In this document: piece after piece, positions 1 to 64,000 of the stretch
How the letters are laid out: every line of letters begins with the position of its first letter
How positions within the stretch are numbered: the stretch's first letter is position 1
From: Malassezia japonica
Taxonomy: Eukaryota; Basidiomycota; Malasseziomycetes; Malasseziales; Malasseziaceae
NCBI RefSeq assembly: GCF_029542785.1
Contig: NC_083378.1
Location: forward strand, 186,001 to 250,000
Direction: 5' to 3'
Length of the DNA: 64,000 bases
Notes under the pieces: generated by a model
Databases searched by the model: none
What the model was told of the DNA's origin: nothing
What the model saw: only the letters and a program-made list of their open reading frames with translations
Position numbers and translations under genes: made by a program

Positions 1-1701
1 GTTCAGCAGGACGTACTTGAGGTGCACACGCACCGCCTCGCCCTCGCGCCGTGCGTGCACGAGAACTTTTCCGTTGCGCGCACGGTCGCCGAGAGCCAGG
101 AGAAAGCTCTCGACGAGATGCATCGCATGGATCTTGCTGTGCCGCGACGGCGCCTCGCCGGCATGCTCACGCAGCCAGAGCTTGTCTGCATAGCCGCTAA
201 TCTGAATAAGCCAGTCCACCTACCTTGCGTGCGATTCGCGTGTCTTTCAGCCAATGCTCGAGGCGCAGGAAATTGATTTGGTCGACCGTTCCTCCCAGCT
301 TGGACACGAGCTGCGCGGTGGTCAGCGTCTCGCTGCCGGGCGAGCGCGACGCACAGAACGCCTGCAGCGCCGCAAGGAGGACCTGGAGCGTGCGCAGGTG
401 CTCCTCGTTCGAGCCTTTGAGGCGCATCGAGAAGCGCGACAGGTACGCATTGACCTGAAAAGCAGCCTGTTCAATGTGCGCCTGCGACAGTTCGATCGAG
501 TAGGTCGCGAGAATCGTGTCGATGAGGTTGTGCGCCTCGTCGATGATGACCACCGCGTCGTCGAGGTCGAGCGCGAGCGCGTCGCGCGCGTCCTGCTGGA
601 GCAAGAGGTTGTATGGCAACGTCACGAGCTCGGCCTGTGCAAGGCTCTTGCGTGCGCCAAAGTACGGGCACGTATGCATCGCCTTGCCGAGCTGTACGAG
701 GTCCTCGATATCGCGCACGTCCGCCTGGGTCAGTGGGACGACGTACCAAGGCGTGGTCGCGGAATGCATTCATTTTGGCCTCGCCGGCCGCGTCCTGTGC
801 GGGAAGGTACGCACACCGCTTCTTGGACTTGCCCGACTCCATCAGCTCCAGGCACCGCTCGTTCATAGCCTCGGTGCCAAACGTGGCACCGACGCGCTGG
901 ACATCGGCATTGATGCACATTTGCTTCCTGCTGCCGAGCGCGACGGTGCGCACGGGGTCGTCGGCGGCGCCCTGCCCAAACGCCGTGCGTTTCAGCTCGT
1001 GGATCAGCTGCGAGAGCTGGCTGTGTGTGCGGCTCGCGTAGTACACCTTTGGCGTCGTCGCCGGCTCTTCGTCCGGTGCCGTGTCCTTTTCCACGCTCGT
1101 CTCGAACGCGGCCATCATGGCACGCACCTCGTCCGAGACGAAAGGGACCTGCGGAGCCGCGTCCTTCGTGGTCCGTTTCTGCTCGTCATAGTCGCCCACG
1201 AGAAAGTCCGAGTCGGACTCGTCGCCGTCGGTGTCGAGCCGCTGTCGCTTCTTGTCCGTGCGCCCCTCGGGCCGTTTCTCGTCCTTGGCCCGCTGCCGGA
1301 TCGCACGGAGCTTTTCGCGAAACTCGGCGTGGCGTGCCTCGAGCGCCTCGCGCTGCTTGGCCTGGTCGTGCGCGACGACCCAGTCCGGCTCCGTGTCTTG
1401 GTCGTCGACCCCCTTTTCCACGACGCCGACTTGAGCGCGCTTGCGATGGAGTGCCATCCATGTAAACGCGCTGCACAAGAGGCTCAGCGTTTTACCCTGG
1501 GTGAGCCGTGCGACGTACGGTGCCGGTGGGGCTTTCAAAGACGCCTGCGCGCCCCTCTTCGATCGCGCGAAAGAGCTCCTCCATGAGCTGCAGCTGGATA
1601 TCATATGCGACCGGGTACGGAAAATGAAACGCGCGTGAGCGTCCCTCGGCATCCTCTCCCTCGCCCGGCACACGCAGCGCGAGCGACGTCGAGTGCTGCA
1701 T
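1..1701 (-). CDS. CHL1: Chl1/DDX11-type ATP-dependent DNA helicase (C-terminal part missing at window edge)
   Basis: Iron-sulfur superfamily 2 DNA helicase of the XPD/FANCJ/Chl1 group, nuclear, needed in this family for sister-chromatid cohesion and fork processing. Exons are 1519..1701, 747..1496, 224..724 and 1..201; the 22-nt introns 1497..1518, 725..746 and 202..223 all sit in phase 0. Seen in order: an N-terminal FPYPVAYDIQLQLM segment, a Walker A P-loop (SPTGT|GKTL, split by intron 1), an acidic linker, YASRTHSQL near residue 210, four spaced cysteines (CINADV, CLELM, RCAYL, TCPYF) fitting the 4Fe-4S domain, and the Walker B DEAH in VIIDEAHNL. The last visible exon reads into a segment ending HLKYVLLN, typical of the helicase core. 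The ATG at 1701 places the P-loop close to the N-terminus, as in the family. About 545 codons are visible; motifs III-VI lie outside the window. The long charged insert between P-loop and YASRTHSQ fits Chl1 better than XPD. Confidence 0.9.
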
Positions 1702-1900
1702 CGCGCGCCGAGAGTCCAGCTCCGAGTGGAGGTCAATTGGCGAAATTGGGCGGAATAGAGTTGGGCTACGGGGACGAAAACTACATCAATTGTGTCGTGA
1801 TGGTATGCAGGGCGAGTTGCTTGAGAGGTCCGGGGTAGCCGTATGGACGCATGACACTTGGCTGACTTGGTCTACAGTACAAGAGTGGTGCGCTCCAAGC
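1702..1900. other. Short intergenic region between CHL1 and GFA1
   Basis: This 199-bp gap lies upstream of the CHL1 start and downstream of the GFA1 stop, so it should hold the CHL1 promoter and the GFA1 3' UTR. I see no ORF, RNA gene or repeat in it. Confidence 0.5.
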
Positions 1901-4072
<2,172 letters not shown>

Positions 4073-4651
4073 TTTCCTCACTCAGGGCTTGTGAAGCAAA
4101 GGAATGTTCGACAATGGAAGCACGCTACCCGCAAACAGTGGCGAGGGGCAGGCCGTACGTGAGTCGATGTAGAAAGCAGCGCGAGCGCGAGCAGCTGACG
4201 CGTCTTCTCGCCAGCAGCAGCGCCCCGCCTACTTTAGCCAGTCGCCCGCAGCCTACTGCACAAAATGCAGGGTTGGATTCACATGCAGCAATTATCCGCC
4301 CTATGTCCTCTCGTGTGGATGGCTTTGACCGTGTGGTGCCCAATGAAAATCCAGTACGAATTTGTTCACTAAATTTTGCGTAGATATACAACCAAGCAAC
4401 ACTTCGACGCGCATGCACCGTAACCTTGCATCCGAATGCAGCTATTCGCCCACAATAAACACTTTTCCGTCCGGGTCCAGGGCGCCTACGCCCATGTGAT
4501 TTACATGCCAGAACGCCCGTATGCATGTGCGCACGGGCATATCGAAAGCGCGGCCGGCCGGACCCAAAAAAGGCAGCACGACGCGTCGCGCTGAGCTTGT
4601 GGATGGTATAGACTACGCACGAGAATCTCCGCATCCGTGCTTGGCTTGGCA
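4073..4651. other. Intergenic region: GFA1 promoter side and MMTAG2-like 3' flank
   Basis: About 580 bp between the GFA1 start codon and the stop codon of the next minus-strand gene. Minus-strand open frames run through part of it, but they have no recognisable motif and no splice-consistent extension, so I treat the interval as the GFA1 promoter and 5' leader plus the neighbour's 3' UTR. It is visibly less GC-rich around 4330-4460 than the flanking genes. No tRNA-like fold was seen. Confidence 0.4.
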
Positions 4652-5412
4652 TTACTCGAGTACGGGGGGGGAACGTTCACGCGTAGGCTCGGACGGGCGA
4701 ACGCCCGGCGAGGGCGGGCGGCGCTCGTAGCGGTGATCGCGGTCGCGGCGGTCGCGGTGGTCACGGTGGCCGCGGTCACGGTCACGGTCACGGTCCTCAC
4801 GGTGCCTCTCGTCGCGATAGCGGTCGTCGCGGTAGCGGTCGTCGCGGCGCTCACCGTAATGCTCGCGTCGCTCGTGCCGCCCATGCCGCGCACGCCGCTC
4901 CTCGTGCCGCGCACGCCGCTCTTCATGCCGTGCGCGGCGCTCTTCGTGCCGCGCTTTGCGTTCCTCACGCGACTCTGCGTCAGGCGGGGGGTATCGTCGC
5001 TTGGAGGGGTCGATCGGTGCGGCGTTGGCGCCAGTACGCGCCGGCGCGTCGTGCGAACCTTCGGCGAGGGCCGAGCCGACACTCGGTGCGCCGCTCAGTG
5101 CGCCGCCGCTACATTAGCATAGATACGTACAGAACCTCGTTCATAGCGTCCTGCTCGGCCTGCTTCACCTCGAGCAGCTCCTTGCGGCGCTTCTCGGCAG
5201 CGGCCTCCTTGTCTTTTACGCTCGCATCGCGGTTGTACCACTGGATATCGCGGCCCTGCTGCCACCGCCCTTTCGGCGCGGCGACCGAGTTGCCTAGATA
5301 GTTTTCGCGGTGCTTGTCCTCACGCACGACATCCCACGAAAAGTCCGCCTGGCCTCCGCGCGTACCGCCACGGCTGCGTCAGATGCTCTACGTACCCCGA
5401 CGATTCGTACAT
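4652..5412 (-). CDS. MMTAG2-like (multiple myeloma tumor-associated protein 2 family) RD/RE-rich protein
   Basis: Exons 5396..5412, 5131..5373 and 4652..5108 with 22-nt introns 5374..5395 and 5109..5130 give a 238-residue protein. The N-terminus (SSGRGGTRGGQ, then KHRENYLGNSV and GRWQQGRDIQWYNRD) matches the conserved signature of the MMTAG2/C1orf35 family, a eukaryotic nuclear protein of poorly defined role. A short coiled KEAAAEKRRKELLEVKQAEQ segment follows. The C-terminal half is low complexity: repeated RARHEER units, then RD/RDD/HRD-rich sequence resembling splicing-factor tails, ending RSPPVLE. Without intron 5374..5395 the Gly-rich start would be lost, which fixes the ATG at 5412. That ATG overlaps the ATG of the divergent BRCA2-like gene. 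The molecular function is unknown; an RNA-related nuclear role is only inferred from the tail composition. Confidence 0.85.
4730..4955. repeat. Degenerate tandem repeats encoding RD-rich and RARHEER-type units
   Basis: Two adjacent low-complexity tracts lie inside the last exon of the MMTAG2-like gene. On the plus strand 4730-4860 is built from variants of GGTCACGGT/GGTCGCGGC, coding for DRDR/DRDH on the minus strand. 4880-4950 holds about three near-identical 21-nt units coding for RARHEER. Copy number could vary by slippage. Confidence 0.6.
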
Positions 5413-7879
5413 GGCGACGAGGGGAAGTGCTCGGCCGAGACGCGAACCAACACGTCCGACGCGTCGACGTGCCATGGGCCCCGACACGGCATCGCCGCGC
5501 GTGCCGCTCGGCGAGGTGTCGCTGAATCGATCCAATTCCCATCCTGAACTGACGCAGGTGGGGGGGAAACCTATACGCGAGTGGAAGCGGCACAAGACAT
5601 GCGCCACAGCGGGCGTACTGCCGGTCCACATCGAGACGAGCAGCGAGGACCTCGCTGTGTGCGAGCAAGAGTTTGATCTCGACGGCGACACAGAGTTCTT
5701 TGAGTCGCTCGACGAGTCGGCATGGCTCATGCTTGATGCGGAGAGCGCGCCGCCCCCGCCGCCGGCCGCGGCGCCGGTCGGATTCCAAAAGGCGAACGGA
5801 AAGCGCCTGGCGCGCCCGAGCGCCGCAGCGCTGCAGCAGGCCGCCAAGCGCCTGCGCCTCGACGAGGAAAGCCTGGATGCGCACACGGACACACTGCGTG
5901 CGCCGGCGCCGATCAAGGCCGAGCCGGACGCTGGGTTCAGTGCCCTGTCGCAGGCCGAGAGCGACGCGCCTATGTCGAGCATGCCGAGCCAGCCGCATGC
6001 GCCGAGCCAGCCACTCGCGCCGAGCCAGCCGCTCGCGCCGAGCCCATCCAAAACGCCGCAGCGCGCTGCAAGCCACAAAACACAGACGCCGAGCCGCGCT
6101 CCGCCCCAGACGCCCACGGTCAAGACGAGCACGCCTGCCGAACCCCAGTACGGTGCGTTTGTCGCACGTCCTAGCGTGCGTGCGACGCCGCCCCAGACGC
6201 CGCCGGTGCGTGCGCGGCCCGGCAGTGCGCTCGGCACGGTCCGCTCGCGCGGTACGCCGCTCGGTGCGACGCCGCTCGGCCGCGCCTCGATCTCGGTCGG
6301 GATCACGCCGCGCGCGTACCGCACCGGCCTCGGTGCGTCTGCGCGGTCGTCGTTTACGCCTCCCTTTAAACGCACGCCGGCCGCCGCCGCGCCGCTGACC
6401 GAGCAGCGTCGTGCGCCCGAGCCCGTTTTTGACCTTGCCCCCCGCGACCGCCTTTCGTATACCCAATCTGGCCTTGTGCCTCGTCCGCGGTCGTGGGACA
6501 CGGCGGTAGCCGAAGGCGTGCCCGCCGAGGCGTGCCGCATCCTTGCGGACCCACCCTGTGCGGCGCACTATGCCTTTGGCGGGACGCACGGCGCCGAGGA
6601 GGCCGTAAAGACGCTGCATGCGCTCGGCGCCGAGCGTGCGTCGCAGAAATGGGTCGCGCACCACTGGGCGCTGATCCTCTGGAAGCTCGCGGCGTACGCC
6701 GCGTCTCAGCCGACAAACCACTGGTGGACGTGGCAGCGCGTCGTCGACCAGCTCCTGTACCGCTACGAGCGCGAGGTGCGCCGCGGCCAGCACAGCGCCG
6801 TCAAGCAGATCCAGGAGCGTACCGCGCCCGCGGACCGCCCCATGGTCCTCTGCGTGTACCACATCCAGCGCATGGCCGACGACGACGGCACCGCGACGCT
6901 CCTCCATCTGACCGACGGCTGGTACAAAATCCGCGCCGAGCTCGATGCGCCGCTGCAGCGTGCGGTCGACGCCGGCAAGATCCGCCTGGGCCACAAGCTC
7001 GGCATCGGTGCCGCGAAGCTGCATGCGTTTGGCGACGGGACGCCCGCGCTCGACGCGCTGCACACGTCCGACCTTGCGCTCGCCTCGAATTCTACCGTGC
7101 TTGCCCGATGGGATGCGCGCCTCGGGTTTCAGCGGACGTCGTTTGCGTCGAGTCTCGGGCGCCTCTCGAGCGACGGCGGGATGGTCGCGCTGATGGACAT
7201 TGTGCTCGATCGCGTGTACCCTACGGGCTACCAGGAAGGGCAGCTCGACGCGCGGGGCATCCCTACGTACGCCGGCCCCCAGCACGGCGAGGAGGAAGAG
7301 GCGGAGCGGCGTGCGGCGTGGGCGGCGCAGCGCTCTGCTGCCGAGAGCCGCCTGCGCACCGGCGCCGCGCGCGTCCAAAAAGTCCTTGCATGGCTCGAGG
7401 CGCGCGTGCAGCCCTGTGAGCCGACCGAGCCGAGCGCCACGGCCGATGCGAATGCGCTCCTCGGCCTGGTCGAGCGGTCCGAGGCGCCGGTCGAGGCGCT
7501 CGTCGCCGCGACGCAGCGCGACACGCAGACGCGGCTACGTGCGCTGCTGTGGAGCGCTCGCCTGCGCTCCATGGCGCTCGCTGCGCCGGATACCGACGCG
7601 TACCGCGCGGCGCTCGACGCCGAGTGTCACCCTCGCACGGTCCGTGCGTTTTGCATCGTGCGCTTCCACGACGCGCTCCCCCCCACGCGCCCCTCGCGGC
7701 GCACCGTCCAGCTTACTGTGTGGGACCCGCCCCCGCTGGCCGTCGGCCTGCGCTACACCGTCACGCACCTGGTCCCCACGCAGGCCAAGAGCTGGCGCCC
7801 CCGCACGGTGGAGGCGGACGTGATGCTCGCCACGACCCGGACCACGTGGTGGAGCCCCGGTAGGGTCCATAGCACGTGA
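5411..7879 (+). CDS. BRH2: BRCA2-like recombination mediator (Brh2 type)
   Basis: Loads Rad51 onto RPA-coated single-stranded DNA during homologous recombination in the nucleus; Brh2 is the well-studied Ustilago representative. The 822-residue frame has no intron. Near residues 124-148 it carries one BRC-like element (GFQKANGKRLARPSAAAL), the Rad51-binding repeat. A long Pro/Thr/Ser-rich linker follows, including three SQPLAPSQP-like copies. From about residue 345 comes the BRCA2 DNA-binding region: a helical domain (WVAHHWALILWKLAAY), OB1 (WWTWQRVVDQLLYRYERE, TDGWYKIRAELDAPL, LGHKLGIGAAKL), OB2 (RTSFASSLGRL, VALMDIVLDRVYP) and a C-terminal OB-like region (LRYTVTHLVPT). It is shorter than Ustilago Brh2. 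The start could be 5411 or the in-frame ATG at 5474; the first overlaps the start codon of the divergent gene. The only BRC repeat seen is this one. Confidence 0.85.
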   Translation: MATRGSARPRREPTRPTRRRAMGPDTASPRVPLGEVSLNRSNSHPELTQVGGKPIREWKRHKTCATAGVLPVHIETSSEDLAVCEQEFDLDGDTEFFESLDESAWLMLDAESAPPPPPAAAPVGFQKANGKRLARPSAAALQQAAKRLRLDEESLDAHTDTLRAPAPIKAEPDAGFSALSQAESDAPMSSMPSQPHAPSQPLAPSQPLAPSPSKTPQRAASHKTQTPSRAPPQTPTVKTSTPAEPQYGAFVARPSVRATPPQTPPVRARPGSALGTVRSRGTPLGATPLGRASISVGITPRAYRTGLGASARSSFTPPFKRTPAAAAPLTEQRRAPEPVFDLAPRDRLSYTQSGLVPRPRSWDTAVAEGVPAEACRILADPPCAAHYAFGGTHGAEEAVKTLHALGAERASQKWVAHHWALILWKLAAYAASQPTNHWWTWQRVVDQLLYRYEREVRRGQHSAVKQIQERTAPADRPMVLCVYHIQRMADDDGTATLLHLTDGWYKIRAELDAPLQRAVDAGKIRLGHKLGIGAAKLHAFGDGTPALDALHTSDLALASNSTVLARWDARLGFQRTSFASSLGRLSSDGGMVALMDIVLDRVYPTGYQEGQLDARGIPTYAGPQHGEEEEAERRAAWAAQRSAAESRLRTGAARVQKVLAWLEARVQPCEPTEPSATADANALLGLVERSEAPVEALVAATQRDTQTRLRALLWSARLRSMALAAPDTDAYRAALDAECHPRTVRAFCIVRFHDALPPTRPSRRTVQLTVWDPPPLAVGLRYTVTHLVPTQAKSWRPRTVEADVMLATTRTTWWSPGRVHST

Positions 7880-7981
7880 CCACGCGCCGCGCGCTTGCCA
7901 CGAGGCCAGAGAGTTTAGTGTTGGTTTGGCGCAGCGCAGAATACACAACGAGCCCCCGCCACGCCTCTGTTTCGGTGCACG

Positions 7982-10599
7982 ATGTCTGCGGACGTCCCTC
8001 GATACGGATTAGACCCTACCGTATCGCTTCCTGCCGCACCTCGTCGTGCGGTGCTCCAGTCGATCTCTGCGCAAGAATCGGTGCCGGTGCAGCGCCAAAC
8101 ATCCGGCGGAGCCGACCCCTACAAAGTGTCGGAGAACATGATACATGCCGAGGCGCAGGCCCAGGTGCGTGGCGCTCGCCGGCAGTTTGCCCCCCTTACG
8201 GGGATGGGCAACATTGTGCCTGCCGCGCAGCAGCCTGCCTCGCCGAAGCGTGCCGACCTGCCCGCGCCGGTGACCAAGGATACGGTCACGCACAATGCGA
8301 GTAAGAAGCCGCAGCTCCCTACCCCGCCCCGGACCATTGTGGACCCCAACGGAAACGAGTACGAGCGCCATGCCATGCTGGGCCAGGGCGGCTTTGCTCG
8401 CGTGTTCCACGTCACGGACAAGTACGGCCAGGACAAGGCGTTCAAGGTGATTGCCAAGAGTGCTATTATGCAGTCCAAGAAGAATCGCCAAAAGATCCTG
8501 GCAGAAATCATGATTCACAAGTCGCTGAAGCATGTGCACATTGTCGGCTTCGAGGACGTGTTTGAGGACTCGGAGAATGTCTACTTTGTCCTCGAGCTCT
8601 GCCACAACGGCAACATGAACGACATTGTGAAGCGCCGCGGCCGCTACCAGGAGTCCGAGGCGCGCTACTTTATGATTCAGATTCTTGCTGGGATCCAGAA
8701 CATGCACAACAACTCCATCATTCACCGCGACCTGAAGCTCGGCAACGTGTTCCTCGACAAGAACATGCAGATTAAAATCGGCGACTTTGGTCTCGCGGCG
8801 CTCCTCAAATACCCCGAAGAGCGCAAGAAGACGGTGTGCGGCACGCCGAACTATATTGCACCCGAGATCCTCTACGACCAGGGCGACGGCCACTCGTTCG
8901 AGGTCGACGTCTGGTCTGTCGGCGTCATTCTCTACACACTGCTCGTCGGCCGCCCGCCGTTCCAGACGAGCAACGTGCAAAAAATTTACGACCGCATCCG
9001 CCGTAACGACTACATGATCCCCCCGGAGGCGAACGTCTCGCACGAAGCGCAGCAGCTCATCCGCCAGATTCTCTCGCAGCGCCCTTGTACGTCGCTTTGA
9101 CTGACCCAGCCGAACGCCCGTCGCTCACGGAAATCATGGACCACCCCTGGTTCAGGGCGGGGACCGTCCCGCTGCACGTCCCGTCGGACGCGGTGCACCA
9201 GCAGCCGTACATCCCTACGCTCACAGAGGGCGAGAGCTTGCGCAACTTTGAGCAGCTCAAGGCCGCCGCCGACTGGCAGTCCGACGCCGAGCTCGAGGAG
9301 GCCGCGCCAGAAGTCCCGGCCAAGTCCACACGCGAGGACCTCCGCGTGCTCGAGGCCGTGGAAGAGAACCGCGACAGGATCGACCGCGAGTTCCAGCAGG
9401 CGATCCACCCGGGCAGCCCGATCTCGACGCTGCTCAAGGTCGGCCGCCAGCCGCTGGTCAAGGCGAACGTCCCGGCGCCGACGACCGCCACGGCGCTCAC
9501 AAACAAGCTGGGCCAGATGTCGCTGCGCACGCAGGACAAGGAGAACGCACAACGTGCGCACCGCACGGCGCCTACGCCGACCGACGACGCGCACCTGCGC
9601 CAGATGACCCAGGTCGTGGCCGGCACTGCGCCGACGCGCCCCCTGACCAGTATGGAGTTGATGGTGCACTATCTCAACGATGCGTTGCACCACTTTGATG
9701 CCGAGGACGAGAGCCCCCATGTGCCGCGCGACGCGGACAATGAGGCGGTGACCATTCCCCTCCCGGTCGTGGTCGAGGGCGAGGAAGGCGAGCTCCGTGC
9801 AAAGCCCGCGGCGCCCCGCCAGTTTATCATCTCCTGGCTCGACCACTCGGAGAAGTACGGGCTGGGCTATGCGCTGTGCAACGGCACGGTCGGCGTGCAC
9901 TTCCGCGACTCGACAAGCATGGTGCTGGCGCCCCGCCGCCAGACCTTTGACTATGTATACAACGTGCGCCTGCGCACCACCGACGCTGCGCCGCGCACCG
10001 ACCAGCTCCGTCGCGAGAACTATGCGATTCCGGCGGGGGCCGTGCAGGGCGCGGTGTCCGAGGCCGAGTGGCTGCCCCGCGAGCTGGTGAGCAAGTTTAA
10101 GCTGATGCGCTTCTTTGAGAGCGAGATCATGGAGCGCCTGTACGGCGCCGACAGCCCCCTCACCTACGTGGACGAGGAGCTTGCTGCAGGCATGGGCTTT
10201 GTCCACAAGTGGTACCGCTGCAAGCAGGCGATCGTCTTCCGCCTCAGCAGCGGCACTGTGCAGTTCAACTTTTACGACCATACCAAGCTCTTCCTGTCGT
10301 GCGACGGCCTCGTCGTCTCGGCGATCGACTCGCCGGACAAGACCGACGGCGTCCCGGTCCTTCGCACCTGGACCCTGGCCGAGATGGTGGCGATCGCGCA
10401 CCCGCGTCGCTCTGCCGCCGAGGCCGCCGCGGCGCAGGCGGTGGCCGGCGACTCGGCGCGGGACCGCTTCCCGCACTTTTTCCACACCAAGCCGAGCGAG
10501 CGCCGCTTCGTGCGCCAGCTGATGAAGAAGCTGCGCTACGTCCGCGACGTGCTCATGACCACGACCTCGGCGTCGCACGCGGCAGCAGGCGCCGCCTAA
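7982..10599 (+). CDS. CDC5: Polo-like kinase (Cdc5/Plo1)
   Basis: Ser/Thr kinase controlling mitotic entry, exit and cytokinesis. Exons 7982..9086 and 9110..10599 are separated by a 23-nt intron; the product is 864 residues. The kinase domain spans about residues 127-377: GQGGFARV glycine loop, FKVIAKS lysine, HRDLKLGN catalytic loop, DFGLAA, and activation segment KTVCGTPNYIAPE with the conserved Thr. The intron falls just before ERPSLTEIMDHPWF at the end of the kinase domain; without it the frame stops immediately. Two polo boxes follow: PB1 from about residue 606 (SWLDHSEKYGLGYALCNG) and PB2 from about 735 (WYRCKQAIVFRLSSGTVQFN). The linker contains RPLTSMELMVHYL and the destruction-box-like RQPL region. 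Lies 24 bp from the convergent decarboxylase stop. Confidence 0.95.
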
Positions 10600-10623
10600 T
10601 CGTCTCTCGTTAGCCTATAGTTG

Positions 10624-12165
10624 TCACTCTATCGAAGCAAGCCGCGCGACTTCCTCCACGAGCGCAAAGTAGTGCTCCGGGGGGGTGCGAGGATGGATGA
10701 CCAGCCGCAGGTAGTCGCCACTGCGCGTCGGCGCAAAGTCGACCGCAATGTGCCGCTGCTGCAGGAGCGCGGCATGCACGGCGCGCGTCGCCGCCGAGCC
10801 GGACGCGTACGGCGTGTGGACGCCGTTGGCGGCGCTTGCGGGGCTGATCGTAGTCCGCGGACGGAAACAGATTTGCAAAAAGAGCGGCTCGGCCAGTGGG
10901 CCGACTTCCAGCGCGGGGGACGTCCGGATGCGTGCGAGGACGTCTTGTGCGAGGCGCAGGCCTTGGTCGATGTGTTCGCCGAGCGCGCGCGTGCCGTACT
11001 TGCGCCAGGTCAGGTACAGCTTCAGCGCCTCGCCCCGCCGGCCGCAGCCGAGCGTCTTGGCGGCCATGTCCGTGATGCGCGTCTTCTGGGGGGTATGGGT
11101 GTCATGGAATAGGTAGCCAGCGTGGATCGCGTGCTCTTCCAGTACACGCGACTCGCGCACCAGCAAAAAGGAGCACTGGTGCGTGACATTGAGGAGCTTG
11201 TGGGGATTAATGGTCAAGCTGTTGGCCAGGTGCGTCCCCCGGAGCACGGTCGAGCGCAGGTACGGCGAAAAGATCCCGGGGCCGCCCCACGACGCATCGA
11301 CGTGCAGCCAGCAGTTGTACTGCTGGCAGAGCGCGGCAATCGCCTCCAGGTCGTCAAATGCGCCCAGCACCGTCGAGCCGCTTGTGGCGTTCACGAAAAA
11401 GGGCATACCAAAGGGGTGAGCTGGGTCGCTCGTCATTTCTGCGAGCAGGGATGCGAGTGCGTCGGGGCGCATGCGGCCGTGCTCGTCGCTCGGAACGTGC
11501 ACCACCGCGTCGGTGCCGAGGCCGGCTGCGAGCGCCGCACGGTCCAGACTAAAGTGGCTGTCGACGCCGGTGAGCAGCACCGGGCGCGCGCCGCGGCCCG
11601 TGCGCCCGATACGCGAGAGCTCTTGGACCAGGCCCCAGATACCGTCGCGGCGGAACGCGCCGTTAAACGCACAGCACAGCGAGGTCTGAACGGCAAGCGT
11701 GTTCGACGCACTGCCGCCGGGCATCGTTATGCCGTCCGCGTCCGTGCCAAAACCAAATATGGAGCACAGTGCACGCACACACTCCTCCTCGACCATGCTC
11801 AGCACGGGCGAGCCGGAAAAGACGTGGACGGAGGCGTTCATCGCCGAGAGGAGCATGTCGCCGCACATGCTGCTCACCGTCGGCGCAGAGTACAGCTTCG
11901 CCTGGAAACGGTCGGTCCATGGATTGACGCTGTTCTTGAGCAGGCTGCGCATCACCTCCATCAACTGCGCGTCGTCGACACCTTCGTCGGGCAGGGGGAG
12001 CGCCAGGTGGGAGCGGTACTCGGCCGGCGTCGTATAGGGCGTGACGAATGCATCTTCTCTTTCTCCCTCTCGCATCCACTCCTCGATCATCGCACAGACT
12101 TGAGGCGCAAGCCGCGCATACTCCTCCGACGAAACCTCCGCGTGAAGCGGCGAGACACTCACCAT
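10624..12165 (-). CDS. Group II PLP-dependent decarboxylase (glutamate/cysteine-sulfinate decarboxylase-like)
   Basis: A 513-residue intronless PLP enzyme of the GAD/CSAD/AADC group, predicted cytosolic. Seen: the substrate/PLP region TMPGGSASNTLA, NATSGSTVLGAFDD, the cofactor aspartate motif WLHVDASWGG, and the Schiff-base lysine in TINPHKLLN near residue 322. The C-terminal part (LRLVIHPRTP) fits the small domain. The first in-frame ATG is at 12165 (MVSVSPLHAEVSS); an upstream open stretch to 12222 begins with GTG and was not used. The family decarboxylates acidic or aromatic amino acids; the substrate cannot be told from the sequence. It resembles cysteine-sulfinate or aspartate decarboxylases more than the calmodulin-binding GADs, because no C-terminal Trp/Lys-rich tail is present. 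It is divergent from the next gene with 58 bp between the ATGs. Confidence 0.8.
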   Translation of the reverse strand: MVSVSPLHAEVSSEEYARLAPQVCAMIEEWMREGEREDAFVTPYTTPAEYRSHLALPLPDEGVDDAQLMEVMRSLLKNSVNPWTDRFQAKLYSAPTVSSMCGDMLLSAMNASVHVFSGSPVLSMVEEECVRALCSIFGFGTDADGITMPGGSASNTLAVQTSLCCAFNGAFRRDGIWGLVQELSRIGRTGRGARPVLLTGVDSHFSLDRAALAAGLGTDAVVHVPSDEHGRMRPDALASLLAEMTSDPAHPFGMPFFVNATSGSTVLGAFDDLEAIAALCQQYNCWLHVDASWGGPGIFSPYLRSTVLRGTHLANSLTINPHKLLNVTHQCSFLLVRESRVLEEHAIHAGYLFHDTHTPQKTRITDMAAKTLGCGRRGEALKLYLTWRKYGTRALGEHIDQGLRLAQDVLARIRTSPALEVGPLAEPLFLQICFRPRTTISPASAANGVHTPYASGSAATRAVHAALLQQRHIAVDFAPTRSGDYLRLVIHPRTPPEHYFALVEEVARLASIE

Positions 12166-12223
12166 CACAGCAGGAAGAATGCGCGGCGTTTTTTGCCAGA
12201 CCTCCACTCTTGCGTCATGCACG

Positions 12224-13649
12224 ATGGCGCGTTCCGCCGCGGCCGAGGCATGGCGTGCGGACCTGGAGCGGCTGTACGCTGGACGTGATCAGGGCACGAC
12301 GTACACATGGGCGCTCGACGACGGCCAAGAGTCGGCACATGCAGGTAGGTGGCCTCTCTGATCCAGTGATGGTCCACGCACGGCTGCATGGCGTGCTGCG
12401 CCGATGGCTGCTCCGCTCGCCCTGGCCATGGAAACGCAAGGGGTCGCTGCGGGGCGCACGCGCGGCACGGCTTGTGCGATGCGTCGTCCGGTGGATGTAT
12501 ACCGATAGAGGAGGGGACTGGATCGACGAGCTCGGCACGCACCTCGCAGCACCGCGCGAGGAGGTCTGTGCGTCGATGCAGCCAATCCACAAGGACCTAC
12601 TGGAAGCGGCCAGAGGCGCACGGGGCACAGCCATCGGACAGGGGGTGCAAGTGGATGCGGATTTGTACAAGGCGCGGTGCACACCGAAAGCATCGACGCT
12701 CCGCCACGAACCCGCGCGCATCGTTGCGCAGATGATCTATGCGGCCGACATCCGTACGGAGCTGCGTGACGCACAAGAGGCACTTGATCCGACGTTTCTC
12801 GAGGCGGCCGAAACTCTAGATGCGCTGCACGTCCGCGGCGCGTCCAAGTACGTACGCATGCTCGCATGGGAGCGGACCACGGCCTACCCCGGCCTCGGCA
12901 CCCGCGCTGCGGCGCTCGTGGAGAAGGATGCCGACCTGTTTCCAATGCTCCTGCCGCTCCTCGCTTCGGAGTATGTAGCGCAGTGCTGCACGGACCTGGG
13001 TGCATTCTCTGCAGCGCACCGCGACGCAGTGGTCGCTGCCATCGGCGCGAATCCAGATGCGCTCGTCGCGAGCGTTGCAGCACACCCGCATCCTCCGTAC
13101 GCCCCCCTTTTTCTGAAGCACTTTGAGGCGGCGGTCGCGACACCGACGTGGAAAGAGCTCGTGCGCAAAGGCGACCGTGCTATCGTCGCTGTACTTGGCC
13201 TCGTATCGCACGACCTCACCCCGTCGAACGCCGGCGTGCGGTACGAGCAGCTCGTCGGCCACGTCCTCCTTGCTGACGAGCCGCCGTGGCCGAGCGGGTC
13301 GGTCTTGGCCTCGCTCGAGGAGCTTCGCGATACAATTGTGCGGTACCTCCAGCACCACTGGGTCGCGGTGCGTGCCATGCACGGATTTGAGCCACTGGCC
13401 AACTGGTGCATCAAAGAGCTGAGCGCCGCGCTCGACGTCGATGCGCACGCGCTACGCGAGCATTCCAAGCCGAGCAACCCCCAAGTGTCGGCGCGCTCCT
13501 CCGTCTTTGCCATGACGTCGGCCGGCCTCGGCGATCGCGGCGCGGAGCGCGACCCACCCGAGCTGCGCCGCGGCCCCGTGAGCATGCACGCTGCAGTGGT
13601 GAACAAGCAGGCAGCGCGTGTCGCTGTTGCTACGGGTCATGTAAACTAA
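12224..13649 (+). CDS. Uncharacterised predicted alpha-helical protein
   Basis: Exons 12224..12344 and 12367..13649 with one 22-nt intron (donor GTAGGT, branch CTGAT) give 467 residues starting MARSAAAEAWRADL. I do not recognise the family. Most of the protein looks helical and repeat-like (ALDPTFLEAAETLDALHV, KYVRMLAWERT, LFPMLLPLLASEYVAQCC, YAPLFLKHFEAAV, ELRDTIVRYLQHHWVAVRAM), as in helical-repeat scaffold proteins, and there is no transmembrane segment or signal peptide. The C-terminal 60 residues are polar. A very weak resemblance of layout to NELF-C/D (TH1) proteins was considered but is not supported by any clear motif. The stop codon TAA at 13647..13649 overlaps the stop of convergent PRI1. 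Confidence 0.7.
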
Positions 13650-15061
13650 AAGTCGAGCGAGTGCTTGGTCGTAGCGCGCTTTGCGTCGCGCATCTCGCGC
13701 AGGAGCTTGGCCGAGGCGCGGTCGAACTGCTCGACATACGGCCGGAGACTCGTCTTTTCCCACTCGCCTTTGGTGTGCGAGTTGGGCGACGCATCCGGGT
13801 GCTGCGCCTCGTACTTGTTCAGCTCGCGCAAGAGCTGGGCGACGGTCGGCGCGCCGGTCTGCGGGTCAAAGCCCTGGATCTGCTCGAGCTCAAGGGGAAC
13901 ACAGATGCGCCCTGTCGAGGGATGCACGACAAACGGTGACTTGAGCAAGTGGTTCTGGCGCTTACTCACTTCCGAGTCGATGCGGGGATAGGTATACTGC
14001 AGCACGATATCCTCGAGTGCCGCGATCCACGCAAGCCGCGCGCGTTCTGCGCTGCGCGACGCGGCGTCCAGCACGTCGTCCCACTTTTGCACGCTCGAGC
14101 GCGGCGCCGCGGACCACTTGTTCTGCAAGCGTCCCACCGCCTCGGTCTCGTTCGCAGGAAGGAGGGCGAGCAGCGTTTCCCAGCGCTCCTGCTCGCGGAA
14201 GCAGTCCTGGTCGCGAAGGATCACGTCAAAGAATGCGCGCTGGAGCGGCCCCCGCGCAGCGGACGACTGCCCATTTGACCCCGAATTCGCGAGGACATCC
14301 GCGCCGAGTGCGCGGCGCAAGCTCGGGTGCAGCGCACGCGGCGCTCCCGGCGCGGCGGAGCCGAGCGAGACCTTTTTGGCCTGGTTCGCGCTGCCGCGGA
14401 TCACTTCCGTCCAGCCGACGAGCGCCTTGCGGGCCTCGTCCGGAAGACCTCGTGCCTCTGGATCGGATACCCAGCAGTGGATACCACGGCGGCCCGAGTA
14501 GACCCAGATCAGGTGGCGGAACCCAAAGTCTTCGCGGAGCACGCTGTCGAGCACCTCGACGGCGACCGCAATCAGGCGCCAGCACCTGGCGCAGATGCTC
14601 TTGTCCGAGCAGCATGTCCGGATCTCGTCATAGTCCGTCATATCAATATCGAATACGAGCTCGCGCTCGACCGGGCGAAAGGTCGCCTTCTGCATCGTCT
14701 TGCGGTCCTTGGGCTTGGCACTGTACACGGGCCCAATTTCGAAACGCGACGGATTCAAGCGACAGACCTCCTTCTTCCAGTCGTCCCAGCTCGAAAAAGA
14801 CTGGTAACGCAGGTATGCATCGTTCTGTAGCGTAAACGCAAATTCACGGTTGGTAAAGCTGCGCGTCAAGGCCACGTCCTGGTTCAGCCAGGTGAACAAG
14901 GAGCGAAACGGCAGGAGGCGGCGGTAGTACGCCAGCAGCGCCATGGGGTCCACCGACTCGTCGCGATCGAGCTCACGCTCGTCGACCGTCGCGAGCACAT
15001 CGTCCAGGCTCGTATCCGTGTACAACGGCGCAGCGGCTGCGCTCCGTTCCGGCGCCTGCAT
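13646..15061 (-). CDS. PRI1: DNA primase small (catalytic) subunit
   Basis: Catalytic subunit of primase in the DNA polymerase alpha-primase complex; makes RNA primers for replication. A single 471-residue exon. Visible family motifs: LPFRSLFTWLN and SFTNREFAFTL near the N-terminus, the metal-binding VFDIDMTDYDE near residue 135, a zinc motif of cysteines (RTCCSDKSICARCW), and the active-site segment YSGRRGIHCWVSD. The C-terminal part contains LKSPFVVHPSTGRICVPL, strongly conserved in eukaryotic primases. Length agrees with other eukaryotic PriS proteins (about 400-500 residues). The start at 15061 has no earlier in-frame alternative with family similarity. The stop (TAG on the minus strand, 13646..13648) is interlocked with the stop of the convergent gene. 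Confidence 0.95.
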   Translation of the reverse strand: MQAPERSAAAAPLYTDTSLDDVLATVDERELDRDESVDPMALLAYYRRLLPFRSLFTWLNQDVALTRSFTNREFAFTLQNDAYLRYQSFSSWDDWKKEVCRLNPSRFEIGPVYSAKPKDRKTMQKATFRPVERELVFDIDMTDYDEIRTCCSDKSICARCWRLIAVAVEVLDSVLREDFGFRHLIWVYSGRRGIHCWVSDPEARGLPDEARKALVGWTEVIRGSANQAKKVSLGSAAPGAPRALHPSLRRALGADVLANSGSNGQSSAARGPLQRAFFDVILRDQDCFREQERWETLLALLPANETEAVGRLQNKWSAAPRSSVQKWDDVLDAASRSAERARLAWIAALEDIVLQYTYPRIDSEVSKRQNHLLKSPFVVHPSTGRICVPLELEQIQGFDPQTGAPTVAQLLRELNKYEAQHPDASPNSHTKGEWEKTSLRPYVEQFDRASAKLLREMRDAKRATTKHSLDF

Positions 15062-15118
15062 GGTCGTGTCGCTCTACGCGTCGCGCGCGCGTCGCTGACT
15101 CAGCTCTCCACCTCCACC

Positions 15119-15876
15119 ATGCCGCGGTGGAATGGGGCGCGGACCAAGATCCAGCTGAAGCTCGCGATTCAGCGCGCGCGTATGCTGCAGGAGAAGAAGG
15201 AGTCGCTTGCGAAGCAGGCGCGGCGTGAGATTGCAGACCTCGTGCAGCGAGGCAAGATGGAGACGGCGCACGTCAAGACCGAGTCGCTGATTATGGAGGA
15301 CGTGCACATTGAGTTGCTCGAGCTGCTCGAGCTGTACTGCGAGACGCTGCACGCGCGGTTTGCGCTGCTGGAGCTGAATACGTACGTCGCCTATCTAAGA
15401 CAGGACAGAGCCCGAGGACGCAGTCAAGGAGCCGCTCATGGGACTGCTGCATGCCGCGCACCGCACCGAGCTGCCCGAGCTGCATGTCTTGCGCGATATG
15501 CTCGCGGCGCGGTACGGTGCCGAGCTCGCGCAGGCGGCGCTCGACAATGCGGATGAGTGTGTCTCGCCGCGGGTCACTAAAAAGCTCGCGTTCCACATGC
15601 CGCCGGAGGAGCTTGTTCATGCGTATCTAAGCGAGAGTAGGTCGAGCGACTAACCCAGTATGCAAAGCGTACGAAGTGCCATTTGGCGACGATGTAGAGA
15701 CAGGGACAGAAGTCGTGCAAGGCGGGAACGAGGGTGCGACAGCGACCGACGCTGCAGACGCGCCCGAGAAAGCCGCCCCAAGCGCCCCTGCCGACACATC
15801 GCCCCCGGCCGCTGCCGCGCCGTCCGAATGGGATGCGCTCATGAACCGGTTTGCGGCGCTCAAAAAACGTTCATAA
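15119..15876 (+). CDS. IST1: IST1 (ESCRT-III-associated regulator)
   Basis: ESCRT-III-like protein that recruits or regulates Vps4 at endosomes. Exons 15119..15381, 15404..15636 and 15659..15876, with two 22-nt introns, give 237 residues. The IST1 domain is clear: KIQLKLAIQRARMLQEKKE, ARREIADLVQRGKMETA, ESLIMEDVHIELLELLELYCE, then TEPEDAVKEPLMGLLHAAHRTE, ELHVLRDMLAARYG and PPEELVHAYLSEICKAYEVPF, the last two residue blocks being joined only after removal of intron 2. A short acidic/Ala-rich linker leads to a C-terminal WDALMNRFAALKK, which resembles the MIM1 motif bound by MIT domains of Vps4. Only 16 bp separate its stop from that of the convergent PH-domain gene. Confidence 0.93.
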
Positions 15877-15892
15877 ACATATACATCACTAT

Positions 15893-18398
15893 TTATGCGG
15901 CCATTGGCGTGGGGTGTGCAGCCGACGAGTGCCGGTGCGTGTCGCGTGGCGAGCGGTCTCTGCCGAGGGCGACCGCTTCGCCGCCACGGCGCCGGCGCCG
16001 GCGGCGCGGGAGCGTCATAAACTTGGGCATCGGCCGGCCGTCGAGGTCCATCGACACGTTGATCGCGGCCTGCAGCGCCTCGATCCAGTCCACCACATGG
16101 AAATCGTTGCGGGTCTGAATCAAGAACTGCTCGCCTTCGAGGCGGACGCGAATAACGTGGCGGCGCTTGGTGTAGTCCGCCGCCAGTCCGCATTCGCCGC
16201 GCTGTAACGAATAAGAGCGGATATGGTGCTCTTTCAGTGCCTGTTTGAGCGTGTCGAGCTGCGCAGCGACCCCTGGATCGGCCTCCTTGGCGTGCGATGC
16301 GAACGACAAGAGCGTCGAGCCGAGCGCCAGGCCCTTGTTCACCAGCCCGTTGTGCCAGTGGTGCTCATCGTGACCCGGCAGGTCGTGAGCGTTGGGCGTG
16401 TGGTCTGTCGGCTCGCACGACTCGCTCATCGGCACCGTGTGCACATGCGTCGTGGCATGCAGGTCCCACAGCGCCACGGGGTCGGAGCCCTTGGCGTACA
16501 AAGAAGATATATCGGTATCGTAGAGGTGCAGCGTCGTGCCATGCAGGACAAAGTAGCAGCGTTCCCAGCTGCGCACCTTGGCCGGCTCGCCCGGCGCACT
16601 AAGCTCCATCTTGCGGGGCAAAAAGCCCTCAATGTGCACGGTACACTGGTAGTTGGGCAGATCCTCCTCGCCGTCCTTGGGCGAGGGCTGGAGGACCCAC
16701 GGCTCGTGGAACACCTCGCCAAAGCTCACCAGGCGCGGGCGGCGCGAAATCGAGTAGCGCTGCGTCGGCCCGTGGCCCAAACTCTGAAGCGATTGGTTCA
16801 CACGCTGCAAGATCGATTGGGGATCCACCGGGTTGAAGGAACGGGGACTGCGCGGTGCGCCCCAATCGAGGTCCTTCATGTCCTCGGTCGAGGGCGACTC
16901 TTGCGCGGCAGCCTCTCTCTCGGCACCTTGGTCTTGCGACAGACGCAGCTGTGAGGCCGCACGGCGCTTCCAGAGCGGCGTGCGCGTAGGATCCGACGTG
17001 CGTCCCATGCGCCCGAACGAGTCCTGCATCTCTTCCGGCTCCTCGGCCTCGGCGAGGCTCAGCGGCCCCATCTCGGGGGGGCTCTCTGCGATGGGCGAAT
17101 GGGCGACCGACGCGCGTGCGGATGCTTCGTGGAAGTACTCTTCCGCCGGCGTTCCCGGCACCGTCGCGACGTACGGCGAGACAAAGAGCGAGGGCGAGCG
17201 CGAGACGGTCGGCGTACCGCGGTGCGACGGCGCAGCCGATGCAGACGGCGAGCCGGGGCGCGACGTCATCCACAGCGCAGGCTGGCCGATGGACGAGGCA
17301 CGGCGCCGGAACGAGATGGCCGACGGCGTGAGCGGCGGCGCTGCACCGCCTGTCCCGATCGGCGTCGTGGCGAGCGATGCACCGGGCGACGCGCGGCGGG
17401 GCGAGTCGGAAAAGTAGCTCGTCTCGCCGTGCTCCATTGGCGTCATGGACAGGCTGCCACGGAGCGATGCGTGGCTCTCGCGGGGCGACGGCATGCCCCG
17501 CAGCGTCGCATGGCTCTCGCGGAGCGACGGCGACGGCAGCGCCGACGAACGCAGCGTGCCGCGGCGGCTCAGCCCGCCCCCGCCGGCCGACTCGCGCGCG
17601 CTTATGTTGAGCGACGGCCCACGGCTGTGCGACATGCGGCGCGACCAGCTCTGCGCTCCAGCAGCGCTCGGCGTAGCCGAAATGCGGCGTACCGAACTCG
17701 GTCCCGCGCCTTGGTCCGCGTACTCGTGAAAGCGAGGCGTCATGGTGCCCGACTGGTACGACGTCGACTGGCGCGGCGTGGCAAAGCCGCTCGTCGGGAT
17801 GGGAATCTGCTCAGCGACCGAGTGCGGCACCGGATAGAGGAACGGCATGCGTGCCTCGTGCTCCTCGCGTGCGTGCACATGCTCGTCCTCGTCCTCGGTC
17901 TCGGTCTCGGTATCGTCGGCCGTGTCGGTCTCGTCTTCGACCGAGGTGTGGCTCTCTGTGCCTGACTGGAGTGAGGCAATGCTCTGCGCGCTCGACGCCA
18001 TGTGCTCTGTAGGTGAGAGCGACGAGACGATCGCATCAGGCAGGGCGGGCGCCGCGTGCGGCTGCTGGATATTTTGGGGCACCGCTGCGCCGTACTCTGG
18101 CGCATTCAGTGGCTCGGGCGGCTGCGTGCGCGGCTGCGTCGAGGTCCACCGCAGCGCCTTGTGGTTGATCGGATCATCCGACACTGCAATCTTGGGCGCG
18201 GGCTGCGGCATCTCTGTACGGGGCCGCGACGCACTCAAGCCGCTCATGCCGGGCGGCGCACGTGTGTCTTCTGGCGCACGCTCCTCCGTGGTGCTTTTGG
18301 CGAGCAGTGCATTTTGCTTGGATGGCGGCGGGATATTGGTGACCTGTGTGAGCCATAACACCTACCCAATTCCAACGGCTGCCTTGCTCTTCGGACAT
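15893..18398 (-). CDS. PH-domain protein with long disordered N-terminus
   Basis: Exon 1 is 33 nt (18366..18398, MSEEQGSRWNW), intron 18344..18365 is 22 nt, exon 2 is 15893..18343; product 827 residues. About 570 residues are low complexity and rich in Ser, Pro and Thr, with an acidic patch (DETDTADDTETETEDEDE) and SRRGTLRSS-type basic phosphosite-like stretches. A PH-like fold follows from about residue 578: VHIEGFLPRKMEL, then RSWERCYFVLHGTTLHLYD, a long loop, and RHVIRVRLEGEQFLIQTRNDFHVVDWIEALQAAINV ending at about 785. This suggests membrane phosphoinositide binding or a scaffold role, known only by domain. The tail is Arg-rich (PRRRRRRRGG). I do not recognise a named orthologue. It shares a 159-bp divergent promoter with RFA1. 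Confidence 0.82.
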
Positions 18399-18557
18399 CT
18401 CCTACGCGCCGACGCCAGGCAGATCAGCGGCAGCGTTCACCAGTCGCTCGAGCATCCTAATATCGGCCGAGGCGAGGTCGTCTGACGGCCGAGGCCACGT
18501 GGGGCGCGTCGCGTCCCGACGCGAAGCAACACGTTCATTTGCCACCGAACGCGCACC

Positions 18558-20437
18558 ATGTCGGCGGAAGAGCTTACGGAAGGCGTGATTGCGCGCATGC
18601 TCGACTCGGCGGACGGCAGCGGGGCTGTTGACCCCGTGTGCCAGATCCTGAGCTTGAAGAAGCTGCAGACGAGCAACGCGAGCGCGAACGTCAGCGAGCG
18701 CTACCGCGTCGTGCTCAGCGACGGCGTGTACTACGCACAAGCCATGCTCGCGACGCAGCTCAAGCCGCTCGTCGAGAACCAGACGCTGGATAAGAACATG
18801 GTCGTGCGGATCACGCAATACACGGCCAACACGGTTCAGAACCGCAAGATCCTTATTCTGCTCAACCTCGAGGTGCTCTCGCCGGCGCTGCCGCACCGCA
18901 TTGGCAATCCCCAGAACATCGAGACGGCGGCGCAAGGCGCGCAGCCTGCGCAGGGTGCGCAGCCCGCCGCGACTGCCCCGCAGCCCCAGCCGTCGGTCGG
19001 CGCGCAGGCGCTGTCGCGCACGAGCGCGCCGGCGAGCCGCGGCGTGAGCAAGTCGTCGTCGGGCCTGCCGGTGTACCCGATCGAGGCCTTGTCGCCGTAC
19101 CAGAACAAATGGACGATCAAGGCGCGTGTTACGCTCAAGTCCGACATCAAGCACTGGTCGAACGCGCGCGGCGACGGCAAGCTCTTTAGCGTGAATTTGC
19201 TCGATGAGAGCGGCGAGATCCGCGCGACGGGCTTCAACGACGCGGTCGACCGCTTCTACCCCCTGCTGCAGGAGAACAAGGTGTACTTCATCAGCAAGGC
19301 CAAGGTGAACATTGCCAAGAAGCAGTTTAGCTCGCTCCCGAACGAGTACGAGATCGCGCTTGAGAGCAACTCGGAGATCGAGGAGTGCACCGAGGCGAGC
19401 GACGTGCCGGAAGTCAAGTACCAGTTTGTGCCGATCGACCAGCTCACCAACGTCGAGCCGAACCAGACGACAGACGTGATCACGATCCTCGACGGCTACA
19501 CGGACGTGTCGGAAATCGTGTCCAAGGCGACGCAGCGCCCGATCAAGAAGCGCGAGCTTACGCTGATCGACAGCAGCGGCATGAGCGTGCGCCTCACGCT
19601 GTGGGGCCAGCAGGCCGAGAACTTTGAAAAGACGATTGCGGGCGAGGAAAAGCCGGTGCTTGCGTTCAAGGGCGTCAAGGTGAGCGACTTTGGCGGCCGC
19701 AGTCTCTCCATGTTCTCCTCCTCGTCCATGTCGATCAACCCGGACATCCCAGAGAGCCACGGCCTCCGCGGATGGTACGACAACGAGGGCAACGCTGCCC
19801 AGATCAAGTCGTTTACGCGCGCCGAGGCGGGGCCGCCTGGCCAGGGCGGCGCGATGCGCCCGAACGAGCGCCGCACGCTCGAGCAGGTCAAGGACGAGTC
19901 GCTGGGCACCTCGTTCGAGCGCGCCGACTACTTCAACACCCGCGCGACGATACTCTACATTCGCCCCAACAACCTGTACTATACCGCGTGCCCTGAGTGC
20001 AACAAAAAGGTTATGGACGAGGGCGACGGATGGCGCTGCGAGAAGTGCGACCGCTCTTTCCCGGAGCCGGTGCGCCGCTACATTTTCTCGGCCAACATTG
20101 CGGACTACTCGGGCCAGATCTGGATCAGCGGCTTTAATGAGATCGGATGCCTGCTTCTGGGCATGACTGCCGACGAGCTCGATGCGATTCGCGTACGTGG
20201 ATTTACTCACACAGAATGAGAACGAGGGCGAATTCAAGGCGGTGCTCCAGCGCGCCGTCGGCCGCGTCATGCTCTTTAGCTGCCGCGCCAAGCAGGAGAC
20301 GTTCAACGTACGTACATTGGCTCACACAGGACACGAATCGCGTGCGCTACACTGCGACGCAGGCCGTGCCGGTCGACTTCGCCAAGGCGGGCCACGAGCT
20401 CGCCGAATCGATCCAGGGGCTGATGGTAGCACACTAA
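18558..20437 (+). CDS. RFA1: Replication protein A large subunit (RPA70)
   Basis: Main single-stranded-DNA-binding subunit of RPA, used in replication, repair and recombination. Exons 18558..20192, 20215..20307 and 20330..20437, with two 22-nt introns in phase 0, give 611 residues. Order: N-terminal OB fold (residues 1-110), Gln/Pro/Ala linker, DBD-A (VYPIEALSPYQNKWTIKARV, RGDGKLFSVNLLDESGEI), DBD-B (DVITILDGYTDVSEIV, ELTLIDSSGMSVRLTLWG), then DBD-C with the zinc ribbon CPECNKKV...RCEKC near residue 477. Both introns are inside the C-terminal DBD-C; reading through either would truncate the protein (ATADELDAIR|NENEGEFKAV and KQETFN|DTNRVRY). Length matches the family. Its stop is 25 bp from the convergent RING gene. 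Confidence 0.96.
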
Positions 20438-20462
20438 ATAGTGCATTCGATGCTATGGTACA

Positions 20463-23400
20463 TTACTCTACCACGTCACGACGACAGAGGGGACACAGCC
20501 GGCTGGCACGCAGAAGCTCCACTGTGCACTGGTCGTGGAATCTAGGTTAGGGGCGGGGACGTACATGTGAACACAGGGAAAGATGCAGGCCAGCTGGCCT
20601 TCGCGGAACTGGTTGAGACAGATGCCACAGCGGTCGACACGGACGCCGACGACGCTCAGCTTTTGTTTCACTTTGCCGGACGACGATACACGCCGGTGCT
20701 CGAGCTCGACGCGGCCGACAGGAATGCTCTGCAGCTCCTCTTGCGTCAGCGACGAAGCGGCACTCGCAGGGCCGAGGAACTCGCCAAGAAGCGTCGCCCA
20801 CTCGTACTGCATCGAGGGATTGTCGAGCTGCGCCACCGCCACGTCCAGGTCCGTGACCGAGGGAGCGTGCAGCGGGGATGGGGGGACTGTCGCGTCGGAG
20901 CCGGCGACAGAAGAGGTAGTAGTGGGGCCCGAAGGCGTAGAAGCTTCGGACAGCGAGGGGATGGGTGCAGGCGCGGGCGGGGCGGGCACCGAACGTGGCA
21001 CGGCCGCAGGAACAGTGGCTGGTTCGGAAGCGAGTACCGAGACAGGTTCCCGGACAGGCGCCCGGACTGCCTCCCGGACAGGCGCCCCGACGGGCATGCC
21101 AACATGCTCAGGTACAGACCCGCGCACTGGGACAGAGCTTGGCACAGCAGCGGGTTCTGTAGACACTGCAGGCACGGCAGGCACAGGCGCAGCTGGCACT
21201 GCACGCGCTGCAGGCACAGCCGGCACAGCAGGCACCGCGTCCGGCACCGACGCTGGAACAATGCCGGGCACCGAGCCTTGCATCGCCTCCAATGCCTCTC
21301 GTGCTTCTGCGTGCGCACTGGGCCGAGCAGGCACCGGCGGCACGTCCCTCTCCCGCGGCGGCGGCGGCGGCGCACGGCGACGTGGACGCACAGGCGTCGT
21401 GTGCGCCGCGTCTTCGCCTTGCGCCGCCTCGTCGTCCCGCGAGTACGTCCGCGTCGGCGGAAAGTGGCGCGTCGCTGCCGTAATGGTTGGCAGGCGAGAA
21501 TGGCTGGGAAGAGGCGCCGCCGACGATCGGGGGTTCGTAAAGGCGCCGCCATAGTGGCTCATCGAGCGGGACAGACCGCCTTCGGTCTCGGGACGTACCG
21601 AAGGCATCGCACGCTCCAAGTACGCCTCGAGCGATGCAAGTCCTTCACGATCGTACACATTCGCACGCTGCAGCACCTCGTGCGACGCGTCCGAGGCCGT
21701 GTGGGCCGGCAACTGCATCTCGCGCAGCTGGTCGTACGCCGTACGCAGGAATGGAACCTGCGACGGCGGCGGCGGCGGGAGAGGACGGTCGCGTACTGGG
21801 CGGCGGATCGGCGACGGCGCCGGCGGCGCAGGGCGGCGTGCGCGGTGCACCGCCGAGACCGACGGCGGAGTGTATGTGGTATCAGGGACAGCCGAGGGGC
21901 GCGGTGGGTCTTTGGCAGGCACCTCGGGTGCCTCGCTCTGCAGAGGCACCGCCACGCTCGGCTCGACCGGCGCTGAGGCGGAAGCGGCGGGTGGCTGGGC
22001 AGCCGTGCGCACTTTCTGCTCGGCGTGCTTGTGCGGCCGTGCATGGCGTGCTTTGGAGCGCCGGGGAAGCGAGTCGAGCGCGACAGCTGCGGCCGTCGCC
22101 GTGTGCTCGGTAGGTGCGCTGCTGAGGTGGGACCGCAGCGCTGGTGCAGGCACCAGCGGCGACGTTGCACTTGCAGGTGCAGGCGACACCGCATCTCCAG
22201 CCCGGGGGGCTTCGGAAAAAGGCGCAGCAGGAGCAGGAGCAGGGATCATAAGGGAGGGTAGAGGCTGCGAAGCTCCAGCGCTCTTGGGCTGCGGCTCGGC
22301 GGGAAGGGGGGCGAGCGGAGCCTCGGGTGCCTCGGCACTGGGTGCAGAGGTCTTGACAGGCAGCGAGGCCGAGGGAGCAGCCAGAGCAGGCTGGTTAAGA
22401 GCCGGAGCTCGCGCGTCGGAAAGAGGTGCCGGCACCGGATCGGGGCCGCTGGGAACTGGCGCAGGTTCTTCGGCAAGAGGCGCCGGCACCGGCTCGGGGC
22501 TACTAGGAGCTGGCGCAGGTTCCTCGGCAAGAGGCAGCGGCTCTGGCTCGGCTGCAATGTGAGTTGACACGCGCGCCTCGGCAGGCACGCGCTCCGCAGC
22601 ACTGGGCAAAGCAGGCGTCTCGGCAGCAGGCGCCGATGGCCGAGCCTCGGCGGCTTCTCCTTTGCCCAGCTCCTCGTCCCCAAGGGGAAACCCACCAGGA
22701 ATGGGCGCAGGCACAGCATCTTGCGTAGCACTGCTCGCCAGACTCTCGTCGTGCACCTCTTGACTCTCGGACGAGCTGTCGGTGAGGCCGTGCTCGTCCG
22801 ATTCGTCGCCACTTGCCTCTTCGCTCGACGTCTCGCTTCCGGTGTCACGCACGACACGCGGCGGCGCCGACGGGACTTCGGTAAAGCGCTGTCCGGCAAT
22901 GCTGTCGTCCGAGTCGCTCGACACTTCGCTTTCGCTCTCGAGAACGGCACCGCCCGGCACCAGCGACGTCTGTACTTGCGGCGGCGGCGCACGGGGCAGC
23001 GTGCGGTCGAGTTCGGCGAACGCGGCAAAAAGGCGCTCCTGCGCCGGGTCGCCCGGGGCTTGCGCGCGCTCGTTTTGGATGCCACGCAGACGTGGTCCGC
23101 GCAGTGCACGGCGCATATCCTCGTCGTACCGACGCAGTGCTTCCAGTGCATCGTGCTCTGTCTGCCACTCGGACTCGGAATCTGACGAGTCCTGTGCCGG
23201 CGCCTCGTCGCTCGACTCGATATCGCTCGGCGCCTCGGACGGCTCGCCCGACAGCGGCGCAGGTGCCCGGACGACTTGGAGAATATTGGACGGGTCCCGG
23301 GGCGTGATCGGCGCTGGGGGCCGGCGTGCGGGGCCTGCACGGCGCACCGTGCCTACACGCGCCGCTCCCATACGCACCGTGCCTGTGCGGCTGACTTGTG

Positions 23401-24250
23401 CCGAACGTGCGGTCGGTCCCAGCAGGCTCAGGCGCTGTTCGCCTCGGATCGGCGGCGCAAGTGCGCGGCGCTCGCCTTCTTCCGGCACCTCGCCGGCCAT
23501 GCGTCGTGCCATGCGCGCGACACGCTCTTCGAGGCTGTACCCCTCCATGCGATCAGCCTCCCATGCCGCGCGCTGTTGCAAAGTAAGGGGATCGGCCGCC
23601 TCGGGCTCGCTCTCTGCGTCGCCGTCCGACTCGCGATCACTTGTAAATGGCGGCGGCGGGCTATTTGGCACAGGAGGATCCGGCGGCCGTGTCGCCGTCA
23701 CGGCCGCAAACGCGGGCGGTGCGTCGACTAGGTCTGGATCCGATACACCTGGCATGGCATAGATCTCGTCCCAAACATTCAAGCGGCGGTCCCACGGGCT
23801 CGTGACCGACTGTTGCAGCGCGTCCGCAGGCGGATCCACCGCAAGCTGCGGCCGCTCTGCGCTGCGTGCCGTGCTCCTAGCGCGCACTTCGCCCGACGCG
23901 CCGTTCGGCCGTCCCACGCGGGGTGCCGACTGGCCGTGGGAGCCCGTGCGCGGCCGCGGCCCCTGCGCCTCCTGTGCAAGTTCTCGCAAATCAGACACGC
24001 TCGCACGTCCGTGCTGCGATACCAAGAACCGTGGGGGCCGTGCAGCCGCCGCGCGCCGGTCTTTCCCACGACGGCGGCGCATGTTGTCTGGGGCGGTGAG
24101 CGTCACGCGCCCAAAGTGGTTCTCGATATTTGTGAGAAATGGCGCGGTCGCCTGAGACGACGCCGCGTCACATCCATCAAACGTCGCGTTCGCGTCGCTC
24201 GAGGCCTCCTCCGTGGCGCGTGCGCGGCTTGCGTCTGTGGGCCCCGCCAT
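20463..24250 (-). CDS. Large RING-H2 finger protein, probable E3 ubiquitin ligase
   Basis: Exons 20565..24250 and 20463..20541, with a 23-nt intron 20542..20564, give 1254 residues. Nearly all of the protein is predicted disordered: Ser/Asp/Glu-rich stretches, long Pro/Ala tracts with repeated EEPAPxPSxPxPVPAPL units around 22400-22560, and a Val/Pro/Ala-rich run near 21060-21260. The only recognisable domain is a C-terminal RING-H2: CGICLNQFREGQLACIFPCVH followed after the intron by IFHDQCTVELLRASRLCPLCRRDVVE. The intron splits the RING between the first His and its partner, so the unspliced frame has only half of the zinc ligands. The start is the ATG at 24250; the open frame further upstream begins with GTG. 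Substrates are unknown. Confidence 0.85.
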
Positions 24251-24419
24251 GGCCACCACGTCCGGGGCCCAACCTCCACACGCCGCGTGGCCCTTGCATC
24301 GTGTGGAGGACGGTCACGTGATGCTTTCTAAGAACTGTATGCGCGTGCGAAACGGCGTTAAGCACATCGCGTTGGGCGCTCGAGAGGTTTCTCCCACCCA
24401 CCTTTCCAGGACTGTCAAG

Positions 24420-24457
24420 GTACGTGTGGCGTTGCCACCGAATTGGGCTAACACCAG
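24420..24457 (+). other. Predicted 5'-UTR intron abutting the RPL10 start codon
   Basis: A 38-nt segment starts GTACGTGTGG and ends GGGCTAACACCAG directly before the ATG at 24458. Donor, CTAAC branch site and acceptor match the coding introns of the window, so the leader of RPL10 is probably spliced immediately upstream of the start codon. Confidence 0.6.
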
Positions 24458-25162
24458 ATGGGACGCCGCCCTGCTCGTTGCTACCGCTACTGCAAGAACA
24501 AGCCTTACGTATGTTGCTCTGACCTGTGAACTGATGCTAACACCTTGCAGCCCAAGTCCCGCTACAACCGTGGTGTGCCGGACCCCAAGATCCGTATCTA
24601 CGATCTTGGTCGTAAGAAGGCTTCTGTGGACGACTTCCCCTTCTGTGTCCACCTTGTGTGCGATGAGCACCAGCAGATCACCTCGGAGGCTCTCGAGGCC
24701 TCGCGTATCTGTGCCAACAAGTACATGACCAAGACCACCGGTAAGGACTCGTTCCACCTGCGTGTGCGTGTGCACCCCTTCCACGTTATCCGCATCAACA
24801 AGATGCTTTCGTGCGCTGGTGCCGACCGTCTTCAGACGGGTATGCGTGGTGCCTTTGGTAAGCCGTACGGTCTTGTGGCCCGTGTCAACATTGGCCAGGT
24901 CCTCCTGTCGATCCGTACCAAGGACGCGAACCGCCCTGTGGCCATCGAGGCCCTCCGCCGCTCGCGTTACAAGTTCGCTGGTCGCCAGAAGATCATTATC
25001 TCCAAGAAGTGGGGCTTCACCGACATGAGCCGCGAGGACTACATCGAGGCGCGCAACAGCAACCGTGTCATGCGTGACGGCTGCTACCTCAAGTACGTGA
25101 ACAACCACGGTCCTCTTGAGAAGAACATTCGCCTCCAGGCCTCGATTGCTGCTCACAAGTAA
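24458..25162 (+). CDS. RPL10: 60S ribosomal protein L10 (uL16)
   Basis: Large-subunit protein uL16, late-assembling at the central protuberance, cytosolic. Exons 24458..24508 and 24551..25162 give 220 residues, the normal size. Exon 1 encodes [17 protein letters not shown]; after the 42-nt intron the frame continues [20 protein letters not shown]. Other conserved parts are [51 protein letters not shown] and [15 protein letters not shown]. The codon use favours C-ending codons typical of highly expressed genes. Its introns (42 nt and a 38-nt 5'-UTR intron) are clearly longer than the 22-23-nt class that dominates elsewhere. Confidence 0.97.
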
Positions 25163-25590
25163 TCGTGATGCATGATTGGAGCGTGATGATGGCTTCCTAT
25201 AGCTGCATGCGCGCTGATGGTGTATAAAAATGATTAGGTGTTTGCCTTACAGATGCTGCGGAGAAAAGAGACAGTTCTAGCGTAGGGGCGAGGGCGTGCG
25301 GGGTGCCGCGACGCCTAGGGGGGGCAGGCCGCAGGGGGAACAGCCGTGTGGCAAATGTCTCCCAAGTTTTTGAAAACAGCATGGCAGATAGCGAGATGGT
25401 ACTAGTGCACCATCCTATCCCCTATTTCCTCTAGACACGCCGTACAAACGCACTCGTTCCACGCCTGGACCCTGTCCGGCCCCGGCCAGGGCCTGGCGGA
25501 AATCCTTCGCATAGGCCACGTGGCTGGAAAACAGCCGCACGCCACCCCACTCGGTTCGTTGCTGACCGGACCGGAGCCTGGCAATCATTC
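25163..25590. other. Intergenic region RPL10-PEX13
   Basis: About 430 bp between two plus-strand genes, holding the RPL10 3' UTR and the PEX13 promoter. I see no convincing ORF, tRNA fold or repeat; a G-rich stretch lies near 25320. Confidence 0.4.
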
Positions 25591-26889
25591 ATGCCCGCGC
25601 CTCCCAAGCCTTGGGAGCGGAGCGGGGCTTCCGAAGCGGCTTCTACGAGCACACCAAGCATGTCTACTAGCGATTCGGCGCCTGCCGTGCCTGATCGGCC
25701 CGCATCGTTGTCGACCGGCGCAACCGACACGGCCGGAGGTACGTGCCCCAGCGAGACTAATGCAGGCGCAATGAACCCCTACCGCTCGACGATGGGCGGG
25801 TACGGCTCGGGCTACGGCTCGGGCTACGGCTCGGGCTACGGCTCCGGCCTCGGTGGCTACGGATCCACGTACTCCTCGCCCTATTCGCGCATGGGCGGCT
25901 ATGGCGGCATGGGTAGCATGGGCTACGGTGGCTACGGCGGTGGCTATGGCGGCTATGGCGGCATGGGCGGCATGGGCGGCATGGGCTACGGCGGCATGGG
26001 CTACGGCGGCTACGGCGGCATGGGCTACGGCGGCATGGGCATGGGCATGGGCATGGGCCAGCCCGGCGACCCCTCGCTGACGCAGCGCATGGAGAGTGGC
26101 ACGCAGGCCACCTTTGAGCTGATTTCGTCGATCGTGTCTGCCTTTGGCGGCTTTGCGCAGATGCTCGAGTCGACCTTTATGGCGACGCACTCGAGCTTCT
26201 TTGCAATGGTCGGTGTTGCGGACCAGTTTGCACATCTCCGCAACTACCTCGGCCAGGTGCTGAGCATTTTCGCGCTGGCGCGCCAGGCCAAGCACCTCTT
26301 TCTCCGCATGACCGGCCAGCGCCCCAGCGGTATCGACTCGCAAGAGTTCCGCGAGTTCCGCAAGCGCGGCGGCACGTCCACGCAGCGCCCCAACAAGCGC
26401 CCCCTCTTTGTCTTTTTCCTGGCGGTGATTGGCCTGCCCTACCTCATGGGCAAGCTCGTGAAGATGATCACGGCCCGCCAGGATGCGGAGCGTGCGCGCC
26501 TTGCGCAGCAGGCCGCCGAGGCCGGCACCGATTTGCAGCAGCTGCAAAACGCACAAGGCACAGGCTTTATCGACCCCAGCAAGCTCACCTTTGTGCGTGC
26601 GCTATACCACTACAAGGCTGCAGACGAGTACGAGCTCGACTTGGAGCCCGGCAAGCTGATTGCCGTGATCGACACCAAGGACCCCAACACCGGTGAGGAG
26701 ATCTCGTGGTGGCGTGGCCGTCTCCGCGACGGAAAAATTGGCTGGTTCCCCAGCATCTATGTGGAAACGGTCGAGGATGCCAAGAGCCGCGCACAAAAAG
26801 CCAAGGAGAATGCCGCGCGCGCGATCGAAGCGCCCCCGGCCGCCTCGAGCGCACCGCGCACGACGGCGCCCAAGGTGTCTTCGTCGTGA
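25591..26889 (+). CDS. PEX13: Peroxisomal membrane docking protein Pex13
   Basis: Component of the peroxisomal import docking complex. Most likely spliced as 25591..25738 plus 25766..26889 (423 residues): the 27-nt segment 25739..25765 starts GTACGT and ends GACTAATGCAG, is a multiple of three and has no stop, so an unspliced reading adds nine residues. After a Pro/Ser/Thr N-terminus there is a Gly/Tyr-rich region of about 100 residues (repeats of GSGY, GGYG, GGMG). Then comes the conserved membrane region (SIVSAFGGFAQMLESTFMATHSSFFAM, PLFVFFLAVIGLPYLMGKL), and an SH3 domain at about residues 327-384 (ALYHYKAADEYELDLEPGK, ISWWRGRL, KIGWFPSIYVE) that binds Pex14 and Pex5. The C-terminal 40 residues are Ala-rich and charged. 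Confidence 0.93.
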   Translation: MPAPPKPWERSGASEAASTSTPSMSTSDSAPAVPDRPASLSTGATDTAGGTCPSETNAGAMNPYRSTMGGYGSGYGSGYGSGYGSGLGGYGSTYSSPYSRMGGYGGMGSMGYGGYGGGYGGYGGMGGMGGMGYGGMGYGGYGGMGYGGMGMGMGMGQPGDPSLTQRMESGTQATFELISSIVSAFGGFAQMLESTFMATHSSFFAMVGVADQFAHLRNYLGQVLSIFALARQAKHLFLRMTGQRPSGIDSQEFREFRKRGGTSTQRPNKRPLFVFFLAVIGLPYLMGKLVKMITARQDAERARLAQQAAEAGTDLQQLQNAQGTGFIDPSKLTFVRALYHYKAADEYELDLEPGKLIAVIDTKDPNTGEEISWWRGRLRDGKIGWFPSIYVETVEDAKSRAQKAKENAARAIEAPPAASSAPRTTAPKVSSS

Positions 26890-26947
26890 TTGTACTATAC
26901 GTAGCTGCCCATACCAACGCTTCGTGCGCACCTCCACTTTTTCGTCG

Positions 26948-28127
26948 ATGCGGAGCGTGGCCGTGCACCATGCGCTGCGTGCGCCGCTGCGCCTGGCGCG
27001 TGTGCCTGTGTGCGGCTATGCGACTGTCGCTAGGCCCCCGTCTAAGCGTGTGATTTTGTCAGGCATCCAGCCGACCGGCGTGCCGCATGTACGTCGCGCG
27101 ACTGACCCAGCTCGGCAACTACCTCGGCGCCCTCAAAGCATGGGTCGACCTGCAGAACACGGCCAAGCCGGACGATGAGCTGTTCTTTTTCATCGTCGGC
27201 CTGCACGCGCTGACCGTGCCGCAGGACCCCAAGCGGCTCTTCCAGGACCGCCGCAACATGATGGCCGCGCTCGTGGCGATGGGCATCGACACCGAGCGCT
27301 GCACGCTCTTTCACCAGGACGAGGTGCCGGAGCACGCCGAGCTCATGTGGATTTTGTCGTGCATCACGTCGTTTGGTCGCCTCGAGCGCATGACGACGTG
27401 GAAGTCAAAGCTGCAGACGCTCCACGATAGCGAGCAGGTGTCCAGCGCGCAACTCCAGACCGGCCTATTTACCTACCCCGTGCTGCAAGCCGCCGATATC
27501 CTTCTATACCATGCGACGCACGTCCCGGTCGGCGAGGACCAGACGCAGCATCTCGAGCTGACGCGCGACCTCGCGCAGCAGTTCAACAACGCCGTGAAGA
27601 AGCCCTACTTTTACCAGCCCAACTGCCTGCTGACGCCGTCGAAGCGCATCCTCTCGCTGCGCAACCCCGACCAAAAGATGTCCAAGTCGGCGCCCGATGC
27701 CAACTCGCGCATCCTCGTCACCGACTCGCCCGCCGAGATCCACGCAAAGGTCAAAAAGGCCGTCACCGACAGCGAGCGGAGCGTGACCTTTGAGCCGGAG
27801 CGCCGCCCCGGCATGAGCAACCTCGTGTCGATCTTGGCGGCGCTGGGCGGCGGCACGCTCGCGCCCCAGCTCTCGTCGCCAAACGCCTCGCCGGAGGAGG
27901 TCGCGCGTGTGCTCGACGTGGCGACCGGCGGCTCGGGTGCGCAGCTCAAGAGCATCCTGGCCGAGAGCATTATCGAGGCGCTGCGCCCCTTCCAGGACGA
28001 GTACGCGCGCCTCATCCAGGAGCCCGAGCACCTCGCGCAGCTCGAGGCGCGCGGCCGTGACAAGGCGCGGGAGCGTGCGTCGGCGACGATGCGCGACGTG
28101 CGCCGCCTGCTCGGTCTTTCAAAGTAG
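26948..28127 (+). CDS. MSW1: Mitochondrial tryptophanyl-tRNA synthetase
   Basis: Class I aminoacyl-tRNA synthetase charging mitochondrial tRNA-Trp. Exons 26948..27088 and 27111..28127, joined over a 22-nt intron in phase 0, give 385 residues. The N-terminus (MRSVAVHHALRAPLRLARVP) is Arg/Ala-rich with no acidic residue and looks like a mitochondrial presequence. The catalytic core starts VILSGIQPTGVPH|LGNYLGALKAW, where the intron splits the HIGH-like motif (HLGNYLG). The KMSKS loop is intact (NPDQKMSKSAPD, near residue 235). FHQDEVPEHAELMWILSC and AADILLYHATHVPVGEDQTQHLELTRD are typical of bacterial/mitochondrial TrpRS. The length is that of mitochondrial, not cytosolic, enzymes. The stop is 38 bp from the convergent NHP2 stop. 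Confidence 0.94.
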
Positions 28128-28165
28128 GAGGATATGCAGACTATTGTACACGAAAAACTACGCAG

Positions 28166-28807
28166 CTAGCCCAGGAGCAACTGCTCGACCAGGCGGGCAG
28201 CCTCCTTGTGCAGGTACGAGTACTCCTCCTGGTAGTTTTCCTTGATCTTTGTCTCGCCCTTCTCGATGGCCTTCTTGCCGCCGCCCGGGACGATCATCAC
28301 GCACGACGTCGGGCGCTTGGTGCTCGAGGCGTTGCCGAGCTGGTCCTTGGAAGGGACAAAGACGTAGGGGTTGTTCGTGTCCTCGCACAGCACTGGGATG
28401 TGCGAGAGAATGTCGACCGGCGAGATATCGCCCGCGAGGATCACCACACCCTTTTCGCCCTTGCGCAGGCCCTTGACGACCTCCTTGACGCCGCGCTTGA
28501 CGTGGCCACGCGACTTGGACGCCTTCTTGATCGTCTTGAACACCTTCTTCGAAAGCACCTTGGAAGCCAGGGGGTGCGCAATCGGGCTCAGGAGCGCAGG
28601 GTTGGGCTCGTCGTCGTCTTCCACCTCGACGTCGACCATCGAGACATCGCCGTTGGTGTCCTCGACAAACACCTCGGCCTCGGCCTTCTTTTCCTTCTTG
28701 TCCTTCTTCTCTTTCTTTTCCTTCTTCTCCTTCTTCTCCTTCTTCTCCTTCTTCTCGACAGGGTCTGCCGACGCAGACGACTTCTTCTTCACGTCCTCAG
28801 CTGCCAT
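28166..28807 (-). CDS. NHP2: H/ACA snoRNP protein Nhp2
   Basis: Core protein of H/ACA snoRNPs, guiding rRNA pseudouridylation in the nucleolus. A single exon of 213 residues. The L7Ae-type RNA-binding domain occupies the C-terminal two thirds: SPIAHPLASKVLSKKVFKTIKKA, RGVKEVVKGLRKGEKGVVILAGDISPVDILSHIP, CEDTNNPYVFVPSKDQLG, RPTSCVMIV. The N-terminus is an unusual extension of repeated KKEKKE units followed by an acidic stretch (VEVEDDDEP), which is longer than in yeast Nhp2 (about 156 residues). The lysine/glutamate run comes from a tandem nucleotide repeat and may vary in length. Confidence 0.94.
   Translation of the reverse strand: MAAEDVKKKSSASADPVEKKEKKEKKEKKEKKEKKDKKEKKAEAEVFVEDTNGDVSMVDVEVEDDDEPNPALLSPIAHPLASKVLSKKVFKTIKKASKSRGHVKRGVKEVVKGLRKGEKGVVILAGDISPVDILSHIPVLCEDTNNPYVFVPSKDQLGNASSTKRPTSCVMIVPGGGKKAIEKGETKIKENYQEEYSYLHKEAARLVEQLLLG
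28683..28757. repeat. Short tandem repeat (CTTCTTCTC-type) encoding a Lys/Glu run in Nhp2
   Basis: The plus strand carries about eight imperfect copies of a 9-nt unit (CTTCTTCTC and variants), read on the minus strand as repeated EKK codons. The copies at the right end are identical, consistent with recent slippage. Confidence 0.75.
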
Positions 28808-28959
28808 GGCAATCGCAAAGGGCCGCCAGCGCAGGCGCCGACAAATCTTTCTTGCGTCGGCCGAAAATTTTTGCGCGCCGCGGCGAGCGGCCGGTGGCCA
28901 TTTTCTTCTCCTGCCGCCATACGACCGGCGGCGAGGCTGAAAGGTTCGTGCGAGCGCCG

Positions 28960-29445
28960 CTCGGACAGCTGGGATGTATCAACAAACAAACTAGAGTCTC
29001 GCGGTGGCTTTATGTCGCTTCGCGATAACATCCTTGTTGCCTGATTCGTCCTCTTCGTCCTCGTCGCAGATGCTAACACCTAGCAGCTGTCTGTCGTGTG
29101 GCTCTTGAAAATGTAAGTACCGACCCTGTCCTCGCCGTGATTACCTATCAATCCTACGGGGTTGCTGGAAATTACCGTCCGAAGTGCTGGGGCTGCAATC
29201 CCGGCACTCTCATGAGGCTATTTTAAGGCTGAATAATGAGCCCACCGTGTCAAGAGCACACTAACACACAGGTATGAGTACGTATCCCTCCCCGATCCCT
29301 TTGAAGGATGAGAATTTTCACGACGGTCTGCGTACGGCACAGCCGCTGGCGAAAAGGCCCGAACCCAATTCTGTATCCGGGCACTTCTCTGAACTCAACC
29401 CCCTTCCCCTCTCTTTTGTGAATGGTACTAACCCATTTAGCTAGG
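28960..29445 (+). ncRNA. Candidate spliced noncoding transcript (possible snoRNA host)
   Basis: In a roughly 660-bp region without a coding gene I see consecutive intron-like signals on the plus strand. These are acceptors preceded by strong branch sites at about 29086 (GATGCTAACACCTAGCAG), 29271 (CACTAACACACAG) and 29440 (GTACTAACCCATTTAG), and donors GTAAGT at about 29113 and GTATGAGTACGT directly after the second acceptor. The segment between the last two signals contains GGATGAG and, about 90 nt later, CTGA, flanked by short complementary TTGA/TCAA arms, which is a weak C/D-box snoRNA layout. No conserved ORF spans the pieces. The exact transcript ends and the RNA class are not determined. 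It could also be an unrelated mRNA leader or chance matches. Confidence 0.3.
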
Positions 29446-29470
29446 TAGATGTACATGTTTATTTCGCACC

Positions 29471-30225
29471 TCAGGGCTTTTGGGCCACATTGTCGCGGCA
29501 TGGCGGGGGAATCGGTGACGCGGGATGGATCGGCGGGAGCTTTGCGGTGCCGACCTTGTAGTAAGTGTGGTGGTTCGCGTAGAACTTGTGCCACGAATCG
29601 AGCATCGCCTGCTGTGCCTCGCTAAATCCGCGCGTGTCGTGCGTAAGGTGTGTCTTGAAGCAGCCCGTGACGTACGCACGCGACGCGTCGCGTCCGGCAA
29701 ACATGTTGTATGCGCCGCCCTTGCCGTAGTTGGCCTCCCCCGCACTCACGTCAAACACCTGTCCCTTGATCGAGAGCTGGGTCAGAAAGCACACGTACCA
29801 AGATCGGGCGGTTCGGGTGCTCGCCGTTAAACTCGGCGAGACGTTCCATGGTAAAGACGTGCTGTTCGGTCTGGATAAGCGTCGCGACGTACAGGAATGT
29901 AGTTGTGCCAGTTGGTCCACTTTCCGCGGTAGCCCCACAGCATATCGTTGTGCAGGAACAGGCCACTGAGCGCCGCGATCACACCCACAATGATCGCCGT
30001 CATGAACATGGTGCACACAAAGTTGCCGAGCGCCGCATTGTCGTCGTCCTCGTCGAGGTCCGACGGCTCGAGCGTGCGCCCCTCTGCCCGGGCCTTGGCG
30101 CGCTCCTTGATACGCTCCTGCTTCTCGAGCCAGCGCTGGTGCACCAAGTAGGCCTGGTTCACTCGCTTCGACGGCACCTTGCGCCCCGTCGACGGGTCCG
30201 TGTCGCGTTTCTCTGTGCTAGCCAT
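29471..30225 (-). CDS. Membrane-anchored cytochrome-b5-like (MAPR-type) heme/steroid-binding domain protein
   Basis: Exons 29893..30225, 29799..29870 and 29471..29776, with two 22-nt introns, give 236 residues. The N-terminal 65 residues are charged and face away from a single transmembrane segment (NFVCTMFMTAIIVGVIAALSGLFL, about residues 68-90). After YIPTEQHVFTMERLAEFNGEHPNRPIL|LSIKGQVFDVSAG comes a cytochrome-b5-like fold of the progesterone-receptor-component class (GGAYNMFAGRDASRAYVTGCF), then a helical tail HKFYANHHTYYKVG. The two introns flank an exon of only 72 nt; both are needed to join the transmembrane part to the domain. Family members bind heme and assist cytochrome P450 or membrane trafficking; which role applies here is unknown. 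Confidence 0.85.
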
Positions 30226-30261
30226 GGTGGGGCGCGCCCGATCGAGCTGACTAAGAGCTAT

Positions 30262-31688
30262 TTAGTGCGCCTCCTCGGCGCCCGGGATGGTCTCGACGGT
30301 GTCGAGGTCGTTGAGGGCGTCCTCGATGGCCTTGAGGCCGCGCTCGAGCTCCTCCTCGGTGATGACCAGCGGCGGGGCGAGGCGGATGATGTTTTGGTGC
30401 GTGGGCTTGGCAAGCACACCCTTGTCCGCGAGGAGCAGGCAGAGGTCCCAGGCCGAGCGCTTCTTGGTGCTCTTCGTCTCGTCGATGACGATGGCGTTGA
30501 GGAGACCCATACCGCGCACCTCGGACAGGAGCGGGTTCTTGATCTTGCGGAGGCTCTCGCGCATCTGGTTGCCGAGCGTCTCGGCGCGCTCGCACAGCTT
30601 GTCGTTCACCAGCACGTCGAGGGCAGTGATGGCGACGGCCGAGCCAAGCGGGTTACCGCCGTAGGTGCTGCCGTGCTCGCCCGGAGCAATGCACAGCATG
30701 ACGTCCTTGTCGGCCATCACAGCCGAGACGGGGTAGACACCCGCGCTGAGCGCCTTGCCGAGCGTGACAATGTCGGGGCGCACGTCGTAGTGCTGGTGGC
30801 ACATCATCTTGCCCGTGCGGCCGAGACCGGTCTGGATCTCGTCGCAGATGAGGAGCACGTTGTGCTTCTTGCAGAGCTCCGACACGCGCTTGAAGTAGCC
30901 CATGTCGGGCACCACGATACCCGCCTCGCCCTGGATGGGCTCGAGGAGGATGGCAGCGGTCTCGGTGCCGAACTGCTCGAGGGCACGCTCAATGTCCTCG
31001 ACGTTGTTGTAGCGAATCTTGATGTCGCCAGCCACCGGGCCGACACGCTCGAGGAAGGGACCAAAGCCCTTGCGGCTGTCGGGGTCTGTGCTCATACTGA
31101 TCACACCAAAGGTGCGGCCGTGGAAGTTGCCCGACGCACTAAAGATGCGTGCCTTGTCCTCGGGGACACCCTTCTTTTGGTAGGCCCACTTGCGCGCAAT
31201 CTTCATCGCGGTCTCGACCGCCTCGGCACCGGTGTTCATGGGGAGCACCATGTCGTACTTGAGCAGCTTGGTGATCTTCTCGGCGAACTGGCCAAAGATC
31301 GAGTTGTAAAAGGCACGCGACGAGAGCGTCAGCTTCTGCGCCTGGGCAATCAGCGTGCCGACCACGGCCGGGTGGCAGTGGCCGTGGTTCACCGCCGAGT
31401 AGGCCGACAGGAAGTCGAGGTACTCCTTGCCTTCGGGGTTCCACACACGGGCACCGTAGCCACGGTCAAACACCACGGGGAGGGGGTGGTAGCTGGGTCA
31501 GTGCACGACACAACGTACTTGTGCGCACCGTACTCGCTCTCGAGGTGCATCACATCCTGCGAGGAGACGTGCTTGTTCGTCACCGACGACGCGGCGGCGT
31601 GGCCAAGCGAAGAGGTGACACTCGCCACGGCATCACCGGCCTGGGCGAGCTTCTGCTGGGTCTGGTTCATCTGGTCCTGGAGCGTCAT
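30262..31688 (-). CDS. CAR2: Ornithine aminotransferase
   Basis: PLP enzyme converting L-ornithine and 2-oxoglutarate to glutamate semialdehyde and glutamate, in arginine catabolism. Exons 31519..31688 and 30262..31492, with a 26-nt intron, give 466 residues. The splice joins LESEYGAH to NYHPLPVVFDRGYGARVW, the family's N-terminal signature. Also seen are YSAVNHGHCHPAV, NTGAEAVETAMKIARKWAY, GNFHGRTFGVISMSTDP, EPIQGEAGIVVPD, LICDEIQTGLGRTGK and the PLP-lysine motif TLGKALSAGVYPVSAV. About 40 N-terminal residues precede the conserved part; they contain few basic residues, so a cytosolic enzyme is more likely than a mitochondrial one. Confidence 0.96.
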
Positions 31689-31790
31689 TGGGGTGGGGAG
31701 AACGTGCTGCGCAGGTCAGGCCAGGCCTACTGCATGGCCGTTTCTTCACGTGATGGCACGTGGCCAAAAAATTCGCCGCTTCCAACCAAC

Positions 31791-32822
31791 ATGAGCGTGA
31801 CAGCGCAGGCGGGGCTCTTTGCGGGGGGCGTGCTGCTCGGCGCGGGCGGTGTCGCGCTTTTTTCGCGGCGGGGCCAGGAGGCCAAGGTGCAGGCGGTGCC
31901 AGTGACGGCGGCGCCTGTGCCAGCGGTGCGGGCGCCGGCGCCGGGTGCGGCGGTCGCCGCGCCGATCTCGGACGCGCTCGCGCTCTCCGGCCATCCGGGC
32001 CCGATCGCGGACCTGCTCAAGCAGCGCGCGTATATTTCGTCGTATGACCGGCGTCTGCAGCACCCTGTGTGGACCGCCGAGCACCTCACCGCCGAGTCGA
32101 TCGCGCGGCAGCCGGGGCCCGACGGCGCGAACCGCGGCAAGTCGTTCTTTACCGAGGACGCACGTATTCCGGAGCTCTTCCGCTCCACGAACGCGGCCTA
32201 CTTCCGCTCGGGCTACGACCGCGGCCACATGGTCCCCGCGGCGGACGCCAAGTCGAGCCAGCAGGCGATGGACGAGACGTTCCTCCTGAGCAACATTGCG
32301 CCGCAGGTCGGCCCCGGCATGAACCGCGACTACTGGGCGCACACGGAGGACTTTGTGCGCCGCCTCACGACCAAGTTCGACGACCTGTACGTCTTCACCA
32401 TTCCATTGTACCTGCCGCGCCAGGCGAGCGACGGCAAGTGGCGCGTGTCGTACGAGGTGATCGGCTCGCCGCCGAGCGTGTCGGTGCCGACGCACTTTGC
32501 CAAGGTAATCCTCGGCACCGGCCTCAAGGCGTCCGAGGGCTCGCTCATGGCCAAGGCCGGCCTCGGCTCGCCGGTCGCCCTCGGTGCGTTTGTCATGCCG
32601 AACAGCATGATCCCGGATACGGCGCCGCTGCGCAGCTTTGAAGCAGATGGTAGGTTTACTATACAACTGACCCTAGTCGAGAGTATTGAGCGTGCGTCGG
32701 GCCTGACGCTCTTCCCACCCGCGCTCAAGGCGTCGGCCAAGAAGCTGTGCGATACGGTCAAGTGCGAGATCATCGTGCGCGATTTTTCCAACGCCAACAA
32801 GCAGCTCGTTCATAAAAATTAG
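31791..32822 (+). CDS. NUC1: Mitochondrial DNA/RNA non-specific endonuclease Nuc1 (EndoG family)
   Basis: Beta-beta-alpha-metal nuclease of the mitochondrial intermembrane space, involved in mtDNA turnover and cell death. Most likely spliced 31791..32650 plus 32678..32822 (334 residues): the 27-nt segment 32651..32677 begins GTAGGT and ends CAACTGACCCTAG and is in frame without a stop, so read-through would insert nine residues. Splicing restores SFEADVESIERASGLTLFP. The N-terminus has a hydrophobic GLFAGGVLLGAGGVALF segment serving as signal anchor. The active-site motif DRGHMVPAAD is intact, followed by NIAPQVGPGMNRDYWAHTED with the metal-binding Asn. Lengths agree with yeast Nuc1 (329 residues). 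The stop TAG (32820..32822) is interlocked with that of the convergent gene. Confidence 0.93.
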   Translation: MSVTAQAGLFAGGVLLGAGGVALFSRRGQEAKVQAVPVTAAPVPAVRAPAPGAAVAAPISDALALSGHPGPIADLLKQRAYISSYDRRLQHPVWTAEHLTAESIARQPGPDGANRGKSFFTEDARIPELFRSTNAAYFRSGYDRGHMVPAADAKSSQQAMDETFLLSNIAPQVGPGMNRDYWAHTEDFVRRLTTKFDDLYVFTIPLYLPRQASDGKWRVSYEVIGSPPSVSVPTHFAKVILGTGLKASEGSLMAKAGLGSPVALGAFVMPNSMIPDTAPLRSFEADGRFTIQLTLVESIERASGLTLFPPALKASAKKLCDTVKCEIIVRDFSNANKQLVHKN

Positions 32823-33307
32823 GAAAAGGAGACGCGTTTCTTGGGCTTGGGCTGCGCGTCTTTTTTGAGGATCGAGCGGGGGCCGCTCGGCTCTTGCTCG
32901 TCGTCGTCGTCGTCGTCGTCGTCGCGCTGCTTGCGCTGGCTCTTGCGCTCGCGTGTCTTTTCGCGGCGCTTCTCGCGCAGGAGCGCCACCATATCCGCGC
33001 GCGTCGGCACGTCGCTCTTGCTCTTTTCCTCGACCTTGCGCTTCTGGCGCTCCTTCTTCGCTTCGAGACGCACCTCTTTCGCGGCGTGGCTGCGGTCGAC
33101 CCGCTGCTGGTACTCGCTGTCGGCCTTCTCGACGGCACGCTGCGTCAGCGCGAGCACATGCGCCATGCCCTGCTGCTCGGGAAAGTTTTTGCGCATGCGC
33201 CCAGGGCCGGGCGCACGCTTCGGCACACGCTTCTCCTCGCGCGGCGCAGGGGCGCGCGGCCGCGGCGCACCGCGCTTCGCTCCGCCTTCCGTCGAACGAT
33301 GGCGCAT
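32819..33307 (-). CDS. Small basic coiled-coil protein with C-terminal RVSF motif
   Basis: A single exon of 162 residues starting MRHRSTEGGAKRG at 33307. I do not recognise the family. The first 50 residues are Pro/Arg/Lys-rich and carry MRKNFPEQQGMAHVLALTQRAVEKADSEY, the best candidate for a conserved core. A long Lys/Glu/Arg-rich helix follows (KEVRLEAKKERQKRKVEEK, ALLREKRREKTRERKS), then an Asp8 run encoded by a GAC-type repeat, and the C-terminus SILKKD...KKRVSFS. The RVSF with preceding basic residues is a good match to the docking motif for protein phosphatase 1. The composition suggests a nuclear or nucleolar protein. Its stop TAA lies on 32819..32821, overlapping the NUC1 stop; its ATG is 42 bp from the divergent PQ-loop gene. 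Confidence 0.7.
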   Translation of the reverse strand: MRHRSTEGGAKRGAPRPRAPAPREEKRVPKRAPGPGRMRKNFPEQQGMAHVLALTQRAVEKADSEYQQRVDRSHAAKEVRLEAKKERQKRKVEEKSKSDVPTRADMVALLREKRREKTRERKSQRKQRDDDDDDDDEQEPSGPRSILKKDAQPKPKKRVSFS

Positions 33308-33349
33308 TTTTTTGGCAAGCGATAATTCCCCGACCCTCCCGTCTCCACC

Positions 33350-34452
33350 ATGGCGCACGTGGTGAGCAAGGACGAGTGCAATCTGCCGCACAACGGCGCC
33401 GCGTTCGGCCTCGCGGTGTTTGTATGTGTCGGTGTGGTGCTTTCGTATGTGCCGCAGGCGGTGCGTATCCACCTTGCGCGCTCGTCGGTGGGCCTCTCGC
33501 CCTGGTTTCTGTTCCTGGGCGCAACGTCGAGCGCGAGTGCGATGTTTAACGTGGTGGTCCTCCAGTGGCCGATTGTGCGCTGCTGCGCGCGCGCGGGATC
33601 GCTGTACTGTTTCGAGCACCTGATGGGCATGCTCCAGGTTTCGCTGCAGTGGTTCATGTTCACGCTCATGTACGTCGCTCGCCCGACTCACCCAGCTTCT
33701 GCCTTTTCCTCGTGTACTACGTCGTGGACCGCACGCCGCTGCGCCGCCGCAAGGCGAGCCGCCGCCGCACGGACGAGTCGAGCACCCTGCAGCCTCCAGA
33801 GGCGGACGGAAACGAGTCGTCGGGCTCCGAGAGCGATATCGAGACCTTCCACTCGCACATCCACCAGACCTACGGCGCAGTGTCGCAGGACGTCGATATC
33901 CGGCCGCACGAGACGCACGCGGAGCGCGACCACTCGACCTACGCCAACATCCCGCACTCTATGCGCCAGATCCTCGAGCAGTACCACCTGCCGGGCGAAG
34001 AGGAGATCCACGGCAAGACGGGATCCGTGCAGGAGTGGCACATTGCCACGACCCTCGCCTGGATCTCTGCCGCGCACTGGCTGTTTTGTGCGGTGGTGAC
34101 CATTGCGCTGATCTCGACCGGCGCGTCGCACCGCGTCGTGAAGCACTGGGCCCGGTTTCTGGGCATCACGGGCACGCTCTTTGCCGTGTTCCAGTACCTG
34201 CCGCAGATCGTGCACACGGCGCGCGCGCGCCTCGTGCGCTCGCTGAGCATTCCCACGATGTGCGTGCAGGTGCCGGGCATGATCATCTTTGTCTATGCGC
34301 TGGCGTCGCGCAAGGGCGTCGACTGGACCTCGCTCCTGGCCTACCTCGTGGCGGGCCTGCTCCAGTGCGTGCTGCTCGCGCTGTGCATCGCGTGGAAGAT
34401 CCGCCAGGCGCGCCTCAAGATCGATGACTACGGACACGCACTCCAGCACTAG
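33350..34452 (+). CDS. PQ-loop repeat transmembrane protein
   Basis: Exons 33350..33669 and 33696..34452, with a 26-nt intron, give 358 residues. The splice restores FMFTLIFCLFLVYYVV within a membrane helix. About seven hydrophobic segments are visible. The first PQ loop is YVPQAVRIHLARSSVGLSPWF and the second YLPQIVHTARARLVRSLSIP; the paired PQ motifs on short helices are the hallmark of the family that includes lysosomal/vacuolar cystine and cationic amino-acid exporters and KDEL receptors. A hydrophilic loop of about 120 residues between the two halves is rich in acidic residues, Ser and His. The closest type appears to be the fungal PQ-loop proteins of unknown substrate. The stop TAG at 34450..34452 overlaps the stop of DOA1. 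Confidence 0.87.
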
Positions 34453-36810
34453 GGACGCAGCTGCTCGAGGTCCGCCGAGAGCGCCGCGACGCGGTCTTCT
34501 GACAAACGCGACGCCCACGTTTCAGCGAGCTGCAGCGCTTGGCTTTTAGGCGCAGCGGGGAGGGCGCTGCCGCTCGGTGATGCAAGCTAGGTTAATAGAT
34601 ACACGTACCACATTGCCAAGGGCTACCAGCGCGCGGTAGACCATCTCGCTCTCGCCTTCGTTGCGCAGGAGCTCGGTGATGAACGAGAGAAGCAGCTCGG
34701 TGTGTGCAAACGACGAGCGCACCGCGAGCACAGAATAGCTGGGTCAGCACAGGCACGTACTTGAGCGCAATCGTAGCGAGCGCAATGCGCGCATTCTTGT
34801 TCAGCATCGCCCACGGCGGCTGCTGCAGCGTTGCGAGCGCCTCGAGCGCCATGTCGTTCAGCGCCTGGGGGCCGCCGGGGGCCACAAAGCCGTTCGCAAG
34901 GACGCGCAGCGCAAGCATCGCATTCGTCTCGGCGTGCTTGCGCTCACCTTGGTAGTGGTCGAGCGCGTCCCACTCGGCGCCGACCAGCGCCTCGGTCGCG
35001 AGCGCGGAAAAGGGGGCCGTACTAGGCTGCGCGGCCGCAATGCGCAGCAGATCCAGCAAGGGGAAACGCTTCGCAGGCGGCCACTGGGACAGGAGCGCGC
35101 TCAGCACACTCACGTCCGCACTCGTCTTGGCCCGCAGCGCATCCACGACGCGGTCGAGACGCGCGGCATCCTCGTCGCTGAGCGGCGCATCGCCGCCGGC
35201 CAGCTCGCGGATCTTGGCGCGGGCCGCGTCGAGGTTCGTCTGCAAAAACGCGAGATACTGCTCTTGGGGCAGCACACGCAGCGTGCGCGACGAACTCGTG
35301 ATGCCCCCGGCGCCAGTAAAGGGATCCAGCGGCGGCGCAGGCGCCGCCTGCGTCGGCTGCGGCGTATAGCTCGACGACCCAGTGTACGGATCAGAGGCAG
35401 TAGGCGCCGAGAGACCGACCGCCTGTGTATTCTTCTCGAGGAACTGCACGACCTGGTCGAGGTAGGTCGCTGGCAGCTGGTACTTGCCCAGGAAGCGGTT
35501 CGCCGCATCGTAGGGGTTCTCGCTCGCATTGTAGCCGAGCTTGAGCGGCGGCGCGCCATCTTCAACGTCGACGTCAAAGACATAGTCGTACGCTTTGCCG
35601 TCCAGCATCTTTTTCTGCTGGCTCGCCGCCGCATCGGTGACCACACCGACCTTTTTCCAGGAGGAGGCGTGCTGGCTCCAGCGGTGCACTTCGGCGACGC
35701 TGCCGTCGCGCACGACGACCGTCGCACCCTCGGCACTTCCGGGTGCATCGAGGAGCGTGCGCTCGCCACGCGGCGTGCTCGCGTCTACCTCGGCGTCAGC
35801 AAGCGCCTGCGTCGCGACCGTCGCTTCGTACGCAGCGACAAGCTCGTCGGAAGCGGGGCGCGCCGCCGAAAAGAGGCGCACCTGTCCGTCGCTCGTGCCG
35901 CACGCAATGTCTCCGCCAGGCAGCGCGCATACGCACCACACCGAGATCGCAGGTAGCGTCAGCATCTGCTGCAGCGCGCCATTCTTCCACACACACACCG
36001 TGCGGTCCTCGCCGCTGGACACGAGCGTCTCGCCGAGCGCTGCGAGCGAGTACACAAAGCTCGCATGGCCGTGGAGCGTGGCCTGGGGCGCGACCGCCTT
36101 GGCGTCCGTGCCGAGGGGGTAGACGCGGATCGCGCCGTCGTTGCCGCAGCTCGCAAACGACGTCGGGGAGAGTTGCGCAAGGCCGCGCACGGCCTGTGTG
36201 GCGCCGGTGAACGAGGCGACCGGCGCACTTGGCGCATCGAGCGACCAAAGCGACACGCTCTTGTCTGCGGACGCGGCCAAGAGGTGCTGGCTATCCAGCG
36301 GAAGCACACTCCATACCGCGAGCGACGGCCCGACGAGCGTCGCGACGCACTCCCAGTTTTTCCACACGCGCACGGTGGCGTCCCACGATCCGCTCACGAT
36401 GTACTCGCTCTCGAACACACCGAGCGTGCACACATTGTCCGCGTGGCCCACGAGCGAGAAGCGGGGCGTGCTGGACACTTTCACGTCGCCGGTGCTGCTG
36501 AACGAGACGAGGTAGGCGTTTACAAGGGCGTCCTGACCGCCGGTGAGCGCGTATACTGCGTGAGCTAAGTCTACATACGCTTTCCATCCACGTCCACAAA
36601 GAACGCCACTGCGTTCACAAAGCCGTTGCCGTTATCGATGACGTAACTGCGGAACGAGCGGTCCTCGGCCTGCACCCACAGGCGCGCAGTCTGGTCGCGC
36701 GAGCCCGAGAGGATCAGAAGCGTGCCGTCGTTCGTGCGGTGCGACGCAATCGCGCGCACGTCCGCCGTGTGCCCGGCTAGCTCAGCGGAAAAGACCAGGG
36801 GGGCGTCCAT
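34449..36810 (-). CDS. DOA1: Ubiquitin homeostasis protein Doa1/Ufd3/PLAA
   Basis: WD-repeat adaptor that binds ubiquitin and Cdc48/p97. Exons 36579..36810, 34761..36555, 34609..34738 and 34449..34586, with introns of 23, 22 and 22 nt, give 764 residues. The N-terminal half is a seven-bladed WD propeller (ELAGHTADVRAIASHR, GSRDQTARLW, FSLVGHADNVCTLGVF, VSGSWDATVRVWKNWECVAT, SSGEDRTVCVWKNG). Then comes the PFU domain, about residues 355-450 (GKAYDYVFDVDVEDG, LKLGYNASENPYDAANRFL), a Pro/Gln linker, and the C-terminal PUL armadillo domain (LRVLPQEQYLAFLQTNLDAA ... LRVLANGF). The last two introns lie in the PUL domain and are required to reach the end LRP. The overlap of stop codons with the PQ-loop gene is exactly 4 bp. 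Confidence 0.94.
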
Positions 36811-37340
36811 GGTGGTCAGAGCGTCGGTGGAGTGCCACGTGGTACTACCTGGCTATGGATGTCGGGCGCCAACCTTACGCGACCGCACAAGCGGCTACGT
36901 AATGTGTATTGTGGCTCCCATTTATCTATCCTGTCTTTCCCTCAACCATACGTCCATGGGTGTAGACGATGTGATGAATATAACAGGAAGCTGACTTCTG
37001 ACTGTCGCAACAAACCGTGCATCGTAGAACGTATTGCATCTAGTCTTATGGGCGCCGCCACGTACGCGCAGAGGTATAGCACGCGCGAGTGCACGGCATG
37101 CATGTACAGTACAGATGCACTGCACACGGCGCACCGCACCCCGCTTGCGACACCCGCACGCACTTCTTCATGGCGGCAGGAAAAACGCCGCGGGCCGAAG
37201 CTTTGTCAGCATTTACCGTGGAAGCCTATTTGGCCCCGTGACATGCCCGGACTGAACGCTCGAGCCAGTGCCGTTTATCCGCTGTCTCGTGCGCCGACGG
37301 AGAGCTAGACAGGCGGCGCGGTGCGGCACAGTGCCGCGTG
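36811..37340. other. Divergent promoter region DOA1/TOR
   Basis: This 530-bp interval separates the ATGs of DOA1 and TOR and is AT-richer than the genes, especially 36900-37000. A GTGATGA next to CTGA repeats near 36969-36995 looked like part of a C/D snoRNA, but spacing is far too short. No coding gene is seen; open frames in it have no motif. Confidence 0.45.
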
Positions 37341-40300
37341 ATGATTTCGCCTATGTCGATCACGAGCTCGCCCTCGGTGGTATCGCAAAGCATGCAACCG
37401 AGCGAGACGCTCTCGCGCATCTTTACCGAGCTCAAGAGCCGCGACAAGGCGACGCGGGTCAAGGCCGGTAAGGAGCTCGGGAGCTTTGTATCTTATATGG
37501 CGTCTGAGCTGAAAGGCGAGCGTCTGCAAGCCTTTAATAACGAGCTGAATCGGCGCATCATCGAGCTCACGCACAGTGTGCATCCCGCGAGTAAGCTCGG
37601 CGGCATTACGGCCATCGAAAACTTTATTGGCCTCGAGAGCGAGGACAACAGCGCACGGCTGTATCGCTTCTACCAGTACCTCAAGCCGAATTTGCCATGC
37701 AACGATTCGCAGGTCATGATCGCCGCGTCCAAGGTGCTCGGACGCGTGTCGAAACACGGCGGCCACTCGCTCGGCGACCAGTTCATCGAGTTCGAGGTGC
37801 TGCGTGCGCTCGACTTCCTGCAGGGCGAACGCAACGAAAACGGGCGGTACGCCGCCGTGCTCATCATCAAGGAGATTGCACGGAATGTCCCGTACCTCTT
37901 CCACGCTTACGTCGGGCGTGTGATTGACCATATTTGGGTGGCTCTGCGCGATCCCAAGGTGGCTGTCCGCGAGGCGGCCGCCGAGGCGCTCGGCGCGTGC
38001 TTCCAGATCATTTCCGAGCGCGAAAAGCAGATGGGCACGCAGGCCTACGAGACGATTTACGACGACGCAGAACAGGGCCTGAAAGACGCATCGGTCGACG
38101 CCATTCACGGCAGTCTCCTCGCGATCCTCAAGCTCCTGCGCCACTCGAAGTCGTTCATGCGCACTCGACTGCACAGGACGTGCGAGCTGATCCTGCGCCT
38201 GCATCGCCACCGCGACCCGCTGATCAAACGCACGGTCACCAACCTGATCCCGGTGCTCGCCGCATACGACCCGCAGTACTTTGCCGACGAGTACCTCGGG
38301 CCGGTGATGCAGGCCCTCATCGAGCAGCTGGGGCGCGAGCGCGACCGGTCGACCAAGGAGGCGTACTCGGACACGCTCGAGGCGATCGGTCTCGTGGCGA
38401 CCGCCATGGGCATCAAGATGAAGCCGTACGTCGAGCCGATCATGCAGGCAGCGCGCGAGAGCCTCCTCATGAAGGGCAAGAAAAACGCGCCGCCAGAGGC
38501 GCCGACGTTCTTCTGTATCGGGCACCTCGCGACGGCTGTCGGCGAGCAGGTCGAACACGACGTGCACGACATGCTCGACATGATGTTTGCGTGCGGCCTG
38601 AGCACAGCACTGGTCGCCGCGCTCGAGCAGATCGTCCAAGCGATTCCGGTGCTGCTCGCGATCGTGCAGGACCGCCTCCTGAACATGCTGTCGCACATCC
38701 TGATCGGCGTGCCGTACCGCCCGCTTGGCGCGCCACTCCCTCGCCGCGCGCCGGTCCTGCCGTTTGTGATCAACACGCAGCCAGACGCACGGGGCATCGA
38801 GCTGCTGACGATCGCCTTGCAGACGCTCGGTACGTTCGACTTTAGCGGCCACATTCTCAACGAATTCGTGCGCAACTCGACGCTGCCCTACCTCGAGCTC
38901 GAGGCGAAAGAAGTGCGCAAAGCCGCGGCAGTGACCTGTGCGCACATGTTTGTCAACGACCCGATCTGCTACCAGACGAGCATGCACGCCATCGAGGTGT
39001 TTAACGATGTGCTCGACAAGCTTATGACGGTCGGCGTTGCGGACCCTGACCCCGAGCTGCGGTACACGGTGCTGAGCGTGCTCGACGAGCACTTTGACCG
39101 CCACCTCGCGCAGACCGAGTACATTCGCTCCATCTTTATTGCGCTCAACGACGAGGAATTCAACGTGCGCGAGGTCGCGATCGGCATCCTCGGCCGTCTG
39201 GCCAAGCACAACCCTGCCTATGTCATGCCGTCGCTGCGCAAGGTCCTCATTCAGCTGCTCACCGGCCTCGAGTACTCCACCGTGAGCCGCAACAAGGAGG
39301 AGAGTGCAAAGCTGCTCACCGGCGTCGTCAAGGCGTCGCAGCGCCTCGTCAAGTCGTATGCGTTGACGATGCTCGAAGTGCTTCTTCCCAAGGCGAACGA
39401 TGCAAATCCCGGCGTCGCCGCGCGCGTGCTCGAGTGCCTGGGTGAGCTGGCGCGCGTCGGCGGCGACGAGCTCGCGCCGCACATTGACGAGCTCGTGTCG
39501 CTCACCGTCGACCAGCTCTCTAGTGTGCCGGTGCACTCGTCGCTCGCCAAGCGCGACGCGGCGCTCAAGACGCTCGGCCGCATCGCAAGCAACACCGGAC
39601 ACGTCGTGAACCCCTACCTCGAGTACCCCAACCTGCTCGGCGCGATGGTCAAGATCCTCAAGACCGAGCAGGCGCCGCCGGTGCGTCGCGAGACGATCCG
39701 TGTGCTGGGTATCCTCGGCGCGCTCGATCCGTACCGCCACAAGCTCCTCGAGCACCACCTGGATACGAACACGGTTGCGGCGACGGCCTCGGGGCAGCAG
39801 ACGGACCTCTTTGAGCTGGCGACCATGATCGGGACAAGCAGCGACGAGTACTACCAGAACGTGGCGATCGAGTCGCTGATCGCGATCCTCAAGGACCCTG
39901 CGCTCTCCGCGCACCACCACGCGGTGATTGAGGCGATTATGTACATGTTCAAGACACAGGGGCTCAAGTGCGTCACTTTTCTGCCGCAGATCATCCCCGC
40001 GTTCCTCAAGGTGATCCGCACGTGTGGCTCGGGTCTGAGCGAGTTTTACTACCAGCAGCTCGCGATTCTCATCTCGATCATCAAGCAGCACGTCCGCAAC
40101 TACCTGCAGGATATCTTTGCACTCGTGCAGGAGGATTGGAATCCCAACTCGTCGATCCAGCTGACGATCGTTGCGCTGATGGAGGCAATTGCGCGGGCGC
40201 TGGAAGGCGAGTTCAAGGCGTTCCTGCCGCAGCTCCTGCCGAACCTCTTGCAGACGCTCGAGGGCGAGGTCACGCCCAAGCGGCAGCCGACGCTCTTGCG

Positions 40301-43300
40301 CATGCTGCAGGCGCTCTACGTCTTTGGCGCAAACCTCGAGGAGTACATGCACCTGGTCCTGCCGGTGATTGTCGCGCTGTACGAGCGCGCCGACGCGCCG
40401 CTCGCGGTGCGCCGCGCAGCGATCATCACGGTCGGCCAGCTCTCGCGCAAGGTCAACTTTGCTGACCAGTCCTCGCGCGTGATCCACCCGTTGATCCGCG
40501 TGCTCCAGTCGAACGTGCCGGAGCTGCGCATGCCCGCGATGGATACACTCACGGCACTGGCCTTCCTCATGGGCCCGACGTACGCAACATTTGTCGCGGT
40601 GATCAACAAGGTGATGCTGCAGCAGCGCATCTCGCACTCGCGCTACCAGCAGGTGGTCAACAAGATCCTCGCAGGCGAGAAGCCCTCGACGGAGCTCTTG
40701 CCGCCAGAGATGCAGCAGCTCGACAAGAGCGAGGACGCACCGCTTGCCGAGGCGTCCAAGATGGCCGTGCACCAGCAGCACCTCAAGCTCGCATGGGACA
40801 CGTCGCGCGTTTCCACCGCGCAGGACTGGCGTGAGTGGCTGCGCCGCATGGCGGTCGAGTTCATGCGCGAGTCGCCTTCGCACGCGCTGCGTGCGTGCCG
40901 CAGCCTCGCCGAGGTGTACCACCCTCTGGCGCTCGAGCTGTTCAACGCGGCGTTCGTCTCGTGCTGGGTCGAGCTGTACGACAGCTACCAAGAGAGCCTC
41001 GTGCGTGCGATCGAGACGGCGCTCGACGCGCAAGACATCCCCGACCAGGTCGTGCACACGCTGCTGAACCTCGCCGAGTTTATGGAGCACGACGACAAAG
41101 CGCTCCCGATTTCGATCCGCCTCCTGGGCGACCGCGCGTACAAGTTCCACTCGTACGCCAAGGCGCTGCACTACAAGGAGGCCGAGTTCATGGGCGAGCC
41201 TTCGCCGCAGATCGTCGAGCTGTTGATCGACATCAACACCAAACTCCAGCAGTCGGACGCCGCGTTCGGTGCACTGACCTACGCGCGCGAGCACATGCAC
41301 ATCACGCACCACGAAGAGTGGTACGAGAAGCTGCACCGCTGGGAAGAGGCGCTCGCCGCGTACGACCGGCGCGCCAAGGAGCAGCCTGACAACCTCGAGA
41401 CGGTCTTTGGCAAGATGCGCTGCCTGCACGCGCTCGGCGAGTGGGAGTACCTCACCGAGCTCGTTCAGGAAAAGTGGCCGCTTGCTTCGCCCGACGGCCG
41501 CCGGCAGATGGCGCCGCTCGCGGCGGCCGCTGCGTGGTCGTTTGGGCAGTGGGACATGATGGACGAGTTTATTGCCGCGATGCGCCCCGACTCGTCTGAG
41601 CGCTCCTTCTACCGCGCCGTCTTGGCGGTGCATCGCTCGCAGCGTGTCCAGACCAAGCGCCTGATTGTGCGTGCGCGCGACGCGCTCGACCAAGAGCTCA
41701 CCGCGCTGATCAGCGAGAGCTACGGCCGTGCCTACGACCTAATGGTGCGCACGCAGATGCTCTCCGAGCTCGAAGAGGCGCTTGCGTACAAGCTCGACTA
41801 TGCCGACCAGCCCGACCGCCAGGCGACGATGCGCTCGATCTGGATGAAGCGTCTGCAAGGGTGCGAGCTGGACGTCGAGGTCTGGCAGCGCATCCTCTCG
41901 GTGCGCAGCATTGTCATCACGCCGGCGGACGACACAGAGACGTGGATCAAGTTTGCGAATCTTTGCCGCAAGTCGGGCCGCATGGTCCTTGCCGAAAAGA
42001 CGCTCAATTCGCTCCTCGGCCCCGATGCAAACGCGGGCCAGATGGATGCGTCGACGCTCGGCCCCAAGGCGCCGCCCGCGGTAATCTACTCGCACCTCAA
42101 GTTCATGTGGGCGTGCGGTGCAAAGAGCGAGAGTCTGAACTACCTGCGCGAGTTCACCTCAAACCTCGCCGAGGACCTCGGCATGGCGACCGTCGACGAG
42201 CAGGAGAATCTGGTCCTGCCCGATATCCGTGCGTCACCGCGCCTTGCCGAGTTTGCAAGGCTGCTTGCGCGCTGCTACTTCAAGCTGGGTGAGTGGCAGG
42301 TGGCGGTGAACGACGACTGGGTCATGGACGATACCTACGACGTGATCCACTCGTACAAGCGCGCCACCGAGCTCGACCGCGACTGGTACAAAGCGTGGCA
42401 CGCGTGGGCACTCGCCAACTTTGATGTCATTACGCACCACGAGCGGCGTGGCGAGGCAATTCCCTTCCACGAGGTCGCGGCGAGCATCGTGCCGAGTGTA
42501 CGTGGCTTCTTCCGCTCGATTGCACTCGCGAGCGGCAACTCGCTGCAGGATACCTTGCGTCTGCTTACCCTCTGGTTCAAGTTTGGGCACCTCGAGCACA
42601 TTGCCGACGCCGTGCGCCAGGGCTTCTCCACGGTCACGGTCGATACCTGGCTGGAGGTCATTCCCCAGATGATTGCGCGTATTAGCGCGCCCAGCCCCCG
42701 CGTGCGCCGCCTGATCCATCATCTGCTGGCGGATGTCGGCACGGCGCATCCCCAGGCGCTCGTCTACCCCCTGACGGTCGCGACCAAGTCGCCGAGTGCG
42801 ATGCGTATGCAGGCGGCCATGGGTATCATGGACACAATCCGCGAGCACAGTCCGGTGCTGGTCGAGCAGGCGCTGCTGGTTTCGAACGAGTTGATCCGCA
42901 TTGCGATCCTCTGGCACGAGATGTGGCACGAAGGCCTCGAGGAGGCGTCGCGTCTCTACTTTACCGAGCACAACATCGAAGGCATGTTTGCGACGCTTGG
43001 TCCGCTGCACGACCTGCTCGAAAAGGGCCCCGAGACGCTGCGCGAGACCTCCTTTGCCCAGACGCACGGCCGTGATCTGAACGAGGCGCGCGAGTACGTC
43101 CGCCGCTACCGGCAGTACGGCGAGATCAGCGACCTGAACCAGGCCTGGGATCTGTACTACCACGTCTTTAAGCGCATTACGAAGCAGCTGCCCGCCTCTA
43201 ACTCGGTGCAGCTTGCGCTGCAGTACGTCTCGCCGAAGCTCCTTGCCCTGCGCGACCTCGAGCTCGCGGTGCCCGGCAGCTACGTGAGCGGGCAGCCGAT

Positions 43301-44405
43301 TGTGCGCATCATGCAATTTGAGCCAATCGTGCTGGTCATCTCCTCGAAGCAGCGCCCCCGCCGCCTGAAGATGAAAGGCAGTGACGGCAAGACGTACCAG
43401 TACCTCTTGAAAGGCCACGAGGATATGCGCCAGGACGAGCGTGTGATGCAGCTCTTTGGCCTGGTTAACACCCTTCTCTCGATCGATACCGAGTCGTACA
43501 AGCGCCGCTTGAGCCTGCGCCGCTTCCCGGTGATTCCCCTCTCGCCCAACACCGGTATGCTTGGTTGGGTCGCCAACAGCGACACGCTGCACATCCTCAT
43601 TAAGGAGTACCGCGAGCAGCACAAGATCCTGCTGAATATTGAGCACCGCCTCATGCTGCAGATGGCGCCGGACTACGACAACCTAACGATCATGCAAAAG
43701 GTCGAGGTGTTTGAGTATGCACTCGACAACACCCCGGGCCAGGACCTGTACCGCGTGCTCTGGCTCAAGTCGCGCTCGTCCGAGGCGTGGCTCGAGCGCC
43801 GCACCGCCTACATGCGCTCGCTCGCGACCTCGTCGATGGCCGGCTACATTCTCGGCCTCGGCGACCGCCACCCTAGCAACCTCTTGCTCGACCGCAAGAC
43901 GGGCGAGGTGATCCACATCGACTTTGGCGACTGCTTTGAGATCGCGTGCCACCGGCCCAAGTTCCCGGAAAAGGTGCCTTTCCGACTCACACGCATGCTC
44001 ATCAAGGCGATGGAGGTCGGCGGCGTCAAGGGCACGTTCAAGGTCACCGCCGAGAGCACAATGCGCGTCCTGCGCGACAACCGCGAGAGCGTACTGGCGC
44101 TGCTCGAGGCGTTTGTGCACGACCCCCTCATCTCCTGGCGTCTGGTGACCGACGTGGACACCGAGCAGCGCGCGCCGGACGCGCAAGAGAACGAGTCGTC
44201 CACCTCGATCCGCGGCGACGAGGGCATCGCACGCAACCAGCGCGCGCTTGAGGTGGTGAAGCGCATCCAGAACAAGCTCACGGGCCGCGACTTTAACCCG
44301 AACCTCTCCTTGACGGTCCCAGAGCAGGTGGAGCGCCTCGTGCAGGACGCGACCTCCGTCGAGAACCTCTGCGTCGCGTTCATTGGCTGGTGCGCTTTTT
44401 GGTAG
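37341..44405 (+). CDS. TOR1: TOR phosphatidylinositol-3-kinase-related protein kinase
   Basis: Catalytic subunit of TOR complexes controlling growth with nutrient supply. A single intronless exon of 2354 residues from the ATG at 37341 ([12 protein letters not shown]); the frame opens slightly earlier only with GTG. HEAT repeats occupy about residues 1-1200, followed by the FAT domain. The FRB domain is at about 1855-1955 ([22 protein letters not shown] ... [12 protein letters not shown]); the Ser and Trp that contact FKBP12-rapamycin are both present. The kinase domain starts near 2000: [32 protein letters not shown] and HIDFGDCFE. The FATC domain ends [12 protein letters not shown]. All catalytic motifs are intact. 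The length is close to yeast and human TOR (about 2470-2550). Only one TOR gene is visible here, so TOR1 versus TOR2 cannot be assigned. Confidence 0.97.
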   Translation: [2354 protein letters not shown]

Positions 44406-44462
44406 GCCATAGATGGACAGTGCGCGCCACGTGGACCGCGACGCGACGCGTCTTGACCCGCC

Positions 44463-47400
44463 ATGGCTACGAAGCAGTCGTCGCTGCTGGGCTTCTTTGC
44501 CAAGGCGCCCAAGCCTGCGGAAAAGGGGCCCGAAAAGGACAATAGCAAGGCGAATGCTGCGCCGAAGAAGACCGAGGCACCGGTGACGCCCGCCAAGCGC
44601 GAGACGCCTACCAAGCGCGACGCGCCGGAAACGCCGGCCGCGACGCCCGCGCCGACGGCCAAGCGCCCGCGCAGCTCGCCGCTGGCGTCCTCACCGGCGA
44701 ACCGCGTGTCGGACGAGTCGCTCACGCCGCCGCCGTCGAGTGATGTGCCGGACGAAGAGGTGCCGAACGGCCGCCGCCGCGCCGCGTCGCGCCGCGTCAG
44801 CTACTTTGAAGAGCGCTCAGAAGACAGCGGCTCGGGCGAGTCGCAGGACGAGGACGACTTTGTGATGTCGGACGTGTCCTCGGAGAGCGATAACGCGAGT
44901 GAAGCAAGCGCTTTGCCGAGCGAGGACGAGGCGACGCCTGAGCCGGAGGAGGAGGAAGAGGAGGAGGAAGTGGTGACGCCGCCGCCGAAACGCAAAGCGC
45001 CTGCCCCGGCCCCGGCCTCGGTCGAAGCTCCACGCATGAGTCTCGCGCGGAGCCACCTGACCAAGGCCGAGCGCCGCGCAGAAGACGACAAGCGCAAGCG
45101 TGTTGAAAACGAGCAGGCGTACAGCTTCCTGCTCGACGTGCGCGACAAGGACATGCACCGTCCTGGCGAGCTGGACTATGACCAGCGCACGCTCTACATC
45201 CCCCCGAGCGCGTGGCGTACCTTTACGCCGTTTGAAAAGCAGTTTTGGGAGATCAAGCAGAACCACTACGACACGGTTCTCTTCTTCCAAAAGGGCAAGT
45301 TTTACGAGCTGTACGAAGAGGACGCATTGATCGGACACCGCGAGTGCGACCTCAAGCTCACGGACCGCGTCAAGATGAAGATGGTCGGTGTCCCGGAGGC
45401 GTCGTTTGATATGTTTGCCACGAAACTCCTTGCGCTCGGATACAAGGTTGGGCGCGTGGACCAGAGCGAGACGGCCGTCGCCAAAGGCATGCGTGTCGGC
45501 GAAAAGTCGCGCGGCGGCGGCTCCGAGATTGTGCGCCGCGAGCTCCGGCACGTTGTGACCAGCGGCACGATCGTCGACGGCAGCGTGCTCTCGGACGACC
45601 TCAGCAGCTACTGTGTGTGCATCAAAGAGTTTAAGCCCACGCCGGACGCGCTGCCCCGCTTTGGCATTTGCACGCTCGACGCGTCCACCGCCGAGTTCCG
45701 GCTGGTGACGCTTGAGGACGATGCCGTGCTCACACAGCTCGAGACCGTGCTGCGTTCGCTGCGCATCCGCGAAGTCTTGCACGAAAAAGGCGTCATTTCG
45801 CCGAGCACGCTGCGCCTGATCCGCAACGTTGTGCCGACGACGTGCCAGATCACCATGCTCAAGCCGCAGACCGAGTTCCTCGAGGCGGACGCTGCCGCCG
45901 CGCGCCTCCAGCAGCTCTTCCACGTCGAGGAGGCCAACGCGCTCCCCGAATCGCTGCAGCCGATGCTCGAGGAGCCGCTCGCGATGTCGGCGCTCGGTGG
46001 TATGCTGTGGTACCTCGAGCAGCTGCACCTCGACGGCGATCTGTGTGCCGCCGGCAACTTTGCGCGCCTCCCGCCGCCGAGCGAGCGGGGCGCGCTAATC
46101 CTCGATGCCAAGTCGCTCATGCACCTCAATGTGCTGCACAACGACCAAGGCACGGACGAAGGCACGCTGCACCGCCTTTTGAACCGGTGCGTGACGCCGT
46201 TTGGCCGCCGCCTCTTTACCGTGTGGCTTACCGCGCCGCTCGCGGATGTGGACGCAATTAATGCGCGTTTCGACGCCGTGGACGACCTGCTCAGCCACTC
46301 CTCGTTCAGCGAAGAGTTTGCGGCATTCGCCCGCGCGCTCCCGGACCTGGAGCGCCTGCAGACGCGCGTCGCTGCAGGCAAGTGCCGTCCGCGCGAGTTC
46401 CTTACGGTGCTCCAAGCATATAGCCGCTTCAAGACGGCGCAGGACAAGCTGCTTGCGCACGCGTCCGAGTTTCAGGGCGACGTGCTGCGCACGATGCTCG
46501 AGTCGCTGCCCGACGTCGCTGCGCTAGCCGCGTCGCTGCGTGCGCACTTCCACGCGAACGAGGACGGATCCTTTACGCCGCGTCACGGCAAGTTCCCCGC
46601 GTACGATGCGGCGGAAGAGGAGGTCCGTGCGGCCGAGGCGCGCCTCGAGAAGGAGCGCGAGGCGTGCGCGCAAGAGCTCAGCCTCTCGTCCAAAGAGGTC
46701 CAGTGGAAGCACATTGGCACGAACGAGATCTACCAGATCGAGGTGCCGGCGCGCACCAAAGTCCCTGCAAACTGGATTGTCATGAGCCAGACCAAGGCTG
46801 CGAAGCGCTACTACACGCCCCGCGGCAAGGACCTCGTGCGCCAGCTGAAGGAGGCGCGCGAGACGCGCCTGGCGGCCGTGCGTGCCTTCCAGGACGAGAT
46901 CTACGTGCAATTCCGCGCCGAGTACGCGACCTTTGCGCGTGCCGTGCGCACCGTCGCGCAGATCGACTGTCTGTCGAGTCTCGCCAAGGCCTCGCATGCG
47001 CTCGGCTCGCCGGCCTGCCGCCCGACACTGATCAAGAGCGACGCGGCGCACTTTACCTACAGCGAGCTGCGCCATCCGTGTATGGCGCCGAGCGTGTTGA
47101 GTGGTAATGTGACCGAGTTCATTCCGAACGACATTGCCCTTGGCAAGGACAATGAGGAGGTGATGATCCTCACCGGCAGTAACATGGCCGGCAAAAGTAC
47201 AACGGCGCGCACGGCCGCGACCGCCGTCATCCTGGCGCAGCTCGGATGCTATGTGCCAGCGCGGGAAGCGACGCTCGCTCCGATCGATCGCATCGCATCG
47301 CGCATGGGCGCCAACGACCAGCTGTTCCGCAACAACAGTACGTTTATGGTCGAGATGCTCGAGGCGTCCAAGATCCTGCGCGAAGCAACGCCCCGCTCGC

Positions 47401-47909
47401 TCGTGATTATGGACGAGCTCGGACGTGGCACGTCGACCTTTGACGGCCAAGCGATTGCCTATGCCGTGCTGCATCACGTCGTCGCACGCTCGCGCTGTCT
47501 ATGCTTCTTTATGACCCACTACTCCAACATCGCCGCGAGCCTCGACACGTATCCTCGCGTGAGCAACCGGCACATGCAGGTGTTGGTCGACGACGAGGCG
47601 CGCCATGTGGTGTTTACCTACCGCCTTGTGCGCGGCATCGCCGAGTCGTCATACGGCACGCAGGTCGCACGTATCGCAGGCGTGCCGGACGAAATCTGCA
47701 CCAAGGCCGCTGTGGTATCGGAGCGCTTTTTTGCCGAGGCGCAGCAGGAGCAGTCGCGCCGCCGTCACAGCAAAATTCCCCTCGAGACGCTGAGCGACTT
47801 TGCGCGCCTCGTCGCGCTGGGCCGCGGCGTCAGTGGCAGTGCCGCGGAGCTTGCGGTGCTCTATGCAGCCGCCACGCGACGCGCCTCGGGCGTTGGTGCA
47901 CCGCCCTAG
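44463..47909 (+). CDS. MSH6: DNA mismatch-repair protein Msh6
   Basis: Forms MutS-alpha with Msh2 and recognises base mismatches. A single intronless exon of 1148 residues. The N-terminus carries a PCNA-binding PIP box (KQSSLLGFFAK), then a long Pro/Lys/Ser and acidic disordered linker. The mismatch-binding domain contains the Phe-x-Glu motif in KGKFYELYEEDA near residue 279. Then come the lever/clamp (RLLNRCVTPFGRRLFTVWL) and the ATPase: Walker A LTGSNMAGKSTTARTA near 904, MGANDQLFRNNSTFMVEM, Walker B SLVIMDELGRGTSTFDG near 980, and FFMTHYSNIA. The P-loop reads GSNMAGKST rather than the commonest GPNMGGKST, but substitutions here are known in fungal Msh6. It starts 57 bp after TOR on the same strand. 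Confidence 0.96.
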   Translation: MATKQSSLLGFFAKAPKPAEKGPEKDNSKANAAPKKTEAPVTPAKRETPTKRDAPETPAATPAPTAKRPRSSPLASSPANRVSDESLTPPPSSDVPDEEVPNGRRRAASRRVSYFEERSEDSGSGESQDEDDFVMSDVSSESDNASEASALPSEDEATPEPEEEEEEEEVVTPPPKRKAPAPAPASVEAPRMSLARSHLTKAERRAEDDKRKRVENEQAYSFLLDVRDKDMHRPGELDYDQRTLYIPPSAWRTFTPFEKQFWEIKQNHYDTVLFFQKGKFYELYEEDALIGHRECDLKLTDRVKMKMVGVPEASFDMFATKLLALGYKVGRVDQSETAVAKGMRVGEKSRGGGSEIVRRELRHVVTSGTIVDGSVLSDDLSSYCVCIKEFKPTPDALPRFGICTLDASTAEFRLVTLEDDAVLTQLETVLRSLRIREVLHEKGVISPSTLRLIRNVVPTTCQITMLKPQTEFLEADAAAARLQQLFHVEEANALPESLQPMLEEPLAMSALGGMLWYLEQLHLDGDLCAAGNFARLPPPSERGALILDAKSLMHLNVLHNDQGTDEGTLHRLLNRCVTPFGRRLFTVWLTAPLADVDAINARFDAVDDLLSHSSFSEEFAAFARALPDLERLQTRVAAGKCRPREFLTVLQAYSRFKTAQDKLLAHASEFQGDVLRTMLESLPDVAALAASLRAHFHANEDGSFTPRHGKFPAYDAAEEEVRAAEARLEKEREACAQELSLSSKEVQWKHIGTNEIYQIEVPARTKVPANWIVMSQTKAAKRYYTPRGKDLVRQLKEARETRLAAVRAFQDEIYVQFRAEYATFARAVRTVAQIDCLSSLAKASHALGSPACRPTLIKSDAAHFTYSELRHPCMAPSVLSGNVTEFIPNDIALGKDNEEVMILTGSNMAGKSTTARTAATAVILAQLGCYVPAREATLAPIDRIASRMGANDQLFRNNSTFMVEMLEASKILREATPRSLVIMDELGRGTSTFDGQAIAYAVLHHVVARSRCLCFFMTHYSNIAASLDTYPRVSNRHMQVLVDDEARHVVFTYRLVRGIAESSYGTQVARIAGVPDEICTKAAVVSERFFAEAQQEQSRRRHSKIPLETLSDFARLVALGRGVSGSAAELAVLYAAATRRASGVGAPP

Positions 47910-48257
47910 CCATAGCAAATGCCAAGACTGGCAGTGTACAACGATGAGCCAATGAGAATCCTATCCCTCCCAGATCTATGGTCGTAGTCCTAGGCACCGG
48001 CCGCGCAAGCAACGCGGTCGCCGTGCGGTGCCACCACACCTCGTAAGGATCGGCGCTGCTGTGCGCGGCGCGCTTGACGACGCGTCTTGGCCCACACCGA
48101 ATCAAGCAGCTCTTCCTGGCATACACCCCAGGGATTGGATAGATTTCCAAATAGGCACGTTGCTGTAATAATAGCACGTGGCTGATACGGGTTTCGTTGG
48201 ACGTCCCAAAGGGCGTGCGGCGCTTGTGCTTAATTATGCCCGCTGCTCTCCAAGGCC
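47910..48257. other. Intergenic region MSH6-kinase
   Basis: About 350 bp holding the MSH6 3' UTR and the promoter of the next plus-strand kinase. No ORF with motifs, tRNA or repeat was recognised. Confidence 0.4.
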
Positions 48258-50558
48258 ATGGACAAGGAGAGAGTGCATGAGCCGGGGGACGAGCCACGAA
48301 GTGGCCCGGACGTGTCGGTGCAATCGGCCTTTGAGAGAGTCGGTACATCAGCAGTCCAACCCAATTTTCAGCTACTGCGCCCCACCGCAGAAACTTTACC
48401 TAACTCCGCTCTGGGTGTTGACATTGGTCCACCCGGAGACACACCAAACAAAAACGCGGCGCCAATACCCAAAGTTGACGTGTCCCCAGTATTCCATCCA
48501 GCGGATGCGATGAACGAGTCGAGCACGTTGACATCCATGGACGACCATCAACCCGTGAACTGGGAATTGATGACGAGCCTCGGGCTCTACGCCAATACGG
48601 ACGCGGCGAAGGGGCCTGTGCAAAGCCCCCTGTCGCCGATGAGCGATATGCTCTCCGGATTGCCTAGTGCAGGGTCGAGCGACACGCCGTTGCCGGGTGC
48701 CACCGCGCTGCATCCCTCCAATTCCATACGCAGCCAGCGGAACTGGAGCGAGTTTGACGGGCATCCCGTATCGCCTCTGCCGAGCCCGCTTATTCGCTCC
48801 ATCCTCGACGATGACGATCCCTCGTCGTGGCAATCGCAGCAAATCATTCCTTCCAGCCCGACCGAGGAGCTCTCCAAGACCCAGGCCTTCTTTAGTGCAT
48901 CCGCTGCTGCGAAGCCGCCACCCAAGCCACCGCGCAACCTGAATATCGCACGCAGTGCGTCGAGCCGCACACCGAGCTCAGCTGTGGACACGATACGCAG
49001 GCGCCAGCGCGCGCTTTCCTCGCCGCACCAGCCGCAGGAACCGTTGCGGATGGAAACGCTCACGGTGCCCTCCGCGCTCGAGGTGCCACAAACGAATAAT
49101 TTGCACGAACGGCCCTTTAATGCGCTGCCCGTCGAGCGCAAGGCCTCGCGCCCCATTTCACGCCATGTACACGGACCGTCGATGAATGTGACAAACGACA
49201 GCATCATGCCCACCTCGCCCCCGCCTACGTCTGTGATCGACCCTGATATGTCAAACGAGCGCCCGTTGGTCCACTCGCCGACCGGGAAGGAGCCTGTGAT
49301 GGCCAACGACAATGAACAGCTGCTCCAATCGGTCGACATTCCTACCGAGCAGGAGGACGAGAAAGAGGGGCTCGTCGGCCCGTATCATGTGCTCTCGCGC
49401 CTCGGGACAGGCGCATTCAGCAAGGTGCTTCTTGCTGAGCCCCTCTCCCAGGAGAGAAAAGGGCGCGTCGCGCTCAAGATGATTGCCTGCGAGCCGTGGA
49501 AGATCGACAAGCGTATGCGCGTCAGTTGGATCCGTGAAGTCGAAGTGCTGAAGCACATCGCACATCCCTCGATCGTCGCTTTTGTCGATTCCTTCCGCAC
49601 GCCGCAGCACTATACGCTCGTTTTGGACGCCGTCGATGGCGGCGAATTGTTTGACCTCTTGTCGCGCCACCAAGCAGACATTGCTCAGCGCGAATGGCTG
49701 GTACGCCGCATCTTTGGTGAGCTTGCGGCAGCCGTGGGGTGGATGCACGAAAACAACCTCGTGCATCGCGATATCAAGCTCGAGAACATTATGATGACGC
49801 GCACCCTCTTTGCGCCGGACGCTCCTCCGCTCGTCCCGTCCGCGCTGGGGCCGGTGCCGCTGATCAAAGTGACCGACTTTGGCCTCGCGCGCTTTATCCA
49901 CCCCGACCAGATGCTCGAGACGCGTTGCGGTAGCGAAGAGTACGCCGCGCCAGAGCTCATCATCGGCAAGAAGTACGACGGACGCAAGACCGATGCATGG
50001 GCCCTCGGCGTGGTCCTCTATGCTTTGCTCACCGGCGGCTTGCCCTTCCTCGAGTCGCCGCAAGACACGCCCGACCTACAAGAGGAGCGGGAGAAGCAAC
50101 ACGGCGGAAATAATAGCGACCGCGATGCCAAACTGCGCAAGGCACACCTCCTGCGGATTGCCAAAGGCGAACTCCGCTGGCCAGAGCGCGCCAATGACCG
50201 GAGCGAGACGGCAGACAGGGGCAACTATGAGAAGTCCCTTCGTCTGGTGACGCCGCAGGCGCGGCACATTGCGTCGCGGTTCCTGCGTCGCGATGCGAAC
50301 CGCCGCGCTGCCTGCTGGGACTTGTGGAAGGACCCTTGGTTCCTCTATGGCAGCTTTGTCTCGTCGCACGACTCGGCGCCTTCCCCGCTTCCCTTGAACG
50401 AGGCCACGATGTTGTGTCCAGCCGAGGAGGCAAGCGCGGCCGGCGAGCGCGTTCCACTTTCGTACAACCCTCTTAGCGAAAGAGGGCGAAAGTGGATCGA
50501 GTCGTTCACTGCGACGCGCAGTGAGAACGCGCCGATGCACCGCGACTTGCCCCCGTAG
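48258..50558 (+). CDS. Serine/threonine protein kinase with long disordered N-terminus (CAMK-like)
   Basis: A single-exon 766-residue kinase. The first 370 residues are Ser/Pro-rich with several SP sites (QSPLSPMSD, VSPLPSPLIRS) and a PPPKPPRN SH3-ligand-like motif, and no folded domain is apparent. The kinase domain runs from about 375 to 700: LGTGAFSKVLLAE, VALKMIACEPW, VHRDIKLENIMM, VTDFGLARF, RCGSEEYAAPELI and DAWALGVVLYALLTGGLPF. The activation segment CGSEEYAAPE is typical of CAMK-group kinases related to the yeast Prr1/Prr2/Hal5/Npr1 cluster. A substantial polar insert (EEREKQHGGNNSDRD...) interrupts the C-lobe. The catalytic residues are all present. An exact orthologue is not assigned; a nutrient, salt or pheromone-signalling role would be inference from the group. 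Confidence 0.85.
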   Translation: MDKERVHEPGDEPRSGPDVSVQSAFERVGTSAVQPNFQLLRPTAETLPNSALGVDIGPPGDTPNKNAAPIPKVDVSPVFHPADAMNESSTLTSMDDHQPVNWELMTSLGLYANTDAAKGPVQSPLSPMSDMLSGLPSAGSSDTPLPGATALHPSNSIRSQRNWSEFDGHPVSPLPSPLIRSILDDDDPSSWQSQQIIPSSPTEELSKTQAFFSASAAAKPPPKPPRNLNIARSASSRTPSSAVDTIRRRQRALSSPHQPQEPLRMETLTVPSALEVPQTNNLHERPFNALPVERKASRPISRHVHGPSMNVTNDSIMPTSPPPTSVIDPDMSNERPLVHSPTGKEPVMANDNEQLLQSVDIPTEQEDEKEGLVGPYHVLSRLGTGAFSKVLLAEPLSQERKGRVALKMIACEPWKIDKRMRVSWIREVEVLKHIAHPSIVAFVDSFRTPQHYTLVLDAVDGGELFDLLSRHQADIAQREWLVRRIFGELAAAVGWMHENNLVHRDIKLENIMMTRTLFAPDAPPLVPSALGPVPLIKVTDFGLARFIHPDQMLETRCGSEEYAAPELIIGKKYDGRKTDAWALGVVLYALLTGGLPFLESPQDTPDLQEEREKQHGGNNSDRDAKLRKAHLLRIAKGELRWPERANDRSETADRGNYEKSLRLVTPQARHIASRFLRRDANRRAACWDLWKDPWFLYGSFVSSHDSAPSPLPLNEATMLCPAEEASAAGERVPLSYNPLSERGRKWIESFTATRSENAPMHRDLPP

Positions 50559-50641
50559 CGGGGAAGCGTATGTACAATAGATAATATTAGTCAGCGTTGC
50601 TGACGCAGTCAATCCGGTTTCCACGTTGGACTTTGTAGACG

Positions 50642-51555
50642 ATGGAGGAGCCAGCGGTGCCTGCGGGGCGCTCCATCTTTGGAGTTGATCCAATGGACGA
50701 CTTTGCTGTTTTGATCGCAGACTGTATCTGGGACCACTGTCAAAACTTGTCGCATGTCGAGGTGCGTAGCGACGCTAATGTCAGATCGAGGCCAAAGTGG
50801 GGATTTTGATCGACCGCAACACGAATGCGCGTTTGCAGCTCCCTGTGTTTACCGAAACCGTGGTTGATGCAAAGCAGCTTGGTCTGCGTTTCGAGAGCAA
50901 CATGTCGATGGACCAGCACCGCCGTTTCAACCAGCTGCTGAATCACTTGGTGGCCTACAGTGCGAACCAAGCGCCGAGCGAGCGGGTGACGTACAAGCAC
51001 CAGAAAGAAGTGGACTACTTTTACGATGAACGTATGCCTGATACGGGCAGTGTCGTCCACCTGCGTGTCACGCGCGATGCACAGACACTCCAGATCAAGC
51101 CAGGAGGTGTTGTGACCAAAAAGCGGGTTGCCGATATCAACGTCTACGCGCCAAACCGCCCTTTTGACTACCGTATCTCTATCAATACCGAAACGCCGAT
51201 GCCGCCTCCGCCCGAGGACAGCCGCCCGACGTTTATTCGCGAAAAGGACCGCCTTTCGTATGCCCATCAGAATTTCAACGTGGACCTCACGCAAGTCATC
51301 CTGCCCAACAATGTACGTTTTATGACTGACATCCAGCCCCAGGAGCCTGTGCATGAACTGGAAGTGGAGATTCGCGACTCGGTCGAGTTGATGCAGCATG
51401 CGTTTGTCGCCCGCGGGCAAGAACAGAAAGAGTTCCAAGAATGGACTCCCTTCGAAGATACAGTACTCATCCTGCTTAACAATGTCCGCTTGCTCATTCG
51501 GTACGTGCGAATTCGCACCTAGCTAACCTACAGGAACGCAGGCGGCCCAGCGTAA
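50642..51555 (+). CDS. CET1: mRNA 5'-triphosphatase (mRNA capping, Cet1-type)
   Basis: Removes the gamma phosphate from nascent mRNA as the first step of capping; metal-dependent tunnel enzyme of fungi and protists. Exons 50642..50761, 50785..51500 and 51534..51555, with introns of 23 nt (donor GTGCGT) and 33 nt, give 285 residues. The metal-binding glutamates of motif A are split by intron 1 (HVE|IEAKVGILIDR). Conserved strands follow: TYKHQKEVDYFY, HLRVTRD, FDYRISINTE, EKDRLSYAHQNFNVDLTQV and motif C HELEVEIRD. Intron 2 lies seven codons before the end and contains a stop, so retention would change only the last residues. The protein lacks the long N-terminal extension of S. cerevisiae Cet1, leaving little more than the catalytic domain. 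The guanylyltransferase is not encoded nearby. Confidence 0.93.
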
Positions 51556-51628
51556 ATAGTGCGAGCACGATGTGCGTTGCTCCTTTCTGTTTAGATACCC
51601 ATGTTTGCTGTTGTCCATTTACATTGTT

Positions 51629-51733
51629 GGCAAGATGGCCGAGTGGTTAAGGCGGTGGCCTGCTAAACGCACGACGATTTAGTCGGTAAGCCATTGGGTT
51701 CTGCCCGCGTGAGTTCGAATCTCATTCTTGTCG
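51629..51733 (+). tRNA. tRNA-Ser (anticodon GCT) with 23-nt intron
   Basis: Acceptor stem GGCAAGA pairs with TCTTGTC, discriminator G. The D-arm (GGCCGAGTGGTTAAGGC), long variable arm (GGGTTCTGCCC-like) and T-arm (GAGTTCGAATCTC) are all present, as expected of a class II serine tRNA. The anticodon loop CTGCTAA is interrupted after position 37 by an intron of about 23 nt (51666..51688). It decodes AGC and AGU. A and B boxes are internal. A 12-T pol III terminator follows. Confidence 0.93.
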
Positions 51734-51739
51734 CATTTC

Positions 51740-51751
51740 TTTTTTTTTTTT
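51740..51751 (+). terminator. RNA polymerase III terminator of tRNA-Ser
   Basis: An uninterrupted run of 12 T begins seven bases after the discriminator base of tRNA-Ser, the standard pol III stop signal. Confidence 0.85.
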
Positions 51752-51871
51752 GTGGGATTGCCCCGTGCGTATATATGTACGCTACGCTCCACACATGCAC
51801 GAGCCTACCTCGGCAATTGAAAGGGGGATGCACTATCCCTTCGTGCATTTCGATTCCCACTCTATGCACTC

Positions 51872-52909
51872 TTACTTGCCGAGCCAGGGAAGGATGTAGC
51901 GCAGACGCTCGAGCACATGCTGGTCAATGTGCTCGGGCGACGTCATGACGCTGAACTTCATGCTGCCCGCGGTGCTCCTGAGGATCTTGGAGTCCTCGTC
52001 GGCAACAAGGGAGCTCACCTTGTCGACCAGCGCCTTGGTCACCACCTGCGAGGCCGTAACGTTCGCTTTCAAGCTCTGCATGACCTCGGCGACGTTCACG
52101 GACTCGGACGACTCGCGCCAAGCGTCATAGTCGGTCGCTAGGGTAAGCCACGGTAAAATGAAATACGTACCGGTCGCGATCAGCACGTAGCTCAGCTCCG
52201 CCTCGCGCGCAAGCTTCGCCTCGGGCAGCGCCGACATGTTGATAATGTCACCACCCAGCTGGCGGTACATGATCGACTCGGCGCGCGTCGAGAACGCGGG
52301 GCCTTCCATGCAGACAACCGTCTTGTTAGAGTGCACCTTGACGCTGGGCGAGTGCTCTGCAAGCGTCTCGCGGATGCTGCGTGTGAGTTGCGAGAAAGCA
52401 CGTACATGCCCTCCACGATCGGGCGCAGGATGGTGTCGTAAGGGTCGCCGAACGTCGCGTGCGCAATGACCGCGTGCTCCTCGCCTTCACCAAAGTAGCT
52501 GGCACGGCGCACACCCTTGGTACGATCGATGATCTGCGACGGAACGACAAAGTCCTTCGGCGCGATCTCCTCGCGCAGCGAACCAACCGCCGAGAAGGCT
52601 AGGATGGTGCGCACGCCGAGGTGCTTCAGCGCGGCAATGTTGGCCGTCGACGGCACGTGCGACGGCGAGATCGAGTGCGTCAGGCCGTGGCGCGCAAGGA
52701 ATGCGACAAGCGTGCCCGAATCGGTGCGCGCGATGCTAATCGGCGACGACGGGAAACCCCAGGGCTGCGTCAGAATAGGCACGTACCGTCTTGGGGCGCA
52801 CGGAATCGATGATCTCGATACCCTCCAGCTTGTACAGGCCGGATCCACCGATCACGCCCACAAGGATGGGAGGGCCGTTCCACTCTGCTTTCGGATCCGT
52901 AGTCGCCAT
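51872..52909 (-). CDS. MEU1: S-methyl-5'-thioadenosine phosphorylase
   Basis: Splits methylthioadenosine from polyamine synthesis into adenine and 5-methylthioribose-1-phosphate (methionine salvage). Exons 52787..52909, 52406..52764, 52171..52376 and 51872..52137, with introns of 22, 29 and 33 nt, give 317 residues. Landmarks: [85 protein letters not shown] and [26 protein letters not shown], then VLIATATDYDAW. The last intron (52138..52170) is 33 nt and in frame with no stop, so an unspliced reading would insert eleven residues inside the strongly conserved IATxTDYD. An alternative upstream ATG lies at 52966, adding 19 residues; the shorter start keeps the family length. Confidence 0.94.
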
Positions 52910-53015
52910 GTTCGCTAGGAGAAACGCCCCGCCCGGCCACGCCGGGTCTTGTGGAGGCCGCTGCATGCCGGTCTTCTTCGTTGCGTAAGCATCGCTGCTG
53001 GCCGCCGATCACGTC

Positions 53016-53952
53016 ATGGCTCGTGCGTCCCAGCCGGTGTATGTCGCGCCGGGGCATGGTGAGGGCGACGCCGCGGCGTACGAGGATGCGAATGTACATG
53101 CGTACGTCTCGGTCTCTTACGCAGGGTATACGATGTGATTGCCTCGCACTTTTCCAGCACGCGCTACAAGCCGTGGCCGCTGATCCCCCAGTTTCTCGCG
53201 ACCTTTGCGCCAGGTTCTGTCGGTGCTGATCTCGGCTGTGGGAATGGCAAGTACTTGCACCTGCGTTCTGCGCTCGGGGACGAGCACGATGCGACACTCG
53301 TGACGATTGGCTCCGACCGCTGTGCGCCGCTCGTCGACGATGCACAGCACAACTTTCCCCCCAGCGACAGCGGCAAAGAGCGCTGGCAGGAGGTCGCAGT
53401 AGCTGATGCGCTCTGCAGCCAGCTGCGTTCGGCAGCCTTTGTACGTCGCGCGACTGACGCAGGATTATGCTATTAGCATCGCGACGATCCATCACTTTTC
53501 CACGCCCGAGCGGAGGATGCGGGCCGTACAAGAGATGATCCGAGTCGTGCGCCCTGTTGCGCCAGGTGGGCCGAGCGACGCGCTGGGCCAAGGCTCCGGC
53601 CGCTTCCTCATCTTTGTGTGGGCGTTTGACCAGCGCGGCGGCGGACGTCGCAAGTTTGACTCGGTGCTGGCCGCCGACGACGACGCACAGGACGTGCTTG
53701 TGCCGTGGGTCATGACGCCCCAACATACCCAGGAAGATACCGTGGATCAGGTGCACCAACGATGTACGTATCGATGCTAATGGTATAGACTATCATCTAT
53801 TTCGCGAAGGCGAACTCGAGAGCCTCGTCGAGTGGGCCGCGCGCGATCTCGCGGGGCATGCGCCGTCGGACGCACACCTCGCCGTTCCGCAGATCGCCAG
53901 TGGATGGGACAAGGGAAACTGGTGGGGCGTATGGCGCGTCGAGCACGCTTAA
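53016..53952 (+). CDS. TRM9: tRNA (carboxymethyluridine-34) methyltransferase Trm9
   Basis: SAM-dependent methyltransferase that, with Trm112, finishes mcm5U at the wobble base of certain tRNAs. Four exons (53016..53101, 53125..53440, 53463..53763, 53789..53952) with introns of 23, 22 and 25 nt give 288 residues. Seen: [20 protein letters not shown] (signature of the family, joined over intron 1), the SAM motif [12 protein letters not shown], then AVADAL, then after intron 2 [26 protein letters not shown] and [12 protein letters not shown]. The C-terminus, reached only after intron 3, is [15 protein letters not shown] ... [12 protein letters not shown], close to the family end. The stop TAA (53950..53952) forms the palindrome TTAA with the stop of convergent TIM54. 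Confidence 0.94.
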
Positions 53953-55493
53953 GCGGCCTCCTCCACCGGGTTCACCTCCTCGATGATCTCGGGGACGACG
54001 CGCCGGGGAACCGACTCGTCACGGGCGCGCTCTTTGAGCACGCGCAGGCTGCCGCGCCATGCCTCGTCCCATAGCACGCCTGCCATTGGCGTCAGGATGC
54101 GGTAGCCTTGCTCGAGATTGCGCCAGTCACGCTCCATGTTGAACCGCGCGTCGCGCAGCTCAATCTCTGAGCGGGGCATCTCGCGCTGCTCAGCCTTGGT
54201 CGGCTCGCGCTCGCCACGGAGGATCTCGCGCGAGGCCTTGAGTTCCGTGCCGAGATCGCGGTAGAACCGCTCCTTGCCCTTCACGATCTCCTCCACGGTC
54301 TTGGCAAAGCTGGGAGGGTACACGTCCTCCTCGTCTAGGCCCCAGTCGAGGTCGCCGCCTTGCGGGGGATCGGTCGGGATCGTGCCGGGCGCACCGACGT
54401 CGAAATCGCGCGCGTCGTCCTTGGAGCCGAGCACAATGGCGAGACCCGCCTCGCAGCCGCGGCGCACGTCCGAGCGCCGGTTGAAAAAGTGGCCAATCCG
54501 GCGGGGAATGTTGCGCCAGCCGACCAGATTGGTAAAGTCTACAAAGCAGATCGGCGGCTGGGCGGGGATGGAGGGCGGGGGGGCGAGCTTCGGCTCGTCG
54601 GCCGCGGGCGCAGCAGGCGCAGGCTCCGCCGGCGCATTCGGCTTGGCATAGGGCGCAAGGCCGGGGCGCTGCATCGACTGCAGACCCACCTGCGACGGGA
54701 GCATGAAGCCTTTGTTCGGCAGGGGCGCAGGCTCTTCGTCGTCACCCGCGACCGGGGTATCGACGGGCTTCTCGGGCTCCTGCTCCTCAAACGTAGTGTC
54801 CTCACTGAGGCTCGCCGCGAGCTGCTCGTCGTAGTCGACGGGCTTCGCAGGAATCTCGGTATTCCAGCCCTCTTTCAGCGCCCATGCCCACTCCTTCAGC
54901 GCAGGGCGGCCCATGAGCACCACTGCACCGTCCAGCTCACGCTGCAGCAGCTCCGCAGGGCCGAGCATGAAGGGCATCGTCGGCGCGCCAGGGCCGGCTG
55001 TCGTCGGCCAGGGCAGCACGCCAGCGAGGTTGCGGCGGCGCTCATGGATGCGGTCACGCAGGTCGCGCGCAAGGCCACCGTGACGCGTGCCGCTCACGAT
55101 CTCATAGTCGACAGCCGCAGCAACGAGGATCGGCTTCACAAACTTGCGGAAGAAGAGCGCGCCGACTTCGTAGTTGTCGTCACCGGGGTACTTGGCCGTG
55201 TACACGAGGACCTTGCGCGGCCACTCACTCGGTGCCATCGTGTCCTCCGAAAGGCCACGCACGCGCTCCTTGTATTCTTCCAGGATCTTTTTGCACTGGC
55301 GCCGGTCCTCGTAGTAGAGGTAGCTCACCGACGCAATCGACAGCCAAAAGATGCTCCAGTTGCGGGACGGCAGACGCGGCTTCCACAGAAGCACGCTCTG
55401 GGGAATGCCCATCCAGATCAGCGGACGCAGTGCCGCAGGGACGACACGCTTCGGCGCGGCCGCCGCAGCGCCTGCAGCTTTCTCCTCGCTCAT
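53949..55493 (-). CDS. TIM54: Mitochondrial inner-membrane translocase subunit Tim54
   Basis: Subunit of the TIM22 complex inserting carrier proteins in the inner membrane. A single exon of 514 residues from the ATG at 55493 (MSEEKAAGAAAAAP). The N-terminus has LRPLIWMGIPQSVLLWKPRLPSRNW, then one transmembrane stretch (SIFWLSIASVSYLYY), both family features. Then KPLxxxPRKVLVYTAKYPGDD-like sequence and DYEIVSGTRHGGLARDLRDRI follow. The middle part is Pro/Ala-rich, and ICFVDFTNLVGWRNIPRRIGHFFNRR is the conserved C-terminal core. The open frame upstream of 55493 is extension without a family match. The stop overlaps that of TRM9 by 4 bp, and the ATG is 90 bp from the divergent RRP46. Confidence 0.93.
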   Translation of the reverse strand: MSEEKAAGAAAAAPKRVVPAALRPLIWMGIPQSVLLWKPRLPSRNWSIFWLSIASVSYLYYEDRRQCKKILEEYKERVRGLSEDTMAPSEWPRKVLVYTAKYPGDDNYEVGALFFRKFVKPILVAAAVDYEIVSGTRHGGLARDLRDRIHERRRNLAGVLPWPTTAGPGAPTMPFMLGPAELLQRELDGAVVLMGRPALKEWAWALKEGWNTEIPAKPVDYDEQLAASLSEDTTFEEQEPEKPVDTPVAGDDEEPAPLPNKGFMLPSQVGLQSMQRPGLAPYAKPNAPAEPAPAAPAADEPKLAPPPSIPAQPPICFVDFTNLVGWRNIPRRIGHFFNRRSDVRRGCEAGLAIVLGSKDDARDFDVGAPGTIPTDPPQGGDLDWGLDEEDVYPPSFAKTVEEIVKGKERFYRDLGTELKASREILRGEREPTKAEQREMPRSEIELRDARFNMERDWRNLEQGYRILTPMAGVLWDEAWRGSLRVLKERARDESVPRRVVPEIIEEVNPVEEAA

Positions 55494-55583
55494 CGACGAC
55501 CGAGTTGGAAGAAGTGCCACGAGGCGGCCGATTTTCGAAATAGGCCCTTTTTCCCCCGATCGGGCGAAGCAGCCAAGGCCACC

Positions 55584-56481
55584 ATGCCGCAACGAGGCGC
55601 TGCTGAACCACGCAGCCTCGCGACCCGGACGGGTTTGCTGACACGCGCCGATGGAAGCGGGCAATTTGCCTACGGTACGTTATACTTGCTCACGCAGGCG
55701 CCCAAGCCAGTCTCGCGTCCGTCACTGGGCCGGTTGAAGTTCGCATGCGCGACGAGCTCACGGATTCCGCCACGTTCCAGGTTATCGTGTCGCCGCTCGA
55801 AAACATTCCAGGCATCCCTACCAAGGCACTCTCTGCCGAGTTCCACGAGCTGTTCAAGGCTGTATTGCTCCTCCATCGCCATCCGCGTACCCTGATCCAG
55901 CTGGTGGTGCAGACGACGAGCAAGCCGCCTGTTGCGACCCCGACGGTGAACCTGTCCATGAACCAACCCCAGGAAGCAAGCTCTTCCGAGGCAAAGGAGC
56001 CGGAAAAGCGCCGTGCGCCACTGCTCCTGGGACCCGACATGCCGTTCGAGGCGTCGGAGATCGCTGCTTCCATCAACGCATCGACGCTCGCGCTGATCGA
56101 TGCTGCTATACCCCTTCGTGCGACGGTCATTGCAACTTCGTGCGCCGTGCTCGAGATTGACGACGCCCTGAGGACACGCGATGTGGATCCATCGCAGAAG
56201 TCGCACTGGTGCGTCGCGCCCACTTACCCAGTGTCGTCGTGGACCCTTCTCCCGAAGAGGAAAAGGTGGCCCTCAGCTGCCACGTCTATGCGTTTGCCTT
56301 TTCCGGCTACAATGCACTGGATGCATCGGGCAACGATGAATCCACGGCACAGCTCGTGTACTATGTTGGCTCTGGCAGCACGTCGGCCAAGCAGCGCACG
56401 CTCCTGTTCTCTACAGCGGAGGATGCTGCATTCGAGACCCTTTCCCACCTCCGTAACTCGCTCGCCGCGCGGATAGAATGA
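55584..56481 (+). CDS. RRP46: Exosome core subunit Rrp46 (RNase PH-like)
   Basis: RNase PH-fold ring subunit of the RNA exosome, nuclear and cytoplasmic. Exons 55584..55674, 55698..56208 and 56232..56481, with two 23-nt introns (donors GTACGT and GTGCGT), give 283 residues. Seen: TGLLTRADGSGQFAYG|AQASLASVTGPVEVRMRDEL, with intron 1 between; then ATFQVIVSPLENIPGIPTKALSAEF, HRHPRTLIQLVVQTT, ASINASTLALIDAAIPLRATVIATSCAVL and, after intron 2, VVVDPSPEEEKVALSCHVYAFAF. The layout follows Rrp46/Mtr3 rather than Rrp41; Rrp46 is preferred because of the LxxFPRT-like LHRHPRTLIQ block. An insert of about 35 polar residues splits the domain. Catalytic phosphate-binding residues are not expected in this subunit. 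Confidence 0.88.
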
Positions 56482-56588
56482 ACGAAAGATGCATGGCAAT
56501 CAGTGCGAGGCAGCAACGGCGTCTGGGCGACAGCCTTTGCGATCAGGGAGTATGTATAGCACCGATTGACTTAGTATGTCAATAACAT

Positions 56589-56670
56589 GCGCCAATGGTT
56601 TAGTGGTAAAATACAGCTTTGCCATCCCAAAGATGTAGCTGTGCCGGGGGTTCGATTCCCCCTTGGCGCA
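56589..56670 (+). tRNA. tRNA-Gly (anticodon GCC) with 11-nt intron
   Basis: Acceptor GCGCCAA pairs with TTGGCGC, discriminator A. The D-arm is TGGTTTAGTGGTAAAATACA, the anticodon stem CAGCT/AGCTG with loop TTGCCA|T, and the T-arm GGGGG TTCGATT CCCCC. After position 37 an 11-nt intron (56625..56635) interrupts the loop. It decodes GGC and GGU. Confidence 0.93.
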
Positions 56671-56672
56671 CA

Positions 56673-56679
56673 TTTTTTT
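56673..56679 (+). terminator. RNA polymerase III terminator of tRNA-Gly
   Basis: A run of seven T starts two bases after the discriminator base of tRNA-Gly. Confidence 0.8.
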
Positions 56680-57009
56680 AATGCCAACTCTTTTTTGCCT
56701 CCATTTTGTTCTAATTATGGTGCGCGGATTCGGCCCAACACTGACCGCTGCATGTTGCATGCCAAGCATTCCAGCTTTCCCCAACCATGTTTATTTTTAG
56801 CGATCTGTAGTCCTGAGAACCAAAAATTGGAATTGCACTGCAAAAAACCTATATATGTTACGTACTACCGGGAAGTGGGAGGAGAAGTGGGAGGAATTGT
56901 CTGTGGCATAGGGCTGGAGGGATTAAGCACAGCCACCCAGCCGGGGTTCCATCAAAAGAATGTAGATTGGGTTGTGAAATATCGCACACACGAATACACA
57001 ATCCGCTCA
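56680..57009. other. Intergenic region between tRNA-Gly and membrane-anchored protein gene
   Basis: About 330 AT-richer bases without a supported gene; it should hold the 3' UTR of the minus-strand gene that ends at 57010. No tRNA, snRNA or repeat was recognised. Confidence 0.4.
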
Positions 57010-58824
57010 TCATGTATCGACAAGAGCCATGCGGAAGCGATTTCCGAGTTTATCTTTCAGGCGGCGTTTGGCCACCGAAGTATAATTGCGAGGGGTTGAG
57101 GTGGTGAAGACATCAGAGTCCGTTCCGCGTCGGAAAAGTTGGGGGATGCGGGTCACATCCGTCCACGACGGAGTTATATGAGAGACACTCGAAGAGTTAA
57201 AAACACGAGGCTTTAGCGATTCTGGCGTTGAGGAGACTTCCACCTTGTCCATGTCTAGATCAAACTTGCGTTTGGTCGGTGTGAACGAGTGTTCAGTCCT
57301 GGGGCTAGGGGTGCTTTCGGAGCGGACCAGAGAGGGGGAGAGAGGGACAAGGTTCAGGGTACCAGGACGAGGTTTCCTGGAAGTAATGTTATTAGGCAGC
57401 GCAGGCGCCGGGCGTGGTGCGAAGCTAGTCGGAGACAACGGCGTATCGTCGTCTTCTTGTCCGATAGGCATCGTAGGAGCGAAAGGAGAAGTGGGGTTGC
57501 TAAGGAAGAGAGCAGAATCCTGCTTTCCTTCGCTACCCGCACTCTTCTCCGGTTCCGTCTCGGAATGGATCTCGGCGAGGTTATTGGCGAGCTCGGTATC
57601 CAGTTGCTCGACGAGTTCGGTCGAGGACCGGCGACGCCAATCCCAGTGTTTTCCTGCAGCAGCAGTGCTGCGCGTGAATCGCTCGAACCAAAACTCGCTT
57701 CCATCGCCCAGCTCCTGCGGAGGCTCAAACGGAAGCGATTCCAAGATGGGCAGTGACTTCCCCTTCTTCGTAGGCGAGGACCTTTGCGAGTGAAGTTCGC
57801 TCACCGTGTTCACGAGGTTGGCCACCACCGCCCGCTTCCGCGCGCGATCGTGGATATCGGTAAACGGCGTCCAGTCCGGTTCGGTCAGCACGACACTGCG
57901 GGGCGTGCCGACACTGCTGCGACTGTAGCTGCGGTCGGTCTCGGCATCCAACGAGCGCGGCGTATCCGTCTCAGACGAGGCAATAGCCGATCCGGACCGC
58001 GGCGAAATGAGGTGAGCCAGCGGCGACGCCGAGTCCCGTGAGGCATAGCGAGCCATGCGCTTGGACTGGCGAGGGGAGTCGTATCCCAGCGTGAGGGGGT
58101 TGCACAGAAGCGCGGAAGGGAAAGGCTGGCTGTCGCGCTTCAGAATCGATGGGACCGAAGAACGCGTTTGTTCGTCGACATCGTCGTCAGCGTCCTCCGA
58201 ACTCGAGCTTGCTTCGTCCTCTTGGTATGAAAGAGTAATGCGCGAAGGGGTTGCGTGACAAACCGATTGAGTCCGCGAGGGAGGCATCGATGCAGACTTT
58301 TTGTTGGTCAAATCAAGCATGAGCGGCTTGTGGCACAATTCGCTCGTAGGGTCCGAGCTGGTCAGGACCACGTTCATGACCTTGTTGTCACCGCGCGGGT
58401 CAAATCCATCTAGAAGATCAGGATCGACAAGCTCATCATCATCATCTTCATTCTCTCCGATAAATTCCGAGTATTCCGAGATCATACCAAAGTCGCCATC
58501 CGCGTTGAAAGGGTGAGAGAGGAACTGGCCCATGCTGAGGTCAAGTTCACTCCATGGCGCGTAGTAGTACAGGGCGACGGCACCTGTGACCATCGTCGCG
58601 GTGGCCCAAACGGCAAGGGACCAGCGGCTGGAAGCAGCCCAGCCGGCACGGCGGAGAATTGACTGCCGGAGCTCCATAGGGATCATTACATAGTAAGAGT
58701 CGAGCGATTGTCCTACAGCCCAAGGCGAAGGAATGTACTCTGGCCAGCGATCCGAGCGGAGCGCGTTCAAGGGCACATTCAACCACCTATACGGCGAGGA
58801 AACCGCGGGTGCGATGACATACAT
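57010..58824 (-). CDS. Uncharacterised single-pass membrane protein with long disordered tail
   Basis: A single exon of 604 residues starting MYVIAPAVSSPYRWLNVPLN. I do not recognise the family. One transmembrane segment lies at about residues 69-92 (SLAVWATATMVTGAVALYYYAPW). The N-terminal 68 residues are Pro/Trp/Arg-rich. The remaining 500 residues are Ser/Thr/Pro-rich and acidic with many possible phosphosites (EASSSSEDADDDVDEQ, TPRSLDAETDRSYS, TPSPRTEHSFTPTKRK). Short candidate helical parts are DIHDRARKRAVVANLVNTVSELH and GSEFWFERFTRSTAAAGKHWDWRRRSSTELVEQLDTEL, the most protein-like segment and best for a homology search. A late basic part (KPRPGTL, TSVAKRRLKDKLGNRFRM) ends the protein. 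The gene is less GC-rich than its neighbours. Confidence 0.75.
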   Translation of the reverse strand: MYVIAPAVSSPYRWLNVPLNALRSDRWPEYIPSPWAVGQSLDSYYVMIPMELRQSILRRAGWAASSRWSLAVWATATMVTGAVALYYYAPWSELDLSMGQFLSHPFNADGDFGMISEYSEFIGENEDDDDELVDPDLLDGFDPRGDNKVMNVVLTSSDPTSELCHKPLMLDLTNKKSASMPPSRTQSVCHATPSRITLSYQEDEASSSSEDADDDVDEQTRSSVPSILKRDSQPFPSALLCNPLTLGYDSPRQSKRMARYASRDSASPLAHLISPRSGSAIASSETDTPRSLDAETDRSYSRSSVGTPRSVVLTEPDWTPFTDIHDRARKRAVVANLVNTVSELHSQRSSPTKKGKSLPILESLPFEPPQELGDGSEFWFERFTRSTAAAGKHWDWRRRSSTELVEQLDTELANNLAEIHSETEPEKSAGSEGKQDSALFLSNPTSPFAPTMPIGQEDDDTPLSPTSFAPRPAPALPNNITSRKPRPGTLNLVPLSPSLVRSESTPSPRTEHSFTPTKRKFDLDMDKVEVSSTPESLKPRVFNSSSVSHITPSWTDVTRIPQLFRRGTDSDVFTTSTPRNYTSVAKRRLKDKLGNRFRMALVDT

Positions 58825-59221
58825 TTTTTACAATGCTGCTCTACACCTCAGTTCCTGGAGTAGCAACTGTTAGTATGTGAAGGGAATGATGGTGTTTGCA
58901 AGGGCGGCTGCTACCGGTCTAGGTCGGATAGGGAAAGGTTAAAAAATAGGGCACGCGCGAACGCTACAAACGCGCGCACACAGGGTCGGTATGGGAGAAG
59001 GGTAAAAATGCGTGGCGGCACAGAGTTACATTGCGCCGACCGGTGCACGGGGCTGCACGCCGCACGTCCCTTGCGGGTGAACATCTTGGCTGTGCAATGA
59101 TGTTTAAACTCTATGCACATCACAATCAAAATGGACCCATCATTCGCCAGAAATGTCAGCTGACGCGTATATATTACCTAATATATATTGTACCGTGCAT
59201 ATACGTACCTGACATGCACGA
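58825..59221. other. Intergenic region upstream of membrane-protein gene, AT-rich
   Basis: About 400 bp with an AT-rich block of TATATA-type repeats near 59165-59195. It contains the promoter of the 57010..58824 gene and the 3' UTR of the amidotransferase gene. No ORF with a motif was found. Confidence 0.4.
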
Positions 59222-60454
59222 TTACATTTCAAAGCCCTCAACGGCGGTTGCCGGCTCCATGCCGAGCATGGCAAGCATCATGCGGGCGGTCTCGAGACCG
59301 TCTTGCTCATCCGACGCACGCTGAATGGCGCTATCGAAAATAGACTCGTCCAGCTTTTTGGCGTCGTGCAGTGCCTTTAATTCATTTTCAGTCACCGCCA
59401 CGTTGAATTCAGGGTGCCCTTGCAAGGTCAGCACATGGACACTCCGGATGGGCAAAGGTCCCGAGGCGCTCGTGGCACTGTCGTCGACATCAAATGCAAT
59501 GTAGGACGAGGTTTTTGCCGAGGACGGGAGGGGAGGCGCCTCAGTAGGGTAGCGCAGGGCCAGACCCTGCACCGGCACTTTCTCCGTAGAGCCTAGGACT
59601 GCCCATGCGTCTCCGTCCAGCGGCGGGGGAACCTCGCTGACGGAATCTTCATGCAGCTGCTCCAAGCGCTAATGCCAATCGCGTCAGCTCCGCTCAATAC
59701 TCGCGAGCATAAATTCCGACGGGATATATCAAATGTCATGTGCATACGCATACATGTCCATTAGTGATAGGTCCATCGTCGGGAAATATGCGCATAAACA
59801 TACGTACCCACGTCGTACGGTCGTCAAACGGACTCAGTAGTTCGGTCCCCTCGGACGTCAGCGAAATGGGAACGACGCCGAACTGCAGAAAAGTTAATAT
59901 GGAACTTTTGCGCGCACAAAGTGTCAAACGTACCTCTGCATTTGCCTTGTCCTGCACCACCTTTCCTCCAAAAGCTTGGGCCACGATTTGATGGCCAAAG
60001 CAGATGCCAATCACACGGATCAGGGGGTGTACCGTGACTAGGTGCACCAGGTATTTGCGCAGCACATCCATCCAGAGCACAGTCTCGTTCGTACAGGAGT
60101 CGGCTGCAGGTCAGTTTCTTGGTAGAATAGACATACGCGTTCCTGTCACGACGACCGCGTCCCACAGACCGTCGTCCAGCTGGCTCACGTCGGGGAACTC
60201 GCCGAGCGTCACGTTGAACGAACGAATGTAGAGCGAAATCTTGGGGTGCCACTCATGGCGGGGGACCGTGGCCAGCGCTTCGGTGAAAACGTGGCGGAAC
60301 ATGTTGTCATACGACCCAAACTTGTCCACCGTGGACTGCGAAGGGTTTCCGCAGAGCAAGATAGCGATCGAAATCGTCTTTTTGATATCACCGGTATTGC
60401 CGTGCACTGGATGAGCCCGCTGTGGTGCCACCTACCGTTCGTTTCTTCTGCCAT
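59222..60454 (-). CDS. Class I glutamine amidotransferase-like protein
   Basis: Five exons (60436..60454, 60137..60406, 59934..60103, 59808..59882, 59222..59668) give 326 residues; introns are 29, 33, 51 and 139 nt. After MAEETNVHGN the fold begins ISIAILLCGNPSQSTVDKFG, then LYIRSFNVTLGEFPDVSQLD and WDAVVVTGTPDS. The nucleophile elbow is VIGICFGHQIVAQAFGG, with Cys at about residue 131. The His/Glu of the triad fit HVLTLQGHPEFNVAVTENEL. This is the architecture of stand-alone GATases such as yeast YLR126C, whose acceptor is unknown. The 51-nt intron is in frame without a stop and would insert 17 residues before FGVVPISLTSEG. The 139-nt intron is the longest in the window. The start is set by exon 1, since later ATGs miss the CGNP strand. 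Confidence 0.85.
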
Positions 60455-60564
60455 GGTGCGATGATCGATGATTGGACACGGCCTCTGATTGGCCCCATTT
60501 TCATTTGTCGCAGCGCCGTGGCCGAAAAGTCCCATGTGGTACGTGCGCGATAGACCCTATGCCA

Positions 60565-63004
60565 CTAGCTACGCTCCGACGTACGTGTTTTCTTCTTGCG
60601 CGTCACCATCTTGGGCTGTACGGCAGAATGCGCAGCCTGGGTATCCGATGGCGCGGGTGACGAGGCGGACGACGAGCTGGGTGCGGCCGCAGCCGGCTTC
60701 TGCATCAGGTCCGACAGGTCGAGCTGGACGATGGGGATGCCCTTGAGGTCGTCGTCTTCGGCGGCAGGGGCAGGCGTCTTGGTGCGTGCGGTTTTTTTCA
60801 CTTTAGTGCGCTTAGAAGCTGCCTTCTTTGGTGCGCGCGCCGCCTCTTCAGGCTCGTACCGCGGCATGGACTCGGGCACGGCTTTCGGCACTTTGAGCTT
60901 CGGCGCCGGCTCGACGAGGTCCAGGATGGGCTTCCACGCGTCCTCCGGCATGATCCATGCGTGCAAGTCGAACGAGGCAGGGAGCGTCGCGAGTGCATCT
61001 TCGTCGTCCTCGCGCATATAATACAGCGGCTCGAGGAGGTGCAATGCACGCGGCCCTTCGCGGCCCTGCTTGGTGGCCGCTTCGTCGTCCCACGAGTTTG
61101 CCTCGACTTCGGGCGCCGCTGCGGGTGCCGCGGGCGCCGGCCCCTCCTTCGCGAGATCGTTCTTCAACAGCGTAAAGAGCTGGAGCGACTCTTGCGCACG
61201 CTCGTGCACGTCCGAGTCCTGGTGGTGTACGAGCGGCTCGAGCTGCGCGACAAGGTGGTCGGTCAGCGCCTCGAGTTCGTCTCGCTTTTCCGCATCCCAC
61301 ACTTCAGACAAGGAGGCTGCATAGTGGGCGTAGAGTTTCATAGTACTCTGTATGACCACCGCCACGGTGTTGGCCGGGAGCTCACGGAGTGTGTCCTGCA
61401 TCAGGATGCGTGCGAGCTGTTGGGGCGCGTCGAGGTAGTCGGGGTATTCGCTGCAGATCCAAGCGCCGGTGCGCAGCAGCTCGTGCGTCGGGCATGCACG
61501 GTCAAAGAGTTCCTCGTCGTTTTGCAGCAGCACATGCTGAAAGTGGCGGCATGCTTCGGGCCGAAGCGACGCAAAGCGCCATACGATATCGATCATTTGG
61601 TCGGCGACGCTCTGCGCGATGCTCACGTCCACAGTGCGAATCAGGCGCTGGAGCGTCGCGAGGTACCATGCGACGTCGGTTACATGCCCGTACTCGTGCG
61701 CACTGCCCAGGTCGAGGATGCATTCGGCGACTTGCACGCGGAAACCGGCCATTTCGTCGGTGTCTATCGTGGGCAGCGTCTCGGGCGCGGTATCCACGGC
61801 CTCGTTTGTATCGAGTGCCGACTGCAGCGCACTGCTTGCATCGCGCGCGACGGCCACAGCGTCCATCTCTTCAAGGAACTGGACAAACGTATCGAGGATG
61901 GTACGCAGCGACGCGCGCGACGACAGCTGGCACACGAGGTCGAGCGCACGCAAGCGGATTGTCATGTCTGGGTGCCGAATGCATGCGAGGATCGTGTCCT
62001 GGTGCTGCGCGACGAGCCCCGGATGCGTCGGCACGAGCTTGGCGAGCGCGAGCAGCGCAATGTACTTGAGGTTCTGGTCCGAGTCCTCCAGAAAGCGGCC
62101 GAGGTTGTCGACGCAACGCAGCGCGAGGTCCTCGCTGCCCGCCCCCTCGAGCATGCCTCCTATAATCGCCGTGTGGATGCACTCGTACAAGACGCTCATC
62201 GCCGGCGTCGTCGAGATGATCTCCGAGATTGGCCGCAGGAGCTTGCGGACGAGGCGCGGCTCGACGCGCGCGAGCGCGCCAAATAGCTTCACGACCTTGA
62301 TCAGGAGCCAGTTGTTGCTCGTGTTCGTCAGGATCTCGAAAAGCTGCGGCGACAGCGGGACAAACGGCGCCGGGTTCCTGCGGGCCAATTCGCACACGGC
62401 GTTCACGGTCGCGGTGACGACGCCCTGGTCGGGGTCGCACAAGAGATCACGCATGCGCTCCCAGGTGCGGTCCAAAATTTGCGGGTACTTGACGATCGCC
62501 GAGTAGAGCACGAGCACGGCGCGCTTGCGGACGCGCGCCCGGGAGTGGGTGAGCATCACGGCGATGTCTTCCGAGAGGTGCTGAGCGAGTTCCTGTGTAA
62601 TGACATGCGAGAGACCATTCAGCGCCGCGAGCACGTCGAGTGGAGCGGCCGAATGCAGGTCCTGTGTGAGTCGATCGGCGTACCTTTTTGATCAAATTGG
62701 TCGCGAGAATCAGCACTTCTGTGTCTTCCGAGAAGCACAATGCCGCGGCGAGGTAGCCGATATGCTTCACATGGTACTTGGACGAGGCCATCGCCTCGAG
62801 CATGCTAAACGACGCGCTCTTTACCTCGTAGCCGAGCATGCGGAGGTAGGCGAGCTTGAGCACTGCTTCCGCCTTGACGTCCATGTCGGCGCTTTTCACC
62901 TCGGTGCGGATTTCGTCCAGCATACTGGCAATGTACTTCGCCTCATCCTTGCCGCGGTGCGAGCGCAGCCCCTTGATGAGCGTCGTGAGCGACTTTTCGA
63001 ACAT
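60565..63004 (-). CDS. APL5: AP-3 adaptor complex delta subunit
   Basis: Large subunit of AP-3, sorting cargo from Golgi/endosomes to the vacuole. Exons 62684..63004 and 60565..62661, with a 22-nt intron (donor GTACGC), give 805 residues. The N-terminal adaptin trunk is clear: MFEKSLTTLIKGLRSHRGKDEAKYIASMLDEIRTEVKS, LKLAYLRMLGYEVKSASFSMLEAMAS, HVKHIGYLAAALCFSEDTEVLILATNLIKK|DLHS, VRKRAVLVLYSAIVKYPQIL and NTSNNWLLIKVVKLFGALARVEPRLVRKLL. The C-terminal 180 residues form a charged, Pro/Ala/Lys-rich hinge ending in basic KKKTRT. Yeast Apl5 is longer (about 930), so the ear region seems reduced or absent here. DLI-type N-terminus and length support delta rather than AP-1 gamma. Confidence 0.92.
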
Positions 63005-63122
63005 CGTCCACGCCCCGGGCGACGGTGCGAAGCGAAGCGAGCGCGACGAGCACGTGGTAATGTGGAGGTTGACGGACGTGCGCCGATTCGTATATAAGCT
63101 CGATGGAGTCTACTTGGTGTGT

Positions 63123-64000
63123 CTACTGGCGCACGGCGCGGTAGAAGGAGGCGTACATGTTCACGTTGTCAATCGGCTTGTTCGTCTCGCGGATGTGCAC
63201 GGGCGAGACACGGAAACCAGCCGCCTCGAAGCGCTCCGAGTACCAGGGGTGCTTCGCAGCGCTGCGCCAGAACACGATGCCGCCCTTGGCAATGACGCGT
63301 GCAAGCTCCACGACCTCGCGGTCGAGGTCCGAGATGGACTTGTCCTCCTCGTCGCGCGCCTTTTCGAGGCTCGGGAGCGCGACCGAGGCCGGGATCGGGT
63401 CGAACCAGTCCATGTGGTCCATGAGGATGGCGCGCGTCAGCGAGCTGTCCTGCATGCCGCGCAACACCGACACGATCGAGTCGGTGTGCAGGCGGAACGA
63501 GTCGAGCGCCTCGCTGTTGTTCGCCTTGAGCTTTTCGAAAGCGTCCCGCTTGAGGTAGAGCGGGCAGCTCTCCTTGGTGTAGTTGCCCATCAGGCAGAGG
63601 CGGTAGTGGTAGTTTTCCGTCGAGAGCAAGGAGCGCGCCGGGACCGCGTCCAGCGTGTCGATGGCAAACTGCTCCACACTGCCCTCCTTTTTGAAGATGT
63701 TGAGCTGGTTCATCGGGACGCCGAGCGCGTTCCAGAGGAACGCGGGGTTCGCCAAAAAGAGGCGAATCAGCGTCTCGTTGATGATCGTTTTGCGCACCTT
63801 GGTGTCCCAGATCTGCTTTTGCTCCTCAATGGAACGGGTGGTGCACATCTTGTCCACGTCCTTGCGCACGCCCATCAGCTGGAACGCGGCCTTAGCGAGA
63901 CGAAGCGCGTGACCCGAGTAACCACGGAAGTAGAACGCCTTATCGAACGACGAGTTGTTCGTGCGCCAGAACTGGTATGCGTGCGAAGACAGGTTCGGCG
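63123..64000 (-). CDS. BTA1: Betaine-lipid synthase, DUF3419/BtaA-like C-terminal part (partial)
   Basis: Partial: the N-terminal part lies beyond the right edge; 292 codons are visible and end with TAG at 63123..63125. The segment matches the DUF3419/BtaA family, which transfers the 3-amino-3-carboxypropyl group of SAM to diacylglycerol in synthesis of the betaine lipid DGTS. Seen: SHAYQFWRTNNSSFDKAFYFRGYSGHALRLAK, RLFLANPAFLWNALGVPMNQLN, YHYRLCLMGNYTKESCPLYL, TRAILMDHMDWFDP, VVELARVIAKGGIVFWRSAAKHPWYSERFEAAGF. The C-terminal position of the BtaA-like domain agrees with fungal two-domain Bta1 proteins, but the second (methyltransferase) domain is not in the window, so a stand-alone DUF3419 protein is also possible. 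Confidence 0.85.
   Translation of the reverse strand, partial: PNLSSHAYQFWRTNNSSFDKAFYFRGYSGHALRLAKAAFQLMGVRKDVDKMCTTRSIEEQKQIWDTKVRKTIINETLIRLFLANPAFLWNALGVPMNQLNIFKKEGSVEQFAIDTLDAVPARSLLSTENYHYRLCLMGNYTKESCPLYLKRDAFEKLKANNSEALDSFRLHTDSIVSVLRGMQDSSLTRAILMDHMDWFDPIPASVALPSLEKARDEEDKSISDLDREVVELARVIAKGGIVFWRSAAKHPWYSERFEAAGFRVSPVHIRETNKPIDNVNMYASFYRAVRQ

Follow-up and report, generated by a model that had tools for sequence, protein, structure and literature searches.

Introns of the yeast Malassezia japonica obey a hard limit on the spacing between two splice signals: at least 7 nt separate the donor hexamer from the branch pentamer. A second and softer ruler governs the stretch from branch to acceptor, with 1 nt between the branch pentamer and CAG. 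Intron size has a sharp lower limit because donor and branch are hardly ever closer than the set spacing. The original prediction, drawn from a 64,000-nt stretch of contig C9 (the window), had described a minimum total length of 22 nt. The sharp limit well below usual fungal lengths stands, but the rule acts on the distance from donor to branch A and not on total length.

Across the genome (8.43 Mb on 9 contigs), the 22-nt pattern GTACGT-N7-CTNAC-NCAG has 1,784 matches vs 0 for reversed-pattern controls. The 23-nt class has 220 matches vs 1 control, and versions 1–7 nt shorter (15–21 nt, ending in NCAG) have 5 vs 3. Run on 264 kb with a flat length prior up to 200 nt, a gene finder returns 246 introns unfiltered vs 213 in reversed decoys, so only the score separates true introns from decoys. 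At a score of at least 11 there are 167 introns vs 16 decoys: 77 of 22 nt, 25 of 23 nt and one, at 15 nt, shorter than 22 nt. The same spike appears with or without the branch-point term in the model; without it, the 192 introns include 69 of 22 nt and 9 below that length, and the 76 of the reversed control include 2 and 15, respectively. Removal of exactly 22 nt fits the frame at 42 of 58 places. The modal length is at or below about 25 nt with a sharp lower edge, as in ultra-short-intron lineages.

By their splice signals the introns look like ordinary U2-type introns, handled by the major spliceosome, in keeping with the prediction that they are spliceosomal. Among the 246 modelled introns (GT and AG being required by the model), the donor carries G at +5 in 98% and T at +6 in 92%, with C at +4 in 72% and A in 2%; the branch site has C in 96%, T in 95%, A in 93% and Y in 99%; and the acceptor is YAG in 93%. 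Consensus is therefore strong at all three sites (donor GTACGT, branch CTNAC, acceptor CAG), and the branch consensus is complementary to the GUAGUA segment of U2. The branch A is sixth from the intron end in 109 of the 167 high-scoring introns and seventh in 22; at 6–7 nt from the end it leaves no room for a polypyrimidine tract.

The spacing rule is seen when the two spacers are counted separately over 264 kb, the spacer lying between donor and branch motifs and the tail between branch and CAG. Spacer 7 has 82, 11, 1 and 1 matches for tails 1–4, and spacer 8 has 19, 4, 1, 2 and 1 by increasing tail. Spacer 6 has 1 match and spacer 5 none (control 0 for spacers 6–8), and spacers 0–4 together have 11 vs 7 in the control. 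The branch A lies at position 17 or beyond in 164 of the 167 high-scoring introns; one of the three with an earlier branch A is the 15-nt candidate. Judging from sequence, these are probably ordinary U2-type introns that would be spliced while pressed against a geometric donor–branch limit of the spliceosome. Seventeen nucleotides would most likely be the shortest loop in which U6 can hold intron positions ~4–9 and U2 positions ~13–18, with the branch A still able to reach the donor. Deletion pressure may have shortened the introns to this limit, and selection may hold them there.

Introns of the window

The pattern GTRNG[TC]-N7-CTNAN-N-YAG (22 nt) has 18 matches within the window. Six further matches have one altered branch base. 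Only 34587..34608 (TTAAC) is counted among these, its donor being used for an intron in the gene model. The match at 51501..51522 also begins at a modelled donor but has a weaker branch site and is not counted; the remaining four fall outside modelled introns. The recount thus arrives at 19, the number that had been claimed at 22 nt, and it gives seven 23-nt candidates, at 9087, 20542, 36556, 50762, 53102, 55675 and 56209. All eight introns first cited as examples run from GT to AG on one strand. Introns and candidates of the window are as follows (a slash marks the junction).

202..223, minus: 22-nt intron (GTAGGT, N7, CTTAT); motif and gene model, no junction homology
725..746, minus: 22-nt intron, CHL1/FANCJ-like helicase gene; motif and gene model, within the FANCJ alignment, which has a two-residue gap immediately ahead of the junction
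1497..1518, minus: 22-nt intron within PTGT/GKT, presumably Walker A; gene model, ungapped FANCJ alignment over the junction
3965..3997, minus: 33-nt intron, GFA1-like gene (by reading); gene model
4037..4069, minus: 33-nt intron immediately 3' of ATG (M/CGIF), GFA1-like gene; gene model
5109..5130, minus: 22-nt intron, MMtag-domain gene; gene model and Pfam MMtag (residues 9–88), which extends only ~2 residues beyond the junction at 86
5374..5395, minus: 22-nt intron; motif and gene model
9087..9109, plus: 23-nt intron, protein kinase gene (by reading); gene model
12345..12366, plus: 22-nt motif match, uncertain intron; motif; the free-length gene finder took another acceptor from this donor, the stricter model none
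15382..15403, plus: 22-nt intron, Ist1 gene; gene model, Pfam Ist1 covers the junction; branch CTAAG, A at 17
15637..15658, plus: 22-nt motif match; motif; the gene model has a 73-nt intron from the same donor
18344..18365, minus: 22-nt intron; motif and gene model; no Pfam match among the 129 residues of the gene scanned
20193..20214, plus: 22-nt intron, RPA1; ungapped alignment to PDB 4gnx over the junction
20308..20329, plus: 22-nt intron, RPA1 (ETFN/DTNRVRY); 4gnx comparison
27089..27110, plus: 22-nt intron, TrpRS, within GVPH/LGNYLGA, which we take to be the class-I signature; ungapped vs mitochondrial TrpRS (5ekd)
29777..29798, minus: 22-nt intron, cytochrome-b5-domain gene; gene model, Pfam Cyt-b5 over the junction (34.5 bits)
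29871..29892, minus: 22-nt intron; motif and gene model
34587..34608, minus: 22-nt candidate, TTAAC branch; the gene model ends at 34567 (42 nt)
34739..34760, minus: 22-nt intron, WD40-type gene (PLAA/Doa1-like by reading); motif and gene model
36556..36578, minus: 23-nt intron, same WD40-type gene; gene model
50762..50784, plus: 23-nt intron, mRNA 5'-triphosphatase gene; gene model, Pfam mRNA_triPase over the junction
51313..51336, plus: 24-nt intron, mRNA 5'-triphosphatase gene; gene model, Pfam scan
52138..52170, minus: 33-nt intron, MTAP; ungapped at residue 229 vs 12 relatives
52377..52405, minus: 29-nt intron, MTAP; alignment to 12 relatives
52765..52786, minus: 22-nt intron, MTAP (PKT/PWG); ungapped over the junction
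53102..53124, plus: 23-nt intron, methyltransferase gene; gene model
53441..53462, plus: 22-nt intron, methyltransferase gene; gene model, Pfam Methyltransf_11 over the junction
56209..56231, plus: 23-nt intron; gene model
62662..62683, minus: 22-nt intron, adaptin gene, GTACGC donor; gene model, Pfam Adaptin_N over the junction (first 256 residues scanned)

Stricter gene models adopt 16 of the 19 22-nt and five of the seven 23-nt candidates, and have another end or no intron at 12345, 15637, 34587, 20542 and 55675. The protein match runs on over the spliced junction in 11 of the 19 22-mers, in two of them weakly. The closest MTAP proteins to that of the window are from Malassezia obtusa and M. 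furfur. At the site of the 29-nt MTAP intron, the public proteins of two relatives contain 2 and 6 extra residues; a third relative's MTAP is without residues there. The observation of 22-nt introns is confirmed, and we infer from the sequence, with the junction-spanning protein matches as indirect support, that they are spliced.

Splicing machinery and alternative readings

The original prediction also envisaged an adapted splicing apparatus; the components tested look canonical. U2 (C2:763486-763677, with GUGUAGUAUCUGUUCU) has an intact branch-recognition segment, and U6 (C9:407313-407417, 80.8 bits with Rfam) has its ACAGAGA box. Genes for U2AF65, assigned by solved-structure matches, and a PRP40-like protein are present. 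For U2AF65, the NCBIfam model scores 224.4 bits on six-frame pieces, under its 310.3 cut-off, and Pfam finds one RRM. SNRNP27 rises from 38.1 bits unspliced to 90.2 bits once a 23-nt and a 22-nt intron are removed; unspliced control scores were computed for SNRNP27 and one METTL16 fragment.

The strongest rival, though an unlikely one, is that the step comes from a changed U1 or early-assembly factor of this lineage and not from a limit of the catalytic core. The prevalence of C at donor +4 favors it, since base pairing between a +4C donor and textbook U1 is poor. The genome has no copy of the textbook U1 5' end ATACTTACCT, with T in 0 of 57 ATACNTACCT matches, and Rfam U1 has 0 matches in the genome, in a search without a working positive control. 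ATACNTACCT has 57 genome matches vs 25 in the control; no U1 was recognized among the 54 loci fetched and inspected, 40 of which were scanned with Rfam at E<=1. By eye, several of these matches are intron donors read in antisense. ATACNTACCTGGC has one match vs 0 in the control, with nothing U1-like by eye. Against this reading, the models of a published survey likewise missed U1 in Cryptococcus neoformans, according to the available part of that paper (PMC10581693). Given that miss and the state of the control, U1 may be divergent or may be absent from the assembly. The same source associates the identity of donor +4 with the presence of METTL16 or SNRNP27 (PMC10581693). Loss of either gene was considered as the origin of the +4C donor and rejected: the genome has SNRNP27 as well as a METTL16-like gene, the latter with NPPF.

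A limit on total intron length, for instance through a length-sensing step, is a good deal less probable. The commonest length, 22 nt, is indeed near the minimum, but the equal-length arrangement of spacer 6 and tail 2 has 0 matches vs 82 for spacer 7 and tail 1, which argues that spacing is limited and not total length. The 21-nt introns found elsewhere in the genome weigh against it as well, and with them 22 nt as an absolute minimum is rejected. GTACGT-N{0,9}-CTNACYAG has 48 matches vs 2 controls genome-wide, of which 39 are 21 nt, and 36 of these 39 carry CTCAC. They form a rare class that keeps the 7-nt spacer and shortens only the branch-to-acceptor part, with the branch A fifth from the end; 22 nt is therefore not absolute. 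Among 23 of the 39 that were checked, 18 keep the same predicted phase and five have an in-frame stop if retained. Two of the stop-bearing 21-mers, in a TsaD/Kae1-family gene and an SSM1-like nucleotidase gene, have a protein match over the junction. The nucleotidase has a one-residue gap near its junction and no Pfam match, and for the METTL16 21-mer the Pfam score does not discriminate (31.4 v 29.5 bits). Total length as the limiting quantity is thus already largely refuted by the 21-nt class and the two-spacer matrix.

Recent spread of a mobile introner-like element, which would make shared descent the reason for the common length of the 22-mers, is very improbable. Donor, branch and length are common to many introns, but 57 of 58 sampled 22-mers are distinct, their inner seven positions hold at most 0.48 bits each, and the same motif passes gradually into 23-, 24- and 25-nt forms; the similar copies at many sites that define such elements were not found. 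Equally slight is the chance that the search motifs, or avoidance of lengths divisible by three, produced the cut-off artificially: the signal models were trained on the same sequence, but the free-length model without branch point reproduces the spike, the 15–21-nt NCAG forms are not above control in total, and the 90 high-scoring introns of other lengths (26, 39 and 25 for 3n+1, 3n+2 and 3n) lack strong 3n depletion.

Known systems and possible meaning for spliceosome geometry

Comparisons here draw on the available parts of the cited papers. The 15–16-nt introns of Stentor coeruleus share the hard, quantised length; their branch A nearly always occupies position 10 in the 15-nt and 11 in the 16-nt introns, six nucleotides to the end as here, and the U6 ACAGAGA and the U2 branch-recognition site are likewise kept (PMC9505925). 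Stentor introns are AU-rich with no strong branch consensus and a 10-nt donor–branch loop (PMC9505925), whereas those of this fungus are GC-rich, with a strong donor and branch consensus, a 17-nt loop and a long upper tail. The Bigelowiella natans nucleomorph and Paramecium share very short introns of narrow range in intron-dense genomes, with donors that are mostly only GT(A) and no branch-point signature (PMC2483917; PMC5014332). Unlike in these ultra-short-intron lineages, all three sites are strong here. Yarrowia lipolytica shares a branch fixed very near AG and no polypyrimidine tract, but has few introns (719 studied), a long donor–branch part and a median intron of 204 nt (PMC2483917). 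The fixed branch-to-AG, tract-free layout of Yarrowia, Trichomonas and Giardia is also found here.

For the genus Malassezia, "very short introns" are already in print, with a median of 30 nt in M. restricta, average introns of 37.2 (M. restricta), 68.1 (M. arunalokei) and 79 (M. globosa), and gene prediction with a minimum intron of 20, then 15 (PMC9241646; PMC6473144; PMC7426719; PMC4634964). The spacing rule, branch geometry and 22-nt step were not found in the available text of these papers, nor was the spacing rule found in print within the literature searched, to the extent of the text available. A fungus with a hard donor–branch limit and strong consensus at all three sites seems, in the literature searched, to be new. 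Gene prediction that assumes a longer minimum intron can be expected to misread Malassezia genes, a risk indicated by the extra residues in the two relatives' public MTAP proteins.

In the available parts of one report, the human spliceosome needs ~50 nt from donor to branch, and the undistorted human B complex spans ~52 nt (PMC6692369). The 16-nt donor–branch distance does not fit this geometry and falls below the ~50 nt called for by human B-complex structure and in vitro work, so that early assembly (U1–U2 co-occupancy, B complex) would take another spatial or temporal route, for example through early U1 exit or shorter U2/U6 helices. That the major spliceosome routinely handles thousands of introns with 16 nt from donor G to branch A by such a different early assembly is a tentative proposal, which we consider somewhat doubtful. 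Because this yeast combines more than a thousand introns of 16-nt donor–branch distance with U2 and U6 of canonical form, it offers a natural system in which to ask what assembly steps the distance serves, and the two rulers, hard for donor–branch and softer for branch–acceptor, are separable in it. Short-intron genomes have been proposed to drift to weak signals and intron-poor genomes to keep strict ones (PMC2483917, available part). As a counterpoint, M. sympodialis is listed among intron-poor fungi in the available part of another survey (PMC8476143). This lineage would strain the proposed pattern of short introns with weak signals.

Evidence for the predicted 22-nt introns

The original prediction placed nineteen 22-nt and seven 23-nt introns in the window, and both sets can be recovered. 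Eighteen sites match the 22-nt pattern with a CTNAN branch; the nineteenth (34587..34608) has a TTAAC branch and is the sole site accepted among six in the window with one altered branch base. The seven 23-nt candidates are also present, and all eight introns given as examples run GT...AG, on one strand each. Stricter gene models with no preferred length adopt 16/19 of the 22-mers and 5/7 of the 23-mers.

Retention of 22 nt would cause a frameshift, and removal has indirect, protein-level support for 11 of the 19 22-mers in the window. Protein matches are ungapped at the junctions of TrpRS (GVPH/LGNYLGA), a helicase (PTGT/GKT) and MTAP (PKT/PWG) and at both RPA1 junctions, and a two-residue gap adjoins the second helicase junction. 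A Pfam domain crosses the junction in the Ist1, Cyt-b5, methyltransferase and adaptin genes, and the MMtag domain extends about two residues past its junction. The basis for the remaining eight is the motif, plus the gene-model reading frame for five. Unspliced scores were computed for two cases, SNRNP27 and one METTL16 21-mer; SNRNP27 scores 38.1 bits unspliced versus 90.2 bits with one 23-nt and one 22-nt intron removed, while the two Pfam scores for the METTL16 21-mer (31.4 and 29.5 bits) do not discriminate. In a cruder frame test, 42/58 22-mers agree with removal and 16 disagree (chance expectation, one third).

Genome-wide, GTACGT-N7-CTNAC-NCAG (22 nt) has 1,784 matches (922 + 862) versus 0 for the reversed pattern, and the 23-nt form with NNAG has 220 versus 1. 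When the first spacer is shortened to 0–6 nt (total 15–21 nt), 5 matches are left versus 3 reversed. A gene finder covering both strands, with a flat prior on intron length, was run on 264 kb (the window plus C1:1-200000). Unfiltered, its 246 introns prove little, because reversed signals still give 213, whereas the score separates the two: 167 versus 16 at a score of at least 11 and 120 versus 4 at a score of at least 13. The 167 introns at the lower threshold comprise 77 of 22 nt, 25 of 23 nt, 44 of 24–40 nt, 20 longer than 40 nt and one of 15 nt; scaling (167 − 16) per 264 kb to the whole genome puts its intron total at about 4,800, a very rough estimate. The spike persists in a variant that has no branch-point term and allows lengths of 8–80, with 69/192 introns at 22 nt and 9 shorter (reversed control, 2/76 and 15/76). 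A 15-nt candidate (GTGCGT...CTCAC..CAG) at C1:43025-43039 has a gene-finder score of 14; since its length is a multiple of three, it may be coding sequence rather than intron.

The distance that is limited

Two spacers were counted in the 264 kb: from GTRNGT to the first CTNAY (spacer) and from CTNAY to the first YAG (tail). Spacer 7 gives 82, 11, 1 and 1 matches for tails 1–4, and spacer 8 gives 19, 4, 1, 2 and 1 by increasing tail; spacers 5 and 6 give 0 and 1, and spacers 0–4 together 11 versus 7 in the control. Spacer 7 with tail 1 is the commonest combination, and a 22-nt intron built as spacer 6 plus tail 2 is absent from the 264 kb. The branch A occupies position 17 in 93 of the 167 high-scoring introns, a later position in 71 and an earlier one in 3. 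Thus, the limiting rule is donor-to-branch spacing. The tail acts as a further ruler: in 109/167 introns the branch A lies sixth from the end, with none nearer at a score of at least 11.

When the tail is shortened by one, 48 matches are found genome-wide versus 2 in the control, and 39 of the 48 are 21 nt long. Retention would introduce an in-frame stop in 5 of the 23 21-mers examined, and in two of these five protein matches continue across the junction. The predicted hard minimum of 22 nt is therefore a near-limit, as 21-nt introns occur elsewhere in the genome, and the hard limit is the donor–branch spacer. The branch is CTCAC in 36 of the 39 21-mers; at the variable base, the 22-mers of the 264 kb have A, C or G and, in some cases, T.

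Splicing machinery and a possible mechanism

U2 (123.1 bits) and U6 (80.8 bits) were both identified, and each retains the usual recognition segment. The U2AF65 gene, modelled as intronless, falls below the NCBIfam cut-off in a six-frame search but aligns with solved U2AF65 structures across the tandem RRMs and a portion of the C-terminal domain. A polypyrimidine tract would not fit into these introns. At contig C9, ~360833-365026, the U2AF65 gene adjoins a divergently transcribed gene whose partial model, like PRP40, contains WW and FF domains.

Of the introns modelled in the window and C1:1-200000, 72% carry C and 2% carry A at donor position +4. Loss of METTL16 or SNRNP27 is ruled out as the cause, because a METTL16-like gene and SNRNP27 are both present. 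Searches of the genome identified no U1 gene; as a string, the textbook U1 5' end ATACTTACCT is absent from the whole genome (0/57 ATACNTACCT matches). An unusual U1 in this lineage is a lead only, because a published survey likewise reports no U1 detection in Cryptococcus (PMC10581693).

In humans, Smu1 and RED assist short introns. In standard pairing, U6 contacts intron positions ~4–9 and U2 ~13–18. This arrangement would leave about three free bases, and if both helices are kept, little more could be deleted. The donor–branch distance required in humans is reported to be about 50 nt, and in one test RNA 35 nt abolished assembly (PMC6692369), so the spatial arrangement or the timing of early splicing is probably different here.

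Relatives and known systems

The genome has 8,433,779 bases in 9 contigs; the window occupies C9:186001-250000, with 55–68% GC per 4-kb block. The nearest of 120 listed matches to the window's spliced MTAP protein come from Malassezia obtusa (87%), M. furfur (84%) and M. yamatoensis (82%). At the site of a 29-nt MTAP intron (window 52377..52405), a comparison with relatives' proteins P0008, P0009 and P0013 finds extra residues in the public M. caprae (2) and M. equina (6) proteins and missing residues in M. cuniculi; these are possible intron annotation errors. The lengths of two Rfam tRNA matches suggest tRNA introns in both:

51629..51733, + strand, tRNA match (Rfam; not found by ARAGORN)
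56589..56670, + strand, tRNA match (Rfam and ARAGORN)

Very short introns have already been published for Malassezia (PMC7426719), and M. restricta has a median intron of 30 nt (PMC9241646); a donor–branch spacing rule was not found in the literature searched. In Stentor, introns of 15–16 nt share the six-nt end seen here but, unlike here, have a loop of 10 nt and no strong branch consensus (PMC9505925). In Yarrowia, the branch–AG distance is fixed and introns are long (PMC2483917). Although M. sympodialis is counted as intron-poor for a fungus (PMC8476143), many introns at a hard donor–branch limit together with strong signals put a strain on the split, drawn in section 15 of PMC2483917, between short introns with weak signals and intron-poor genomes with strict ones.
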